From Actinomycetes bacterium (GTDB taxonomy: Bacteria; Actinomycetota; Actinomycetes; Nanopelagicales; Nanopelagicaceae): 57,444 bases of DNA. Positions 1 to 57,444 of this stretch are shown piece by piece (the stretch's first letter is position 1; every line of letters starts with the position of its first letter). The stretch spans positions 1-57,444 of the forward strand of contig JAHEXJ010000005.1 of assembly GCA_023252155.1 (NCBI GenBank), in the 5' to 3' direction. The notes beneath the pieces were generated by a model. That model saw nothing but the letters and a program-made list of their open reading frames with translations. It was not told the DNA's origin and made no database searches. Position numbers and translations under genes: made by a program.

Positions 1-49
1 ATCGAAACACCTGGCACGCGTTTGTGATTTCCCATGAGGGATTTACTTT

Positions 50-916
50 CTAGATTAATTGCAAGGCTCGCGCAGGAGAGAGCGAGGCAATCTTCTCGGT
101 GAGATTGTTGGGCAGATCTCCATCGAGGGACATGTCAAAAAGTGTTCGCGAAATAGTTCGAACCTGGACAACGGTATGTTCCAGGGCGATGCCGCGTTCG
201 TAAAGATCTTCAGCTTCATCTTTTCGTGCCATGGGAAACCATTGAGCGTACGAGCGGGCCTCCAATGCCTGCGCTCTGACTTTAGGAATTTCATCAACCA
301 ATAGTCGGGCTTTAGGAAGGAGCCGCGAGGCAATCTCGTGCGTGTACCCGATGGCTACGGATTCAGCCATTTCGCCAAGCAAATCAGCGGATTGACAGGC
401 CAATTCAGTGATTCGATCAATCGTGCGGCCAGCGGGAGTTTTCGGATTGGCGAAGTAAGAGAGAACAATCGCGATGGACGTCCCGATGAGTGTCGATAGC
501 GTGCGATGAATAGCAGTTGATTCGGCGAGCCCCGGACCAATCACGATCAGGGCAGTGATAATCACATTGATGGCTGCGACTTCTCGAAGGTGGAGAGCGC
601 GCGAGGCGACAAGCGAGAGCACGACCATAAGAAAGACAATCGATACGCCGAAGCCAAAGAAATGTATTGCCACTAGCGCCATTCCGACACCGATGGTTGT
701 TCCGAGAAGTTGCCCAAAACCTTCGCGGATGGATTTATTTAAGGAGATGCGTACGGTGAGTGTTGCCGCTATAGCCGCTACGAGCCCTCCGTTGGTGACG
801 AAGTGGTTGCCGACAACCCACGCGATGGAGGCCGCAACTGCGGTGACCAGGACATGCTGGAGCCAGGCTCGTCTTTTAACGAAGGGATAAATGAGCCTTC
901 GCCAGAGCGCTGCCAA
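50..916 (-). CDS. FUSC-like aromatic acid exporter family membrane protein
   Basis: Membrane protein of about 288 residues with a strongly hydrophobic N-terminal half (about six membrane segments) followed by a charged, largely helical cytoplasmic tail. This is the architecture of small FUSC/DUF939 family proteins, proposed to export aromatic acids or similar compounds; the substrate here is unknown. The reading frame is open up to a GTG at 964, but that GTG has its AGGAG only 3 nt away. A TTG at 914-916 is preceded by AAGGAGG with a 7-nt spacer, so I prefer the TTG start. It is divergent from the GyrI-like gene and ends about 50 bases from the window edge, with no visible operon partner. The family call is moderate and rests on hydropathy pattern and overall resemblance. 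Confidence 0.72.
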   Translation of the reverse strand: MAALWRRLIYPFVKRRAWLQHVLVTAVAASIAWVVGNHFVTNGGLVAAIAATLTVRISLNKSIREGFGQLLGTTIGVGMALVAIHFFGFGVSIVFLMVVLSLVASRALHLREVAAINVIITALIVIGPGLAESTAIHRTLSTLIGTSIAIVLSYFANPKTPAGRTIDRITELACQSADLLGEMAESVAIGYTHEIASRLLPKARLLVDEIPKVRAQALEARSYAQWFPMARKDEAEDLYERGIALEHTVVQVRTISRTLFDMSLDGDLPNNLTEKIASLSPARALQLI

Positions 917-1041
917 TTCATTGCCTCCTTGCCGAGATTTACTTAAGGCTACTAGATCACACACTTTCTCCTGTTGAGACAGCCTTCTTGGTAAGTAGGA
1001 TTTTTGACACGGAGATACGCACCCTAGAAAGGGGTCGTTCC

Positions 1042-1662
1042 ATGGAGAAAGTCGATTTTAAAAAAGATTTGGATTACTTGTTTAAGCCATCATCGAAGGA
1101 ATTCACCGTAGTTTCGGTCCCACCGTTGAAATATCTAATGATCGATGGCAAAGGCGATCCAAATACCTCGCCCGAATATGTAGAAGCAATTGAAGCACTG
1201 TATTCGGTCTCCTACACGTTGAAGTTCATGAGCAAAAACGAACTGGGACAGGACTATGTAGTTCCTCCGCTCGAGGGTCTCTGGTGGGCCGATGACATGT
1301 CCTCATTCGCCAAAGGAAATAAAGGCGTGTGGAAGTGGACTGCGATGATCATGGTTCCCGATTGGATAACAAAGCCGATGGTCAAGGCCGCGGTGAAGGC
1401 GGTGAGCCAGAAAAAGGAGATCTCGAAGCTCGTCGAACTTAGGCATGAGACGTTGAAGGAGGGTAAGTGCGTCCAGATTCTTCACATCGGGCCATACGAC
1501 AAAGAGGGTCCGATGTTGAATAAGATGCACAACGAGTTCATGCCTGCCAACGGTCTGATTTTCAACGGCAAACACCACGAGATCTACATGAGCGATCCAC
1601 GCAAGGTCGCACCAGCCAAACTGCGAACCGTGGTGCGCCAACCTGTCAAAAAAGCTAAGTAG
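1042..1662 (+). CDS. GyrI-like small-molecule-binding domain protein
   Basis: Soluble protein of about 206 residues resembling stand-alone GyrI-like (SOUL/GyrI superfamily) proteins. The N-terminus (KDLDYLFKPS, then a VPPLKYLMIDGKGDP block) is typical of this family, which binds small amphipathic molecules and in some members hydrolyses or sequesters them. The reading frame is open from 988, but the ATG at 1042 has AAAGGGG at 1026-1032 with a 7-nt gap and gives the family-like N-terminus, so I start there. No catalytic residue can be assigned with confidence. It stands alone between a divergent FUSC-like gene and a TauE-like gene. Confidence 0.75.
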   Translation: MEKVDFKKDLDYLFKPSSKEFTVVSVPPLKYLMIDGKGDPNTSPEYVEAIEALYSVSYTLKFMSKNELGQDYVVPPLEGLWWADDMSSFAKGNKGVWKWTAMIMVPDWITKPMVKAAVKAVSQKKEISKLVELRHETLKEGKCVQILHIGPYDKEGPMLNKMHNEFMPANGLIFNGKHHEIYMSDPRKVAPAKLRTVVRQPVKKAK

Positions 1663-1719
1663 GGGCAATCCGTTCGGCACTTTCCAAGCCCGCCCGATAC
1701 GATTGGCCCTCGTGAGAGT

Positions 1720-2100
1720 TTGGGGTTGGAATTGTCGTTAGCATTTTCGCTTCTCATTGGGGTGCTTATTGGCTCCGTAGCAGGAATTCTGGCGGGCCTG
1801 TTTGGTATCGGCGGAGGCATCGTCATAGTTCCCTTGCTCATGGCGTTCTTAAAGTTCGCGCCTTCAAAGGCCGTGGGAACTTCGCTGGCAGCAATGTTGT
1901 TGCCCGTTGGAATCATGGCGGTTTGGAAGTACGCCAAGGTGGGCGATGTTGATTTTAAAGTTGCATCGGCCCTTGCGATCGGAATCTTCTTTATGGCTTA
2001 CGTGGGAGCTCATTTGGGACTGAGTATTGGAAACACGTGGGTCTCTCGCGGATTCGGAGTTCTCTTGCTTCTTGTTGGCGTCAAATTCATTATCGCCTAA
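1720..2100 (+). CDS. Half-size TauE/SafE (DUF81) permease-like protein
   Basis: Hydrophobic protein of about 126 residues with four predicted membrane segments and the Gly-rich GLFGIGGGIVIVP motif of TauE/SafE family proteins (sulfite, sulfonate or other anion transporters). Full-length members have about 250 residues and two such halves; this is one half, so it would have to dimerise, as other half-length members of the family are thought to. Start choice is uncertain: TTG codons at 1720, 1726 and 1732 are in frame and none has a convincing ribosome binding site. It converges tail to tail with the secreted esterase gene, 3 bases apart. The substrate is not predictable. Confidence 0.65.
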   Translation: MGLELSLAFSLLIGVLIGSVAGILAGLFGIGGGIVIVPLLMAFLKFAPSKAVGTSLAAMLLPVGIMAVWKYAKVGDVDFKVASALAIGIFFMAYVGAHLGLSIGNTWVSRGFGVLLLLVGVKFIIA

Positions 2101-2103
2101 AAG

Positions 2104-3048
2104 TTATTGAAGGGTTGGAGAACCCGTCGGCACTGGAGTTGGAAGAGGTGTGGTGCTCGGAGTAGGTGACGGAATCGGTGTTGGACTTTGCACTGGTGTA
2201 GGCGAAGGAATTATTGGTGGCTTTGGCCAGACAAGCCATTTGGTCATAATTGGAACTTCGCCGGAGACGAATGTAAATGAATGGCCTCCACTTGGAGTCT
2301 GAAGCACATATTTTGCTTTGACGGTCTTGAGTTTCTTTGCCCAACTTATCGCCTGTCCGCGGATCGGTACGGTGAAGTCATCTTTTCCCTCTGCGAGAAA
2401 CCAGGTGAAATTGTTGGCTCGATTTAGGTATGTTGACGGTGCGTGTGGGGATTCACTTGTGCCGAATGCATTTGTTAGATCATCGGTAATAAAATATCCA
2501 GCCAAAGTCGCAATTTGTGTGAAGAGTTCCGGGTGGTGAAGGCCAATGATTGCCGCACCGTATCCGCCCATTGAGAATCCCACGATTGCTCGCTCATTCT
2601 TGGAACGAAGGCGGTCTTTCTCAACGACAGGAATTACCTTCTTGGTAAGCCACGTTTCTATCATCGCTTTTTTATCGTAGGAGTCGGCCCATTCGGAATC
2701 TGGATGTGTCTTGGCATTTCCGTCTGGAAAAACTGCGATGAATGGTTTGGCACCGGCGGCAAAAGCGGCAGTCAAAGGCTTGACCATTCCAGAAATCATG
2801 GAAGATGGGGAACCCGGCCAACCATGAAGCATGTAGACCACGGGCAGAGCGGCGCGATTCAATTTTCCAAGCGGCGGAGTCCAGACCCAGACGTCACGGA
2901 TTGGGTAGTCGGTCTCGGGACTTGCCACACGCAAGTGCAACAAGGTTCCAGGGGTCGTGGCCGAGGTGGGCGAGGGGTTTATGAAAAGCGACTGCGAAAG
3001 GAGCACGGCAACGATGGCAATTGCCCTGCGCGCGCGCTTCAATTTCAC
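2104..3048 (-). CDS. Secreted esterase, alpha/beta-hydrolase (esterase D-like)
   Basis: Exported 314-residue protein. Residues 1-30 form a signal peptide (basic start, hydrophobic core, ending in SPTSA). The body is an alpha/beta hydrolase of the putative-esterase type: oxyanion-hole region YMLHGWPGS near 72-80, nucleophile elbow GFSMGGYGA with Ser159, and a late GGHSF motif that supplies the catalytic His. The last 40 residues are a low-complexity PSPTP/PTP tail, probably a flexible wall-spanning linker. The family includes esterase D-like and mycolyltransferase-like enzymes; substrate not determined. Convergent with the TauE-like gene and divergent from the small Ala-rich secreted protein. 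Confidence 0.8.
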   Translation of the reverse strand: MKLKRARRAIAIVAVLLSQSLFINPSPTSATTPGTLLHLRVASPETDYPIRDVWVWTPPLGKLNRAALPVVYMLHGWPGSPSSMISGMVKPLTAAFAAGAKPFIAVFPDGNAKTHPDSEWADSYDKKAMIETWLTKKVIPVVEKDRLRSKNERAIVGFSMGGYGAAIIGLHHPELFTQIATLAGYFITDDLTNAFGTSESPHAPSTYLNRANNFTWFLAEGKDDFTVPIRGQAISWAKKLKTVKAKYVLQTPSGGHSFTFVSGEVPIMTKWLVWPKPPIIPSPTPVQSPTPIPSPTPSTTPLPTPVPTGSPTLQ

Positions 3049-3198
3049 CCTTGGAGAGTATTAGACGGATGTAACGCTCTCTCGCGATTTTTATGTCAGT
3101 TTTCTGAGAATTTGTGATGAATGGGTTTTCTTGCGTCATAAGGGCCATTTCCGCAAAGAGTGGGATACTGGGTTGGCGGTTAGGTAAAGGAGATGCTC

Positions 3199-3645
3199 GT
3201 GAGACGGATATTCCCGGTGGCATTGCTATCTGCCGTGCTCGCCATATCCTCGACGACGACCGTTTTTGCTGTTGATACTCCTTCTCCAATTGCATCGCCA
3301 ACTGCATCGCCAACTGCATCGCCGCAAGTTTCCGCCAAGGCCAAACCAGCCAAGCAGGTCCTAACGCAGGCGCAGAAGGATGCGATTGCCGATGCGCGAT
3401 TGGCCTTCGCAAAGGCAAAAACAAATGCGCAAGATGGGTTTAGCAGGGCACTTGCAGATGCGCGAGCAATTCGCGACCAAGCACTTGCGTCAGCCGGCAC
3501 CGACAAAAAGGCGCAAGTTGCTGCCAGGAAGGCCTTTAGAGATTTCGTAGTTGTGATCCAAACTGCATACAAGGCCGCTTTGCTAGATGCGAAAACAATC
3601 TTCCAAACCGCTTTAGCCGCAGCGTTGAATTTGCCACACCCATAA
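3199..3645 (+). CDS. Small secreted Ala/Lys-rich protein
   Basis: About 148 residues. A signal peptide (hydrophobic core, VFA before the processing point) is followed by an SPTASPTAS low-complexity stretch, then a helical region rich in Ala, Lys and Gln likely to form coiled coils. An upstream ATG at 3193 abuts the Shine-Dalgarno sequence AAAGGAG directly (no spacer), whereas the GTG at 3199 sits 6 nt from it, so GTG 3199 is the start. The C-terminal TAYKAALLDAKTIFQTAL segment loosely recalls the AYKxALxxY units of the secreted proteins at 18229 and 29677. Function unknown; a cell-envelope or extracellular structural role is only a guess. Confidence 0.7.
   Translation: MRRIFPVALLSAVLAISSTTTVFAVDTPSPIASPTASPTASPQVSAKAKPAKQVLTQAQKDAIADARLAFAKAKTNAQDGFSRALADARAIRDQALASAGTDKKAQVAARKAFRDFVVVIQTAYKAALLDAKTIFQTALAAALNLPHP
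3292..3323 (+). repeat. 12-bp tandem repeat inside the secreted-protein gene
   Basis: GCATCGCCAACT occurs twice in direct tandem (3292-3303, 3304-3315) followed by a partial third copy GCATCGCC (3316-3323). It encodes the repeated Ala-Ser-Pro-Thr linker just after the signal peptide and could vary in copy number in frame. Confidence 0.85.
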
Positions 3646-3671
3646 TGTTGAACGAGAAGATTTCCTAGAGA

Positions 3672-4370
3672 ATGGGTTTGGCTACTTCTGAAGATTCACA
3701 CATCTTGGACAACGCGGTTTGGGCCGCGCTGGAAGGACCACAAGCCCCATTTGCAGAAGTATTTGGGCTTGCGCGCAAGTTCGCTACAGAGGTGTCGCCC
3801 TTTGGTGCGATAGCAAATCACAATGATCCGCAATGTTGGCGCGATATGGCGCGTCTGGTTGGTGCCGGCGGCACCATCGTTCTCACCGGTAAAGAGATCA
3901 ATGTCCCCGATGATTGGGAATTAATGGGTGGGGGCACGGGCAAGCAGATGACTGGCGACAACGTATTGGGAAAGGCAGATCCCGAAGCAGTGGAGTTGGG
4001 TCTTGGCGACGTGCCTGAAATGCTCGATCTGATCTCGCGAACTGAGCCGGGGCCTTTCATGCCTCGCACTGTCGAACTCGGCGGGTATGTGGGATTTCGA
4101 ATTGATGGCAATCTAGTCGCAATGGCGGGACGCCGAATCCATCCGCCTGGCTGGATTGAGATCAGTGCGGTTTGCACGGATCCGAATTACCAAGGCAGAG
4201 GTTTTGGCGCCAGGCTGGTGAATGCCGTCGCAGCCGGGATACGCGCTGATGGCGAGGTACCTTTCCTGCACGTTTCGGAGTCCAACGAGAACGCAATAAG
4301 ACTTTACGAGAAGCTTGGGTTTAGAACGCGCATGCGAGGTAACTTCAAAGTGGTGAAAGCGCCGGCTTAA
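3672..4370 (+). CDS. GNAT family N-acetyltransferase (FR47-like)
   Basis: Protein of 232 residues whose C-terminal half (about 130-232) is a GNAT acetyltransferase fold. The acetyl-CoA binding motif A is NYQGRGFGARLV (the Q/RxxGxG/A signature), preceded by beta-strand WIEISAVCTDP and followed by the motif B region NENAIRLYEKLGF. The N-terminal 120 residues are variable, as in FR47-like proteins. It would transfer an acetyl group from acetyl-CoA to an amine; substrate unknown. The start ATG at 3672 has no clear Shine-Dalgarno sequence and may be leaderless or weakly translated. Convergent with the KimA-OB gene 13 bases away. Confidence 0.82.
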   Translation: MGLATSEDSHILDNAVWAALEGPQAPFAEVFGLARKFATEVSPFGAIANHNDPQCWRDMARLVGAGGTIVLTGKEINVPDDWELMGGGTGKQMTGDNVLGKADPEAVELGLGDVPEMLDLISRTEPGPFMPRTVELGGYVGFRIDGNLVAMAGRRIHPPGWIEISAVCTDPNYQGRGFGARLVNAVAAGIRADGEVPFLHVSESNENAIRLYEKLGFRTRMRGNFKVVKAPA

Positions 4371-4383
4371 ACCTTTCTAAAGT

Positions 4384-6729
4384 TTAAACGACGATCTCGT
4401 ACGACGGGTTCATGATGGTTAGGTGCCCTGCGGATTCTCCAACCATTCCTTCTGCACATACGGTCGTTCCGACATTTAGCCCGGCAATGCCACGACGTCC
4501 TAGGAAGTGAAGGGTTATTCCGCCCGTTTCGTCCCAAATCTCGACATCCAATCCTGGCGCCGATCCTGTTGGTGCAGTCAGTATCGAGGTGACGCGACCT
4601 CGAACGTGGGCACGTTGGCGCCATGTAGCACTGCCGATGGGTAGAAGGTTTTCTGCATAGTGGCTAACGGGACCCGGGAGTGAAAGTGCAATGTCTGGCG
4701 TAGCAATTTTCGCAACTGCTTGAGGAACTTTTGCGGCAATTGGAGCCGGCATAACTGCTGGCCGAGTTAACGGTTTGCCTGCAATGATCTTTTCGACATC
4801 AAATGGAACGATCGTTGCGACCACTCGTGGCAACTGAGAAATCGGCGACGCGATCGCTTCCGCTGTGCGATCGTGAAGAATCCATCCCAAAAAGCGCGAG
4901 TATGAACGTCTAGGGAACAACAGCGTTAATTCGACGTCGAGATTGTTGGTCCCTCGGATTGCGAAATCGACTGCTGCATTTGGAAGTCGTCGATCGGGGC
5001 AGTCGACTAATTCAAGAGGTACGTCAGATAATGCTTTGTTCTTGGCCCAGTCAGTCGCGATGGTCTGAGCATGCCTGTCATCTATTACGAAGTGGACAGC
5101 GGTAAGTGTGTGAGGGTTCAGGCTTCGCGCATATCTGATCGCCCCCACCGTGGCGACATCCACTGCATCTACTAGAACAGCGACATCATGGCGAGCGATC
5201 GAAGTCGCGCGTGACCTATCTTCATCGATTTTCAGGGCCATCTGCTCGGTGCGATATTGCCGATTGAGCCGTATCAACGCCATCGTGGCCACAGGGAAGA
5301 TTAGGACGATCAGCCAAGCACCCTCAGTGAACTTGACGACACCGAAGATGAGGACGATAAATGATGAGATAATTCCTGATGTCATGTTGACTGCAAATCT
5401 TTTACGCCAATGTGCCTCTTTCATCGTTCGCGCCCGCTTTGCCATGCCAAAGCCGGCCATCGCAAAGCCGGTGAACACCCCGATTGCGTAGAAGGCGATG
5501 AGCTTGGCGACATTTGAACCGACCACCAATATCAATGCGGATGATGCGCTTGCTAGAAGGATGATTCCATTGGAGAAAACAAGGCGGTGTCCGCGTTTGG
5601 TTAATTGGCGGGGAAGAAAGCCGTCTTCTGCAATGAAATTTGCGAGGAACGGGAACCCGCTAAAGGGCGTGTTTGCGCCAGTGTAGAGAATGAGCATGGT
5701 AGAGAATTGAACGAAAAGATAGAGAATATGGCCGAGGACCCCTCGTCCGAATACGACGTCAGCGATTTGTGAGATGACTGTTGGCGTTCCGCTTGCGTAA
5801 GGCCAGGCATGAGTTTCTTTTGCAAGCCATGAAACGCCTAGAACCAACGAACCCAAGATTGTACTCATGATGACCATGGTTCTTCTGGCGTTTCGGCCCT
5901 CCGGGGCTTTGAACAATGAAACACCGTTGGAAATAGCTTCCAACCCGGTCAGAGAAGATCCACCATTGGCAAAAGCTCTTAGCAGTACAAATATGGCAGC
6001 CGCAGTTAAAAGCTGCTGCGAATGGCCCGATGGCAAAGTGCCAGAGCCGGTGACAACGTGCTGCAATGTTCCATGAATTTGCTTCCAAATTCCAACAATG
6101 AGCACGGCTACTACGGACACGACGAAAAGATAGGTGGGAGCCGCGAACGCGCGACCTGCTTCCTTAACTCCTTTGAGGTTCCCAAATAGAAGTAGTGCGA
6201 TAACACCCAGGGTGATTTCCAATGTCCATGGCGCAAGAAAAGGGAAAGCGGACGTGAGTGCTGACGTGCCTGCTGCCGTTTGAACCGCGACTGTCACGAT
6301 GTAATCGAGCATTAGAGCGACCGCAGCAATTTGCGCTACAACGGGCCCGAAGTTCTCTCGCGCCACCACGTATGAGCCACCGGTCTTGGTGTAGACCATT
6401 ACTACTTCACGGTAGGAGAGTGTGACGATGACAAGAATTGCTAGGACGATCAGAGTCATTGGCATAAGAATTGAGAATCCAGCCATGCCAAAAGCAGGTA
6501 GAAGGTAATAGAGAATATTCTCGGAGCCATATGCAGATGATGAGATGCAGTCGGACGACAGAACGCCTAGGGCGAATACTTTGCTGAGCCTCTGGTGCGA
6601 AAGAAGATGCCTATTTAGCGGTTTGCCAAGGATTGCTTTCTTCAACTTGTAAGAAATTGGATCTTTCAAGTGTGCTTGCTCCTTGAGGATCTCAGGGGCA
6701 GGGGCTGAATCAGTCCATGATTTAGGCAT
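4384..6729 (-). CDS. KimA-like APC potassium permease fused to OB-fold domain
   Basis: Protein of 781 residues in three parts. Residues about 45-480 hold about 12 membrane segments of the APC superfamily, with N-terminal block SSDCISSSAYGSENILYYL typical of KimA/YdaO-type high-affinity K+ importers. Residues about 510-650 are a soluble UspA-like region (VLVDAVDVATVGAIRYA), as in the KimA C-terminal domain. Residues about 708-781 form an OB-fold (VEIWDETGGITLHFLGRR, then a MNPSYE end) like the small stand-alone actinobacterial OB-fold proteins encoded near trkA/ceoBC genes. The gene overlaps the KdpE-like regulator by 8 bases and ends a kdpD-kdpE-kimA operon. The K+ substrate is inferred from fold and partners. 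The fusion is unusual. Confidence 0.82.
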   Translation of the reverse strand: MPKSWTDSAPAPEILKEQAHLKDPISYKLKKAILGKPLNRHLLSHQRLSKVFALGVLSSDCISSSAYGSENILYYLLPAFGMAGFSILMPMTLIVLAILVIVTLSYREVVMVYTKTGGSYVVARENFGPVVAQIAAVALMLDYIVTVAVQTAAGTSALTSAFPFLAPWTLEITLGVIALLLFGNLKGVKEAGRAFAAPTYLFVVSVVAVLIVGIWKQIHGTLQHVVTGSGTLPSGHSQQLLTAAAIFVLLRAFANGGSSLTGLEAISNGVSLFKAPEGRNARRTMVIMSTILGSLVLGVSWLAKETHAWPYASGTPTVISQIADVVFGRGVLGHILYLFVQFSTMLILYTGANTPFSGFPFLANFIAEDGFLPRQLTKRGHRLVFSNGIILLASASSALILVVGSNVAKLIAFYAIGVFTGFAMAGFGMAKRARTMKEAHWRKRFAVNMTSGIISSFIVLIFGVVKFTEGAWLIVLIFPVATMALIRLNRQYRTEQMALKIDEDRSRATSIARHDVAVLVDAVDVATVGAIRYARSLNPHTLTAVHFVIDDRHAQTIATDWAKNKALSDVPLELVDCPDRRLPNAAVDFAIRGTNNLDVELTLLFPRRSYSRFLGWILHDRTAEAIASPISQLPRVVATIVPFDVEKIIAGKPLTRPAVMPAPIAAKVPQAVAKIATPDIALSLPGPVSHYAENLLPIGSATWRQRAHVRGRVTSILTAPTGSAPGLDVEIWDETGGITLHFLGRRGIAGLNVGTTVCAEGMVGESAGHLTIMNPSYEIVV

Positions 6730-7459
6730 TATCTTCCTCGTCTTTCATTTCAGTGCCCGTAACGTTGGCCAGGCGATATCCGATTCCGGGTTCTGTGATT
6801 ATGTAACTGGGGAGTTGTGGATTTGGTTCTAGTTTTTTGCGCAATTGACTAATAAAGAGGCGGAGATAATTAGTTTCGTTCTCATAAGAACTACCCCACA
6901 CGGCTTGCAGCAATTCCTTTTGCGATACCAAGGTGCCCGATTTCGACAGAAGGTACTCAAGCAATTTCCATTCAAGTGGCGTCAGATGCAAATCGCCGTC
7001 AACGCGCTCTTTGTCGCGTATTTGATGCTTTGATAAATCGATCTTCCACTGCCCTAGCTGAAATATGGGCGTGGTCATCAAGTCCCTTGATCGTCGAAGT
7101 ACCGCTTCAACTCGCGCGATGACTTCATCGATTTCAAATGGCTTGGAAATGTAATCATCCGCTCCGGACTTGAGCGCACTGAGTTTTCGATCAAGTTCTG
7201 TCCGCCCTGAAAGGACCAATATCGGAAGATTGCTCCAAGCTCTGATGTTGACGATTAAGTCGGCACCATCCATATCCGGCAAGCCGAGATCCAAAATCAT
7301 TGCATCGGGATTCGATTCGGCAACGATGGCAGAAGCTGTTCGCGCATCCCCGGCGGATAAGGTGCGATAACCACGCGCTTTGAAATTCATTACAAGCGTG
7401 CGCACAATTTCGAGGTGATCATCCACGATCAAGATGCACTTACTCTGGTTGTCGTTCAT
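6722..7459 (-). CDS. kdpE: OmpR/KdpE-family response regulator
   Basis: Response regulator of 245 residues: a receiver domain with the acidic pair Asp13-Asp14, phospho-acceptor Asp57 (MILDLGLPDMDG) and the SKPFE lysine motif near 105, then a winged-helix DNA-binding domain (HLTPLEWKLLEYL through to GIGYRL). It is closest in style to KdpE, which activates potassium-uptake genes under K+ limitation or osmotic stress. Its ATG overlaps the kinase stop codon (ATGA) and its end overlaps the permease start by 8 bases, so the three genes are co-translated. No kdpFABC is present nearby, so the likely target is its own operon. Confidence 0.88.
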   Translation of the reverse strand: MNDNQSKCILIVDDHLEIVRTLVMNFKARGYRTLSAGDARTASAIVAESNPDAMILDLGLPDMDGADLIVNIRAWSNLPILVLSGRTELDRKLSALKSGADDYISKPFEIDEVIARVEAVLRRSRDLMTTPIFQLGQWKIDLSKHQIRDKERVDGDLHLTPLEWKLLEYLLSKSGTLVSQKELLQAVWGSSYENETNYLRLFISQLRKKLEPNPQLPSYIITEPGIGYRLANVTGTEMKDEEDNA

Positions 7460-8892
7460 GCCTCACCACCAATGGGAAAGGAGAGCACCATCGTCAGGCC
7501 ACCCTGAAAAGTTGCTTCCATCGACACTTGGCCGTTCATTAACTCTGTGAAGCCTTTTACGATGGCCAGTCCCAGCCCAACTCCTGTTGAGTTGTCACGA
7601 TCTCCAAATCGTTGGAAAGGGGTGAAGAGCTTGGATGTATCCTTCTTGGACAATCCTGGGCCGTGGTCGATGATCCGAATTTCGATCAAGTTACCTACCT
7701 GTGCAGCGGCAATTGTTACGGCTTTATCTTTTGGATTAAAGCGAAGAGCATTTTCCAAAAGGTTTCCGATGACACGCTCGAGAAGAATCGGGTCGCCCTT
7801 TATCGGAGGGAGCTCCGAGTCGATGTTGATCTCGATCGAATTCGTAGGTGATTTCAAGGACTTAATAGCCCCAGACACTGCATCTTCGACTCCGACGTTT
7901 CGCCAGTTCAGAAAGATAGTCCCCGCTTCCAGGCGGCTCATATCCAAAAGATTTTCTATCAAATGGTTGAGTTGGTCCAAGGAGTGGTTTGCCGAATTGA
8001 GCAATTCTTCTTGGTCCTCATGAGTCCAGACGACTTGATTATTCAGCAAACTTGAGATCGCGGCTTTTGACGATGCGAGTGGGCCTCTAAGGTCATGGCT
8101 GACTGCGTTCAGTAATGCAACTCGCATCTGATCTGCTTGTCGGATGTCAGAGAGCTCACGTTCATTCTCTTCGAGCAATTGACGTTCGAGCAGAATCAAA
8201 ATTTGTGAGCCGAAAGTGGTGACGAGGCTTCGCAATTCGGAATCCGTGATGACGGGATAGGCAAGCAGTGAATATTCCGCGTTGAGGTCGATCTTGGATG
8301 TCTCGGCCTCTCTAGCGAGCTGAGAAATTGATCCGTAAATGACGTGAAGGTGGTTCGCATCCGTTGCAGGGAAGTTTCTTACCACTGCAAGCTCTGATAG
8401 TCCGAAAGTGCCTTTTGAATTGCTCAAGATTTCATCGATTGAGTTATGCCCCCTGATGATGCTTTCGGCAAGACTTGAGAGGAAGAGACCCTCCTTTGAA
8501 AGTTGTTTCAATTTGGTCGTTCGAAGCTCGAGTTTTCGCAGGATCAATGAGGCGGTAATGCTGATAACGAGGAAAATCAGTAGCGCCAAGAGATCATTCT
8601 TGTTGCTGATTAGAAGAGTGTGGAAAGGGGGAGTGAATAGGTAGTTGAGGAAGAGAAAATTCTCGAGGGCGCAGACTGTTGTAAGCCAGATAGGACTCTT
8701 GATCGCAACCATGAGCGTAATGATGAGCAGGACGAGAGTGTCCGTCGTTAGATTAAAACTGTGCCGGAATCTTGTCAGAATCAAATTAATCAACGGAATG
8801 ATGAGCACGAGTACCACGAACGCCCTCAGGATTGTGGCTCGACTACTTCGATTGTCCGTCCACCTCAAGTCGAGAATTTCCCTCAGATCCAT
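7456..8892 (-). CDS. kdpD: KdpD-like sensor histidine kinase (short form)
   Basis: Sensor kinase of 478 residues: four membrane segments at about 22-120 (DUF4118-type KdpD membrane domain), a GAF-like linker at about 140-240, a HisKA dimerisation domain with phospho-acceptor His266 in AVSHDLRGPL, and an HATPase domain with N box (NLLENALRFNP), G1 (DHGPGLS) and G2 (GVGLGLAIV). The large N-terminal KdpD and Usp domains of the E. coli protein are absent, so it is the short C-terminal form. It is first in the operon with the KdpE-like regulator and the KimA-OB permease. The start ATG at 8892 has only a weak ribosome binding site. Confidence 0.87.
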   Translation of the reverse strand: MDLREILDLRWTDNRSSRATILRAFVVLVLIIPLINLILTRFRHSFNLTTDTLVLLIITLMVAIKSPIWLTTVCALENFLFLNYLFTPPFHTLLISNKNDLLALLIFLVISITASLILRKLELRTTKLKQLSKEGLFLSSLAESIIRGHNSIDEILSNSKGTFGLSELAVVRNFPATDANHLHVIYGSISQLAREAETSKIDLNAEYSLLAYPVITDSELRSLVTTFGSQILILLERQLLEENERELSDIRQADQMRVALLNAVSHDLRGPLASSKAAISSLLNNQVVWTHEDQEELLNSANHSLDQLNHLIENLLDMSRLEAGTIFLNWRNVGVEDAVSGAIKSLKSPTNSIEINIDSELPPIKGDPILLERVIGNLLENALRFNPKDKAVTIAAAQVGNLIEIRIIDHGPGLSKKDTSKLFTPFQRFGDRDNSTGVGLGLAIVKGFTELMNGQVSMEATFQGGLTMVLSFPIGGEA

Positions 8893-9087
8893 GATGGCTT
8901 TAACCGTAGGTCTTCCCTTCTGGTTTCGCCTCTATTTTGCCCAATTCCTAACAAGTTCCTGACGTCATTTTACGGCCGTACCCATGCCCGAATTTCCGAA
9001 TTGAGCGTGCAGAAGGTGATCCCGTTTGCCATTTTGTATAGGAAAAGGAGCCCGAAGTGATTAAAGTGGAGGAAAGGAGGCCCTCAC

Positions 9088-9543
9088 ATGAAGCGTCTTT
9101 CCGTGGTCGGTATTTCTCTCACTTTATTAGTTAGTTCGCTGGTTTTCATGCCGGCATCTGCTCAGGCTGCATCCGTTTCTGCCAATTGTTCGAAGGTAAA
9201 AGCTCAAGTTTTGGCCTACGAATCCCAGGAAAAGGATTTTGCTGTTCAATACGATCCAGTAAATGGCAAATGGTCGTGGTTCTTCTCTTCTGCGCACCTT
9301 AATGATTATTGGCTTCTCCAGAAGAAGATTGTTGATTTCGAGGTCACCCTATTTACGTACGATCTAAATCACATGTCCTGCTTCACCACCAAACAGCAGG
9401 CCTACGCCAAGTTTGTGTACAAAGAGTGGGTGTCAATCCAAGGGTTTCTAAAGGCGCAACCCGATTGGATAAATGGATTTTCGTTTACTCCGATTGTCTG
9501 GGATTCGATCTACGCAAAGGACCTAGTTACTCCGGTGCCTTAA
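9088..9543 (+). CDS. Small secreted protein of unknown function
   Basis: 151 residues with a clear signal peptide (basic start, hydrophobic core, SAQAA processing site near residue 28). The mature part is rich in aromatic residues (Trp, Tyr, Phe) and carries two Cys that could form a disulfide. GGAAAGGAGG lies 7 bases upstream of the ATG, an unusually strong ribosome binding site that suggests high expression. I recognise no family. It is divergent from kdpD across about 195 bases and converges with trhO at a gap of 7 bases. Confidence 0.75.
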   Translation: MKRLSVVGISLTLLVSSLVFMPASAQAASVSANCSKVKAQVLAYESQEKDFAVQYDPVNGKWSWFFSSAHLNDYWLLQKKIVDFEVTLFTYDLNHMSCFTTKQQAYAKFVYKEWVSIQGFLKAQPDWINGFSFTPIVWDSIYAKDLVTPVP

Positions 9544-9550
9544 ATCAGAA

Positions 9551-10459
9551 CTATCCGATCATTTCAGAATCATGAGCGCGTGAACGGTCATGCGTGCAGT
9601 TTTTGCTGAAGTTTTGTCTCGAGCACTCCTCGCACAACAAAATCAATTCGTGGCAAGCCACATTTGCACAATTGTAAAACTGTTTAGTGGGGGCTGAGCA
9701 TTTCTCGCATTGCCCAATAACCTTCGTATTTTGCGAGAAATCTAACGCCATTCGAGAATCAAAGGTATAAAGAGACCCGTCCCAAAGACCGTCATCACCA
9801 TATTTCTTTCCGTAGCGGACGATGCCACCTTGAATCTGGTAAACCTCTTTGAAACCTCGGTTCTTCATGACGACTGAGAGAATTTCGCACCGTATGCCAC
9901 CAGTGCAGTAAGTGACTATTGGCCGCTCCTTCAAGGCATCGTATTTGCCGCTCTCGATCTCTTTGATGAAGTCTCGCGTTGTAGTGACATCTGGCACGAC
10001 GGCGTCGCGGAATTTGCCGATCTTAGCCTCGAATGCGTTTCGGCCATCAAAGAAGACGACCTCGTCCCCGCGTTCTTCAACGAGTTTCTCGACTTGATCC
10101 GACCTCAGATGAACTCCGCCGCCGACTACACCGCTCTCATCAACGGTTAGCTCCTGAGGATTACCGAAGGCCACGAGTTCGTCTCGGACACGTATTTTCA
10201 GTCGGGGAAATTCGTCGCCTCGTCCGTCTGACCATTTGAAATCAATTTTCTTGAAACCGGGGTATTCCTTGGTGGCTCGGACATATTTTTTTAAAGCAGT
10301 CATTTCTCCGCCGAGAGTTCCATTAATGCCATGAGGCGAAATCAATATCCGGCCTTTAAGCCCGAGGCTCTCGCACAACGTCTTCTGCCAGAGGCGAAGG
10401 GCGGCAGGATCTGAAATGGGTGTAAAGGCGTAGTAAAGAATGACTTTTTGAAGTTCCAC
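9551..10459 (-). CDS. trhO: tRNA uridine(34) hydroxylase TrhO (rhodanese-like, YceA family)
   Basis: About 302 residues. The N-terminal domain starts with the family hallmark [13 protein letters not shown] and continues [20 protein letters not shown] rhodanese domain follows, with catalytic Cys185 in YCTGGIRCE. The C-terminus has the Cys-rich region characteristic of the YceA family ([20 protein letters not shown]). TrhO makes 5-hydroxyuridine at tRNA position 34. The open frame extends upstream to 10651 but overlaps the divergent gene and lacks family similarity. I choose the GTG at 10457-10459, where homology begins and a -10-like TACACT lies exactly 6 nt upstream, suggesting a leaderless mRNA. 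Confidence 0.9.
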
Positions 10460-10465
10460 GTCCGT

Positions 10466-10471
10466 AGTGTA
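10466..10471 (-). promoter_or_regulatory. -10 box of a likely leaderless trhO transcript
   Basis: TACACT on the minus strand is separated by 6 nt from the GTG at 10459. The candidate -35, TTCGGG 16 bases further upstream, is weak. The spacing matches the other leaderless-type starts in the window. Confidence 0.5.
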
Positions 10472-10535
10472 ACTAAAGGAGGGATGCCCCGAAGAATTCG
10501 CTGTACTTAGACGGGGATGGTTATACAGTGGAAGC

Positions 10536-10979
10536 ATGAACAAGAGTCCGAATCGAGTTCTGGCTTTGGCAGTCGGCCTGATAATTGTTCTTGTCGCAGT
10601 CGCGGCGGTCGTATCTTCCACTCGATCCACACTGGTTCTTGATAAAACCAAGCCCGCATGGGCGGTTCAAAGCTATTTGAAGGCCTTTCTCGCCGGCAGG
10701 AACGCAGAAGCTGCGAAAATGATTTCGCCTGAGAGCGAATGCACCGTAGTAGATGTTGACCGTGCTTACATTATTGACAATGCCCGGATCGTGCTAATCA
10801 GCGCGAGCACAAATGGGAACACTGCCGAAGTTCGAGTGAGAGTCGAATTTCCGCTAAACGGGCCCTTTGGTGACTCATCCACGGAAGATCACACCTTTAG
10901 ACTCACAGATTCAAACGGAACTTGGTTGTTAACTGGAATTCCCTGGCCCCTTTACAACTGCGGATTGGTGGCAAAGTGA
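10536..10979 (+). CDS. Membrane-anchored small protein, NTF2-like in shape
   Basis: 147 residues: one N-terminal hydrophobic segment (residues about 8-28, uncleaved anchor or signal peptide), then a compact extracytoplasmic domain. Its start, [25 protein letters not shown], and the late strands resemble NTF2-like/DUF4878-type lipoprotein domains, but there is no lipobox. A -10-like TATACA lies 8 nt before the ATG without a Shine-Dalgarno sequence. It overlaps the next gene (GTGA), so the two are translationally coupled, suggesting the small protein works with the multi-pass DUF5671-like protein. Function unknown. Confidence 0.72.
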
Positions 10980-12691
10980 TCGGCGCTATTTCTGGACTAA
11001 TTATCCCCGTGCTCTTCATCGTCGCGATCGTTTTTGGAATTCGCAGACTTCGCTCGCCTGAAGGACACAGTCCAATTCAGGGGCATACGGTTAGGCGTTT
11101 CTTCCAATACCTACTCCTTTACGTTCTTATCGTTGTGAGCGCGGTCGGACTCTCTGGATTGCTCGGGCGAGCATTGGATACATCCACCCTTGTTGCGGGA
11201 GATCAGACGGACTTGGCAAGAAACCTTTCCTTTGCAGTCGTGGGCATTCCTCTGTATATAGTCCTTGCACTCTGGACGCGTCGAAAGTTTGCCGCAGACC
11301 AATCGGAAGCTAAGTCATTTGCGTGGGGTCTATACATCACTTTGACGTGCCTCACTTCGTTGGTGATCGGCATGCTCGCACTCCACGAGATAATCGCTTG
11401 GGTAGTGCGCACCAACGACTACCGAGGTTCCGCCGTGGCGCGCTTGATTGTGTGGGGTGCCGTGTGGGGGAGCCACTGGTGGATTCACCTTCGTATTTCC
11501 CCCGAAGGAAGCTCGCGAGCGCATCATCTTCTGGGTTCGCTTATTGCACTCGGAACAGTCGTCGTTGGATTAGATCAACTGATTTCTGCAGCCATGCAAC
11601 GCCTCTGGCATTTCGGTGGAGACACGATATTTCCTTCTCAAAATAATTTGATTCTTAGAGGCGCTGTGACATTGATTGTCGGCGCACCTGTTTGGTACCT
11701 GTACTGGATAAGGAATTACTCAAAATCAACGCGTGATCCGCTCTGGATTGGCTATGTCCTGCTAGTTGGGGTTGGTGGAGGAATCGTGATGGCGGTCGTC
11801 TCTGCCAGCACAGTTCTATATAGCATTCTTGTTTGGTTGATCGGCGATAGTGGCGAAGCAACCGCGGCGCTCCATTTTCAGAATGTGCCAGTGGCCGCAG
11901 GACTTATTGTCGTGGGAACCCTTACATGGTGGTACCACCATGCAGTTCTTGAGGCAGGTCGCATGGCCTCTCGATCTGAAGTCCAGCGGATTTACGAGTA
12001 TTTGATGTCGGGCATCGGTTTACTCGCTGCGGCTGGCGGTGTTGCGATGATCCTTGTCGCACTTCTCGAGGCATTGACGAGCTCTACCGTTATCGCAGGC
12101 ACCGGCGCAAAGAATGCACTTCTGGCAGCCACAACCCTTCTCATTGTGGGCAGTCCGGTGTGGGGGATCTATTGGCGCAGAATTCAAACGGCCATAAAGA
12201 ACTTGCCGAGCGAAGAACACATCTCGCCGACAAGGCGCATCTACCTGTTCATACTTTTTGGTCTCGGGGGAATTGTCGCCGTTGTGACTCTACTAGTCGG
12301 AGTCTTCTTCCTTTTCGATGACATTTTCAAAGGTAATTTTGGAATTGAGACATTACGTCGTATTCGCTTTGCCCTTTCCATCCTTCTAACCACGGCCGCG
12401 ATCGCTACCTATCACTGGTTTATCTACCGATCTGAAAAAGATTTGGTCTCCACCAGCAACCGCGGTCCGAAGTACGTCCTTCTGATTGGGCCAAAAGATT
12501 CCGATCTTGTTCACTCAATCTCGCGCTTCACGGGCGGAAGTGTTCAATCTTGGCTACGCACCGACGAACAAGTTGCCGAGTGGTCCAAGCAACAGGTGCT
12601 GGCATTACTCGAAGACAGCAAAGATGAATCAGTAGTTGTGATAGCAGATTCTAAAGGTGTGCAAATTATTCCGGTGGATCGAAGTCGCTAG
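10976..12691 (+). CDS. DUF5671-like multi-repeat membrane protein
   Basis: About 571 residues with many membrane segments. The sequence contains about six imperfect copies of a 70-80 residue unit: an RRxxxYLL-type helix entry, two hydrophobic helices and an exit such as GAPVWYLYWIRN or GSPVWGIYWRRI. This is the pattern of DUF5671 proteins, which have no known function. The frame is open from 10922, but GTG 10976 overlaps the preceding stop (GTGA) and has GGTGG upstream, so I start there. The last 60 residues are soluble and include GPKDSDLVHSISRFTG. Co-translated with the small anchored protein upstream. Confidence 0.75.
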   Translation: MIGAISGLIIPVLFIVAIVFGIRRLRSPEGHSPIQGHTVRRFFQYLLLYVLIVVSAVGLSGLLGRALDTSTLVAGDQTDLARNLSFAVVGIPLYIVLALWTRRKFAADQSEAKSFAWGLYITLTCLTSLVIGMLALHEIIAWVVRTNDYRGSAVARLIVWGAVWGSHWWIHLRISPEGSSRAHHLLGSLIALGTVVVGLDQLISAAMQRLWHFGGDTIFPSQNNLILRGAVTLIVGAPVWYLYWIRNYSKSTRDPLWIGYVLLVGVGGGIVMAVVSASTVLYSILVWLIGDSGEATAALHFQNVPVAAGLIVVGTLTWWYHHAVLEAGRMASRSEVQRIYEYLMSGIGLLAAAGGVAMILVALLEALTSSTVIAGTGAKNALLAATTLLIVGSPVWGIYWRRIQTAIKNLPSEEHISPTRRIYLFILFGLGGIVAVVTLLVGVFFLFDDIFKGNFGIETLRRIRFALSILLTTAAIATYHWFIYRSEKDLVSTSNRGPKYVLLIGPKDSDLVHSISRFTGGSVQSWLRTDEQVAEWSKQQVLALLEDSKDESVVVIADSKGVQIIPVDRSR

Positions 12692-12698
12692 GATAATT

Positions 12699-14066
12699 TC
12701 AGCCGAGTGTGACGACGCGATCCGCGCTATCTAGGAGAGTTTGCTCGCGAGTGCTCACGATAATAAGTGCACCCGACTTAACTTGATCCAGAATTATGTT
12801 AGTAGCCTCGGCGCTTCGATGTTCATCCATTTGCGAAGTAGGTTCATCTAAAATGTAGATCGCCTTCGAGTCTGCCAAAACTCTGAGTAATTCGATACGC
12901 GCCCTCTCGCCGCCTGAGAAAGTGGAAAGGGCACGATTCAATCGTGACTTGAAAGAGTCTCCCAAAGCAATATCGAAACCGGCAAAGTGGTCTGCTAGGG
13001 AGATACTTGAAACTTTGCTCCCACCTTGGCCCAAAAATCCGACAGATTCGGCTCGTAGTTCTGCTCTGTCTTCACGCGATAAATCTTTGATGTTAATTCC
13101 CTTGATAAGCACATCTCCGTCGGATGGATTTTGAATCCCTGCCAAAATTCGGAGTAGAGAGGATTTTCCCGAACCCGATGTGGAGGAGAAAGCGATGAGT
13201 TCTCCTCCGCCTGCGTCAAGATTGATTCCGGAGAAGATCAGCTTGCCATCGTAATCGAGTGAAAGATCAATTCCGCGAAGGATAATCTCGCGCGGCTTGG
13301 TCTCCTTTCTCCTGCCTCTCGCACTACTCGTTAAGTGTGGAGCATTTTCCTTAACTCTCATCCAACCGAAGGGATCAATAACGCTTACTTCTTCCTCACC
13401 GTGTCGCCACTCTTCGCTTATTCGCCCCTCCCGAATTCGAACGACTCGATCGGCATAGACTTCCGCGCGAGCATCGTGAGTTACCAGAATGACGCTCGCG
13501 TCGCCTGCCAGGGTTTTCAACAGCCGATACATCACCTCAGCCGATTGGTTGTCGAGCTCGCCACTCGGTTCGTCGGCAATCAACACTTTTGGATTTGTTG
13601 CCATTGCCGTCAATAGAGAAGAGAACTGACGCTCGCCAGCCGAAAGCTGGTCGGGATATCGATTGCACAAATGAGAGAGTCCATGATCTTCCAATAGTTG
13701 AGTCGCATTCTTTGTTGCCGACCCACGCGCCTGGCCGAGAAGTGTGAAGCCGAGGGCGATGTTCTGAAGTACCGTGAGATCATTTAGCAGGTTGCCTCGC
13801 TGATCGATGCTTGCGACAAATTCTCGGCGCAGTCGAAGAGGATCGAGTTCGGCGATATCTTGGTCGCCAATCACTATTCTTCCGGCCGTTGGTGTATAAA
13901 AACCGGTCATCAATTTAACCAAAGTTGATTTACCTGATCCGTTAGGTCCTTTTATTACCAGACACTCACCGGATGCAACGTTTAGATGGAGACCGCGTAG
14001 TGCGACAACGCTTACATTGTTGCTCTCATAGATATAGAAAAGGTCTTCGATGCGTATATCCATCAT
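12699..14066 (-). CDS. ABC transporter ATPase with two fused nucleotide-binding domains
   Basis: 455 residues holding two complete ABC ATPase domains of the LolD/MacB type. Domain 1 (about 1-225) has Walker A GPNGSGKST, a divergent signature LSAGERQ, Walker B VLIADEPSGELD and switch THD. Domain 2 (about 245-455) has Walker A STSGSGKSS, where the first Gly is Ser, signature FSGGERA and Walker B IYILDEPTSQMD, but STREQ in place of the switch His. Site 2 is therefore probably degenerate. The ATG overlaps the end of the FtsX-like permease gene (4 bases), so the two form one complex. Such systems export lipoproteins or peptides, or control envelope enzymes; the substrate is unknown. Confidence 0.85.
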   Translation of the reverse strand: MMDIRIEDLFYIYESNNVSVVALRGLHLNVASGECLVIKGPNGSGKSTLVKLMTGFYTPTAGRIVIGDQDIAELDPLRLRREFVASIDQRGNLLNDLTVLQNIALGFTLLGQARGSATKNATQLLEDHGLSHLCNRYPDQLSAGERQFSSLLTAMATNPKVLIADEPSGELDNQSAEVMYRLLKTLAGDASVILVTHDARAEVYADRVVRIREGRISEEWRHGEEEVSVIDPFGWMRVKENAPHLTSSARGRRKETKPREIILRGIDLSLDYDGKLIFSGINLDAGGGELIAFSSTSGSGKSSLLRILAGIQNPSDGDVLIKGINIKDLSREDRAELRAESVGFLGQGGSKVSSISLADHFAGFDIALGDSFKSRLNRALSTFSGGERARIELLRVLADSKAIYILDEPTSQMDEHRSAEATNIILDQVKSGALIIVSTREQTLLDSADRVVTLG

Positions 14067-16909
14067 GAGCCTCCGACCATTGTGGATTCGCTGAAAAATC
14101 GTCGCGTAAAGAGCAATCCACCGATCTCACTAAGAAGTATCGTCAATACAAGGGTGATGGCAATAAGCGCAAGAGGCGTAGATGCTGAGATGAAGTAATG
14201 TCCGACTACCAGGCCAATGACACTCCCAAGCAGGACGCCGAGTGAGACGGTAAATCGCAAAGATGCGCGTAAAGACTGACGAAGTCGTCTTGGTCCGACC
14301 CCGGAAGATTCCAATTGAAAGAGAATGCCCGCTCCTTCGCGATAGAGAAGAGGAAGAGCAGTCGCGTACATGAAGATCGCCAATAACAGAGAGAAGAGGA
14401 GAGCGAGCCTGTACGACCCGTTGAGCCCAACGTTGGTTGGATCTGATCTGAGTTCACGCTCAAGACTTGATCTGCTCTGGATTAATAATCCCTGCAAAGT
14501 GGACGATTCGAGATTCTTTACGTAAGTGTCGGAGTTGGGAGTTGATACCCACAATTCGATCGGATCGATGGAGCCCAAGTCAGATTGTGAAAATTCACTT
14601 TGAAGTTGCTCCAAATTCATTATGACAAATCGATCACCGGCTGATGGAAAAGAGGGTGCAACCGCACCGATACGAACTTGAAAATAACTCTGGCCGGCGC
14701 CTGTTAAAGTGAGCAAGCCGTTGCTCGCTAACGAAGCGGTGACAGGATCAACGATCACGCTAGGAATTCCGATCGCGCTCTGGGAGCGGATATAGAGGCT
14801 TCCCCCGTTGAACGCGTATGGGAAGGTCTGCAAGCCCCATAAATTATTCGGCAGATTCTGAACCTTTCCGTCAAGGAGAACGGAGGAGATGCTCCCTATC
14901 CCTTTCAACATCGGAACCGCGAAACTTCCCTCACCAATGGCATGGAGCCTTCGAGACAGGTAGTCGGATGATTCTCGGAATTCAAATGCCACTAGGAGAC
15001 TGTGGGAAGGTATTTGCTGAGGAAAGGTGAGCACACGCGAGTCACCTGTACTTGAAAGCATCACACTCACATGTGGGCCATTCGGTGTGCGGAACCACGC
15101 AAGAAGGTCTACTTGTTTGGGTATGTTTGAAAGTTGCACCTCGAGTTTCCTGGCGATGCCGATGTCAACGCCCACTTCACTAATTGGTTTCCCGGGAGTC
15201 AAAGCTGCTGAGAGTTTGCGGAGAGACTCATCGGACATCAACTTCAAAGCCTCTGGTGGAATGCCGAGAAGTGACAAAGTATCCGATACGACGTTCTGGT
15301 TTCTAATTCCAGTTCCCGATCTAAGGATGGGAAAGACGGTTGTCCCGCTAAGCAACTTTTCATAATCTCTAGTGCCACCGAGATCAAGTGGACGGATAAG
15401 TGCGGGGCCGGTTCGAAGAGAAACGTCTAGAGGAACTTGATCTCGCGATTGTCGAATAACTTTCTGCGAAATTCCTGAATCGAATGAGAGGGCAATTACT
15501 GCCAAAATACTGGCGAGGGTAAGGATTGCGGCGACTCCTTGCCACATTGATAGATGCTCGCGAAAAAGCACGTAGGTGTGACCGCTTTTTCTGCGCCAGA
15601 GTGAGCTCAGGGCACGAAGGAGGAGGTAGCTCATCACCGCAGGAATCAGCGTATAAATAAATGGTATGAGCCAGAAGCGTCTTTCGTGTGCGCCACTTTG
15701 AAACAGGTAGTTGGCGATCAACGCAAGGCCTAGAAATAATGGAATCCACGTTTGTCGCCGCCAAGCCTTGTCGCCAAAGATCGCCGAACCAATTACAAGG
15801 AAGAGGCACGCAAGGACCAAAACGAGGTCAATGGTCCAGCCGTGATAGATATGGTTCAAATCGGCCTGGAAATTGAACAAGGTTAAAGACGCCGGTACAA
15901 AAAAAGAAAGCAGGCCAGAGAGCAAAAGGCCGAGTAGTAATGGCGCTGCAAATTCAATGATGAGTTCTAAGCCAAGCGTCTTTTTTGGCGTTCCGATTCG
16001 GCTAAGTCCTGCTCGAAATAGAAGATGATCGCGTCGATATCGGAGTGAGAAGAGCATTAAGAAAGCAACCAGTAGGGCGCCGACGACGAAGTCTAGAAGA
16101 ATGAACTTGTCGGAGATATTTCCGGATTGATCACTTGCTGTGCCAAGGGCATCTTGTGGCCAAGTCAGATTAAGTTCCGAGTGATCAATCGAGAGTTGAT
16201 TTTCAAATGCGAGGATCGAGTTGATATACGAAGTTGCACCCGACTTCGCAATGCGCCCCAAGTTCATCTGAGCTACCCAGGCGTTCGTGCCTTGCAGGCT
16301 CGAGAAATGCTTGAGGGATCCAGCAAGGGAGGCCCCATCTACAACGAGAATGGGTGCACCATCATTAACTGCCATAGCTCCGGTGAACAATTGGCTATCT
16401 TTGAAATGGCCCGTGCCGACGATCACGAGTCCCAAGGACTCTGATCTAGGAGTGGAATTCTTTGTACCGCCAACCTGCACGGCTTCGCACCAATCAGGTT
16501 GGCATTTTTTGGGAAGCCTTCCAGAAGACAAAGCTATGGAACGTGCGAGATTGTCGACTCCGGCTAAGTGGAAACCCACACCGTGGGGATCGGAAATTTG
16601 ACTGTAAAGGAACTCATCTGTCATTCCACCAGTGATCAGACCCGAGAGGTGTTTGGGCAAATAATCTCCGACGGCGCTCAATTGGTCCGCGGAACTGATG
16701 ATCTGACTCGAGGTGATGGTCAAAGTACGATCGCCGGCAGGCAATTGAGCAAGTGAATAAGAGACCAGAGAGTTGCTCGTTGAGTACGAGATCCCTTGCA
16801 GAGCGAGGAGGGTTAGCAGCGCAAGGGCGACGGAGATCGCAATGGAGAAAGTGCGAAGTGGATACTTTCGCAAACGTGCCCACGCCAGTGTCCAAGGCAG
16901 AGAGCGCAT
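14063..16909 (-). CDS. Large FtsX/MacB-type ABC permease
   Basis: About 948 residues. An N-terminal membrane helix (RKYPLRTFSIAISVALALL) is followed by an extracytoplasmic domain (about 50-265), a membrane bundle (about 275-500), a second extracytoplasmic domain (about 510-830) and a C-terminal bundle (about 840-935): a duplicated FtsX-like permease in one chain. The downstream gene encodes the matching tandem ATPase, so one permease and one ATPase chain could form the full transporter. The frame is open from 16933, but a promoter (TTGGGA, 17 bases, TATATT) ends 6 nt before ATG 16909, and the upstream ATG lies inside its spacer, so 16909 is the start. Confidence 0.83.
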   Translation of the reverse strand: MRSLPWTLAWARLRKYPLRTFSIAISVALALLTLLALQGISYSTSNSLVSYSLAQLPAGDRTLTITSSQIISSADQLSAVGDYLPKHLSGLITGGMTDEFLYSQISDPHGVGFHLAGVDNLARSIALSSGRLPKKCQPDWCEAVQVGGTKNSTPRSESLGLVIVGTGHFKDSQLFTGAMAVNDGAPILVVDGASLAGSLKHFSSLQGTNAWVAQMNLGRIAKSGATSYINSILAFENQLSIDHSELNLTWPQDALGTASDQSGNISDKFILLDFVVGALLVAFLMLFSLRYRRDHLLFRAGLSRIGTPKKTLGLELIIEFAAPLLLGLLLSGLLSFFVPASLTLFNFQADLNHIYHGWTIDLVLVLACLFLVIGSAIFGDKAWRRQTWIPLFLGLALIANYLFQSGAHERRFWLIPFIYTLIPAVMSYLLLRALSSLWRRKSGHTYVLFREHLSMWQGVAAILTLASILAVIALSFDSGISQKVIRQSRDQVPLDVSLRTGPALIRPLDLGGTRDYEKLLSGTTVFPILRSGTGIRNQNVVSDTLSLLGIPPEALKLMSDESLRKLSAALTPGKPISEVGVDIGIARKLEVQLSNIPKQVDLLAWFRTPNGPHVSVMLSSTGDSRVLTFPQQIPSHSLLVAFEFRESSDYLSRRLHAIGEGSFAVPMLKGIGSISSVLLDGKVQNLPNNLWGLQTFPYAFNGGSLYIRSQSAIGIPSVIVDPVTASLASNGLLTLTGAGQSYFQVRIGAVAPSFPSAGDRFVIMNLEQLQSEFSQSDLGSIDPIELWVSTPNSDTYVKNLESSTLQGLLIQSRSSLERELRSDPTNVGLNGSYRLALLFSLLLAIFMYATALPLLYREGAGILFQLESSGVGPRRLRQSLRASLRFTVSLGVLLGSVIGLVVGHYFISASTPLALIAITLVLTILLSEIGGLLFTRRFFSESTMVGGS

Positions 16910-16944
16910 CCGTTGAATATATTGGACAGGCATCCCATTCCCAA
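16910..16944 (-). promoter_or_regulatory. Promoter of leaderless ABC permease-ATPase operon
   Basis: On the minus strand: -35 TTGGGA (16939-16944), a 17-base spacer, -10 TATATT (16916-16921), then 6 nt (CAACGG) to the ATG at 16909. This implies transcription beginning at or within a base of the start codon. Confidence 0.7.
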
Positions 16945-17014
16945 GGACTTTGCCGCCTTTTTGACCCCTAAGAAGGTGACAAGAAATTTAGGCGCCTATA
17001 TGTACCCTTTCGAG

Positions 17015-18178
17015 ATGAAACTAAATCCGCGCGCAAAGACGCTTGTCGCTATCGCTGCCTCGACCCTTGCTCTGGCTAGTGGTCTCATCTCCTCAAATGC
17101 CAATGCCGCCGGATTAGGTTCCGAGCACCGAGCCGTATGTGGACCGCAAAGCGTAGATGCGATGCGCTGTCACGCACAGGTTGTTGTTGGACCAGACCAC
17201 AACACTCCATCGACTTCAACTGCACCAACGGGATTGACTCCTTCGCAAATTAAATCTGCTTATGGCTTCTCGACTTCATCTACGATCGGCGCTGGTAAGA
17301 CGATCGCAATTGTCGACGCTTATGACGACCCAACGGCAGAAAATGATCTGGCGGTCTTCTCAAATCAATTTGGATTGCCAGCGTGTACAACAGCTAATGG
17401 TTGCTTTAAGAAAGTGAGCCAAACGGGCGGAACGAAATACCCGAGGTCTAATTCAGGATGGGCGCTAGAGATCAGTTTGGACCTTCAGTGGGCACATGCG
17501 GTCGCACCGGGTGCGACAATACTTCTTGTTGAAGCGAACTCAGCCAGTTCGGCGGACCTTTTTGCTGCTGAAGATTATGCATCGGCTCACGCGACATATG
17601 TTTCAAATAGTTGGGGCGGAAGCGAATCGTCCTCAGAATCGACATGGGACTCTCACTTCCAGACCCCTGGCGTAAGTTATTTTGTTTCGTCGGGTGACAC
17701 CGGATTGCCTGCTCAATATCCATCGTCATCTCCCTACGTAATTTCTGTCGGCGGAACCACCCTCACTTTCAACGCCAACGGATCACTTGCAAGTGAGACT
17801 GGTTGGGCATCGGGTGGTGGCGGTTGCAGTGCATATGAATCTGCGACGGCGGCACAAGCTGCATTCCAAAGTCTGTGCGGTACCAAGCGCGCAACTCCAG
17901 ATGTCTCACTTGATGCAGATCCTGCATCAGGCGTATCGGTGTACGACTCCACGCGTTACAACGGCCAAATAGGTTGGTATGTAGTAGGTGGAACGAGTGC
18001 CTCCTCTCCAATGTGGGCGGCTCGTTCAGCAGATGCAGGAAGTCAAGTTAATTCTGCATATGTATACGCCAACAACATCACCTTCCGAGACATCACAGCT
18101 GGTGGCAATACCGGAGGTTGTCTAGTTGGTTATGACCTCTGCTCTGGTCGTGGAAGTTGGACGGGCGCGACTCCGTAA
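17015..18178 (+). CDS. Secreted S53 (sedolisin-family) serine-carboxyl peptidase
   Basis: About 387 residues with a signal peptide (residues 1-32, ending SNANAA). The sedolisin catalytic set is visible: Glu152 and Asp156 in LEISLDL, the oxyanion Asp228 in SSGDTG, and nucleophile Ser328 in GGTSASSP. A conserved calcium-site-like end (GYDLCSGRG) closes the protein, so it is complete. Unlike classical kumamolisins there is no long activation pro-domain: only about 60 residues separate the signal peptide from the LTPSQIKSAYGF start of the catalytic domain. An ATG at 17000 in frame is possible, but 17015 gives a normal signal peptide. Likely an extracellular protease feeding peptide uptake. Confidence 0.85.
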   Translation: MKLNPRAKTLVAIAASTLALASGLISSNANAAGLGSEHRAVCGPQSVDAMRCHAQVVVGPDHNTPSTSTAPTGLTPSQIKSAYGFSTSSTIGAGKTIAIVDAYDDPTAENDLAVFSNQFGLPACTTANGCFKKVSQTGGTKYPRSNSGWALEISLDLQWAHAVAPGATILLVEANSASSADLFAAEDYASAHATYVSNSWGGSESSSESTWDSHFQTPGVSYFVSSGDTGLPAQYPSSSPYVISVGGTTLTFNANGSLASETGWASGGGGCSAYESATAAQAAFQSLCGTKRATPDVSLDADPASGVSVYDSTRYNGQIGWYVVGGTSASSPMWAARSADAGSQVNSAYVYANNITFRDITAGGNTGGCLVGYDLCSGRGSWTGATP

Positions 18179-18228
18179 TCGGCTCTAGCGAATAAGAAGT
18201 ATTTGGATCCCAGATTTTCGGCTGGAAC

Positions 18229-18831
18229 TTACTTCTTATTTGCACCCGTTTTCGCGGGTGGAGTTGGCTTAACTGGTGAGGCTGGTTTTACTGGAGCAGC
18301 CGGCTTTGTAAGTTCTGCGGGCTTAACTGGCTTAACCGGGGCAGGACCGATGGCGGCCGCAGCCGTTTTGTATGCAGAGTTCGCCGCAGCCATCGCTGTT
18401 GTTCGCGCGGTGAGTGCGAGACTCTTTTGCGCCGATGTGGTGGCCTTGGCAATTGCTGCAAGGAAGTCAGCATCGGCTTTATCCAGTGCAACCTTGCGAG
18501 TTGCCGCTATCGGTGCCAATTTGGCGAGATAGGCAGTTTGAAGGGTCTGGTATTGGGCCATTGCCGTTTTATATGGTGCTTCGTATTTTGCCAGTGCGGC
18601 TTGCCAATCAGCTTGGTATATCTCCAACGCAATTCTGTAATTGATCGCATTCACTGCGATAGTGACTCGATATTCAATCAAAGCCACTTTATATGCTGCG
18701 AGTTGCGCGGCATAAGCGGTTGGGGATTTTGCATTTGGCGGTGGAGTCGTATCTGCGCTTACTGCACTAATTGAACTCATCGCGAGTCCAGCGGCTAACA
18801 GACCGACACTTATGAACTTATTAGTTCTCAT
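18229..18831 (-). CDS. Secreted Ala-rich coiled-coil protein with KP-rich tail
   Basis: 200 residues: signal peptide (to about residue 26, AVSA), a long Ala/Lys/Tyr helical region with repeated AYKxALxxY-type units likely to form coiled coils, and a C-terminal Pro/Lys tail (APVKPVKPAELTKPAAPVK). AAAGGA lies 7 bases before the ATG. A candidate promoter, TTGAAT-16-TATATC, lies in the 190-base gap upstream. It is clearly paralogous along its whole length to the protein at 29677-30324 (shared YxAQLAAYKxAL, RxVALDxADAxFLAAIA and PVKPxKPAEL blocks). The function is unknown; the tail would suit attachment to or passage through the cell wall. Confidence 0.75.
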   Translation of the reverse strand: MRTNKFISVGLLAAGLAMSSISAVSADTTPPPNAKSPTAYAAQLAAYKVALIEYRVTIAVNAINYRIALEIYQADWQAALAKYEAPYKTAMAQYQTLQTAYLAKLAPIAATRKVALDKADADFLAAIAKATTSAQKSLALTARTTAMAAANSAYKTAAAAIGPAPVKPVKPAELTKPAAPVKPASPVKPTPPAKTGANKK

Positions 18832-19027
18832 TTTAGTGTCCTTTCGTAATTACTCTACTGATCAGGTGCCGCGATATAGCACGCTGAATGTGTGATTCAA
18901 GAGACAAGATACGTAAGTGAGCACCTTAAAAGCAGGGCTAGACCCTAACTTTGCTAGAGACATTCGCAATACCCAGTTGTAGCATCAAATATAACTCTTT
19001 CGCTTTCAATTCCTGTTAGGGGCGATG

Positions 19028-20038
19028 ATGAAACGAAGAACGCTATTTTTCATTTTGACTCTTTCACTCACTGCATTTGCTCCGACTCCCTCGAATGCAG
19101 CATCGGTTCCATCTGCTCCTCAGTACGTTGAAGCAATGGCGGGTGCCACGCAAGTTGCTGTCACTTGGGATGCACCGAGTTCAACCGATGGTGAGACACT
19201 GAATTACACGGCGAGAGTGTGGACGGTTCCGCCTCCGACTAACTCACCTGTATTCGCTTCATGTTCAACAACGGGATTGGGTTGCATTATTGGTGGGTTG
19301 GTTTCTGGAACGGCCTACTACGTTGATGTGATTGCAACTAACAGCGCGGGCGTAAGCGGGCCGAGTGCGATGAAACCCATATCGCCAGGTAACGCCGGCT
19401 CGCCTCCGACAAATGTCACCGCGACGAGTGATAGTTCGGGGCGAGTGACGGTCAAATGGACGCCGCCTACTGCTCTTGGAACAGGTCAATTCGCTTGGTA
19501 CACCGCTGAGGCATTTACTGGATCCGAGATATCCGCCGGTGCGTACGTTTCTTACTGCACGGCCGACCCTGCTTCGGCGACGTCTTGCCTCATTAGTGGT
19601 CTCAAATTAGGGACCACGTATTACGTTCAAGTGCGAACGGTTTCTTCCCTTGGGTCCAGTTATCCATCTGCACCGAGGTACAAAGTGTTTAACGGAAGCG
19701 CATCGAGTGCATCACCGACTCCGAAGCCGAGCACATCAGTATCCTCAAGCACTTTGACGGCGCCGCAGTCTGTGAAAGTAGTTGCACTTTCAAAATCTGT
19801 AAAAGTTTCCTGGAAGGCACCCAAGTCAACTGGTGGTAAGAAGGTTGTCTACTATCGCGCAGGTGTCTACACGAAATCTGGAGTCCTGCTCTCATTCTGC
19901 AGAACACGAGCGACGATCTTCAATTGCACGATTCCAAAACTCAAGCCTAAGGTCACCGTGTACATAGGTGTCGTGGCTTTGTATTCGGGTGCGGAAAGCC
20001 AACGTTCCAAACTTATTGCTGTTGTACCGAAGGCTTAG
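19028..20038 (+). CDS. Secreted protein with three fibronectin type III domains
   Basis: 336 residues: signal peptide (to about residue 25, PSNAAS), then three FN3-like domains at about 28-115, 120-215 and 240-335. Each begins P-x-x-V and contains V-x-W-x-x-P (VTWDAPSS, VKWTPPTA, VSWKAPKS) and a YY or YRAGVY strand. A Ser/Pro linker separates domains 2 and 3. Each domain has a Cys pair around the FxSC/CxxxxxGLGC positions, suggesting disulfides. Two tandem ATGs exist; the second (19028) is 5 nt from AGGGG and is preferred. FN3 arrays in bacteria often mediate extracellular binding; the partner is unknown. Confidence 0.8.
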   Translation: MKRRTLFFILTLSLTAFAPTPSNAASVPSAPQYVEAMAGATQVAVTWDAPSSTDGETLNYTARVWTVPPPTNSPVFASCSTTGLGCIIGGLVSGTAYYVDVIATNSAGVSGPSAMKPISPGNAGSPPTNVTATSDSSGRVTVKWTPPTALGTGQFAWYTAEAFTGSEISAGAYVSYCTADPASATSCLISGLKLGTTYYVQVRTVSSLGSSYPSAPRYKVFNGSASSASPTPKPSTSVSSSTLTAPQSVKVVALSKSVKVSWKAPKSTGGKKVVYYRAGVYTKSGVLLSFCRTRATIFNCTIPKLKPKVTVYIGVVALYSGAESQRSKLIAVVPKA

Positions 20039-20046
20039 GAGCCATG

Positions 20047-20472
20047 ATGAAAGATGCAATTGTTCAGGAGATCTTCTCGATGCTCGATTCCAAGGCTTTA
20101 TCGCCAGTCAAAGGTGGCAAGTCTGATATCGCAGTTGATTGTGAATTGCTAGATGCGAAGATGGGTTCGGGTGAGAAGAAGATCAAGTACGAGGACTCGG
20201 TTTTAGTCAACGAAGGCGAGAAGACCGTCTTTCTTTACGAAAAGACGACCGAGAAGAGCAAAGGTTTCTCATTCGGCGCGAGCGGTGAGTCGTCATTCCA
20301 GTCGGGCAAGACGCTCTTTCGACACGTCAAGGGCACAATGGTTGGGACCAACGGTGCGGTCATTAACTACGACTTTGATCTTGGAGATATCCCCAAATCT
20401 ATAAAAGCGATTGCCGAGAAGAATGGATTCAAGTTCAAGACCGTAATTCGACGGAAAAGCGCCGAGTTCTAG
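20047..20472 (+). CDS. Conserved-looking small cytoplasmic protein, unknown
   Basis: 141 residues with no signal peptide or membrane segment, rich in Lys, Glu and Gly. AGGAG directly after the upstream stop codon is 5 nt from the second of two adjacent ATGs, so I start at 20047. It lies 8 bases downstream of the FN3 gene and could be co-transcribed with it. I do not recognise the family; a central Gly/Ser-rich segment (SFGASGESSFQSGK) separates two predicted strand-rich halves. Confidence 0.65.
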   Translation: MKDAIVQEIFSMLDSKALSPVKGGKSDIAVDCELLDAKMGSGEKKIKYEDSVLVNEGEKTVFLYEKTTEKSKGFSFGASGESSFQSGKTLFRHVKGTMVGTNGAVINYDFDLGDIPKSIKAIAEKNGFKFKTVIRRKSAEF

Positions 20473-20506
20473 TTGTCTGAGGGAGCTGATCCTCTAAAGT
20501 TCCCAT
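20473..20506 (+). promoter_or_regulatory. Promoter of the leaderless hydroxyproline operon
   Basis: -35 TTGTCT (20473-20478), a 16-base spacer, -10 TAAAGT (20495-20500), then 6 nt to the ATG at 20507. No Shine-Dalgarno sequence lies before that ATG, which fits a leaderless message. Confidence 0.65.
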
Positions 20507-21688
20507 ATGAATAGCACCGCTGACGCCGTCGTTATCGGCGCCGGAATAGTTGGTGTGACGACGGCACTTGCCTTAGTTAATGCGGGTTTCAAGGTCGTCG
20601 TTGTGGATCGCGGAAACGTTGCTAACGGCACCACAGGCGCTGGCGAGGGAAACATTCTCGTTTCAGATAAAGAACTCGGACCAGAGTTAGATCTCGCCAA
20701 GCGATCGAGGGACGGATGGTTCGAGCTAGCGTTAGATGTGGGAGATGGTGACGAATCGGGCGGCTTCGAACTCGAAGCAAAAGGTGGAGTTGTCGTGTCG
20801 CGAAGCGAAGACGGAGTCCGCGCTCTTCTGAACTTGGCGCAGCAGCAAGGCAACGTCGGCATAGATACACGAATCGTGTCGACGTCGGAATTACTTGAAC
20901 TGGAACCTAACATTTCAAAAGAGATTCCTGGTGGTGTTTGGTATCCGCAGGATGCACAATGCCAGCCAATGTTGGCAGCAGCGATAATAATGAGGATGTT
21001 CCGTTCTCGCGGGGGCGAATTCCTTTGCGATACCGTCGTAAGGAAAATCAATACTCGGTCGATCGAGAGTGATGGTTGTTTGTCGATTACGGGGATTGAG
21101 ACAGACCGAGGAGATATTTCCACTCCATTGGTCATCAATGCCACTGGAACGTGGGCTGGAGAAATCGCAGAGATGGCTGGCAGCTCGCTACCGATCGCAC
21201 CCCGCCGTGGATTCATCTTGGTTAGTGTTCCCGCACCGCATCTGATCAATCACAAGGTTTATGACGCTGATTACGTGGCAAATGTTGCGAGTGGCGCGGC
21301 AGAACTCCAATCAAGTGCAGTGGTTGAGGGAACTAGTAGCGGTACGATTTTGATTGGAGCCAGCCGCGAAAGAGTCGGGTTCAAATCGGATCTGGATGTT
21401 GCAATTTTGCGCAAACTGGCAGCCCAGGCAATCCAGCTCTTCCCGATACTGGCCAAGGTTCAATTGCTCCGTGCCTACAGTGGTTTTCGTCCCTTTGCGC
21501 CCGATCACCTTCCAGTTATCGGCGAGGATGCCACAGTGAAAGGGTTGTGGCATAACGCGGGCCATGAAGGAGCAGGCATAGGTCTTTCTCCTGCCAGCGC
21601 GCAACTAATAGTCGAGATGGTTACACGTCAGAAGACATTTATGAACCCATCAGCCTTCTCACCAGGGCGGTTCGGTAAATATGAGTGA
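20507..21688 (+). CDS. D-hydroxyproline dehydrogenase, DAO-type FAD subunit
   Basis: 393 residues of the D-amino-acid oxidase (DAO/glycine oxidase) fold. The FAD-binding Rossmann motif GAGIVGVTTALAL is at residues 11-23, with a C-terminal FAD-contacting block GLWHNAGHEGAGIGLSP. The next two genes encode a small 2Fe-2S protein and a second flavoprotein, the usual three-part make-up of bacterial D-hydroxyproline dehydrogenases and opine/HCN-type oxidases, which pass electrons from the substrate to the respiratory chain. With the epimerase and deaminase downstream, the substrate is most likely cis-4-hydroxy-D-proline, giving 1-pyrroline-4-hydroxy-2-carboxylate. It overlaps the 2Fe-2S gene by 8 bases. 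Confidence 0.85.
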   Translation: MNSTADAVVIGAGIVGVTTALALVNAGFKVVVVDRGNVANGTTGAGEGNILVSDKELGPELDLAKRSRDGWFELALDVGDGDESGGFELEAKGGVVVSRSEDGVRALLNLAQQQGNVGIDTRIVSTSELLELEPNISKEIPGGVWYPQDAQCQPMLAAAIIMRMFRSRGGEFLCDTVVRKINTRSIESDGCLSITGIETDRGDISTPLVINATGTWAGEIAEMAGSSLPIAPRRGFILVSVPAPHLINHKVYDADYVANVASGAAELQSSAVVEGTSSGTILIGASRERVGFKSDLDVAILRKLAAQAIQLFPILAKVQLLRAYSGFRPFAPDHLPVIGEDATVKGLWHNAGHEGAGIGLSPASAQLIVEMVTRQKTFMNPSAFSPGRFGKYE

Positions 21689-21947
21689 AAAGGTAATCAC
21701 GTGCACTCTGAATGGGGCGACTCTGACTGCAATTAGCGGCCAATCGGTAGCAGCGGCGATGATTTCTCACGGCGAAAGAATCAATCGAACCACGAGAATT
21801 GAAAATTCTCCCCGTGGAATATTTTGCGGAATCGGTTCATGTTTTGATTGCCTAGTCGTTGTAGACGGCATCGCCAATCAACGTGCGTGTATCACTGAGG
21901 TGCGCGAGGGCATGACAATCCAGACTCAAAACGGAGCGGGAACGTGA
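21681..21947 (+). CDS. D-hydroxyproline dehydrogenase, 2Fe-2S subunit
   Basis: 88 residues with a plant-type ferredoxin Cys pattern: FCGIGSCFDCLVVVDG followed by ACITEV (C-x4-C-x2-C, then a fourth Cys after a further loop). Small proteins of this kind (SoxA/HcnA-like) form the electron-transfer subunit between the two flavoprotein subunits of D-hydroxyproline dehydrogenase. The start overlaps the upstream gene by 8 bases and the end overlaps the next gene (GTGA), so the three subunits are translationally coupled. Confidence 0.87.
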   Translation: MSEKVITCTLNGATLTAISGQSVAAAMISHGERINRTTRIENSPRGIFCGIGSCFDCLVVVDGIANQRACITEVREGMTIQTQNGAGT

Positions 21948-23374
21948 CGCATTCTGAAGTGATTGTCGTTGGCGCAGGTCCCGCCGGACTCAGTGCCGCG
22001 ATAAACGCCGCGAATTGCGGGTGTGAAGTTCTGCTAATCGACAATGGAAATCGGCTGGGCGGGCAGTATTGGCGTCATATGGCTAAAGAGCGCGACTTAC
22101 TCAACTACTCGTTGCATTACGACTTTGGAAGGGGCGTTAGTTTGCGAGATTCCGTCTTAAATCATAAAAAGATCACCGTGAAGACGCAGACCCAGATTTG
22201 GAGCGCCGCTGCTAATGATGAAGGAGTTGTTTTACATGCCCTTGCACCAGGAAATTCGAGCGAGATACCAAGAGAGATAGTTTTCGAAACTCAGCATTTG
22301 ATCCTTGCTACGGGAGCCTATGATCGCGCACTTCCCTTTCCTGGCTGGGACATTCCAGGCGTTATGACACCAGGTGCGGCACAGTCATTGCTCAAAGGGC
22401 ACGGTGTCGTCGCGGGTAAGAAAATGGTGATTGCTGGATCGGGCCCCTTCCTTCTGCCCGTCGCCAGTTCATTGGCCGAGCAAGGTGTGGAAATTGTTGG
22501 GCTCTTCGAAGCACATTCGCCAAGGCGATGGCTAAGGCGAGTGTTTGTCTTGCTTTCCAACTTGGGAAAGCTAACCGAGGGAATTCATTATGGGCGGATA
22601 TTGAAACGCCGTGCGGTGCGAATGAAATTTGGGTTTGCTGTTATCCAAGCGCACGCAGGTGATGACGGGATCCTTACCGCAGTCATAGTCGCACGAATAC
22701 GACCCGATTTCACAGTCGTCGTCGGAAGCGAGAGGAAGATTGAATGTGATGCAGCGGCAATTGGTTGGGGTTTCACCCCGGATACATCGTTAGCCGGCGC
22801 GCTGGGCCTTCCTCAGAAAGTCGATGTGGACGGCGCGGTGGTCGTGAGTGTTGATGAAAGACAAGTGGCTCAATCTAATTCTGAAATGTCGGTACACGCG
22901 GCCGGTGAAATTACAGGAGTCGGAGGCGCGGTCCTTTCGCTACATGAAGGCGCTATCGCTGGACTTTCCTGCGCCCTGCTCTTAGGGAAAATAACGGATA
23001 GTCAATATCAGAACACCACTAAGGAACTTTACGCGTCACGATTGCATGCCGAGAAATTCGCACGGGCATTGAAAGATGTCTATGTCATCCCTGATGGCTG
23101 GCGGACCTGGGTGACTCCCTCGACTTTAATCTGTCGGTGCGAAGAAGTAAGTTGCGGCCAAGTTGATACGGCGGTTAGAGAATTGGGAGCGCGCAATTCT
23201 CGTGATGTCAAACTATTCTCACGTGTTGGAATGGGAATGTGCCAAGGACGAGTCTGCGGTCGCAATATGGCCGATTACCTTGGTAGCGATGATGGTGACC
23301 GGATCCGCAATGCACGTCGACCGATCATCGCACCGATAACCCTTGGAGAACTCGCGCAAGACCCTTTATTGTGA
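21944..23374 (+). CDS. D-hydroxyproline dehydrogenase, large FAD/NAD(P)-type subunit
   Basis: 476 residues. An FAD-binding GAGPAGLSAAINAA motif near the N-terminus and a second dinucleotide motif (VIAGSGPFLLPVASSLA) mark a pyridine-nucleotide-disulfide-like oxidoreductase. The C-terminal part has a BFD-like 2Fe-2S site, CRCEEVSCGQ then GMGMCQGRVCG. This is the alpha-subunit architecture of opine oxidase, HcnB and D-hydroxyproline dehydrogenase. The GTG start overlaps the 2Fe-2S gene stop. It should complete the three-subunit membrane-associated dehydrogenase with the two upstream products. Confidence 0.86.
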   Translation: MTHSEVIVVGAGPAGLSAAINAANCGCEVLLIDNGNRLGGQYWRHMAKERDLLNYSLHYDFGRGVSLRDSVLNHKKITVKTQTQIWSAAANDEGVVLHALAPGNSSEIPREIVFETQHLILATGAYDRALPFPGWDIPGVMTPGAAQSLLKGHGVVAGKKMVIAGSGPFLLPVASSLAEQGVEIVGLFEAHSPRRWLRRVFVLLSNLGKLTEGIHYGRILKRRAVRMKFGFAVIQAHAGDDGILTAVIVARIRPDFTVVVGSERKIECDAAAIGWGFTPDTSLAGALGLPQKVDVDGAVVVSVDERQVAQSNSEMSVHAAGEITGVGGAVLSLHEGAIAGLSCALLLGKITDSQYQNTTKELYASRLHAEKFARALKDVYVIPDGWRTWVTPSTLICRCEEVSCGQVDTAVRELGARNSRDVKLFSRVGMGMCQGRVCGRNMADYLGSDDGDRIRNARRPIIAPITLGELAQDPLL

Positions 23375-23378
23375 GCGC

Positions 23379-24296
23379 ATGACATCGACGAATGCAACCG
23401 AGAACAAGCCCTGGCACGGTGTAATTACTGCGACCGCAACGCCTTTTAACGCTGCTCTGGAAATCGATTTTGATAAATATGCCGATCACGTCAAGTGGCT
23501 TGCCGAAAACGGAACTCACGGTGTGGTTCCTAATGGCTCACTTGGCGAGTATCAGGTTTTGACTCCGGAGGAGCGCGGGCAGATGGTGGCAGCGGCGATT
23601 GCTGCAGCACCGAAGGGATTCTCTGTCATTCCCGGAGTTGGCGCATACGGTGCGGCCGAATCTCGAAGATGGACCGAACATGCTGCATCCCTCGGTGCCG
23701 CCGCGGTTATGTTGCTTCCGCCAAATGCTTATCGAGCCAACGATGATGAGGTGGTGGCTCATTTTAAGGAAGTCTCTAAGGTCGGCATTCCTATCATCGC
23801 CTACAACAATCCATTCGATACGAGAGTTGATCTGACTCCGCAACTTCTCGGACGCATCGCCGATGAAGCCGAAAATGTAGTTGCGGTCAAGGAGTTCTCT
23901 GGCGACGTAAAGCGAGTTTGGCAGATACATGAATTAGCACCGCGCTTGGATGTACTTGTCGGCGCAGATGACGTTCTTTTAGAGCTTTCAACTGGTGGTA
24001 TTAAGGGTTGGATTGCAGGATTTCCCAATTCACTACCTAAAGAATCGGTGCATCTGTATGAGCTGGTGACGAGCGGTCGATACGCGGAAGCGGCGCCAAT
24101 TTACGCAGCCGTTCACAATGTCTTCAATTGGGATTCAAGGAAAGAATTTGTTCAAGCGATCAAACTTTCTATGGATTTGGTGGGACGCTACGGCGGCCCC
24201 ACTCGACTTCCGCGACTGCCACTTCCCGCCGCAGATGAAGCCAAGTGCCGCAAGGATGTTGAGAAGGCTCTGGCGTTCTTTAGGAACAGCAAGTAG
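23379..24296 (+). CDS. DHDPS-family deaminase (likely pyrroline-4-hydroxy-2-carboxylate deaminase)
   Basis: 305 residues of the dihydrodipicolinate synthase/N-acetylneuraminate lyase TIM-barrel family. Schiff-base Lys171 is in VVAVKEFSGD, Tyr142 in AYNNP, and a GSLGEYQVLTPEER motif replaces the usual GTTGE. In hydroxyproline clusters this family member deaminates 1-pyrroline-4-hydroxy-2-carboxylate to alpha-ketoglutarate semialdehyde, and that is the expected job here. The frame is open from 23343 and overlaps the previous gene, but similarity begins at the ATG at 23379, five bases after the upstream stop. It directly abuts the epimerase gene. Confidence 0.83.
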   Translation: MTSTNATENKPWHGVITATATPFNAALEIDFDKYADHVKWLAENGTHGVVPNGSLGEYQVLTPEERGQMVAAAIAAAPKGFSVIPGVGAYGAAESRRWTEHAASLGAAAVMLLPPNAYRANDDEVVAHFKEVSKVGIPIIAYNNPFDTRVDLTPQLLGRIADEAENVVAVKEFSGDVKRVWQIHELAPRLDVLVGADDVLLELSTGGIKGWIAGFPNSLPKESVHLYELVTSGRYAEAAPIYAAVHNVFNWDSRKEFVQAIKLSMDLVGRYGGPTRLPRLPLPAADEAKCRKDVEKALAFFRNSK

Positions 24297-25301
24297 ATGG
24301 GCGAACTCCGCTCGGTTACAACAGTTGAGTCGCATACCGAGGGAATGCCGACTCGAGTCGTCACATCTGGAATAGGTGTCATTCCAGGCGAGACGATGTT
24401 TGAAAAGCGTGCGTATTTTATGGAGCACATGGATCACCTTCGCCAATGGTTGATGTTCGAACCTCGCGGTCATAGTGCGATGAGCGGTGCAATTTTGCAG
24501 CCATCTACCCGTCCTGATGCTGATGTCGGAGTGGTTTACATCGAAGTGTCGGGTTGTTTGCCCATGTGCGGTCACGGCACAATCGGCGTGGCAACAGTCC
24601 TCGTTGAAAAGGGCTTAGTAAAAGTTGTCGAACCGGTTACTACCGTTCGCCTAGATACTCCTGCTGGTTTGGTCATCGTCGATGTCGCAGTCAAGGATGG
24701 TAAAGCCAAGAAGGTGACTCTGACCAATGTGCCATCTTTTTGCTACGCGCTGGATCAAGAGGTGGAAGTCGACGGCTTCGGGTCAGTGAAATATGACATG
24801 GCCTACGGAGGGAACTTTTACGCAATCGTTCCGATCGAAAGGGTTGGCCTTGAGTTTCGCCGCGAGAACGGTGCAAAGTTATTGGCAGCAGGTTTGGCGA
24901 TCTCAAATGCGATCAACGAACAAAATCGCCCCATACATCCTGAAAATCCGGAGATTGCAGTCTGTCACCACGTAGATTTCATCTCGCCAGGGGAGAGAGG
25001 ACCACTGCACTGGAAGAATGCGATGGCGATTCATCCTGGTTGGTTCGATCGCTCACCCTGTGGCACTGGCACCAGTGCGCGATTGGCCCAGATGGTCGCG
25101 CGTGGCCAATTCAAGGATGACGATGTCTTGCTTAATGAATCGTGGATTGGCTCGCATTTCGAAGGGCGCGTAAAAGAGCACACCCAAGTGGGCGACTTTG
25201 ACGCGATCGTGCCTACTGTCACCGGTCGCGCTTGGGTAATGGGCGAGGCCGTTTGGACTTTGGAAACAGATGATCCATTTCCAAATGGATTTTTAGTCTA
25301 G
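24297..25301 (+). CDS. 4-hydroxyproline epimerase (proline racemase family)
   Basis: 334 residues of the proline racemase superfamily. Both catalytic Cys are present: Cys91 in PMCGHGTIG and Cys255 in SPCGTGTSA. Two Cys indicates racemase/epimerase rather than trans-3-hydroxyproline dehydratase, which has Thr at the second site. Position in a gene set for D-hydroxyproline oxidation makes trans-4-hydroxy-L-proline to cis-4-hydroxy-D-proline the probable reaction. The ATG immediately follows the stop codon of the deaminase gene. Proline racemase proper is the main alternative. Confidence 0.88.
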   Translation: MGELRSVTTVESHTEGMPTRVVTSGIGVIPGETMFEKRAYFMEHMDHLRQWLMFEPRGHSAMSGAILQPSTRPDADVGVVYIEVSGCLPMCGHGTIGVATVLVEKGLVKVVEPVTTVRLDTPAGLVIVDVAVKDGKAKKVTLTNVPSFCYALDQEVEVDGFGSVKYDMAYGGNFYAIVPIERVGLEFRRENGAKLLAAGLAISNAINEQNRPIHPENPEIAVCHHVDFISPGERGPLHWKNAMAIHPGWFDRSPCGTGTSARLAQMVARGQFKDDDVLLNESWIGSHFEGRVKEHTQVGDFDAIVPTVTGRAWVMGEAVWTLETDDPFPNGFLV

Positions 25302-25314
25302 TTCGAGGAGCAAA

Positions 25315-26316
25315 GTGAAATCGTTAGTAGCACATGGAGATGGCCGTCTAAGTCTCGAAGAATGCGCAGAAGTCGATTTACTGCCCAACGAGATACTGGT
25401 GGCGCCAATTGCCACCGGTGTTTGTGGTACCGATCTTGAGATTATCGACGGCAAAATTGATCCCGCTTTCGTAAAATACCCCATAGTGCTTGGCCATGAG
25501 TGGTGCGGACGCGTTGTCCAGGTGGGTTCCGCCGTTGGCTTGTTCGATTTGGGTGCAAGGGTTGTCACCGAAGGAATCATTCCTTGCGGAATTTGCGTCG
25601 AATGCGCGGCCGGGTACACAAATCGCTGTACCACGTACGACGAATTGGGATTTACCAGAGCTGGCGCCGCCGCCGAAGGCGTAGTTGTTAACGCTAAATT
25701 TGTGCATCTGATCGCCGACGGAGTCACGACCGAATCGGCAGTTCTAGTCGAGCCAACTGCGGTAGTTACTCAGGGCTTATTGAAAGTTCAACCCGCCAGA
25801 GGTGCAAAGGTTCTTGTCATTGGAGACGGAACAATTGGACTCATTGCCGCGCGAGTTGTGCACGCCTGGAATCCATCGTTGGTGCACATGCTGGGCCTCA
25901 AAGACGGCCAAGCTGCGCTGGCAAAAGAGGCAGGGGTCGATCTTTTTATGACCACATCACCTATAGATAAATACGATCTGATAATCGACGCCTCTGGCGC
26001 GAGTTCACGAATTTCTGAGGCAGTTCGACAACTAGTCCGGGGCGGATCGCTACTTCTTCTCGGATTCACTGGCCCTGAAGTAAATACGTCGATATCGGTT
26101 GACGACCTTGTCAACCGTGATCTTACGATTGCGGCATCTTTCGGCTATTCAAGAAAGGCCTGGGAGATGACAGTTGGTTTCTTGAATTCTGGAAAGTTGG
26201 ATCTTACTTTTCTCGTCACTCACCGTTTTCGACTTGAAGAATTTCAGGAGGCAATTGATGCCTTGCGCGGAGCGCCTTCGCCGCGTGGCAAAATCATTTT
26301 TGAAATTGGAAAATGA
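25315..26316 (+). CDS. Zinc-dependent alcohol dehydrogenase (sorbitol/threonine DH-like)
   Basis: 333 residues of the medium-chain dehydrogenase family. Catalytic-zinc residues appear in VCGTDLE and GHEWCGRV; structural-zinc Cys lie in CGICVECAAGYTNRC (C-x2-C-x2-C-x7-C). The NAD(P) Rossmann motif is VLVIGDGTIGLIAARV. GAGGAG is 4 nt before the GTG start. It is the last gene of the hydroxyproline operon, 13 bases after the epimerase. No step of the standard 4-hydroxyproline route needs an alcohol dehydrogenase, so it may serve a side branch, a related substrate, or reduction of the semialdehyde intermediate. Confidence 0.83.
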   Translation: MKSLVAHGDGRLSLEECAEVDLLPNEILVAPIATGVCGTDLEIIDGKIDPAFVKYPIVLGHEWCGRVVQVGSAVGLFDLGARVVTEGIIPCGICVECAAGYTNRCTTYDELGFTRAGAAAEGVVVNAKFVHLIADGVTTESAVLVEPTAVVTQGLLKVQPARGAKVLVIGDGTIGLIAARVVHAWNPSLVHMLGLKDGQAALAKEAGVDLFMTTSPIDKYDLIIDASGASSRISEAVRQLVRGGSLLLLGFTGPEVNTSISVDDLVNRDLTIAASFGYSRKAWEMTVGFLNSGKLDLTFLVTHRFRLEEFQEAIDALRGAPSPRGKIIFEIGK

Positions 26317-26338
26317 TGGGAATTCCATCTTCAATTTC

Positions 26339-27790
26339 TTAGAAGAGCTGAGCTGCAATTTCCTTAGGCAGGTTCTGATAAGCAACTGGCCTTAAGAAGC
26401 GAGTGATCGCGTGCAGGCCGACCGAAGTATGTATCGACGAAGTTGACGCAGGGTAAGGTCCGCCGTGTTGCTGTCCGACCGACACAGCGACGCCAGTTGG
26501 CCATGAATTCCACGCCAGACGCCCAACTTTCTTTGAGATGGCTCTGCACACCGAGACCGCATCTGCGTCGTCGGCAGATGCGAATACCGCTCCCGCAAGC
26601 GCACCTTCAAGCAGATCGATTACCGAAAGCAATTCGGGTAGAGATGAATAAGTAATCACGAGGCCAGTAGGACCGAAGCACTCAGTAGCAAGGGCTTCCA
26701 CACTTGCGGCTACTTGCTCAACTGTTGTCTCGATAACTGCTGGCGCGGAATAAATTCCGTCGCCATCAGAGCTCTTGCCGGCCATGGGTCGAGATGCAAG
26801 AAGGTTCGAAAGTTTGGTGCGATTGGCATCGTGTGCACTCTTTGTCGACGGGCTCAAGAACGGAGAAGGGGATCGCTCGGCGATTTGGTACTCAATTTCA
26901 GAAATGACTGGAGAGTCTTTGGGGACAAAAAGAATGCTTGGATTTGTACAGAACTGACCGTTGCCGAGAAGCAGCGAATCCAGGTACGCCGAAGCGAATG
27001 TTTTTGGATCTGTAAGACCAGAAGCCAGCGCGACAACGGGGTTAACGCTCCCAAGTTCGCCGTAGAACGGGATCGGATTCTCTCTGGACTGAGCAATATC
27101 GAATAACGCCCGTCCGCCGCTTCTGGAACCCGTGAATGCACCAGCGCTCACGAGCTCAGATTTCAGGGCAACGACGCCGGCTTCTACTCCGTAGATCAGT
27201 GAGAAGACCCCTGACGGGAATCCTTGATCTGCAAAAACCTTGGCTGCAATATCAAAAACTCTTTTTGATGTCTGGGGATGAGAAGGGTGGGCCTTGGCGA
27301 TAACGGCGCACCCAGCAGCCAACGCGGAGGCCGAATCGCCGCCCAGAACGCTAAAGGCGAAGGGAAAATTATTCGCTCCGAAGACAACGACTATTCCGAT
27401 TGGGGAGAAAGCGCGGATCAACTCCGGATGACCTACGGGGACGGCCGCATCGACTGCCGCATCGACCTCGGGAGTAACAAATCGCCCCGTCATAATCGCC
27501 TTGGCAAATTCTCGAATCTGGAAACTGGTTCGGCCAACTTCTCCCGTCAATCGTGGGACTCCTAGGCCTGTTTCCAAGTCGGCGATCTCAACTAAAGCGT
27601 CAGAATTGAGATCTAGCGCATCGGCAATCGCGTTTAATGTCTCTGCTCGCTCGGTGATCGTTGCTTCCGACCACGCGTCAAAACCGATTTTGGCTTGAGC
27701 AAGGATGGCTTGCGTTTCGGCGGCGGAAGTATCGGCGAATTCTGGTCCGAATGCCTGGCCAGTGCGTGGATTAAGGGACTGCGATGACAT
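26339..27790 (-). CDS. Alpha-ketoglutarate semialdehyde (2,5-dioxovalerate) dehydrogenase
   Basis: 483 residues of the NADP-type aldehyde dehydrogenase family: general base Glu245 in FYGELGSVNP and nucleophile Cys281 in GNGQFCTNPS. This clade (dioxovalerate/KGSA dehydrogenases) oxidises alpha-ketoglutarate semialdehyde to alpha-ketoglutarate, the last step of hydroxyproline and oxidative pentose pathways. The frame is open from 27916, but the ATG at 27790 has GGCGG upstream and matches the family N-terminus (MSSQSLNPRTG). It converges with the hydroxyproline operon, 22 bases from its last gene. It is colinear, without visible gaps to residue 281, with a paralogue at 35849-37318. Confidence 0.86.
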   Translation of the reverse strand: MSSQSLNPRTGQAFGPEFADTSAAETQAILAQAKIGFDAWSEATITERAETLNAIADALDLNSDALVEIADLETGLGVPRLTGEVGRTSFQIREFAKAIMTGRFVTPEVDAAVDAAVPVGHPELIRAFSPIGIVVVFGANNFPFAFSVLGGDSASALAAGCAVIAKAHPSHPQTSKRVFDIAAKVFADQGFPSGVFSLIYGVEAGVVALKSELVSAGAFTGSRSGGRALFDIAQSRENPIPFYGELGSVNPVVALASGLTDPKTFASAYLDSLLLGNGQFCTNPSILFVPKDSPVISEIEYQIAERSPSPFLSPSTKSAHDANRTKLSNLLASRPMAGKSSDGDGIYSAPAVIETTVEQVAASVEALATECFGPTGLVITYSSLPELLSVIDLLEGALAGAVFASADDADAVSVCRAISKKVGRLAWNSWPTGVAVSVGQQHGGPYPASTSSIHTSVGLHAITRFLRPVAYQNLPKEIAAQLF

Positions 27791-27857
27791 GTATTTCCGC
27801 CGTTTCAGTACGAGTGGAGGTCTTGGGCAAAACCAGCAATTGAACCTAACAGATTCT

Positions 27858-27960
27858 CCAGTCCATTGGAATTTCAGCACTTTGAGTTGCATGGAAAATT
27901 CATGGATCGCTCCCATTGATTCCTCAGTTTGGACTGGTGTAATCGGCCGTATTGGGAGCG
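27858..27960. promoter_or_regulatory. Interlocked inverted repeats in divergent promoter region
   Basis: In the 222-base gap between the aldehyde dehydrogenase and FMN-binding genes, two 8-base inverted repeats interleave in an A-B-A'-B' order. CCAGTCCA (27858-27865) pairs with TGGACTGG (27930-27937). CGCTCCCA (27908-27915) pairs with TGGGAGCG (27953-27960). This could be operator sites or a pseudoknot-capable leader RNA for the downstream FMN-binding gene; chance is not excluded. Confidence 0.35.
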
Positions 27961-28012
27961 GGCATTTCTGCGTGTTCGCATTCGCTGAAAACTTAATCTG
28001 GACGGAGATGGC

Positions 28013-28528
28013 ATGAAGAGAAATAGTGCACTGATAAAGGGCGGAACCATTTGTAGTCTCGGAACGCTTGTCTCGATAATCCCCTCGACACTTGGCCTAT
28101 CGGCGGCCGTTGCAAGCCCGAGCATTAGTCCGACGATGCAGGCAAAAACTGTGGCATTTGTCGCGACCACCAAGCCCGTCTCTAAGAAGAAGACGGTTAA
28201 GAAGAAGTCGCTCGCGAAGAAGGTAAAGGTTAAGAAGGCAACAACGAAATCAGGTACTTTCGTAGGCCAAGCCGCGCAGACCCAATTCGGTCCAGTTCAG
28301 GTGGACGTGACCGTTAGCGCAGGTCGTATCACAAAGGTAACTACACCTATTTATCCAACTGGAACGTACCGCGACCAAGCAATCAATTCTCAAGCCATCC
28401 CGATGTTGGAACAAGAAGTTATGCAAGTACAGTCCTCGGCGATTCAAGGAATCGGTGGCGCTTCATACACATCGCAAGGTTTCTACACATCTCTGCTTTC
28501 CGCGCTCGCAAAGGCAGGACACAAGTAG
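28013..28528 (+). CDS. Exported FMN-binding domain protein
   Basis: 171 residues: an N-terminal hydrophobic export signal (about 8-36), a Lys-rich linker (TKPVSKKKTVKKKSLAKKVK), then an FMN-binding domain (about 78-171; NqrC/RnfG/ApbE-target type). The GGASYTSQGFYTSL segment near 147-160 matches the motif in which a Thr or Ser is covalently flavinylated by ApbE. Such proteins pass electrons outside the membrane. GGAG lies 5 nt before the ATG. No apbE or redox partner is in the window. The basic linker could bind the anionic cell wall or polyphosphate-like polymers. Confidence 0.78.
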   Translation: MKRNSALIKGGTICSLGTLVSIIPSTLGLSAAVASPSISPTMQAKTVAFVATTKPVSKKKTVKKKSLAKKVKVKKATTKSGTFVGQAAQTQFGPVQVDVTVSAGRITKVTTPIYPTGTYRDQAINSQAIPMLEQEVMQVQSSAIQGIGGASYTSQGFYTSLLSALAKAGHK

Positions 28529-28553
28529 GCGTTTCGCCAGGTTGCTGAGGGGC

Positions 28554-28868
28554 CTATTTCTTGGGTTTTTCTATCTGACCGATTAACCGTTTGAGTTGCG
28601 CGATTTCTTCGCGGAGGGCAATGTTGCCAGCTTTGGTCAATGAGACCCAAGTACGTGCACGCTTTCCTTCGTAGCCTTTTTCAACCGTAATCAACCCAGC
28701 GGATTCTAAAACGCTTATGTGTTGAGATAAGTTGCCTCCAGTTAGGTCAAGATTGGTGCGGAGGTAACCGAACTCAACGCGTCTTGCTTCGTGGGCGATC
28801 GCTAGAATTCCGAGACGGACTCGTTGATGGACGACGTCGTCGAGTTCGTTTGATGGATGAATTGTCAT
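28554..28868 (-). CDS. Winged-helix transcriptional regulator (MarR/ArsR-like)
   Basis: About 104 residues: a winged helix-turn-helix in which the recognition-helix region is DLTGGNLSQHISVLESAGLI, followed by wing KGYEGKRARTWVSLTKAG and a C-terminal helix. This is the small single-domain type (HTH_34-like) common in Actinobacteria. The frame is open from 28991, but the ATG at 28868 overlaps the stop of the upstream membrane-protein gene (ATGA) and gives the family N-terminus. It probably represses its own operon; a 15-bp palindrome just upstream of the operon is a candidate operator. Confidence 0.82.
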   Translation of the reverse strand: MTIHPSNELDDVVHQRVRLGILAIAHEARRVEFGYLRTNLDLTGGNLSQHISVLESAGLITVEKGYEGKRARTWVSLTKAGNIALREEIAQLKRLIGQIEKPKK

Positions 28869-29584
28869 TTGGTTGGCCAACGCAAAGGTCTTTGGGTGAT
28901 CGCAAATCCAATTCCCGCGAAGAGAAGAATTGTGCCTTGGATTATTAGTCGCGGCAGGAAATTCCAGTTGCTGGACTGGCTCACGTTCCATCCAAAACTA
29001 ATTGGTATCAGCACTATCGCAAGATAGACGATAGCCATATAGAAAAGACGCCTATTGTGCTCGATCCATGCCAGCACCATTAGCGATACGCCAATTGCGA
29101 ATGCTGGAGCGGCAATTCTGTGTATCAGGCCTAATGAGTGCTCCTGCATATGCAATCCCAGAATATTCACCTGCCCTAGCGGCAGGTGCACCGTCCAGTA
29201 GCCCATCGCTGTCACGATAACGACCACGTGAATTCCGGCAATCACGAAATTACGGATTCGCGTTTCAAGGCCTTGCGCATGTGCGCGACGGATGTAGAAA
29301 ATCGAAATCCCAAAGTAAGCCACCACGAGTGCAATGGGCCAGTACCAGACACCCCAAACCGAGTAGACGTGGCAGACAAACCCTTGGCCCGTCGGAGCCC
29401 CACAGTTTGTGACATTACGTTGACTAAAACGAAGGATCGGGATTGCTAAAAAGGTGGCGGCTGAAAGCACGAAGAGGGGAAACCAGGTGGCCCGTTGATT
29501 TTGACGTACTCGCTCGATGAGTTCCTGGCTACTTGCTAAAAGTTGTCTGGCGTCTTTGCCTGAAGGGGCCGGATCGGTTGTCAT
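28865..29584 (-). CDS. Multi-pass membrane protein co-expressed with a regulator
   Basis: About 239 residues with roughly six predicted membrane segments and a short N-terminal soluble part. A loop between helices 1 and 2 carries two Cys (VTNCGAPTGQGFVCHVY), likely an extracytoplasmic disulfide. I do not recognise a characterised family. The frame is open to 29626, but the ATG at 29584 follows the palindromic candidate operator and is the more likely start. It overlaps the winged-helix regulator gene by 4 bases, so the regulator probably controls this protein or senses the same signal. Confidence 0.72.
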   Translation of the reverse strand: MTTDPAPSGKDARQLLASSQELIERVRQNQRATWFPLFVLSAATFLAIPILRFSQRNVTNCGAPTGQGFVCHVYSVWGVWYWPIALVVAYFGISIFYIRRAHAQGLETRIRNFVIAGIHVVVIVTAMGYWTVHLPLGQVNILGLHMQEHSLGLIHRIAAPAFAIGVSLMVLAWIEHNRRLFYMAIVYLAIVLIPISFGWNVSQSSNWNFLPRLIIQGTILLFAGIGFAITQRPLRWPTK

Positions 29585-29592
29585 AGCAATAT

Positions 29593-29607
29593 GTTTGCAT
29601 AGCAAAC
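29593..29607. promoter_or_regulatory. 15-bp palindrome, candidate operator
   Basis: GTTTGC-ATA-GCAAAC: perfect 6-base arms around a 3-base centre, 9-23 bases upstream of the membrane protein-regulator operon start, in the promoter position. Suits binding by the dimeric winged-helix regulator encoded in the operon. Confidence 0.5.
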
Positions 29608-29627
29608 CATTTTGTGCAAGAGACAAA

Positions 29628-29661
29628 CGAAGGCCCCCGATCGTTGGACCGGGGGCCTTCG
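29628..29661 (-). terminator. Strong hairpin terminator
   Basis: Perfect 12-base arms CGAAGGCCCCCG / CGGGGGCCTTCG with a 10-base loop. Reading on the minus strand it follows the stop of the secreted protein gene (29677) and is trailed by a short T-rich run (TTTGTCTC), separating that gene from the downstream membrane-protein operon. Confidence 0.8.
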
Positions 29662-29676
29662 ATTTCCGGAAACCTA

Positions 29677-30324
29677 TTAGCTCTTCTTGTTGTCCTTTGG
29701 ACCCTTGCCAGGCTTGACTGGGGAAAGAACTGGCTTAACTGGAGCCACCGGACCGGCTGGCTTAACTGGAACTGGTGGCTTTACCAATTCCGCCGGCTTT
29801 GTTGGGCGAACTGGGGCGGCACCAAGGGCAGCAATGGCAGTTTTGAAAGCATTATTTGCCGCTTGAACTGCGGTCTGGTGGGCTGTAAGTGCTAGTTCTT
29901 CTGCAGCTGGCGTGTTGTTAGCGGCAATAGCTGCGAGGAAAGCTGCATCAGCGGCATCAATTGCTGCATCGCGAGTTGCTACAAGTGGCGCAACCTTTGC
30001 AACGTATGCGGCCTTCTGTGTTTGGTAGTTGGCGAGAGTGGCCTGCCAAGCGGCTTCGTAAGTCGCAACGGCCGTGGCCCAAGCTGCCTGGTACTTCCTC
30101 ATTGTGGCTCGGTATGCGATGTTATTGACGAGAACTGCGACCTTGTATTGAGTCAAGGCAATTTTGTATGCGGCCAACTGTGCCTGGTACACCGAATTCG
30201 TTGTCGTAACGACGGGGCTTGGGGTTGGCGATGGTGTCGATTCATCAGCTCTTGCGGCTGTCATCGAACCCAGTATCAGACTTGAGGCCAACACTGTGAC
30301 CGTTACAAGTTTCTTAGTTTTCAT
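29677..30324 (-). CDS. Secreted Ala-rich coiled-coil protein with KP-rich tail (paralogue)
   Basis: 215 residues: signal peptide (to about residue 26, AARA), short PSPTPSP stretch, long Ala/Tyr/Lys helical region with AYKIALTQYKVAV-type units, and a C-terminal PVKPAGPVAPVKPV tail ending KDNKKS. It matches the protein at 18229-18831 over its whole length, so the two are paralogues. AGGAGG sits 5 nt before the ATG, predicting strong translation, and a strong hairpin terminator follows. The high-expression signals and repetitive helical design suggest an abundant envelope or extracellular structural protein; this is inference. Confidence 0.77.
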   Translation of the reverse strand: MKTKKLVTVTVLASSLILGSMTAARADESTPSPTPSPVVTTTNSVYQAQLAAYKIALTQYKVAVLVNNIAYRATMRKYQAAWATAVATYEAAWQATLANYQTQKAAYVAKVAPLVATRDAAIDAADAAFLAAIAANNTPAAEELALTAHQTAVQAANNAFKTAIAALGAAPVRPTKPAELVKPPVPVKPAGPVAPVKPVLSPVKPGKGPKDNKKS

Positions 30325-30477
30325 TTCATCCTCCTCGAAAAGGTGGGCTCGTTTGCCCTATGAGGAACCTTTACTCGCGACTTTGTGGAGACTCTGCGAA
30401 AACTCTCGGTAAAGTGTGCGGGTCTCTAGCAATTCTCAGAGAGGGATTTGAGTGCTGTCATGTTGGGATTAGATAGA

Positions 30478-30498
30478 TCACAGCCAAGCGGGCTGTGA
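30478..30498. other. Hairpin between divergent secreted-protein genes
   Basis: TCACAGCC-AAGCG-GGCTGTGA, 8-base perfect arms with a 5-base loop, in the 230-base gap between the gene at 29677-30324 and the one at 30555. No T-run follows. Could be an operator or a short RNA hairpin. Confidence 0.35.
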
Positions 30499-30554
30499 TG
30501 AATGGAACTCCCGGTTAAAAGTTTCTCGGTATGTGGTACCAGTACTTTTGATTT

Positions 30555-31010
30555 ATGAAATTGCGAAGCGCCGTCGTTGTATTGGTCAGTTCCTTCCTGC
30601 TTGCTAGTACGGGTCCAAGTTTTGCGGTCGATCCAACTCCGACGAGAGCCGATCAGGTCGCATCGATTCAAAGCCAATACAACCCACTCTTCGATGCTCA
30701 GTACGCCAGACTCTTAGTCCTTAAAAAGAAGACGGTTTACGACGCCGCCAACCTCCCCATTGTTAAAGCTGTGTTGGTGGATTTCCTAGGGGTGAGGAAA
30801 TCGATCAATTCGGATTTGGCTAGTGCCACCGCAGACCTGGAGACAGTGAAGGCATACGCCGAGGAGGAGACTGGCGAGTTCAGCAATACCGTGTATCTTC
30901 TCGAAACCCAGGTTGCCAAAAACAAGACCATTACCTGCGTAAAAGGCAAAGTCGTGAAGAAGATTTCCGCTCCAGCACCAAAGTGCGCAAAAGGTTTCAA
31001 GAAGAAGTAA
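30555..31010 (+). CDS. Small secreted protein with C-terminal Cys/Lys motif
   Basis: 151 residues: signal peptide (to about residue 24, PSFA), a predicted helical central region, and a distinctive basic C-terminus TITCVKGKVVKKISAPAPKC followed by AKGFKKK. The two Cys are 18 residues apart and probably form a disulfide within a Lys-rich tail. I recall similar short ITCVKGK...PKCPxGYKKK endings on other secreted actinobacterial proteins, which suggests a shared sorting or wall-binding module; this needs a database check. No Shine-Dalgarno sequence is seen before the ATG. Confidence 0.72.
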   Translation: MKLRSAVVVLVSSFLLASTGPSFAVDPTPTRADQVASIQSQYNPLFDAQYARLLVLKKKTVYDAANLPIVKAVLVDFLGVRKSINSDLASATADLETVKAYAEEETGEFSNTVYLLETQVAKNKTITCVKGKVVKKISAPAPKCAKGFKKK

Positions 31011-31088
31011 AACAAATTCAAAACTCGCCGTTGCTATCGGGGATTAATAAAGCTCCCGAGTGCGGCAACGCAAAGGAGTGACCGGTAC

Positions 31089-31241
31089 TTGCATTGGGAC
31101 CAAGGTGACGTCTTCTTTTATTGGAAGTGTTACACGTCGGATGCCACATTTGAGCAAGGCGTGCTTGCCAACCCGTGGGAATGCGATGGATACTCGGCTC
31201 CAGCAGAACAACAATCAGTCAATTTCAAATACCAAAAATAA
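31089..31241 (+). CDS. Possible small ORF or gene remnant (50 codons)
   Basis: A 50-codon frame from TTG 31089 to TAA 31241 has a protein-like composition rich in Trp, Tyr, Phe and Cys (HWDQGDVFFYWKCYTSD near the start, ANPWECDGYS in the middle). AAAGGAG at 31072-31078 is about 10 nt upstream. The frame is also open upstream without any ATG or GTG, so it could be the 3' remnant of a longer secreted-protein gene rather than an intact small gene. It overlaps a less protein-like frame on the same strand. Function unknown. Confidence 0.3.
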   Translation: MHWDQGDVFFYWKCYTSDATFEQGVLANPWECDGYSAPAEQQSVNFKYQK

Positions 31242-31249
31242 TTCTGCTC

Positions 31250-32572
31250 CTAGGATTTTCTGAGCATTTTTCGTATCTGCTCTAACGCAGTTTTGACTCG
31301 CGCTTCATACCCATGAGATGTCGGGTGGTAATACTCTGTCCCCACTAGAGCGTCGGGCAAATATTGCTGTTGTGCGACTCCGAGTTCTTCATCATGCGGG
31401 TATATGTAGGAAGATCTATCTCGCGTTGCTTTAATCTGGCTATCGCGAAGTGCGCCGGAGTTCTGGTCCCGTAAATGCGCGGGCACGGGTCCACCCTTGG
31501 ACGCCCGCAAATCTGCAATCGCAGATTCGATTCCAAGGTATGCCGCATTGGATTTTGGTGCACATGCGAGGTATGTAACGGCTTCGGCGAGAATGATTCT
31601 TGCCTCAGGCATTCCCACGAACGCGACCGCTTGGGCTGCCGCGACAGCCAAGCCAAGCGCACCCGGATCCGCGATACCAATGTCTTCACTAGCACTAATC
31701 ATCACTCGTCTTGCGATGAAGCGAGGATCTTCGCCAGATTCCAGCATTCTCGCCAAGTAATGCAATGAGGCATCTACGTCAGAGCCTCTTATGCTTTTTA
31801 TGAATGCACTTGCGACGTCGTAATGGGTATCTCCGTCTCGATCGTAGTTTTCAATGACGCGGTCCACGGCCTTGCCTAAGACCTCGACCGTAATTTCGCC
31901 ACTCGCTGCTGCACCGGCGGCTGCTTCAAGATAGGTGAGTGCCCGGCGTGCGTCTCCTGCCGCGAGACGAACGAGTGAGTCCTTGGCCTGCTCCGAAATT
32001 GTCACCTCGTTATTTAGGCCACGATTGTTGGTGATCGCACGATCTATAAGGCCTGCTATTTCAGCATCAGAGATGGCGCGAAGGGTTAAAACAATAGAGC
32101 GCGAGAGCAGTGGCGAGATGATTGAAAAGGACGGATTCTCTGTGGTTGCTGCAACTAGCGTCACCCATCGATTTTCAACCCCGGGAAGCAACGCGTCCTG
32201 TTGCGCTTTAGAGAAACGGTGGACTTCATCAATGAAGAGAACCGTTTCCTTTGAATTTTCTGCTCGCCTTTTTTCTGCTTGCATTAATACTTCACGAACC
32301 TGAGCGACGCCCGAGCTCACAGCTGAGAGCTCGACAAATACGCGCGAGGCCGAATGCGCAATCATTTTGGCAAGGGTGGTCTTGCCACTTCCTGGAGGGC
32401 CATAAAGAAGAACGCTTGAAATGTGTTTTTCTTCGCCTTCTATCAAACGCATGAGAGGCGAACCTGGTTGGAGGAGATGTTTTTGGCCAAGTAAGTCGGC
32501 AACATTGGTAGGGCGCAGTCTGACCGCTAGAGGTGCCCTCATATCACCGCCGGATCCGGCGTCCATGTCCAT
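31250..32572 (-). CDS. rarA: Replication-associated recombination protein A (AAA+ ATPase)
   Basis: 440 residues of the RarA/MgsA/WRNIP1 family: N-terminal RLRPTNVADLLGQKHLL, Walker A GPPGSGKTT, Walker B TVLFIDEVHRF, sensor 1 AATTENPS, an arginine-finger region LLSRS, then the C-terminal MgsA tetramerisation domain (ALYLARMLESGEDPRFIARR-like block, and PKSNAAYLGIESA). It acts at stalled replication forks. The length is typical. The ATG at 32572 has no Shine-Dalgarno sequence, but a TAGAAT -10 box lies 6 nt upstream, indicating a leaderless transcript. Confidence 0.94.
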   Translation of the reverse strand: MDMDAGSGGDMRAPLAVRLRPTNVADLLGQKHLLQPGSPLMRLIEGEEKHISSVLLYGPPGSGKTTLAKMIAHSASRVFVELSAVSSGVAQVREVLMQAEKRRAENSKETVLFIDEVHRFSKAQQDALLPGVENRWVTLVAATTENPSFSIISPLLSRSIVLTLRAISDAEIAGLIDRAITNNRGLNNEVTISEQAKDSLVRLAAGDARRALTYLEAAAGAAASGEITVEVLGKAVDRVIENYDRDGDTHYDVASAFIKSIRGSDVDASLHYLARMLESGEDPRFIARRVMISASEDIGIADPGALGLAVAAAQAVAFVGMPEARIILAEAVTYLACAPKSNAAYLGIESAIADLRASKGGPVPAHLRDQNSGALRDSQIKATRDRSSYIYPHDEELGVAQQQYLPDALVGTEYYHPTSHGYEARVKTALEQIRKMLRKS

Positions 32573-32578
32573 CCGAAC

Positions 32579-32584
32579 ATTCTA
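32579..32584 (-). promoter_or_regulatory. -10 box of the leaderless rarA transcript
   Basis: TAGAAT on the minus strand, 6 nt (GTTCGG) before the ATG at 32572; no clear -35 box. Confidence 0.5.
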
Positions 32585-32613
32585 AGTGAATTCCGTGAAT
32601 TGCCTTCTGTCCT

Positions 32614-33894
32614 CTAATTTGAAGAAGGAGAGTCATTTTTCGAAACACTAAGCGCAGTGCCAATAAAGCTAGAACCCAGCGGAAATAGTGGCAAAAGGCA
32701 GGCATTGAGCGCGTGGTAAACATCTGGTTTTCCCGGCCAAGTACCTTCAACAACTCTCAGGTCCGGACCAAGTTCGTGAAACCACGAGCCGCGAACTTTA
32801 TCGATCACGTGCGTATCGATATAGCGCCACCATGAGTCATAGTCTTGAAGAAATCTGGATTCCCCGGTCACTCTCCAAAGGGTGTAGGCGGTCATTACCG
32901 CCTCGGCTGCAACCCAGTGCATTCGGGAACGCACCACAGGCTTCTTATCCCAATCGATCGTGTAAATGAATCCATCGCTACCGTCGACTCTCCAACCGTA
33001 CTTTTTCGCGGTGTCATAGAGAGAGACGGCGGCCGAATTGATCCAAGAGAGATCCTCGTTGGATCCCGCCATTTGCATTTCTAAATGAAGGATCAGTCTG
33101 GACCACTCAAAAAGGTGGCCGATAGTGACTCCGTAAGGTCGGAAAGGGTCGGCTGGATTCTCAATATTGAAATCCTTGAGGATCTGCCACTTCTCGTCGT
33201 AGTGCTCTGGTAACAGCCAGTTATTTCCCTGCGCGAATTGAGTTACGGTCCTCTTACAAATTGCGTAAGCACGGTCTCGATACTTGACCTCACCTGTTAC
33301 GTCAAAGGCCGCACAGAGTGCCTCCACGGCATGCATATTGGCATTGATGCCTCGATAGGTATCCAATACGTTGAACGAAATGTCCCAACTGTTGTTCATC
33401 ATCATATATTCGGGATCCCAGTAATACTTGTCGATCAACGAATCGATCGATGTGAATAATTCAATCGCGCGTGGGCTGCCTACGGCCTTTGCTGTAGTAG
33501 CTGCAAGGAGAACAAACATTTGGTCGTAGGCCAGTTTGTCTCCCGAAATTGGCGCACCATCTAATCGGATGGCGTTGAAATAGCCATCGTTATCTCTATC
33601 TTTGAAGAGAGAAAATATGGAATTAACACCGTGATCAACTAAATCCAATGAGTCAGAGAGATCCAGAAGGTGGGCTAAGCCGAATACTTGCGTCATCCGT
33701 GCCTGGATGTAGACCTCTCGAGGTTTAGAAGAATCGACTTGCCCTCTTGAATTCAAGTAACCAAAGCCACCATCTCTCGAAACGGAACCTCGAGCGAATT
33801 TAATGAGTGAGAGAGCCTGATTCTTCAGGAAAGTTTCTCCGAAATTGGTCAGACCCGTTTCATCAAGGGGAGTGTTGGTCGATTCGTTATTCAC
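32614..33894 (-). CDS. AGE-family sugar epimerase/isomerase (YihS- or mannose-isomerase-like)
   Basis: 426 residues with an (alpha/alpha)6-barrel of the N-acylglucosamine 2-epimerase family. Hallmarks: GGFGYLNSRGQ, REVYIQARMTQVFGLAHLL, NANMHAVEALCAAFDVTG, a GHLFEWSRLIL segment with a catalytic-type His, RMHWVAAEAVMTAY, and a PDVYHALNACLLPLFP end. Known relatives interconvert aldoses and ketoses (mannose isomerase, sulfoquinovose isomerase YihS) or epimerise cellobiose. It is last in a minus-strand set with a sugar-acid dehydratase, aldehyde dehydrogenase and IclR regulator, so a sugar-like substrate is expected. A sulfoquinovose role is possible, but no other sulfo-pathway gene is present. 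Confidence 0.82.
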   Translation of the reverse strand: MNNESTNTPLDETGLTNFGETFLKNQALSLIKFARGSVSRDGGFGYLNSRGQVDSSKPREVYIQARMTQVFGLAHLLDLSDSLDLVDHGVNSIFSLFKDRDNDGYFNAIRLDGAPISGDKLAYDQMFVLLAATTAKAVGSPRAIELFTSIDSLIDKYYWDPEYMMMNNSWDISFNVLDTYRGINANMHAVEALCAAFDVTGEVKYRDRAYAICKRTVTQFAQGNNWLLPEHYDEKWQILKDFNIENPADPFRPYGVTIGHLFEWSRLILHLEMQMAGSNEDLSWINSAAVSLYDTAKKYGWRVDGSDGFIYTIDWDKKPVVRSRMHWVAAEAVMTAYTLWRVTGESRFLQDYDSWWRYIDTHVIDKVRGSWFHELGPDLRVVEGTWPGKPDVYHALNACLLPLFPLGSSFIGTALSVSKNDSPSSN

Positions 33895-33913
33895 TTTTCA
33901 ATTTCTCCAACCT

Positions 33914-34087
33914 TTATGACTTTGTTAGTCTTTGAAAAGAATCCTGCGCTGGATCTTCCATGATTTTTCGAACTTCCTGGGCGCACCGACAAGCCTTCGC
34001 AATCTTCTCGGCCCATTTCAAAGCATCTTCCACCGATTCAACACAATAACTGTAAATCCACCAATATGTACTTTGGTGCTAAATCTA
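33914..34087 (-). pseudogene. Frameshifted remnant of a YCII-domain protein
   Basis: Read on the minus strand, the 200-base gap between the dehydratase and isomerase genes contains two adjoining frames that together resemble the C-terminal part of a YCII/DGPF-domain protein. One frame gives STKVHIGGFTVIVLN; a shifted frame continues VESVEDALKWAEKIAKACR and ends QEVRKIMEDPAQDSF and a TAA at 33914-33916. The order GGFxVI, then SxEDALxWAEKI, then EVRxIME is that of YCII domains. No start codon or N-terminal half is present, so this is a decayed fragment, not a working gene. The identification is from memory of the family. Confidence 0.5.
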
Positions 34088-34094
34088 GTAACCC

Positions 34095-35828
34095 CTACGA
34101 TCGTCCTACAACTGGGGGCACAAATTTACGCATTTCCTCTGTTGGGGCCCGTAAAAAATCCAAATCGCAACCCTCATCGGCCTGCAGGACATGGGATTGG
34201 TAAAGTGCTGGCCAACCTCGCAAGTGTTTGTAATATCTTGGTAGCCAAGCCTTCCTTCGTTCCTCTAATTCTTGCTCGCTAATCTGTAAATTAAGGGTTC
34301 CGTTAGAAACATTGAGCTCTATCATGTCGCCATCACGGACGAGATCGATAGCGCCGCCAATGGCTCCTTCTGGTGAGACATGAAGAACGCATGTACCAAA
34401 TGAAGTCCCGCTCATCCGAGAATCCGTGATACGTACCATATCGACGACACCTTCGGCGGCAAGTTTCTTAGGAATAGGAATCATTCCCCATTCGGGCATT
34501 CCTGGAACTCCGACGGCACCGCAACCCGTGAGAACCAAGACAGTGTCTTTCGATACCGCCAAATCCGGGTCGTCAATTCTCTCATGCATATCCGAATACC
34601 CTCGGAAAACTATCGCTGGTCCAATGTGATTCAACAGGTCAGATGAGGCGGCAGATACTTTGATTACGGCGCCATTCTCCGCCAGATTCCCCGAAACCAC
34701 TTCGAAGGCACCGGTAGCCTGAAGGGGATTATTTATTGAGCGAATTGCCATGCTAGATCTGTTCTTTTGCGCAATTTGTTGCCCGAGAGTTTCTCCTGTT
34801 AATGTCTTTGCATCGAGTTCAAGAAGTGCTTGCATCTCGAATGCAAGAGCAGGCAATCCACCGGCTTGGTGGAAGTCTTGAATAAGCCCGCGACCAGAAG
34901 GTTCAACATCAGCGAGAACGGGAATATTTTTGCCCAACTCAGCGATGTCGCCAAGCGTTAATTGCCCACCGATGCGCCCGGAGATCGCGATTAAATGAAT
35001 CAGGGCATTTGTTGATCCCCCACAAGCTTGTAGTACGCGAACTGCGTTGCGGAATGCCTTCGGCGTCATAATGTCAGAAGGCAGAATCTGCTCTTTAACC
35101 ATTTTCACAATTTCAACACCAGAGTTAAATGCAGCCTCTCGACGTGCGGGATCTCCTTCTGGAATTGTTGAAGTCCCAGGAAGCGTCATTCCCAGGGCTT
35201 CCACCATGAGGGCAACTGACGATGCAGTACCCATTGTGTTGCACGCACCTAACCCACAGTTAAGACAGTCTTCAAATTCGTGCCAAGCTTCTTGAGAGAT
35301 CTTTTGAGCACGAAAATCCGCCCACATTCGCCAAAGATCTGTACCGGTGCCGATCCGCTTTCCTTTGTACATTGCTGCAGGTCTGGCGCCTGCGGTAAAC
35401 ATCACTGTCGGAAGGTTTGAACTTGCAGCACCCATGAGTGCGCCAGGCACACTTTTATCGCAATTAGCCAGCAGTACGACCCCATCAACTGGATATGAGC
35501 GTAGATATTCTTCGACCTCCATGGAGAGCAGGTTGCGATATAGCATCGCCGAAGGTTTCATCAAGTCCTCGCCAAGTGACATTACGGGGAAAACCATTGG
35601 GATTCCACCAGATTTTAGGATGCCGGCTTTGATGTCATCGATGTAATTGCGCAAGGGAAGATTGCATGGGTTGAGTTCACTTGATGAATCGGCAATACCG
35701 ATTATCGGTCGCTCATTGTTAGGTTCAAGTTCATAGCCAACGGATGCCATTACAACGCGGTGAGAGAGCGCAACTTCGTCATTGCCCGCGAACCATTCGC
35801 CACTTCGCAAGATATGTTTAGACTTCAT
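34095..35828 (-). CDS. IlvD/Edd-family sugar-acid dehydratase
   Basis: 577 residues. Fe-S and active-site motifs: LANCDKSVPGALMG, CLNCGLGACNTMGTASSVAL and a C-terminal ITDSRMSGTSFGTCVLHVSPE. The CNTMGTAS form is typical of the pentonate/sugar-acid branch (arabinonate and xylonate dehydratases) rather than the valine/isoleucine enzyme. It should convert an aldonic acid to a 2-keto-3-deoxy acid. It starts 20 bases after the paralogous aldehyde dehydrogenase in the same operon; with that dehydrogenase it suggests an oxidative, Weimberg-like route. The exact sugar acid is unknown. Confidence 0.86.
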   Translation of the reverse strand: MKSKHILRSGEWFAGNDEVALSHRVVMASVGYELEPNNERPIIGIADSSSELNPCNLPLRNYIDDIKAGILKSGGIPMVFPVMSLGEDLMKPSAMLYRNLLSMEVEEYLRSYPVDGVVLLANCDKSVPGALMGAASSNLPTVMFTAGARPAAMYKGKRIGTGTDLWRMWADFRAQKISQEAWHEFEDCLNCGLGACNTMGTASSVALMVEALGMTLPGTSTIPEGDPARREAAFNSGVEIVKMVKEQILPSDIMTPKAFRNAVRVLQACGGSTNALIHLIAISGRIGGQLTLGDIAELGKNIPVLADVEPSGRGLIQDFHQAGGLPALAFEMQALLELDAKTLTGETLGQQIAQKNRSSMAIRSINNPLQATGAFEVVSGNLAENGAVIKVSAASSDLLNHIGPAIVFRGYSDMHERIDDPDLAVSKDTVLVLTGCGAVGVPGMPEWGMIPIPKKLAAEGVVDMVRITDSRMSGTSFGTCVLHVSPEGAIGGAIDLVRDGDMIELNVSNGTLNLQISEQELEERRKAWLPRYYKHLRGWPALYQSHVLQADEGCDLDFLRAPTEEMRKFVPPVVGRS

Positions 35829-35848
35829 AGGTTGAACTCCTGTCCCCG

Positions 35849-37318
35849 TTAACTTTTCGCGAGATTCATTGCAACTTGATTGAGAAGCACAGGTGGCAAA
35901 CTCTGAAAAGTGACTGGCCGCAAGAAACGTGTGATTGCCGACAAGCCGACCGAGGTATGTAATGGTGCCGTTGATGCCGGATAGGGGCCACCGTGATGCT
36001 GTCCCGCGGTGACCGCGACCCCGGTGGGCCAGGCATTCCAGGCAACTCTTCCAACTTTGCCGGCTAATGCTCTTCCTGCAACCATGGCATCGGCGTCATC
36101 GGAATCTCCGAAAAGTGATCCTACGAGCGCTCCATCCATCTTCATTACCAAATCGATCACTTCAGAGATGCTTGTGTAGGTCAAGATGAGACCGGTCGGT
36201 CCAAAGCATTCGATGGTCAAGGCAGATATGTTTGCCAATAAGTGCTCAACAGTTGAAAGAAAAATCATAGGGGCGGAATAGAAACCGGCACCCTCTTTTC
36301 CTTGTCCTGACAGTATTTTTGGTGATATTAATACTCGTAGATCCTCGCGGTTCTTGTCGTGCAACGTTTTTGTCGCTTGGCTCAGAAAAGGCGATGGAAC
36401 ACGGTCAATAATTTGCGTCTCAATCTCGGCACTTAAGGCGGAATCTTTTGGAATAAACATGACGCTTGGGTTCGTGCAGAACTGGCCGTTTCCCATTAAC
36501 AGTGAATCGAGATAGGCGCACGCGAATACTTTTGGATCGGCAATTGAAGAACGCAACACGATTACAGGATTGACGCTTCCTAATTCTCCATAGAAAGGGA
36601 TGGGATTTTTACGCGCGGTTGAAATGTCAAAAAGTGCCCTGCCCCCATGTTTTGACCCGGTGAACGCCCCTGCTTGAACTCGTTCATCCCTTAGTAACAT
36701 CTGCCCCGATTCGACTCCGTGGACTAATGCCAAAGTACCCTTTGGAGCCCCGGCATCGACCATGGCTTTATTCGCGATTTCATACGTGCGAAGGGACGTT
36801 TGGGGATGTGCTGGATGAGCTTTGACTATCACGGAGCAACCTGCTGCAAGTGCACTAGACGTGTCTCCACCGAGCACGCTGAACGCAAAGGGGAAATTAC
36901 TCGCACCGAAAACCGCGACGATGCCTATAGGTACAAGAGTCCTGACGAATTGCGGATGTCCTTGAGGCACTGGTAATTCAACGGCAGAATCAACCAGCGG
37001 TGCAATGAGATCACCAGCCTGAATCGCATTTGCAAATTCTCTAATTTGAAAGGCTGTTCGCCCTATTTCCCCAGTTAATCGAATTTCTCCCAGACCGGTT
37101 TCTAAGTCAGAAATCTTAACGAGTTCCTCTATGTTCTCCTCCAGAGCATTTGCGATCGAATGCAAGCAGTTGGCACGAAACGAAGGCGACCTGGTTGACC
37201 AAATCTGCAGGCTGGTTTGAGAGAGTGTAATTATTTCATCAAGTTCGATGGAAGTTGTTTCGGGAATGACGGGACCGAATTTTTCATTAGTACGCGGGTT
37301 GACCGACTGAATCGTCAT
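35849..37318 (-). CDS. NADP-type aldehyde dehydrogenase, dioxovalerate dehydrogenase-like
   Basis: 489 residues, colinear with the dehydrogenase at 26339-27790. Glu245 lies in FYGELGSVNP and Cys281 in GNGQFCTNPS at identical positions, so the two are close paralogues. Expected to oxidise a 2-keto-semialdehyde (alpha-ketoglutarate semialdehyde) to the dicarboxylate. The frame is open from 37333, but ATG 37318 is 6 nt from AAAGGG and gives the family N-terminus. It lies between IclR (90-base gap upstream) and the sugar-acid dehydratase (20-base gap), consistent with a regulated sugar-acid operon. Confidence 0.87.
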   Translation of the reverse strand: MTIQSVNPRTNEKFGPVIPETTSIELDEIITLSQTSLQIWSTRSPSFRANCLHSIANALEENIEELVKISDLETGLGEIRLTGEIGRTAFQIREFANAIQAGDLIAPLVDSAVELPVPQGHPQFVRTLVPIGIVAVFGASNFPFAFSVLGGDTSSALAAGCSVIVKAHPAHPQTSLRTYEIANKAMVDAGAPKGTLALVHGVESGQMLLRDERVQAGAFTGSKHGGRALFDISTARKNPIPFYGELGSVNPVIVLRSSIADPKVFACAYLDSLLMGNGQFCTNPSVMFIPKDSALSAEIETQIIDRVPSPFLSQATKTLHDKNREDLRVLISPKILSGQGKEGAGFYSAPMIFLSTVEHLLANISALTIECFGPTGLILTYTSISEVIDLVMKMDGALVGSLFGDSDDADAMVAGRALAGKVGRVAWNAWPTGVAVTAGQHHGGPYPASTAPLHTSVGLSAITRFLRPVTFQSLPPVLLNQVAMNLAKS

Positions 37319-37408
37319 ACACATCCCTTTCAAAAAGAAGACGCTGCTTGAATTGCGCAGACCATAGCGTAATTACGGGCGCGTGCCGAAAAAACTGTTG
37401 GGAAAAGA

Positions 37409-38254
37409 TTACGAAAAGGGAGAAGATTCATGTGAGTTTCGAATTTCCGCGTAGGGAGAACCGCCTAGATCTAGCGAGAGCTCGTCCGCATAACGTCGCA
37501 CAATGATTCCAAATTCGGCCACTGAATCTGCACGTATTTCTTGTTTAAGGCTTGTAATGCTGATAGCGCCAGCGCACTTGCCTCCGTGTCCCCATACACT
37601 CGCCCCGATGCAGAGCACACCGAGTGTGTCTTCCTCGTCATCAACGGCGTAACCTCGATCAGCAATGCGTCCTAATTCGAGCAACAGATTGTCGACGTCA
37701 CGAATGGTATTTGGGGTGCGAAGAGGCAATCCATTTTTTTCAACGATCTCACGCACCTCGTCCGCAGGAAGCGTGGCAAGAATCGCTTTTCCGACGCCTG
37801 TAGCGTGTGGAAGTTCTTGCAAACCGAGGAAAGACGCGATGCGAATTGTTCCTGGTCCATCCACTTTGCCGATGGAGATGGCATAGCCATCATTAAGGAT
37901 CGCTGCACGAGAGGTGAGTCCGGTTTCGGCGGTAAGTTTTCGTAGAACCGGCATTGCAAGATCACGTAAAACAGTTTCGGAAACAACCTGATCACCCAAG
38001 CGCGCAAAAGCCATTCCAAGACGATAACGACGCGATGCGCCACTTCCGTGATCAGCTAGATATCTACGAGCCAACAAGGTCTGCAAAATGCTAAATGTTG
38101 CGCTTTTAGACAGTTCTAGAGCCCGAGCGACTTCAGAGCCGCTCATCCCCTCGGGTCCGGCTTTCGATAATGCGTCCACGATATCTAGGGCGCGTTCCAA
38201 GCTCTTCACTCGGTATCTTTCATTCGGTATCTTGTTCGGTATCACAGAACGCAT
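37409..38254 (-). CDS. IclR-family transcriptional regulator
   Basis: About 281 residues: an N-terminal winged helix-turn-helix (VKSLERALDIVDALSK, then SGSEVARALELSKSATFSIL) and a C-terminal IclR effector-binding domain (LPHATGVGKAILATLP, GYAVDDEEDTLGVLCIGA). IclR proteins repress or activate catabolic operons in response to a pathway metabolite. It lies between the minus-strand dehydrogenase-dehydratase-isomerase genes and the divergent plus-strand ABC importer-HyuAB genes and probably controls both. The open frame runs to 38401 across the promoter region, so ATG 38254 is preferred. Confidence 0.87.
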   Translation of the reverse strand: MRSVIPNKIPNERYRVKSLERALDIVDALSKAGPEGMSGSEVARALELSKSATFSILQTLLARRYLADHGSGASRRYRLGMAFARLGDQVVSETVLRDLAMPVLRKLTAETGLTSRAAILNDGYAISIGKVDGPGTIRIASFLGLQELPHATGVGKAILATLPADEVREIVEKNGLPLRTPNTIRDVDNLLLELGRIADRGYAVDDEEDTLGVLCIGASVWGHGGKCAGAISITSLKQEIRADSVAEFGIIVRRYADELSLDLGGSPYAEIRNSHESSPFS

Positions 38255-38333
38255 CTTGCACGTTAAAGGCTGCTCCGTCAAGCATCTCTCTCGTTTACGC
38301 TTGAATGGTTGAAAAAACATTTCCAGAAAAGTA

Positions 38334-38399
38334 TTGACACCTTTAAAATGACATGACAGGGTATGCCAACTTTCCGCATAGCGTTCGGTAGTTCCGAAC
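38334..38399 (+). promoter_or_regulatory. Promoter and IclR-type operator candidate for the importer operon
   Basis: A consensus -35 TTGACA at 38334-38339 is followed after 17 bases by a poor -10 (CAGGGT, 38357-38362), as in activator-dependent or tightly controlled promoters. Downstream, GTTCGG-TAGTT-CCGAAC (38383-38399) is a perfect 6-base-arm inverted repeat at a position suited to repressor binding. The adjacent IclR protein is the obvious candidate binder. Confidence 0.5.
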
Positions 38400-38423
38400 A
38401 CCAGAGAATGAGGGGATGTATTT

Positions 38424-39572
38424 ATGCTTCAAAGTCATCGACGAATCGCATTACTCTTTGTTGGGGCTACTGTTTTACTTACCGCCGCTTGTTCGAACGG
38501 TGGTCCTTCGGCTTCCTCAAGTGCCTCAACGCAGTCCCATTCTGTTGCCGCCGCAGTTCTGACACACAAATTCGCCTGGGGAGACTTCACCCTCGCCTCG
38601 CGAATTGTCGACAAACTCAAGGCAGGGCAGAAGATCAACATTATTGACGATATTCAAGGCACTGCCCTTCCAATCATGGGGGCCGAGATGCGCATTGGAA
38701 TGCAACGCGGCTGTGACAAAGAACAGAGCCGCCTAGGTATCAATTGCCGCTTGACCGGTCCAGTCACCACCAATGCAGGTGCACAATTGGCTGAACTTGA
38801 AACTCTTCTCAATGGAAATCAAGTGGACTGCCTAGCTCTTCAGTCACCATTGCCAGACCAGTATGTCGACGTCATCAACAAGTACGTCGCCGCTGGAATT
38901 CCAGTATTTACATTCAACAATGACGTACCGAATTCAAAGCGATTCGCATTTTATGCATTGAGCGAAAAGCAAGCTGGTGCCATTAACGGAGCGCAGACTG
39001 CGCAACTGGTTAAAGCCAAGGGCTTGAAAATCGATACGATCGCGATGGGTAGTGGTCAACCAAGCGGCCCATGGGCCCAGAACAGAATGGCTGGATTTGA
39101 AGAAGGGTATAAATCAGTCTTCCCGAATGCCAAATTCTTCAACGACAGCAAGAGTGGCATCCCCACCGGCGATAACTTCACCACACAGGAAGTTCTCAAT
39201 TCGGTTGGTCCGTTCCTACAAGCTCACCCTAACGTGAACCTCTTCTTCCATACCGATCAAGGAGTCGAAGGAGTAGGCATCATTATCCAAAATCAGAAAC
39301 TTTCTGGAAAAGTCTGGACTTCCGGCTTCAATGTCAGCGGTCCTATTCTTGATTCAATTGACGCAGGAAACACTTTGGTCACAATTGATCAAGGGTTTGA
39401 CAACCAGGCGGAAGCGCCAGTCAGCGCGTGTGTCGATTACCTCACTACAGGAACAGTTCCTGCAGATCCATTGCAGTTTCTAAAGCCGATTGTAATTACA
39501 AAGGCCGGCGGAACTGGTTTGCAGACGCCAGCTGAAGCTCGAGTTCGTTTGCAACAGGCTACGACAAAGTAA
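38424..39572 (+). CDS. Substrate-binding lipoprotein of ribose-type ABC importer
   Basis: 382 residues: lipoprotein signal with lipobox LTAAC (Cys23), a Ser/Ala-rich linker, then a type 1 periplasmic-binding-protein fold (two Rossmann-like lobes, e.g. LNGNQVDCLALQSPL, AAGIPVFTFNND and FFHTDQGVEGVG). This is the ribose/xylose/galactose class of binding protein. GAGGGG lies 8 nt upstream of the ATG. First gene of a seven-gene plus-strand operon; a strong hairpin follows the stop, which would raise its mRNA level relative to the permease. The ligand is unknown. Confidence 0.87.
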   Translation: MLQSHRRIALLFVGATVLLTAACSNGGPSASSSASTQSHSVAAAVLTHKFAWGDFTLASRIVDKLKAGQKINIIDDIQGTALPIMGAEMRIGMQRGCDKEQSRLGINCRLTGPVTTNAGAQLAELETLLNGNQVDCLALQSPLPDQYVDVINKYVAAGIPVFTFNNDVPNSKRFAFYALSEKQAGAINGAQTAQLVKAKGLKIDTIAMGSGQPSGPWAQNRMAGFEEGYKSVFPNAKFFNDSKSGIPTGDNFTTQEVLNSVGPFLQAHPNVNLFFHTDQGVEGVGIIIQNQKLSGKVWTSGFNVSGPILDSIDAGNTLVTIDQGFDNQAEAPVSACVDYLTTGTVPADPLQFLKPIVITKAGGTGLQTPAEARVRLQQATTK

Positions 39573-39587
39573 CAAAGATGCAAGAAG

Positions 39588-39619
39588 GACCTGCGGTTGA
39601 TTCGAGACAACCGCAGGTC
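39588..39619 (+). other. Intercistronic hairpin after the binding-protein gene
   Basis: GACCTGCGGTTG / CAACCGCAGGTC, perfect 12-base arms with an 8-base loop, no T-run afterwards. Typical of hairpins that stabilise the binding-protein mRNA or partly terminate before the permease gene. Confidence 0.75.
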
Positions 39620-39648
39620 TCATCTCCCCACTTGAAAGGTTGAAAATC

Positions 39649-40701
39649 ATGGCTTCGATTAAAGTTGAGAGTCCCGGGAAGCGTAAACGCGGCCTTGCCC
39701 TCGACCAGCTTCGAACGGTGGGACTAGTCCTAGCAATCGTTCTTTCTGGACTTGTCTTTCAATCTCAGCGTTCGGCATTCTTCAGCAGTGAGAATGTATT
39801 GACACTTTTGCGGTCAATGTCCTCGCTAGGAATTATGGCCTTCGCGCAGATGCTAGTGATACTTCTCGGCGAGATAGATCTATCGGTGGGCGCCATATAC
39901 GGTCTTTCGGCTACCACGTTGGCCGTTCTCTGGTTGGGCGGAGGGGCTTTACCATTTCACGTCCCATTCATTTTTGCCCTAATGGCCGCTTTACTAGTGG
40001 CTGTCGCAATAGGTGCTGCAAATGCATTTCTTACAAGTGTCGTCAAAATCCCGTCTTTTATTGCAACGCTCGGGTTTCTCAGTCTCGCTCAGGGCTCAGA
40101 ATTACTCTTGAGCAATGCATCAACATTTAATCCGGCGTATAACACGCCATTGCCATCCCGTGGAGAATTAAGATTTTTTCACATTCTCGGTGGCTCTCAA
40201 CTTCCCCTTGGAATTCCGATTCAGGTCGGGTGGCTTGCTGCAATGCTTTGCTTATTCTTATTCTTGCGCCACCGAACGTTATTTGGATTTCGGCTTGTCG
40301 CGATAGGAGGGAATCCGACCGCTGCTGAGATTGCTCGTCTTCCCATTCGAAAATATAAGTTTGTCGTGTTTATTTTGTCCGCTCTGATGGCAGCACTTGC
40401 CGGCATTCTAGATTTTTCGTATGTGGGCTCCGTCGGACCGAACTCTGGTGGATCCTTGGTTTTCCCCGTTATCGCTGCTGTGGTTATTGGCGGAGCGAGT
40501 CTTAATGGGGGATGGGGAACGATTCCAGGGACTCTCTTAGGTGCGACTCTTCTGGCAGTTCTAGCAAATGGGCTCGCTCTCCTTGGCGTGGGTGCATTTG
40601 CGCAACTTCTCTTCGTTGGTTTCGTGACCATCGGCGCGGTTACCCTGGACAGAGTAACTCGACAGTTGGCGAACAGACGATCAAGCCGTGTGACCAAGTG
40701 A
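39649..40701 (+). CDS. Ribose-type ABC importer permease
   Basis: About 350 residues with 8-10 predicted membrane segments and the family block QMLVILLGEIDLSVGAIYGL (RbsC/XylH type), plus the cytoplasmic ATPase-contact loop GGNPTAAEIARLPIRKYK. GAAAGG is 9 nt from the ATG at 39649, whereas the upstream TTG (39640) abuts it, so I start at the ATG. It overlaps the ATPase gene (GTGA) and would form the channel with the lipoprotein and ATPase encoded next to it. Confidence 0.88.
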   Translation: MASIKVESPGKRKRGLALDQLRTVGLVLAIVLSGLVFQSQRSAFFSSENVLTLLRSMSSLGIMAFAQMLVILLGEIDLSVGAIYGLSATTLAVLWLGGGALPFHVPFIFALMAALLVAVAIGAANAFLTSVVKIPSFIATLGFLSLAQGSELLLSNASTFNPAYNTPLPSRGELRFFHILGGSQLPLGIPIQVGWLAAMLCLFLFLRHRTLFGFRLVAIGGNPTAAEIARLPIRKYKFVVFILSALMAALAGILDFSYVGSVGPNSGGSLVFPVIAAVVIGGASLNGGWGTIPGTLLGATLLAVLANGLALLGVGAFAQLLFVGFVTIGAVTLDRVTRQLANRRSSRVTK

Positions 40702-42245
40702 CCGTGGTGGAAGTCCGAGGCGCACATAAGCGCTTCAAAAATACACGTGCCCTTGATGGTGTTGATCTCACTTTAAAATCCGGGGAAATTCTCGGAATCG
40801 CCGGACCGAACGGCGCTGGGAAAAGCACCCTTACCCGTGTGCTCTCTGGTGAAGAAATTCTGGACTCCGGAGAGATTCGCATTGACGGAGAAATATTGTC
40901 CTTGGATCGTATTAGCGAACTAGTGGCGGTAGTCCACCAAGAACCTCAGGTGTGGCTGAATCTGACGGTGGCCCAAAACCTCATGGTCGGTAACGAAAAT
41001 TCAAAATTAACACCACCATCAATATCCGCTGAGCAGTTGGAAGTCCTTAATCGAATCGGCATTTCGAATATCGCTTCCGTGCTGCTTGCAGATTGCTCTC
41101 TCGCTGTGAGGCAACGGGTAGAGATTGCGCGTGCTCTTGTACGAGATGCGCGAGTGATACTTCTTGATGAGCCAAATTCAGCTTTGACCGATGATGAGTC
41201 TCAAGCCCTCTTTCTTTTTATGCACGAATTGGCCGCTGCTGGTCACGTGGTGGCGCTTGTCACCCATCGGCTTGCAGAACTAGTTAAGCACTGCAGCCGA
41301 GTTGTTGTAATTCGAGATGGCCGAGTTGCCGTCGAATTGACGGGGGCTCAACTCACCGAATCTGCGATTGCGGGCGAACTTGTTGCGGGAGAACAAGGGA
41401 AAGCCATAAGTCGCAAGTCTGCTTCAGATTCTCTAATACGAAGAAAGACATTGATTTCGACAAGTCGATGGTCTGATGCTCAGGGATCGTTTTCGAACAT
41501 CTCCTTAGAAGTCACGCAGGCAGAGATAGTCGCCATTGTGGGGGTCGAAGGTTCTGGTGGTAGAGAAATGGTTTCCGCTCTTGGAGGGATGCGTTCGTAC
41601 AGCGGGGAAATAACGATCGCTGATCTGGAGGATAAGGGCGATAATCACACGCAGATTGCTTATCTGTCTGCCAATCGCACGGAAATGCTCTTTCACAACA
41701 TGACGGTTGGCGATAACTTGGTGTTACGTCTAAAGGATCCCATAATTGCAAACCGATTTGGTTGGTTGCGAAAAGGCAATATCCATTCGCAGGCCACCGA
41801 ACTTGTAAATAAATATTCGATTCGAACCGACGGGGTTGAGCAGATGCTCACCTCGTTGAGTGGCGGAAATCAACAAAAAGTTGCCATCGCGGCCGCGATG
41901 GCTTCAAATCCATCACTTCTGTTGGTCGAAGAACCTACTCGAGGAGTCGACGTGGGGAGCAAGCGAGAGATTTACCAAATGCTTCGTGAATACGCAGATC
42001 GCGGTCGAGCAGTGATTGTATTTTGTACGGAAGCGCCTGAAGCATTTGAATTGGCTGATCGCGTGATAGTTATTCAGCGTGGCGCATGTCGCGATACTTT
42101 AAGACCCAGTGACTTTCCTGACATCTTTTCTTTCGCAAGTGCTTTGGCAAAACTTGAATTAATCGACGTAGCGGAACACTACTCAAATAAGTCGGCTGTT
42201 CTTTCACCGCCGCTTTCTTCGAATGAAAGGGATAATCTGGCGTGA
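40698..42245 (+). CDS. Ribose-type ABC importer ATPase (two-domain, RbsA-like)
   Basis: About 515 residues with two ABC domains. Domain 1: Walker A GPNGAGKST, Walker B VILLDEPNSAL. Domain 2 is the usual degenerate type with VGVEGSGGREM at the Walker A position, then LSGGNQQK signature and LLLVEEPTRGVDVGSK. The frame is open from 40512, but that part overlaps the permease gene; GTG 40698 overlaps the permease stop and starts the family-like sequence. The signature of domain 1 is altered (DCSLAVRQRVEIARAL instead of LSVGQ-type), a common variation. Substrate unknown. Confidence 0.86.
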   Translation: MTVVEVRGAHKRFKNTRALDGVDLTLKSGEILGIAGPNGAGKSTLTRVLSGEEILDSGEIRIDGEILSLDRISELVAVVHQEPQVWLNLTVAQNLMVGNENSKLTPPSISAEQLEVLNRIGISNIASVLLADCSLAVRQRVEIARALVRDARVILLDEPNSALTDDESQALFLFMHELAAAGHVVALVTHRLAELVKHCSRVVVIRDGRVAVELTGAQLTESAIAGELVAGEQGKAISRKSASDSLIRRKTLISTSRWSDAQGSFSNISLEVTQAEIVAIVGVEGSGGREMVSALGGMRSYSGEITIADLEDKGDNHTQIAYLSANRTEMLFHNMTVGDNLVLRLKDPIIANRFGWLRKGNIHSQATELVNKYSIRTDGVEQMLTSLSGGNQQKVAIAAAMASNPSLLLVEEPTRGVDVGSKREIYQMLREYADRGRAVIVFCTEAPEAFELADRVIVIQRGACRDTLRPSDFPDIFSFASALAKLELIDVAEHYSNKSAVLSPPLSSNERDNLA

Positions 42246-44368
42246 ACAAAGAGATACGTTGGCGAATTGGCATGGATACCGGTGGGACTTTCACTGACTT
42301 GGTGGCGTTGTCCGATTCCGGCGAAATGCGACTCGCTAAAGTTAGTTCGACACCCCATAATCCAGCCGAAGCGGTTTTTGTGGCGTTAAGGGACTCCAAG
42401 GTGAATCTAACTGATCAGTTAGATGATTTTGTTCTAGGGACCACGATTGCCACCAATGCCGTAATTATGAGAAGTGGTGCGCCAGTAATATTGCTCACGA
42501 CAGAGGGTTTCGAGGATGTCCTCTATATACAGCGGATTGATCGTCCCGGACGTTATGACTTGCAGTGGGTTAAATCTGATCCGTACGCCAATCGTCAATT
42601 TACGATCGGTGTTCAAGAGCGCGTTCTTGCTGACGGGCAGATACGAAAGGAACTCACTCAATCTGAGATCGAGAGGGTAGTCACACGGATTAGAGAGTTC
42701 TTGCGGATTGAACCAGAGGCGGCAATTGCTGTCTCATACCTCTTTAGTTACGTGAACCCGGAACATGAACGACGAACTGCCGATAGATTACGTGCAGAAT
42801 TTCCAGACACTCCTATTTCGTTATCGAGTGAAGTGTCACCCGTCTGGCGCGAGTACGAGCGAACAGCTACTACTGCGATGGACGCCTACGTAAGTTCCAT
42901 GGTGGGCAGATTTGCAAAGGAACTTGAACAAGGCTTAAGCGTCGAAAGAGTTGGCGGCTGGCATGCGCTCATGAAATCCAACGGTGGCCAAGTGCCTCTT
43001 AGCCATTCTGCAAAGCGTCCAATTGAATTGGTACTTTCTGGTTTAGCGGGCGGCATGATTGCCGGAGCGTATTGGGCCAAGGCTGTTGGCTCCACAAAGG
43101 CAGTTACGCTGGATATGGGTGGCACTAGCGCAGATGTTGGTGTTGTCGTAGATGGTCATTTGCAATACACAGGTCTATTCGAAGTCGAGTGGGGCCTGCC
43201 GATTGCCGTTCCCATCATTGATGTGTCCACTATTGGTGCCGGTGGTAGTTCGATTGCATCGATGGGCGCGGACGGGTTGCTTCATGTTGGTCCTGCAAGC
43301 GCAGGCGCAGACCCAGGCCCAGCATGTTACGGACGCGGCGGCGTTAATGCCACGGTGACGGATGCGAATGTGGTCATGGGGCGGTTGCATCCTGAACATT
43401 TCTTAAATGGCGATTTACTCCTTGATTCCCAACGTGCAAGGGCAAGCATTGACTCTCTTGCTACCGAGCTAAACCTTGATGTTGACGATACTGCCGATGC
43501 GATCCTTTCTCTTGCGGTGGAGAACATGGCCGGTGCAGTTCGTTTGGTAACGGTGGATCGCGGACACGACTATCGAGAATTTGATTTGGTTGCATTTGGA
43601 GGTGCGGGCCCACTGCACGCCGTGGAAATCGCCAAGCGAATGGGAATGCGGAGAGTGATTATTCCTCCAACTCCAGGTCTCGTTTCTGCATTCGGTTCAA
43701 TCATTGCCGATCAGAGAGTTGATCGTCGCACCACTGTGGTTCGCCGCCTAGATCAACCAGACGCTCTCAAGCTGCCAGACATTCTTGCCAAGCTCGCTAC
43801 TGAGGTTCACGATGAGTTATCTCTTCAGAGGCGAGCTGATGAACGTGGTGAAATCGTGGTCACGACATATGTTTCATGCCGATACCTTGGCCAGAATTAT
43901 GAGCAGGAGATTAGGACATATAGAGGCCGTCATGATCAATCATTTGAATCAATGCTTCCGATTGATCCATCGGCACCCAATTTTGTAGATCGACTCTCAG
44001 ACATGTTTCATGCGGCGCATCTTCGTGCATATGGATATGAGATGCGAGATCAAGTTATTCAATCGGTCTACGTGGCGGCTACGGCAACAATTGCGAGTAG
44101 TTCGGTGCAATTCGTTCCCTATGGCGCGGGTGTCGACAAACCCAATCTTGTTAATCGCTCATTACTTACCGCTCCTGGTACTTGGGCTGATGCCGTCGTT
44201 GTAGATCGTAATGATCTTCGGCCAGGTTTCACTTTGGACGGTCCGGCCGTAGTGGAGGAATCGAACTCAACTACTTACGTTCCTCCCGGATATGTACTTG
44301 AAGTCGATTCAACTTACTGCCTCATTATCAATTCGCAAATTGCTCCCACAGTAAGGACTAACTCGTGA
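42242..44368 (+). CDS. HyuA-type hydantoinase/oxoprolinase/carboxylase subunit
   Basis: 708 residues of the HyuA family (ATP-using ASKHA fold), with phosphate-1 motif DTGGTFTDLVALSD at the N-terminus and a second DMGGTSADVGVV motif mid-protein, then GGAGPLHAVEIAKRMG. Family members with HyuB partners open cyclic amides (N-methylhydantoin, 5-oxoproline) with ATP or carboxylate ketones (acetone and acetophenone carboxylases). GTGA overlap with the ABC ATPase gene upstream and with hyuB downstream ties it to the importer. The reaction here cannot be decided from sequence; the neighbouring small Cys protein tilts towards a carboxylase-like complex. Confidence 0.84.
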   Translation: MNKEIRWRIGMDTGGTFTDLVALSDSGEMRLAKVSSTPHNPAEAVFVALRDSKVNLTDQLDDFVLGTTIATNAVIMRSGAPVILLTTEGFEDVLYIQRIDRPGRYDLQWVKSDPYANRQFTIGVQERVLADGQIRKELTQSEIERVVTRIREFLRIEPEAAIAVSYLFSYVNPEHERRTADRLRAEFPDTPISLSSEVSPVWREYERTATTAMDAYVSSMVGRFAKELEQGLSVERVGGWHALMKSNGGQVPLSHSAKRPIELVLSGLAGGMIAGAYWAKAVGSTKAVTLDMGGTSADVGVVVDGHLQYTGLFEVEWGLPIAVPIIDVSTIGAGGSSIASMGADGLLHVGPASAGADPGPACYGRGGVNATVTDANVVMGRLHPEHFLNGDLLLDSQRARASIDSLATELNLDVDDTADAILSLAVENMAGAVRLVTVDRGHDYREFDLVAFGGAGPLHAVEIAKRMGMRRVIIPPTPGLVSAFGSIIADQRVDRRTTVVRRLDQPDALKLPDILAKLATEVHDELSLQRRADERGEIVVTTYVSCRYLGQNYEQEIRTYRGRHDQSFESMLPIDPSAPNFVDRLSDMFHAAHLRAYGYEMRDQVIQSVYVAATATIASSSVQFVPYGAGVDKPNLVNRSLLTAPGTWADAVVVDRNDLRPGFTLDGPAVVEESNSTTYVPPGYVLEVDSTYCLIINSQIAPTVRTNS

Positions 44369-46146
44369 AAACTATGAAGATGTCGACTGAAGTCAACAAA
44401 ATCACATTGACACTTATTCATCGCCAGCTTGTGAACATATGTGATGAGATGGCAGTGTCAATGATGCGAACGGCATACTCGCCGATTTTTTCCGAGGGGT
44501 TAGATTTTTCGACGTTGATTCTTGATCGCGAAGGGCACCTGATCGCAAATGCAGGTTTGAACCCGTCCATGCTTGGTGCTTCTCTCTATGCTGCGACTTG
44601 GATCGTGCGTGAAGTGGGCGCAGAGAATTTCGTTGAAGGCGATGTGTACGTCCATAACGATCCATATCGTGGTGGTAGTCATATGCCTGAGCACATGATG
44701 GTGATGCCAGTTTTTGAGTCCGGAGTGCTCGTTGCCTTCATCGGCAATATTGCACACATGGCTGAGATCGGTGGAATGGCCCCTGGATCATTCGCCGCGA
44801 CAGCTACAGACGTTTATCAAGAAGGACTCAGATTGCCTCCCGTGCTTCTTTATCGCAACGGCGAACCGGTGCAGGATATTTGGCGCATCATCTTGTCGAA
44901 CCACCGCACTCCCAAGGACTCGTGGGGTGACTTACATGCTATGTATGGTTCTCTCAAGATAGGTAGGCGCCGATTACTTCAAATGTTTGAAGATCGAACA
45001 CCCGAAGTGGTAACGCAAGTGTTCTCTGACATTCAGGACTACACCGAGAAGGGCTTACGAGAAAAAATTAGAGCTCTTCCAGATGGCGTTTACTACGGCG
45101 AAGAGTGGTTTGAGGACGATGGAATTACGGCAGTACCAATTGGCGTCAGGCTTAGTCTGATTGTTGATGGCGATGAAATCATTTTTGACTTTACCCGATC
45201 AGATCCGCAAGCCAACGGTCCAATCAATGCGCCATATGTAGTCACGATGTCGGCATCGCTGAACGCCTTGCTTTACATGATCGGGGGAGACCTGCCCGTA
45301 AACGCCGGTTTAAATCGTCCGGTGCGAATTGTGACCAAGGCGGGCACGGTTTGTTGTGTTCGACTTCCTGGATCCTGCGTTGGAGGTCAGACCGAGTACC
45401 AACCAAGAATCATGGAGATGATTATGGGCAGGGTATTCGGGCAAATCTTGCCAGAATTGACTACTGCCGCCAGCGGCAACACATCATTGAACTTCCTTTT
45501 CGGTGGACTAGATCCGAGGACTGGCGATTACTACGCCCATTACCATTTTGAGGCAACTGGTTGGGGAGGTAGAGCCCTTACGGATGGAAATAACGCCACA
45601 ATGCCTCCGCACGCCAATTGTCGCAATACTCCGGTTGAAATCTTCGAGAGCCGATGGCCATGGATTCATGAGAAGTACACATTAGCTAGGCAAGAGGTGG
45701 GTCATGGTGAGCACCGTGGCGGTTCTGGAGTAGTGCGGATTATTGAAGTTGCCGCAGAAACAATTACCGTGAGCGCGCTTTCTGACCGTGCGAGTCAACC
45801 ACCCTGGGGTGCCTTTGGGGGAGGAGACGGAAGTCTTACGCGCATTGACATAAGTCCATCAGGCTCGACGGATTTTGTAAGTTTTCAATCGCACTTCAAC
45901 TTGGTAAGTCCGACAAAATTCACCAATATTCGCCTTCATCGTGGAGATCGAGTTCGTCTCACATCTCCTTCGGGCGGGGGATATGGATTCCCAGAGAAGC
46001 GCGAACCGGAACTAGTTGCGCTGGATGTTCAAGACGGGTACATCACTCGCGAGCAGGCCGCATCCATCTACCAAGTTATCTTGGACGAAAACGGCCGTCC
46101 AAACGACATTTCAACAGCGACCATTCGAAAGGAGCGCGCGCGATGA
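44365..46146 (+). CDS. HyuB-type hydantoinase/oxoprolinase/carboxylase subunit
   Basis: 593 residues of the HyuB family: CDEMAVSMMRTAYSPIFSEG and DLDFST-type start, VHNDPYRGGSHMPEHMMV metal-site-like block, FDFTRSDPQANGPINAP, and a Gly-rich C-terminus ending SPSGGGYGFPEKR. HyuB is the obligate partner of HyuA. The GTG start overlaps the hyuA stop, and its end overlaps the small Cys-protein gene (ATGA), so the three are made together. Confidence 0.86.
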   Translation: MKTMKMSTEVNKITLTLIHRQLVNICDEMAVSMMRTAYSPIFSEGLDFSTLILDREGHLIANAGLNPSMLGASLYAATWIVREVGAENFVEGDVYVHNDPYRGGSHMPEHMMVMPVFESGVLVAFIGNIAHMAEIGGMAPGSFAATATDVYQEGLRLPPVLLYRNGEPVQDIWRIILSNHRTPKDSWGDLHAMYGSLKIGRRRLLQMFEDRTPEVVTQVFSDIQDYTEKGLREKIRALPDGVYYGEEWFEDDGITAVPIGVRLSLIVDGDEIIFDFTRSDPQANGPINAPYVVTMSASLNALLYMIGGDLPVNAGLNRPVRIVTKAGTVCCVRLPGSCVGGQTEYQPRIMEMIMGRVFGQILPELTTAASGNTSLNFLFGGLDPRTGDYYAHYHFEATGWGGRALTDGNNATMPPHANCRNTPVEIFESRWPWIHEKYTLARQEVGHGEHRGGSGVVRIIEVAAETITVSALSDRASQPPWGAFGGGDGSLTRIDISPSGSTDFVSFQSHFNLVSPTKFTNIRLHRGDRVRLTSPSGGGYGFPEKREPELVALDVQDGYITREQAASIYQVILDENGRPNDISTATIRKERAR

Positions 46147-46394
46147 GTTGGGTCGAACTGCGAAAACCATGGCATGACACCAGTGTTGATTATTGCGATG
46201 TCTGCGGCAATTTGCTTATTCACGAGTACTGGGAGTTCAACGCCGGGGGAGAGATCATGCGTGCGTGTCGTGAAGACGATGAGCAACTTTGGGCTCGTCT
46301 CGAAACTTTCCGCGCGACTTACCCGTCAACGACCGAGAATTCTATTTATCGTGCTCGGCTAACTGATACCAAATTTCCCCAAGCGAAGGAGTGA
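46143..46394 (+). CDS. Small Cys-containing protein, possible third HyuAB subunit
   Basis: 83 residues with a DYCDVCGNLLIHEYWEF start and a later MRACRED: a C-x2-C pair and a third Cys, plus nearby His and Asp, suggest a small zinc or iron site. Small metal proteins of this sort accompany HyuA/HyuB in acetone-carboxylase-type complexes (the gamma subunit), so it may be a third subunit. It overlaps hyuB by 4 bases and the U32-like gene follows 5 bases after its stop. I do not recognise a named family with certainty. Confidence 0.68.
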   Translation: MSWVELRKPWHDTSVDYCDVCGNLLIHEYWEFNAGGEIMRACREDDEQLWARLETFRATYPSTTENSIYRARLTDTKFPQAKE

Positions 46395-46399
46395 ATGTC

Positions 46400-47314
46400 A
46401 TGTTGAAAAGTCCACTCGATGTTCCAATATTTCCTTACCAACATGGCGTACCAGTGAGTTCGGGGCATTTTGCCGATGGTGCGCATTTTCGCATCGAAAT
46501 TCCTAGCGTCGAAGGTCCAGCAGTAATGGAAGCGGCACTCGATGCCGCACGGAAGCACAACGTGACGATCAACCGTGTATCGCAAGGTTCAGGTGCGATG
46601 TTGATGAAGAATTCCGAACTCTCCGACATGGCTGCCTTAGGCAGAGAAAATGGAATTGAGGTCTGTCTGTTTGTTGGTCCGCGTGAGTCATTTGATATCG
46701 GAGTCAGCGCGCATTCTTCTGGTGGAGTTGGCTTGTCTGGTCAACTAAGGGGGATCCGTCAACTCTCATACGGTGTTGAAGACGTGATTCGCGCTATTGA
46801 AACTGGTATTCGAAGTTTTCTCATTCCTGACATCGGTTTGCTCGCCATCTTGGCGGGAATGCAACGAGCGGGCGCGATACCTATCGAATGCGTATGGAAG
46901 ATGAGCGTGGCTTTAGCCCCCTCAAACCCAGCTGCCATTCGAGTTCTTGCCGATCTCGGCGCAACAACGGTTAATGTGCCTTCAGATATGTCTTTTGCAG
47001 ATCTCGCTGAAATGAGAGCTGCCGTCGACCTGCCTATCGATCTCTACGTCGAAGCTCCGGACAGTCTTGGCGGTGTAGTTCGTGGACATGAAATCGCTGA
47101 TCTCGTCGCGATTGGTGCGCCGTTGTATGCGAAGTTTGGTCTTCGAAACGCCCGGGATGTATATCCGGTCGCGGACCATAATCTAATGGAAGCGAGTATG
47201 AATGTACGCGCCAAAGTTGCTCGCGCTGCTGTTGCTCTTGAGTGGCTTGCAAGATCTGGAAGCGATGCGATCCAATCAAAGCCTTTTGCTTTAGGGCTAG
47301 CCGTACCGCGTTAA
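46400..47314 (+). CDS. U32-peptidase-like TIM-barrel protein
   Basis: About 304 residues forming a predicted beta/alpha barrel with similarity to the peptidase U32 family (blocks such as VEDVIRAIETGIRSFLIPDIG, LADLGATTVNVPSDMSFADL, VDLPIDLYVEAPDSLGG). The Cys clusters that bind Fe-S or metal in UbiU, RlhA and TrhP proteins are not seen, so it is unlikely to be one of those RNA- or quinone-modifying enzymes. AAGGAG is 8 nt from ATG 46400, so I prefer it over GTG 46391. Last gene of the importer-HyuAB operon; a hairpin terminator follows. The role is unknown; it may be an isomerase or lyase for the imported compound. Confidence 0.7.
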   Translation: MLKSPLDVPIFPYQHGVPVSSGHFADGAHFRIEIPSVEGPAVMEAALDAARKHNVTINRVSQGSGAMLMKNSELSDMAALGRENGIEVCLFVGPRESFDIGVSAHSSGGVGLSGQLRGIRQLSYGVEDVIRAIETGIRSFLIPDIGLLAILAGMQRAGAIPIECVWKMSVALAPSNPAAIRVLADLGATTVNVPSDMSFADLAEMRAAVDLPIDLYVEAPDSLGGVVRGHEIADLVAIGAPLYAKFGLRNARDVYPVADHNLMEASMNVRAKVARAAVALEWLARSGSDAIQSKPFALGLAVPR

Positions 47315-47323
47315 CACGTTCAT

Positions 47324-47373
47324 CAAGGTGCAAATCGCCCCGACGAAAATCTACCGGGGCGATTCACACCTTG
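47324..47373. terminator. Bidirectional hairpin terminator
   Basis: CAAGGTG ... AATCGCCCCG / CGGGGCGATT ... CACCTTG: inner 10-base and outer 7-base arms separated by two unpaired bases per side, between the convergent U32-like gene and the sialidase-like gene. It can serve both strands. Confidence 0.8.
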
Positions 47374-47389
47374 AATAGTGCGTAGGTTT

Positions 47390-49213
47390 TTAGAAATGCA
47401 AGGCGTTAGTGACTACGTCTTGCTGATTAGCTGGGAGTCCATTGAAATTGGTTCCGTAGAACCAATATACATTTTGGGTGTTGTTGGAGTCGGTCCACAT
47501 GGGGTGGGCGACATTGTCTGATCCAACTGCGAGGTCGGTGTAGTCACCGATGAAGCCACCCCGGAACTGGTAGCGAGTATTAACCGGCGCATTTGTTGCC
47601 ACCTGTGTCGCCCCACCTAACTTGCTCACTATGTAGTTCAATTTGCTGTTATTGATGTATGGGCCAGTGACGAGACAATTGATGCTGCCATTGGGATCGA
47701 ACTTGGCACATGACTGCCACGGTGAAACCACATTGGCAAGGTAACTACTGAAATACACATTGCCATTAGAACTAACTGACACTGCCGGGTAGACCGAATC
47801 TGCAGGTGCAGGAGCCGGTGTGGGAATCCCACTGCTATCCGAGTATCCAACAGGTACACGGGTTGCGGTAGTTCCTGGCACAGCCGCTGGGGCAGACCAA
47901 GTCGCTCCACCGTCGCTAGATTTCGAATAGACCGCTTGCGCATGGCAACCAGCTGGTTCAGCTGCGGCATAAGCGCAGAAACTGGACGAGTCGAAAGTCG
48001 TAGCAGTGTTCTTGGTGGATGAGGTCCAAGTCGCGTAGAGCGAGCCATCTGGGCCTGCGGCTACAGCTGGATAACTATTGACTCGGAAATTCGTGTCCTT
48101 AATAATCCCGATGTCTTGCAAGGGAGCAACTGCAGAGGGATTGCTCCACGTAACACCACCGTCCGTGGATTTCACCATGTAGATGCTGTCAGTTGAAGCC
48201 AATCGGGTCGATCCGTCCCAGAAAATGTAGACGCTTCCATCGGGTGCGACCACTGGACGTGACCCTTGACCGTAGAGGACATTGTTTGAGATCGATTGCG
48301 GAGAACTAAACGTCTGGCCGCCATCGGAGGAGTACGAAGTGAAGATCGGCGATTGTACGTAGTTACCCTTCGGAGTGAAAATGAATCTGGTGAAGCTGAC
48401 GTAGACGCGATCGCGGAACGCACTCGATGCATAGTGATCCGCGGCAATCCATTCCTTGTCATTAAATACTGCTGGATTATTTGTCTGCGTAACCCATGAG
48501 GGTTGGGACCACGTCAATGTTCCGCCAGCAATTGTGCCTTTACTTACCTCAACTCCGCTGGCCGGATCATTGCGATTGAAACCAAGGCCCGCGTAGTAAA
48601 CGTGCCCGCGACTATCAAAGGCAACCGCCGGGTCGCCGCCGCCACCGTAAGGTCCGCCAGTAAGGTGCTCAACACCTGGAATTAGAGTTCCCAAATGTTG
48701 TGGATCACTTGAATCGGAAACCCACGACTGTCCGCCGTTGACTGATAAGTAAGCACCTGAATAACCATCCGCTAATGCGCTACATGGTGTTCCGCTAATT
48801 GTGCATGCCCAGGTGCGAGCCACGTAATCATTGGCAGATCCGACGACAATTTGTGGATTGTTTGGATCAACGGCAATGGAAGTCTCGTTCTGTGGCGCGG
48901 CGTTCTGGTCCTGGTTTACCGTGACCGCGGGAAGTAGAACGCTGGTTGGAGATCCGGCAGCGAGAGTCGCTCCATCGGAACCAAGGGCGTCAGCCGCGTT
49001 GATCGCCGTCGCATCTGCGTCGAGGAATGCCGACATTCGGATCTGCAATCCTGCAGTACCGTTTACGGACGCGACCTTGCCCGCCAAAGTGGAAGTGTTG
49101 TATGCGGGTGTTGATGCACTCGCCGTGCCGTAGACGGAAACCGCACTAATTGGAAGAGCGAAGGCAGTTACTGCAAGCACTATCTTGGAGCGATTTCTAA
49201 AGTTTTGAGACAT
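47390..49213 (-). CDS. Secreted sialidase-like beta-propeller (BNR/Asp-box repeats)
   Basis: About 607 residues with a signal peptide (to about residue 33, TASAS). Several Asp-box motifs are visible: SVNGGQSW, SSDGGQTF, STDGGVTW and SSDGGATW, spaced as in a six-bladed sialidase-type propeller. The classical FRIP motif and Arg triad are not obvious, so sialidase activity is not proven; it could be a glycan-binding propeller or another glycosidase. ATG 49213 has GAGAGGAC 7-8 nt upstream; the frame extends to 49279 without similarity. A hairpin terminator follows. Several GCATCG/GCAATCG elements lie upstream. Confidence 0.8.
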   Translation of the reverse strand: MSQNFRNRSKIVLAVTAFALPISAVSVYGTASASTPAYNTSTLAGKVASVNGTAGLQIRMSAFLDADATAINAADALGSDGATLAAGSPTSVLLPAVTVNQDQNAAPQNETSIAVDPNNPQIVVGSANDYVARTWACTISGTPCSALADGYSGAYLSVNGGQSWVSDSSDPQHLGTLIPGVEHLTGGPYGGGGDPAVAFDSRGHVYYAGLGFNRNDPASGVEVSKGTIAGGTLTWSQPSWVTQTNNPAVFNDKEWIAADHYASSAFRDRVYVSFTRFIFTPKGNYVQSPIFTSYSSDGGQTFSSPQSISNNVLYGQGSRPVVAPDGSVYIFWDGSTRLASTDSIYMVKSTDGGVTWSNPSAVAPLQDIGIIKDTNFRVNSYPAVAAGPDGSLYATWTSSTKNTATTFDSSSFCAYAAAEPAGCHAQAVYSKSSDGGATWSAPAAVPGTTATRVPVGYSDSSGIPTPAPAPADSVYPAVSVSSNGNVYFSSYLANVVSPWQSCAKFDPNGSINCLVTGPYINNSKLNYIVSKLGGATQVATNAPVNTRYQFRGGFIGDYTDLAVGSDNVAHPMWTDSNNTQNVYWFYGTNFNGLPANQQDVVTNALHF

Positions 49214-49240
49214 AAACCATGTCCTCTCGAGACTTACTTG

Positions 49241-49292
49241 GCAATCGACTAAGTGAGCCGATTGCAAACAACGTAGCACCGCATCGCAATCG
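49241..49292. promoter_or_regulatory. Repeated GCAATCG element upstream of the secreted propeller gene
   Basis: GCAATCG at 49241-49247, its inverse CGATTGC at 49259-49265 (7-base arms), and a second direct copy at 49286-49292. It lies 28-79 bases upstream of the ATG at 49213, in a promoter position. Possible operator. Confidence 0.4.
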
Positions 49293-49399
49293 GCAAAAGA
49301 AAAACAGAGGTCAATTTCTCAAAAACATGGTCATAAATAAATAGTCCCTCGATTAGAGGACTTCATTTAACTGACTGGACGATGAACTCGAAACTTTAA

Positions 49400-49486
49400 T
49401 GTCAAGCATCAACCGAACATGCCGTCAAGCATCAGCCGAACATATGTAAAGGAAGTGGTGAACACGATATGTCAAGGAACTGGTGG
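49400..49486. repeat. Two adjacent pairs of 20-21 bp near-perfect direct repeats
   Basis: Pair 1: GTCAAGCATCAACCGAACAT at 49400 and the same with one change (G for A) at 49423-49442. Pair 2: ATATGTAAAGGAAGTGGTGA at 49441 and ATATGTCAAGGAACTGGTGG at 49466, differing at 3 positions. All four units begin with a TGTCAAG-like core and are spaced 23-25 nt. The block sits 19 bases downstream of the tRNA-Lys 3' end. It recalls the multiple short repeats at IS21-type insertion-sequence ends, but no transposase is present, so a relic or solo end is the most that can be proposed. Confidence 0.7.
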
Positions 49487-49504
49487 AGTAATACATAAAA
49501 AAAG

Positions 49505-49577
49505 TGCGTTGTGAGGGACTCGAACCCCCGACCCGGTGATTAAGAGTCACCTGCTCTACCAACTGAGCTAACAACGC
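49505..49577 (-). tRNA. tRNA-Lys (CTT)
   Basis: 73-nt cloverleaf on the minus strand: acceptor GCGTTGT/ACAACGC, D arm GCTCAGTTGGTAGAGC, anticodon stem GGTGA/TCACC with loop CTCTTAA (anticodon CTT, reading AAG), T arm GGGGGTTCGAGTCCC. Discriminator A, CCA not encoded. Confidence 0.96.
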
Positions 49578-49651
49578 GTGCCGTTCGTGCGGATCAGACC
49601 CTATCAGCGTCGAGGGGGTTGATTTCACAGGTTAAAGAGACACCATTGAGC

Positions 49652-50667
<1,016 letters not shown>

Positions 50668-51162
50668 TTACGGATGGTTTCGATAACGGTCGTACGAGTC
50701 GTGAATTTCTTTCTCAGCCTCTTCGCGTCCGACCCACATTGCACCTTCAACGCTCTTGCCGGGCTCTAGATCTTTGTAGACCTCGAAGAAGTGCTTGATT
50801 TCAAGGCGATCGAACTCGGGAACATCGGTGATTTCTCGGATGTGCTCTTTGCGGACGTCACCTGCTGGAACGCAGAGGAGTTTGTCATCCCCGCCTGCCT
50901 CATCGCGCATGCGGAACATGCCGACGACGCGGCATTTCACGACACAACCAGGGAATGTCGGCTCGTCGAGCATGACAAGAGCGTCGATGGGGTCGCCATC
51001 GAGTCCAAGGGAGTCGTCGACGAAGCCGTAATCCCATGGGTAGCGGGTGGACGTGAAGAGCATGCGGTCCAGGCGGATCTTGCCTGTCTCGTGGTCGACT
51101 TCGTATTTATTACGGCTGCCTGCCGGAATTTCGACAATGACGTCAAAGGTCATCTGGGACAC
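50668..51162 (-). CDS. ppa: Inorganic pyrophosphatase (class I)
   Basis: 164 residues: [18 protein letters not shown] start, and the metal/pyrophosphate site [19 protein letters not shown] characteristic of soluble class I enzymes. Hydrolyses PPi to drive biosynthesis. The frame is open to 51228 but would run into the tRNA-His gene; AAGGAG is 6 nt from the GTG at 51162, which I take as the start (giving MSQMTFDV). Upstream of the P-II gene in the same orientation. Confidence 0.95.
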
Positions 51163-51183
51163 GGCAAACTCCTTACTTAATAG

Positions 51184-51259
51184 TGGGGTGAGCGACGGGG
51201 CTCGAACCCGCGACATCTCGGACCACAACCGAGTGCTCTACCAGCTGAGCTACGCCCAC
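51184..51259 (-). tRNA. tRNA-His (GTG)
   Basis: Cloverleaf on the minus strand: acceptor GTGGGCG/CGCTCAC, anticodon stem CTCGG/CCGAG with loop TTGTGGT (anticodon GTG), T arm GCGGGTTCGAGCCCCGT. Discriminator is C and CCA is encoded (51184-51186). The base before the acceptor (51260) is G on this strand, giving the G-1:C73 pair typical of tRNA-His. Confidence 0.96.
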
Positions 51260-51292
51260 CATGAGGTGCCAATACTACCTGCCTATTTCTCT

Positions 51293-51922
51293 CTATTTGT
51301 CTCCATCTTTATCGGCCTTCACGGGTGCGAATTGACCCGCAATTTCGCGGAGCATGTCAGCATCTGGCCCCGGGGCCGCGACGAATATTGCCTCGCGATA
51401 GAACTTCAATTCGTTGATCGAATCTTTAATGTCTCCGAGAGCGCGGTGGTTGCCGCTCTTTGCTGGTGCATTGAAATAGACCCGTGGAAACCAACGTCGT
51501 GCTAGTTCCTTGATCGATGAAACATCCACGGTCCTGTAGTGCAAATATTCGCTGAGGCGAGTCATATCGCGGGCGATGAAATTACGGTCGACACTTACGG
51601 AGTTGCCTGCGAGGGGGGACTTGCCTGGCTGGACACCTGCGCTGACTAGATAGGCAAGGATTTGCTCTTCAGCCGAGGATGCCGAGATTCCATTGGGAAT
51701 TTCGGTGATGAGTCCTGAATTGGTATGCATCGCGGTGACGAAATCGTTCATCCCGGCCAGTTGCCAGGCATCTGCCCGGATGACCACGTCCACGCCCTCT
51801 CCGACGATATTGAGGTCGGCATCGGTCACCAGGACGGCGATTTCAACAAGGGCGTCGGTCTCGAGGGACAGGCCCGTCATTTCGCAGTCGATCCAGACTA
51901 GATGTGGAGCCTCATTTGCCAT
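51293..51922 (-). CDS. orn: Oligoribonuclease
   Basis: 209 residues of the DEDDh exonuclease family: Exo I LVWIDCEMTGL (Asp11, Glu13), Exo II SPLAGNSVSVDRNF, and Exo III NHRALGDIKDSINEL with catalytic His and Asp. Degrades 2-5 nt RNA and pGpG to mononucleotides. The ATG at 51922 lacks a Shine-Dalgarno sequence but has TAAAGT exactly 6 nt upstream, as for a leaderless gene. It is divergent from pstC. Confidence 0.94.
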   Translation of the reverse strand: MANEAPHLVWIDCEMTGLSLETDALVEIAVLVTDADLNIVGEGVDVVIRADAWQLAGMNDFVTAMHTNSGLITEIPNGISASSAEEQILAYLVSAGVQPGKSPLAGNSVSVDRNFIARDMTRLSEYLHYRTVDVSSIKELARRWFPRVYFNAPAKSGNHRALGDIKDSINELKFYREAIFVAAPGPDADMLREIAGQFAPVKADKDGDK

Positions 51923-51928
51923 GGCGCC

Positions 51929-51934
51929 ACTTTA
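51929..51934 (-). promoter_or_regulatory. -10 box of the leaderless orn transcript
   Basis: TAAAGT on the minus strand, 6 nt (GGCGCC) before the ATG at 51922; the same hexamer and spacing as the hydroxyproline operon promoter. No good -35. Confidence 0.5.
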
Positions 51935-51960
51935 GATGGTCATTCACGGCTCCACGCGGA

Positions 51961-51993
51961 TTTCACCCCCCGTTCACCTTCCATTCACCTAAC
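51961..51993 (+). promoter_or_regulatory. PHO-box-like 11-nt direct repeats before pstC
   Basis: Three consecutive 11-nt units: TTTCACCCCCC, GTTCACCTTCC, ATTCACCTAAC, each carrying the TTCACC core. This matches the actinobacterial PhoP binding pattern (GTTCACC units every 11 nt). A -10-like TAATTT follows at 52001-52006. Predicts phosphate-starvation induction of pst. Confidence 0.75.
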
Positions 51994-52032
51994 TTCTACG
52001 TAATTTAACCTCGGAGCGAGCAGGATCATCAT

Positions 52033-53037
52033 GTGTCCCACGCCGTGCTTTCTGCTGCCGAGGGCGCAATCCCTGCAAAACGCGAGATCACGACAAAGCC
52101 TCGTTTTTCGGACAGGGTATTTCGGGCAGTGGTTTCTAGCGGCGCGTTATCGTCGCTGATAATCCTCGGACTAATTTTCTTCTTTCTTGCCTTCCAGGGT
52201 TATTCGGTTCTGCGCTCGCAGGGACTCCATTTCATCACCAGCAGCAACTGGCAAGTCGTAACCGATACGGCAGGCAACGTTGACCCCAAGCACACTCAAT
52301 TCGGAATTGCCGCAATGCTTATCGGTACTTTCTTGTGCTCATTGATCGCGATCATTGTCGCTATCCCTGTATCAGTACTCGCCGCGCTTTTTCTTAATTT
52401 TTACGCACCTCCAGTTTTCAAGAAGATCATGGTTGCAGTTGTCGACCTCATGGCCGCATTTCCTTCTATTCTTTTTGGCCTCTGGGGGTTTTTCGTGTTG
52501 ATGCCCTCAGCCGAATACTGGGCGAAGTTAATTCACCACTTCTTTGGATTCATACCAGTATTTCAAGTTGATCCACCGATTTTCACGCGCTCGCCATTTG
52601 TCGCGGGGCTCGTGCTTGCGGTGATGATCATTCCAATTATTACCTCTGTCTCTCGTGAGGTATTTAGCCAAACGCCGCTCGATCGCATTCAGGCGGCGTA
52701 TGCACTGGGCGCCACTCGTTGGTCGATGATCCGTGCAGTTGTGCTTCCATATGGCAGAAGCGGGGTCGTTGGCGGAGCGATGCTCGGACTTGGTCGCGCG
52801 TTGGGCGAAACCGTTGCGGTATACACCGTGCTCAATATTGTTTATCAGGTTAACTGGCATGTTCTTCTTGGCGCCGGCGGTAACGTGGCTTCGATGATTT
52901 TGCTCAAATTCGGAGAGGCCGGTCCGCAGGAAATTAAGGCGCTGATGGCCGCTGGTTTGGTCTTGTTCCTGTTGACTCTGTTGGTAAACCTCGGAGCCGA
53001 CCTTGTTGTGCGACGTTCAGGAGGCAAGGGACGATGA
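52033..53037 (+). CDS. pstC: Phosphate ABC transporter permease PstC
   Basis: 334 residues with six main membrane segments and the PstC permease signature region (FLNFYAPPVFKKIMVAVVDLMAAFPSILFG around 110-140; EAxxxG loop as QAAYALGATRWSMIR). GTG start with a weak CAGGATC upstream. It overlaps pstA (ATGA). It forms the inner-membrane channel with PstA and is powered by PstB; downstream of a PHO-box-like site. Confidence 0.94.
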   Translation: MSHAVLSAAEGAIPAKREITTKPRFSDRVFRAVVSSGALSSLIILGLIFFFLAFQGYSVLRSQGLHFITSSNWQVVTDTAGNVDPKHTQFGIAAMLIGTFLCSLIAIIVAIPVSVLAALFLNFYAPPVFKKIMVAVVDLMAAFPSILFGLWGFFVLMPSAEYWAKLIHHFFGFIPVFQVDPPIFTRSPFVAGLVLAVMIIPIITSVSREVFSQTPLDRIQAAYALGATRWSMIRAVVLPYGRSGVVGGAMLGLGRALGETVAVYTVLNIVYQVNWHVLLGAGGNVASMILLKFGEAGPQEIKALMAAGLVLFLLTLLVNLGADLVVRRSGGKGR

Positions 53038-54083
53038 CAACAGCTGCGATGGTCAAGCCATCTAAGCCCTGGCAGGCATCCCCGCGTCAGAGGTTTAACT
53101 CGGCTCTGGTATATATCGCGGCAATTGTGGCTTCTTACGTGATCGTTGCTATTACCCCGATGAAGGGGAAATTGGCCTATGCATTCGTATTCTTCGTAGC
53201 ATTTATCGTTTTCGATTTCACATTGAACCTTTTCTCCCGAGGATTTCCGGTTGCAAAAGATGCAATTGCTCGAGCCATTGTCGCCGCAGGAATTTGTGTA
53301 GCTGTATTTCCAATTCTTAGCATTATTGCCACCGTCATTATTCGCGGCTATCACGGTCTTCACATAGGACTGTTCACTCATGACATGGCATTGAACAGCG
53401 TTACTGATCCAGTCAATCAGGGCGGGTTACTACACGCGCTAACAGGTACGGCAATTCTTGTTCTCGTTGCGCTAATCCTTAGCGTGCCACTGGGAATACT
53501 TACGGCCATTTACATGACTGAAATTCGCGGACGATTCATGAAGCCCATCAAGTTCTTAGTGCAGGCAATGAGCGGCGTTCCCTCTATTGTCGCTGGCCTA
53601 TTTATTCTGTCCGCAGTCGTTTACCCAATCACCAAGGGTTACTCCGGATTCGTTGGATCACTCGCTCTTTCAATCTTGATGATTCCAACAGTTGCGCGAA
53701 CATCAGAGGAAGTACTTCTGCTTATCCCAAATGATTTGCGCGAAGCAGGTGTTGCGCTGGGTGGCACCCATTGGCGCACAGTGGCAATGGTCGTGGTTCC
53801 AGCAGCAAGGAGCGGTCTTGTTACCGCAATGATTTTGGGAGTGGCGCGAATCGCGGGGGAAACCGCTCCAATCCTTCTTCTAACTGGTGGTGGAGACAAG
53901 GTGAATGGCGATCCATTCCACGGCCCGATGGGCTCTCTGCCGTTCTACATCTGGAAGTCCTATTCGGTAGGAACACCAGAATCAATTACTCGCGCATGGG
54001 CGGCCATATTGGTCCTTCTCGCCATAGTTCTTGTGCTTTTTGTATCTGCCCGCTTGTTGAGTGAAAGAAGGTCGAGCAAGTGA
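53034..54083 (+). CDS. pstA: Phosphate ABC transporter permease PstA
   Basis: 349 residues. An N-terminal extension with two to three extra membrane helices (about 15-70) precedes the classical PstA core ([29 protein letters not shown], then [15 protein letters not shown] and [15 protein letters not shown], the ATPase-coupling loop). Starts within the pstC stop and overlaps pstB by 4 bases, so the whole set is coupled. Confidence 0.93.
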
Positions 54084-54949
54084 GTGATGAAATGACAACA
54101 GAGCGCGGACCAGGATTAGTTTCATCTCTTGGTGATGTTGCGCGTCGCAGATTTGAATCCAAAAGTGTGACGACTCCGGTGCAAGGCGTCGGGCTTGAGG
54201 CTCGTGGTATTCATGCTTGGTTTGGCGACCGGATGGTTTTGGAAGATATGTCCTTGGATTTCTGGTCTGGAACCGTTACTGCGCTTATTGGACCTTCGGG
54301 TTGCGGAAAATCGACCTTCATCCGCACTCTTAACCGCATGCACGAATTCATTCCTGGCGCCGCGATGGCCGGACAGGTGCTGCTCAACGGCGAGGACATT
54401 TACTCCTCCGGAACCGATGTGACAAAGATTCGATTGAAGATCGGTATGGTTTTTCAGAAACCAAATCCATTCCCTTCGATGACAATCTCTGAAAATGTTC
54501 TGGCCGGATTGAAGCTTGCTCAACTCAAAGTGGACAACAAAGATGATCTCCTAGAAGAGTGCCTTGAGCGAGCAGGGCTCTGGAACGAAGTGAAGGATCG
54601 CCTCTCCTCTTATGGCGGGTCGCTATCAGGTGGGCAGCAGCAGAGACTCTGCATTGCAAGATCGCTGGCCGTACGCCCTGAGGTTCTCCTGATGGATGAA
54701 CCGTGTTCCGCCCTCGATCCTGGTTCAACATTGCGCATTGAGGAAACCATTTCCCACCTTGCCGCATCAATGACGATCATCATTGTTACGCACAATATGC
54801 AGCAAGCGGCCAGAGTCTCGGATTACACCGCCTTTTTGCTCTCCGATGGAGGTCCGGGCAAGATGGTTGAGTTCGGCCCGACGGGTGAGATCTTCTCAAG
54901 GCCCAAGGACATACGCACAGAGAACTACGTAACCGGGCGTTTCGGATAA
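54080..54949 (+). CDS. pstB: Phosphate ABC transporter ATPase PstB
   Basis: 289 residues. Walker [10 protein letters not shown], PstB-specific [21 protein letters not shown]-loop [12 protein letters not shown], signature LSGGQQQR, Walker [14 protein letters not shown], switch [16 protein letters not shown]. About 35 extra N-terminal residues precede the usual start. GTG start overlapping pstA. A 118-base gap separates it from pstS. Confidence 0.95.
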
Positions 54950-54962
54950 TTCGACACCATTT

Positions 54963-54995
54963 GTTCATCTTGGCGTCAACCTCCGTTTGAGGTTT
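54963..54995 (+). promoter_or_regulatory. Degenerate PHO-box-like repeats before pstS
   Basis: Three 11-nt units GTTCATCTTGG, CGTCAACCTCC, GTTTGAGGTTT with fading similarity to the GTTCACC core, followed 6 nt later by a -10-like TAACTG (55002-55007). The geometry matches the pstC site, suggesting a separate phosphate-controlled promoter for pstS. Confidence 0.5.
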
Positions 54996-55067
54996 GGAGC
55001 CTAACTGTTAAGAAGTTATCCATACGTTTCCTCTTGTAAGAAATCCAAAACCTATGAGGGGAAGTAC

Positions 55068-56207
55068 ATGAAAATTAGAAAGTCCTTGAAGATTGCAGTG
55101 GCTGCAATTGCGATCACTCTCTTCGCGACTCAGTCAGCTTCCGCCGCCGTCAACCTAACTGGCGCCGGTTCCACATTCGCCATTCCGCTACTTGATTCCT
55201 GCAAGGCGGGATTCAACGCTGCTACTGGAAACAGCTTCACCTACACAGGTGGAGGATCTGGTGCAGGTCGAGCCGCATCCGACAAAGGCATCAATGACTT
55301 TAACTTTTCTGATACACCGCACACCGCGTCAACTCGTCTTGCAACAGTAATTCATATTCCAGTTGTAGCGGCACCGATCGCGATCATGTATCACCTAAAT
55401 ACAACAAAGACTGTCAATCTTTCCCCTGCAACCATTGCCGGTATCTTCGGTGGAACTATCACCAAATGGAATGACCCGGCAATCGTTGCCGACAACAACC
55501 GCACCATTGTTCAGGTTAACTACCGCAAGGACAAAAATGGCGCAGTTGTGAAGGACAAGGCTGGAAAGCCAATCGTCCAAAGCACTCGCAAGATCAGAAC
55601 TTACTTCACAATGCCAAACAAGAAGATCACGGTTATCTACCGCGCCGACTCTTCAGGTACATCTGGCAACTTCACCAACTTCCTTCACGGAACAGTTCCT
55701 TCAGTTTGGCCGAAGGCAGGCGACAACAGCTTTGCTACCAGCTTCCCAGGCAAGTTGAATGACATGAGCAACCTCGGTCGTATCGTCAGTGCAACTGGTT
55801 CTGCCGGAGTTGCGGCCCTTGCAGCCAAGACCGTTTACTCAATTACTTACGCTGAAAAGAATTACGCTGCTGCTGCACACCTTGGAATCGCCAACGTCGG
55901 TAATGCCGCTGGAAATTTCCAAGCCCCTGACAGCGGTGGAACATCAGCGTTCCTTGGTGCTGCAACGGTTGCTGACAATGGTTACCTGACCTTCAACTAC
56001 GACACAATGGATCCAGGTGCCTACCCACTTGGCATCGTTTCTTACGGTTTGGTTGATACCAAGGGAAAGAATGCATCCGCTGTTAAGGATCTCATGAGCT
56101 ACATGCTTGATCCAAAGTGCGCAAATGCTGATCCTTCACTTGGTTACACCACCATCACTGGAGCCCTTTTAGCACTTGATAAGGCACAGATCGCAAAGAT
56201 CGGCTAA
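55068..56207 (+). CDS. pstS: Phosphate-binding protein PstS
   Basis: 379 residues with a cleavable signal peptide (to about residue 26, SASA). Phosphate-binding loops are visible: GAGSTFAIPLLDSC, TGGGSGAGRAASDKG, FNFSDTPHT, and RADSSGTSGNFTNFL. Relative to the downstream paralogue it has an extra Lys-rich loop near 145-185 (YRKDKNGAVVKDKAGKPIVQ). AGGGGAA lies just upstream of the ATG and a strong terminator hairpin follows. It binds phosphate at the cell surface and hands it to PstCA; placed after pstB here instead of before pstC. Confidence 0.93.
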   Translation: MKIRKSLKIAVAAIAITLFATQSASAAVNLTGAGSTFAIPLLDSCKAGFNAATGNSFTYTGGGSGAGRAASDKGINDFNFSDTPHTASTRLATVIHIPVVAAPIAIMYHLNTTKTVNLSPATIAGIFGGTITKWNDPAIVADNNRTIVQVNYRKDKNGAVVKDKAGKPIVQSTRKIRTYFTMPNKKITVIYRADSSGTSGNFTNFLHGTVPSVWPKAGDNSFATSFPGKLNDMSNLGRIVSATGSAGVAALAAKTVYSITYAEKNYAAAAHLGIANVGNAAGNFQAPDSGGTSAFLGAATVADNGYLTFNYDTMDPGAYPLGIVSYGLVDTKGKNASAVKDLMSYMLDPKCANADPSLGYTTITGALLALDKAQIAKIG

Positions 56208-56237
56208 GTAAGGCAAGTAGTCCTCTAGTAGGTAAGG

Positions 56238-56271
56238 AATGAGGCGGTCGACACGTGTCGGCCGCCTCATT
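56238..56271 (+). terminator. Strong hairpin terminator after pstS
   Basis: AATGAGGCGGTCGACAC / GTGTCGGCCGCCTCATT, 17-base arms with one G-U-type mismatch, followed by TTTCATTCC. Separates pstS from its paralogue. Confidence 0.8.
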
Positions 56272-56365
56272 TTCATTCCGGAGAGGTCAGTACAAATGAA
56301 TACGAGTAGCATCATGTAAGTGCTATTTCATCCTTTAATGCACCTCGACTGATTGTGAGAAGTAC

Positions 56366-57430
56366 ATGAAGATGACAAAGAAGTGGATATTCGCGGTTCT
56401 CATTCTTATTGCCGCGATAGTTGCGGCACTATTATTCGCCGCCAAGCCATCCTCGACTAAGACAGTTGCCAGCATCAACCTCACTGGCTCGGGATCGACC
56501 TTCGCGATTCCTCTGCTTGATGCCTGCAAGGCAGGCTATACGGCCGCCTCGGGCAATACTTACACCTATACGGGTGGCGGTTCTGGCGCCGGGCGTAGTG
56601 CTTCAGATAAAGGCATCAATGACTTCAATTTCTCAGACACGCCTCACACAGCAGCTACGCGTCTTGCAACCGTCATTCACGTGCCAGTTATTGCGGCGCC
56701 AATCGCGGTTATGTACAAACTAAATCTTGCTCAGCCTCTGAAATTGTCGGCTGCCACTATCGCAGGAATTTTCAGCGGATCAATTACAAAATGGAATGAC
56801 CCGGCAATCGCCGCAGAAAATTCTGGAGTTTCCCTTCCGGCCAAGCCAATCCAAGTTATCTATCGTGCCGACGCATCTGGCACGACAGGAAACTTCACAA
56901 ACTTCTTGCACGGTATGGCGGGGAACATTTGGACCAACGCGGGCAGTAACGATTTCAAGTCGGGTTTCCCAGGCAAACTAGATTCTTTGGCAAATGTTGG
57001 ACGCATTGTTAGCGCATCGGGTTCTTCGGGCGTAGCGGCACTTGCTGGTAAGAAGCAGTACTCCATTACTTACGCCGAGAAAAATTACGCAATGGCCGCC
57101 GGTTTAGAGATTGCCGATATCAAGAACGCCGCCGGAAACTTTGTAACACCTGATGCAGCGGGCACCTCCGCATTCCTCGGTGCAGCCAGTGTTAACGCCA
57201 ACGGTTACTTGACCTTCAACTACTCCGCGACAGTGGCCAATGCCTATCCACTCGGGATCGTCTCATACGCCCTAGTCGATACAAAGGGCAAGAACAGCGT
57301 TGCGGTTAAGAGCTTCCTGAATTACATCCTCAGTTCGAAATGTCCAGAGACGAATCCTTCATTGGGGTACGCGACTATTACTGGGCCATTGTTGGCTGTG
57401 GATACAACTCAGATCGCCAAGATCGGTTGA
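56366..57430 (+). CDS. pstS: Second phosphate-binding protein, PstS-like paralogue
   Basis: 354 residues, clearly related to the upstream PstS (GSGSTFAIPLLDAC, TGGGSGAGRSASDKG, FNFSDTPHT, RADASGTTGNFTNFL) but lacking the extra Lys-rich loop. Its N-terminus is a hydrophobic helix (residues about 7-26) with no clear signal-peptidase or lipobox site, so it may stay membrane-anchored. GAGAAG lies just before the ATG. The gene is complete; its stop is 14 bases from the window end. Two tandem phosphate-binding proteins with different anchoring suggest affinity or location specialisation. Confidence 0.9.
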   Translation: MKMTKKWIFAVLILIAAIVAALLFAAKPSSTKTVASINLTGSGSTFAIPLLDACKAGYTAASGNTYTYTGGGSGAGRSASDKGINDFNFSDTPHTAATRLATVIHVPVIAAPIAVMYKLNLAQPLKLSAATIAGIFSGSITKWNDPAIAAENSGVSLPAKPIQVIYRADASGTTGNFTNFLHGMAGNIWTNAGSNDFKSGFPGKLDSLANVGRIVSASGSSGVAALAGKKQYSITYAEKNYAMAAGLEIADIKNAAGNFVTPDAAGTSAFLGAASVNANGYLTFNYSATVANAYPLGIVSYALVDTKGKNSVAVKSFLNYILSSKCPETNPSLGYATITGPLLAVDTTQIAKIG

Positions 57431-57444
57431 GGCTGAAAGGTGAG

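Follow-up and report, generated by a model that had tools for sequence, protein, structure and literature searches.

What would a bacterium degrade with a locus that joins a sugar-type importer and sugar-acid enzymes to a HyuA-HyuB pair, a small cysteine protein and a U32-like barrel, and do these genes belong together at all? In a published family scheme (PMC5214803), cyclic-amide hydrolases are encoded by two genes and ketone carboxylases have an additional gamma subunit, and the locus combines features of both. We analysed it within a stretch of 57,444 nucleotides, hereafter the window.

Results

Gene order is conserved in Streptosporangiaceae

All eleven genes that a sequence-only reading of the window had reported are present, with an IclR regulator between a minus-strand set and a seven-gene plus-strand operon. 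The minus strand encodes an AGE-family isomerase (AGE/GlcNAc_2-epim; 32614-33894; PF07221), an IlvD/Edd-type aldonate dehydratase (IlvD; 34095-35828; PF00920/PF24877), an aldehyde dehydrogenase (ALDH; 35849-37333; PF00171, Aldedh) and IclR itself (open reading frame 37409-38401; PF01614/PF09339). The plus strand encodes an RbsB-like sugar-type lipoprotein substrate-binding protein (SBP; 38424-39572; PF13407, Peripla_BP_4), an RbsC-like permease (39640-40701; PF02653, BPD_transp_2), an RbsA-like double ATPase (40698-42245, in a frame open from 40512; two stretches of PF00005, ABC_tran), the ATP-binding alpha subunit HyuA (42242-44368; PF05378/PF01968/PF19278), the metal-bearing beta subunit HyuB (44365-46146; PF02538), an 83-residue CxxCG...C protein (46143-46394) without a Pfam or NCBIfam family match, and the U32-like barrel protein (46391-47314; weak PF01136). 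The likely ATPase start, GTG at 40698, overlaps the permease stop. Overlaps of 4 bases (GTGA or ATGA), likewise noted in that reading, occur at five of the six plus-strand junctions (permease/ATPase, ATPase/HyuA, HyuA/HyuB, HyuB/Cys protein and Cys protein/U32).

A contig scan with HyuB as the query recovered three Streptosporangiaceae loci (L076-L078), and in all three IclR and SBP-permease-ATPase-HyuA-HyuB-Cys protein-U32-IlvD-ALDH are contiguous. HyuA, HyuB, SBP, permease and U32 share 70-80% protein identity between the window and these loci (72-74% for SBP), and IclR is 60-61% identical. Because this order recurs at such identity despite a GC content of 69-70% in the Streptosporangiaceae loci and 50% in the window, the gene set is more than a chance neighbourhood. 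At E 1e-40, the 199 genomes of relatives that we examined contained only two more relatives of the SBP, both 33% identical.

Two predicted IclR operators of the form GTTCGG-N5-CCGAAC flank the divergent promoter region between the regulator and the importer operon. One (38234-38250, one mismatch) lies over the likely IclR start, which comparison with Streptosporangiaceae places probably at GTG 38245; the other (38383-38399) is perfect and lies 24 bases before the importer operon. Palindromes occur at matching places in L076, the one Streptosporangiaceae locus of the three that was scanned, where the counterpart of the second is at 4010-4026. The exact pattern GTTYKG-N5-CCGAAC is found at three places in the 1.81-Mb assembly, two of which are these operators. 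Looser patterns discriminate less: with one mismatch there are 44 sites genome-wide and 37 for the reversed control, hardly a difference, and with two mismatches the window shows no enrichment (3 observed, 2.6 expected), while L076 has 7 sites against 2.4 expected. The locus of Agrobacterium vitis (A. vitis; L080), when scanned, held no such site. We thus credit the predicted operators for their position, their exactness and the same layout in L076. The gene-neighbourhood comparison that the sequence-only reading had called for found conserved synteny, the absence of which would have refuted that reading, though outside the window's own family, and this synteny and the matching IclR-type palindromes strongly support its proposal of one regulon.

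We propose that IclR controls an import-and-degrade regulon. The Rbs-type importer would take up a sugar-like polyhydroxylated ring compound, perhaps a hydroxylated lactam; HyuA-HyuB with the small CxxC, gamma-like protein would use ATP to activate a cyclic amide carbonyl, so that the ring opens and an (amino-)aldonic acid results; from this, IlvD would form a 2-keto-3-deoxy acid by removing water at C2/C3; C4 dehydration or retro-aldol cleavage of this product would then fall to the U32-like barrel; and ALDH would oxidise the resulting aldehyde for entry into central metabolism. We hold the chances of this reading to be about even. Some HyuB-clade members elsewhere adjoin a branched-chain-amino-acid-type importer, which counts against it.

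The U32-like protein is paired with IlvD

The U32-like protein scored 20.6 bits against PF01136, under the Pfam gathering cut-off of 22.4, and all 42 aligned homologues matched this family with E values of at most 0.1, the lowest being 9.4e-11; the alignment comprised the window and 41 of 46 U32 loci (L054 and L061 were excluded at the outset, and L042, L044 and L047 once a stop codon had turned up in L042). Homologues occur in 61 of the 199 genomes, the window's own included. A profile built from the 42 sequences found no match in the PDB, and weak N-acetylneuraminate lyase matches (E 0.17 and worse) were set aside as chance. AlphaFold2 models were poor (pLDDT 44.8 from a single sequence, 53.5 from four), and Foldseek returned generic barrels, with deoxyribose-phosphate aldolase on top (E 4.3e-4) and TM-scores of 0.31-0.47 among the nine best. 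Models of this quality make a barrel likely and no more, and we do not count them in favour of an aldolase. Pattern scans of viral contigs (55 matches) and genome contigs (335 matches) yielded no relative.

When 42 of 43 U32 loci were scored (L025 was excluded, its U32 frame being absent from the gene calls), IlvD or MR_MLE lay at most seven genes from U32 in 24 of 42, with each neighbour-cluster label drawn from a Pfam scan of one or a few members. The window IlvD scored 736 bits against NF004784 (cut-off 539) and 681 against the L-arabinonate dehydratase model, below its cut-off of 882. Its six closest relatives (78-82% identical) adjoin a U32 gene, and every one of the 26 genomes in which this IlvD is found (E 1e-200 or better) also carries U32, compared with 61 of 199 overall, a count from which kinship is not removed. 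In the 25 such genomes besides the window's, U32 adjoins IlvD in 11, lies 5-6 kb away in 4 and is elsewhere in 10. An apparent U32-IlvD fusion in one genome (an open frame of 703 residues) proved to be two consecutive genes with overlapping open frames.

Could U32 instead serve an accessory function, like its family members UbiU/UbiV and TrhP, or catalyse another step such as isomerisation, with a DHDPS- or FAH-family enzyme acting after IlvD? PF01136 is its sole recognisable family, and 22 and 19 of the 42 sequences weakly match UbiU and TrhP models, respectively. The U32 family proteins UbiU and UbiV carry cysteines that bind an Fe-S cluster; no cysteine is invariant or nearly so across the 42 sequences, which argues against a cluster of that kind. 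The enzyme that follows IlvD usually belongs to the DHDPS family. Two loci (L031 and L035) have a dehydrogenase, a lactonase, IlvD and ALDH around U32 and no other post-IlvD enzyme in view, on contigs that end nearby. L028, with the same set (and a stop inside its IlvD frame), also holds a DHDPS-family gene beyond ALDH, as do L056, L059 and L063 (i.e., 4 of 42 loci), and an FAH-family enzyme that could serve occurs in one locus type. The DHDPS genes weaken a U32 role assigned by elimination, and we lowered its odds accordingly. Three loci (L037-L039), where U32 accompanies amide hydrolases with neither IlvD nor MR_MLE, also count against a sugar-acid role. On the other side, no DHDPS gene was found at the window locus or among the named genes of the Streptosporangiaceae operon, and U32 is found beside sugar-acid dehydratases whether or not HyuA-HyuB is present. 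On balance, we consider this alternative role of U32 unlikely.

The 84%-complete assembly has two DHDPS-family genes, one on another contig (C49), presumably DapA, and one at 23343-24296 in a likely hydroxyproline cluster. This cluster lies 4.7 kb away.

HyuB belongs to a clade with a variant metal site and a small cysteine partner

HyuA (708 residues) and HyuB (593 residues) have the lengths of the hydantoinase branch; caprolactamase subunits have 696 and 581 residues (PMC8453981), and in PMC5214803 a length of 720 is about 150 above Hyd beta. The best PDB match of HyuA was N-methylhydantoinase (7hk5), then caprolactamase (6yra), and for both subunits these enzymes are nearest and ketone carboxylases rank behind. 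Scores against the caprolactamase models NF050156 and NF050157 were 453.4 and 271.4 bits, short of the equivalog score of 1000.

Aligned to 6yra, HyuB has the variant site HxxEH...HxxE (D47, H106, E109, H110, H131 and E134), in which three of the four CapB metal residues are identical. The 12 HyuB rows with HxxEH in place of HxxD, among 29 in the tree, form one clade with support 100/99, and the other 17 rows (16 distinct) all retain D; for this tree, the duplicate loci L087, L088 and L090 were removed first and the duplicate pair L089/L093 was kept. Four other HyuB loci from a phylum scan, promising by score (G371, G473, G522 and G531), had the usual D motif.

Within the same HyuB clade, similar small cysteine proteins lie beside HyuB or in its vicinity, or are fused to it, the fusions being in A. 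vitis and Rhizobium leguminosarum (L084). A homologue of the Rhizobium protein occurs in 19 plasmid records, the very records ranked 2-20 of 344 for HyuB. The window's own protein had no match among plasmids and a single doubtful one, of 51 residues, in the 199 relatives. Actinobacterial and other cysteine proteins have little in common beyond CxxCG, with an hhalign probability of 27% over 16 columns (E 6.6e-4), and a profile of the non-actinobacterial proteins alone did not find the actinobacterial ones. We count these weak matches against our reading. From its position and recurrence, we predict that this protein is a gamma-like third subunit of HyuA-HyuB.

Such a subunit also fits a different reaction, that HyuA-HyuB and the cysteine protein are an ATP-dependent ketone carboxylase, built alpha-beta-gamma like acetone carboxylase, whose product from an imported sugar-like ketone would pass to IlvD, U32 and ALDH. 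The gene order, with gamma downstream, is that of acxABC, and cysteine-bearing gamma subunits are described for Acx/Apc alone in PMC5214803. Against this stand the hydantoinase-branch lengths, the hydantoinase and caprolactamase as best PDB relatives, and the result that 46 weak PDB matches of the cysteine-protein profile included no carboxylase gamma chain, so that we rejected acetone-carboxylase gamma as a homologue. Aminotransferases beside clade members elsewhere also speak for an amide: GabT with SSADH in Shinella, a class III aminotransferase in A. vitis and Sulfitobacter, and a class IV enzyme in Methylobacterium. A class III aminotransferase was found neither on the window's contig nor in the Streptosporangiaceae operon, so that an amine would have no evident outlet there, a point against the amide. 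Because of the subunit sizes, best relatives and companion aminotransferases, the comparison favours cyclic-amide over ketone chemistry, and we consider a carboxylase quite improbable.

The locus is a mosaic with AGE at its edge

HyuB and U32 of the window group with Streptosporangiaceae, and IlvD nests within the window's own genus. The ALDH, for which a pathway of Weimberg or Dahms type would predict an alpha-ketoglutarate-semialdehyde or glycolaldehyde dehydrogenase, matches many NCBIfam models weakly and none near cut-off among the 25 matches listed; it is 58% identical to the ALDH of own-family U32 loci (L031, L043 and L063). Directly after U32, the Streptosporangiaceae operon carries an IlvD and an ALDH that differ from those of the window (59% and 37-38% identical), so their association with U32 either arose or was maintained twice. 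By these groupings the window is a mosaic, with IlvD and U32 of different histories, yet paired in both source lineages.

AGE is nearest to the D-mannose isomerase model NF051846 (386.9 bits, cut-off 600), and in the four AGE loci examined, out of eight in relatives, it is not near U32 or IlvD. A search of 46 loci, the Streptosporangiaceae ones included, gave no match to it, which makes AGE a likely local neighbour, probably peripheral to the set. That two pathways met by chance at one regulator region, HyuA-HyuB-Cys protein-U32 for one compound and IlvD, ALDH and AGE as a local sugar-acid set, would suit both the mosaic and the placing of AGE, but is likewise quite improbable, given the different IlvD and ALDH that Streptosporangiaceae hold in the same operon. 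Of the sequence-only interpretation, the single regulon is supported, the membership of AGE is not, and the ketone it had allowed beside the lactam is the weaker option.

Discussion

The regulon that we propose, with cyclic-amide opening ahead of IlvD and U32, could be specified further. The substrate may be a polyhydroxylated lactam (an aminodeoxy-aldonolactam or oxidised iminosugar), opened by a three-part ATP lactamase with a small metal-type subunit of its own and a changed metal site and, in actinobacteria, degraded through IlvD and U32, the latter then a 2-keto-3-deoxy-acid lyase or dehydratase of a new class; taken as a whole, this version is rather unlikely. If the lactam had five carbons, IlvD would yield 4-hydroxy-pyrroline-2-carboxylate in its open form, an intermediate of the hydroxyproline pathway, and the likely hydroxyproline cluster lies nearby. 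Our literature search, which left subscription journals mostly outside, found no paper on the breakdown of iminosugars or sugar lactams by enzymes of this kind, nor any that places U32 in a sugar-acid pathway.

In the HxxEH clade, hydrolase-type alpha and beta subunits with a changed metal motif occur together with a gamma-like protein, which offers a test of the third subunit's purpose. If our assignment is true, the U32-like barrel, mis-named a 'peptidase', would become a candidate for an enzymatic role in the breakdown of sugar acids. The regulon also provides a handle, with one regulator, one importer and one ligand to find.

Among known systems, caprolactamase CapAB and N-methylhydantoinase HyuAB share the HyuA/HyuB domains and lengths of the window pair, and CapA Asp11 and Asp295 and CapB Asp41, His99 and His124 are conserved in it (hand-counted on alignments; residues as given in PMC8453981). 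The window HyuB differs from CapB in having Glu109 for Asp102, followed by His110, and Glu134 for Asp127. Hydantoinase clusters are described as two-gene in PMC5214803, whereas the window adds the small cysteine partner and has the sugar-type importer and sugar-acid enzymes as neighbours. AcxABC and acetophenone carboxylase have the same alpha-beta-gamma order and a small cysteine-containing third protein; that of the window has 83 residues and, like the other three in our actinobacterial set of four, three conserved cysteines rather than four, and its alpha and beta subunits are as short as those of hydantoinases. The Weimberg and Dahms pathways likewise have an IlvD-type aldonate dehydratase and an ALDH, and own-family U32 loci also have their dehydrogenase and lactonase; this locus has a U32-like barrel and no DHDPS-type dehydratase or aldolase, and entry would be through HyuA-HyuB instead of a dehydrogenase and a lactonase. 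The A. vitis locus has an SBP 60% and a permease 59% identical to those of the window beside HyuA and the Cys-HyuB fusion of the same clade. Further along, U32-IlvD-ALDH are replaced by an aminotransferase of class III, a gluconate-5-dehydrogenase-like SDR and a GntK-type gluconokinase; in the lactam version above, these would carry the opened acid by transamination to 5-ketogluconate, then to gluconate and 6-phosphogluconate.

Conservation of a divergent IclR regulon

All eleven genes that the sequence-only reading had described at 32614-47314 are present: IclR, an aldehyde dehydrogenase (ALDH), IlvD and AGE as consecutive minus-strand genes, and a plus-strand operon of an RbsB-like binding protein (SBP), permease, ATPase, HyuA, HyuB, an 83-aa Cys protein and a U32-like protein. 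The 4-base overlaps it reported hold at five of the six operon junctions. Scanning a genome collection with HyuB revealed three Streptosporangiaceae relatives whose HyuB is 79-80% identical, and the synteny on which the proposed single regulon depended was found: gene order is kept in all three loci, with a divergent IclR (60-61%). Identities to the window are 72-74% for SBP, 72-73% for the permease (the gene caller assigned this stretch of L078 to a single ATPase frame), 49-54% for the ATPase, 70% for HyuA, 66-69% for the Cys protein and 72-73% for U32, after which IlvD (59%) and then ALDH (37-38%) follow on the same strand; AGE is absent from these three loci. The two strands of the locus belong together, and the regulon is real and conserved. 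GC content is 69-70% in the Streptosporangiaceae loci versus 50% in the window operon, so any transfer was probably old.

Putative operators flank the divergent promoters. A near-palindrome of GTTCGG-N5-CCGAAC with one mismatch (38234-38250) lies across the likely IclR start, and a perfect copy (38383-38399) lies 24 bases upstream of the SBP start. GTTYKG-N5-CCGAAC occurs exactly at three places in the whole assembly, two of which are these sites. Allowing one mismatch gave 44 sites assembly-wide versus 37 for a reversed control, which is hardly higher, and allowing two within the window gave 3 versus 2.6 by chance, no excess. In the Streptosporangium locus (L076), counterparts of these sites lie beside IclR (3885-3901 and 3905-3921) and ahead of SBP (4010-4026); the palindrome was not found in the Agrobacterium vitis plasmid locus, whose regulator is LacI.

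The importer-HyuAB block is rare among the window's own relatives: among 199 genomes searched, only two further SBP matches were kept (33% identical), and other HyuB matches kept were at most 36% identical. In 396 genomes of the phylum, HyuB exceeded threshold in five, of which four (all except the window's) carry the usual motif. On another contig (G000:C36:5728-7443), the same assembly encodes a further HyuB that shares 31% identity with the window's. This assembly (1.81 Mb, 114 contigs) is 83.8% complete with 4.24% contamination, so a gene missing from it is weak evidence of absence.

Two neighbouring regions were also observed. A likely hydroxyproline degradation cluster (20044-27916), ending 4.7 kb from the HyuAB-IlvD locus, encodes DAO-type and Fer2_BFD flavoproteins, a DHDPS-family protein (by context the deaminase type), a zinc alcohol dehydrogenase, an ALDH and a 4-hydroxyproline-epimerase-like protein (357.7 bits; cut-off 376). 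At 49619-50329, a protein that matches GmrSD_C (PF07510, E 2.5e-18) and has a signal-like N-terminus adjoins a BNR-repeat protein (47390-49279).

Mosaic history of the IlvD-U32 pair

In maximum-likelihood trees, the window's U32 and HyuB cluster with Streptosporangiaceae (support 100/99 and 100/100, respectively), and its IlvD is nested in own-genus sequences (96/96) within a set of 11 (100/100). The IlvD tree rows were drawn from U32 loci only; as a check free of this bias, we searched the 199 genomes for IlvD at E 1e-200, independently of U32 loci. All 26 genomes with a match have a U32 homologue, versus 61 of 199 overall (window's own counted), a draw with a probability of 4.6e-16 on the assumption, not true here, that genomes are independent. 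In the 25 genomes other than the window's, IlvD adjoins U32 in 11, lies 5-6 kb off in 4 and is elsewhere in 10; each of the six IlvD most similar to the window's (78-82%) has U32 as its neighbour. Together, the trees and this search indicate that the pairing is present in two lineages and that the window joins one partner from each.

U32 and sugar-acid breakdown

An IlvD- or MR_MLE-family dehydratase lies at most seven genes from U32 in 24 of 42 loci, and IlvD is immediately next to it in 10 of 42; many of the 42 are near-orthologues of one another, and contig ends truncate some. Three (L028, L031 and L035) combine U32 with a zinc alcohol dehydrogenase, an SMP-30-type lactonase, IlvD and ALDH, a predicted oxidative sugar pathway. 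No further gene for the step after IlvD was seen in L031 or L035. A DHDPS-family gene lies past the ALDH of L028, and others occur in L056, L059 and L063; elimination therefore leaves the U32 reaction unsettled. These genes favour the alternative that U32 does not act on a 2-keto-3-deoxy acid, which we consider improbable, though less so because of them.

U32 is accompanied by an SDR, an APH-like kinase and an enolase in another locus type, where IlvD and an FAH-family gene are close by. The run U32-SDR-APH-fold kinase-enolase recurs (L041, L053, L062 and similar) and suggests glycerate phosphorylation, then PEP, downstream of U32. Thermomicrobium pairs U32 with MR_MLE and a metallo-hydrolase. 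In three same-family genomes (L037-L039), hydrolase genes of the Amidohydro_2, creatininase and FmdA/AmdA families flank U32, and an ABC importer is present; these loci have neither IlvD nor MR_MLE, an argument against one sugar-acid role for U32 throughout, and are possibly another amide-linked setting of the barrel. Invariant U32 residues include E36, E41, R62, E90, D147, K170, N195, D199, D217, E221 and K248 and no Cys; structure predictions were too poor for assigning mechanism. New here is the evidence that this U32-like barrel and sugar-acid breakdown genes recur together.

A small Cys protein accompanies one HyuAB clade

An HxxEH...HxxE signature marks 12 of 29 HyuB tree rows as a single clade (100/99) comprising the window, Streptosporangiaceae, rhizobia and relatives, Sulfitobacter, Methylobacterium and the haloarchaeon Halalkalicoccus. 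In a Rhizobium locus (L081), a 67-aa protein with the Cys motif is encoded between HyuA and HyuB; tblastn with it against plasmids returned 19 records, exactly those ranked 2-20 of 344 for HyuB, and the first-ranked, Halalkalicoccus, has a 49-aa motif-bearing gene immediately ahead of HyuA. The window's own Cys protein had no match in the plasmid search. The Cys domain is fused to the HyuB N-terminus in A. vitis and one R. leguminosarum; in Methylobacterium the gene is 8 kb away. An 11-protein profile detected it in all 11 fetched clade-member loci, ten of which contributed to the profile and one of which (L098; E 9.4e-26) did not, and in none of 16 non-member loci, nine with short flanks only. 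Fusion and co-occurrence with HyuB argue for a predicted subunit role.

A cyclic amide as the proposed substrate

The lengths of HyuA and HyuB (708 and 593 aa) and their nearest solved relatives, N-methylhydantoinase and caprolactamase, point to opening of a cyclic amide. Beside clade members lie class III aminotransferases (Sulfitobacter, A. vitis), a class IV aminotransferase (Methylobacterium) and, by annotation, GabT and succinate-semialdehyde dehydrogenase (Shinella), which would process a released amine. Two loci, L082 and L085, suggest a path from a gamma-lactam (2-pyrrolidone) to succinate: beside HyuA-HyuB-Cys, both encode succinate-semialdehyde dehydrogenase and an aminotransferase, which in L085 is GabT.

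Besides an importer in common with the window (SBP 60%, permease 59%), the A. vitis locus encodes an aminotransferase, a GntK-type gluconokinase and an SDR for which gluconate 5-dehydrogenase is the top-scoring equivalog model (334 bits; cut-off 408). Taken as a pathway, these genes would open an aminodeoxy-aldonolactam, transaminate the product to 5-ketogluconate, then carry out a reduction and a phosphorylation; by analogy we guess that the window's substrate may be a hydroxylated lactam. Counting against this, class III aminotransferases are absent from the window's contig (five lie elsewhere in the assembly), the Streptosporangiaceae operon likewise showed none of this class, and some other clade members have a different type of importer.

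We favour, at about even confidence, an IclR regulon for import, HyuAB-Cys cyclic-amide opening and IlvD-U32-ALDH processing, with the substrate and two reactions inferred. A polyhydroxylated-lactam pathway with a three-part lactamase and U32 as a new lyase or dehydratase class is a long shot. The DHDPS-family genes slightly lowered our confidence in both.

Comparison with known systems

According to PMC8453981, the caprolactamase subunit CapB binds metal through Asp41, His99, Asp102 and His124, the last three fully conserved across the family. The window HyuB aligns D47, H106, E109 and H131 to these: Glu109 replaces Asp102, with a new His110 directly after, and Glu134 replaces Asp127. The 17 HyuB tree rows outside the signature clade (16 distinct) all have D. 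Actinobacterial Cys proteins resemble the others little beyond CxxCG and have three conserved Cys, not four; like the lack of a plasmid match for the window's own protein, this calls for caution over the subunit reading. The rule given in PMC5214803 assigns two genes to hydantoinase clusters and a four-Cys gamma subunit to ketone carboxylases; the HyuAB-Cys clade does not fit it, and what is new here is a HyuAB clade with both a changed metal site and a small partner.
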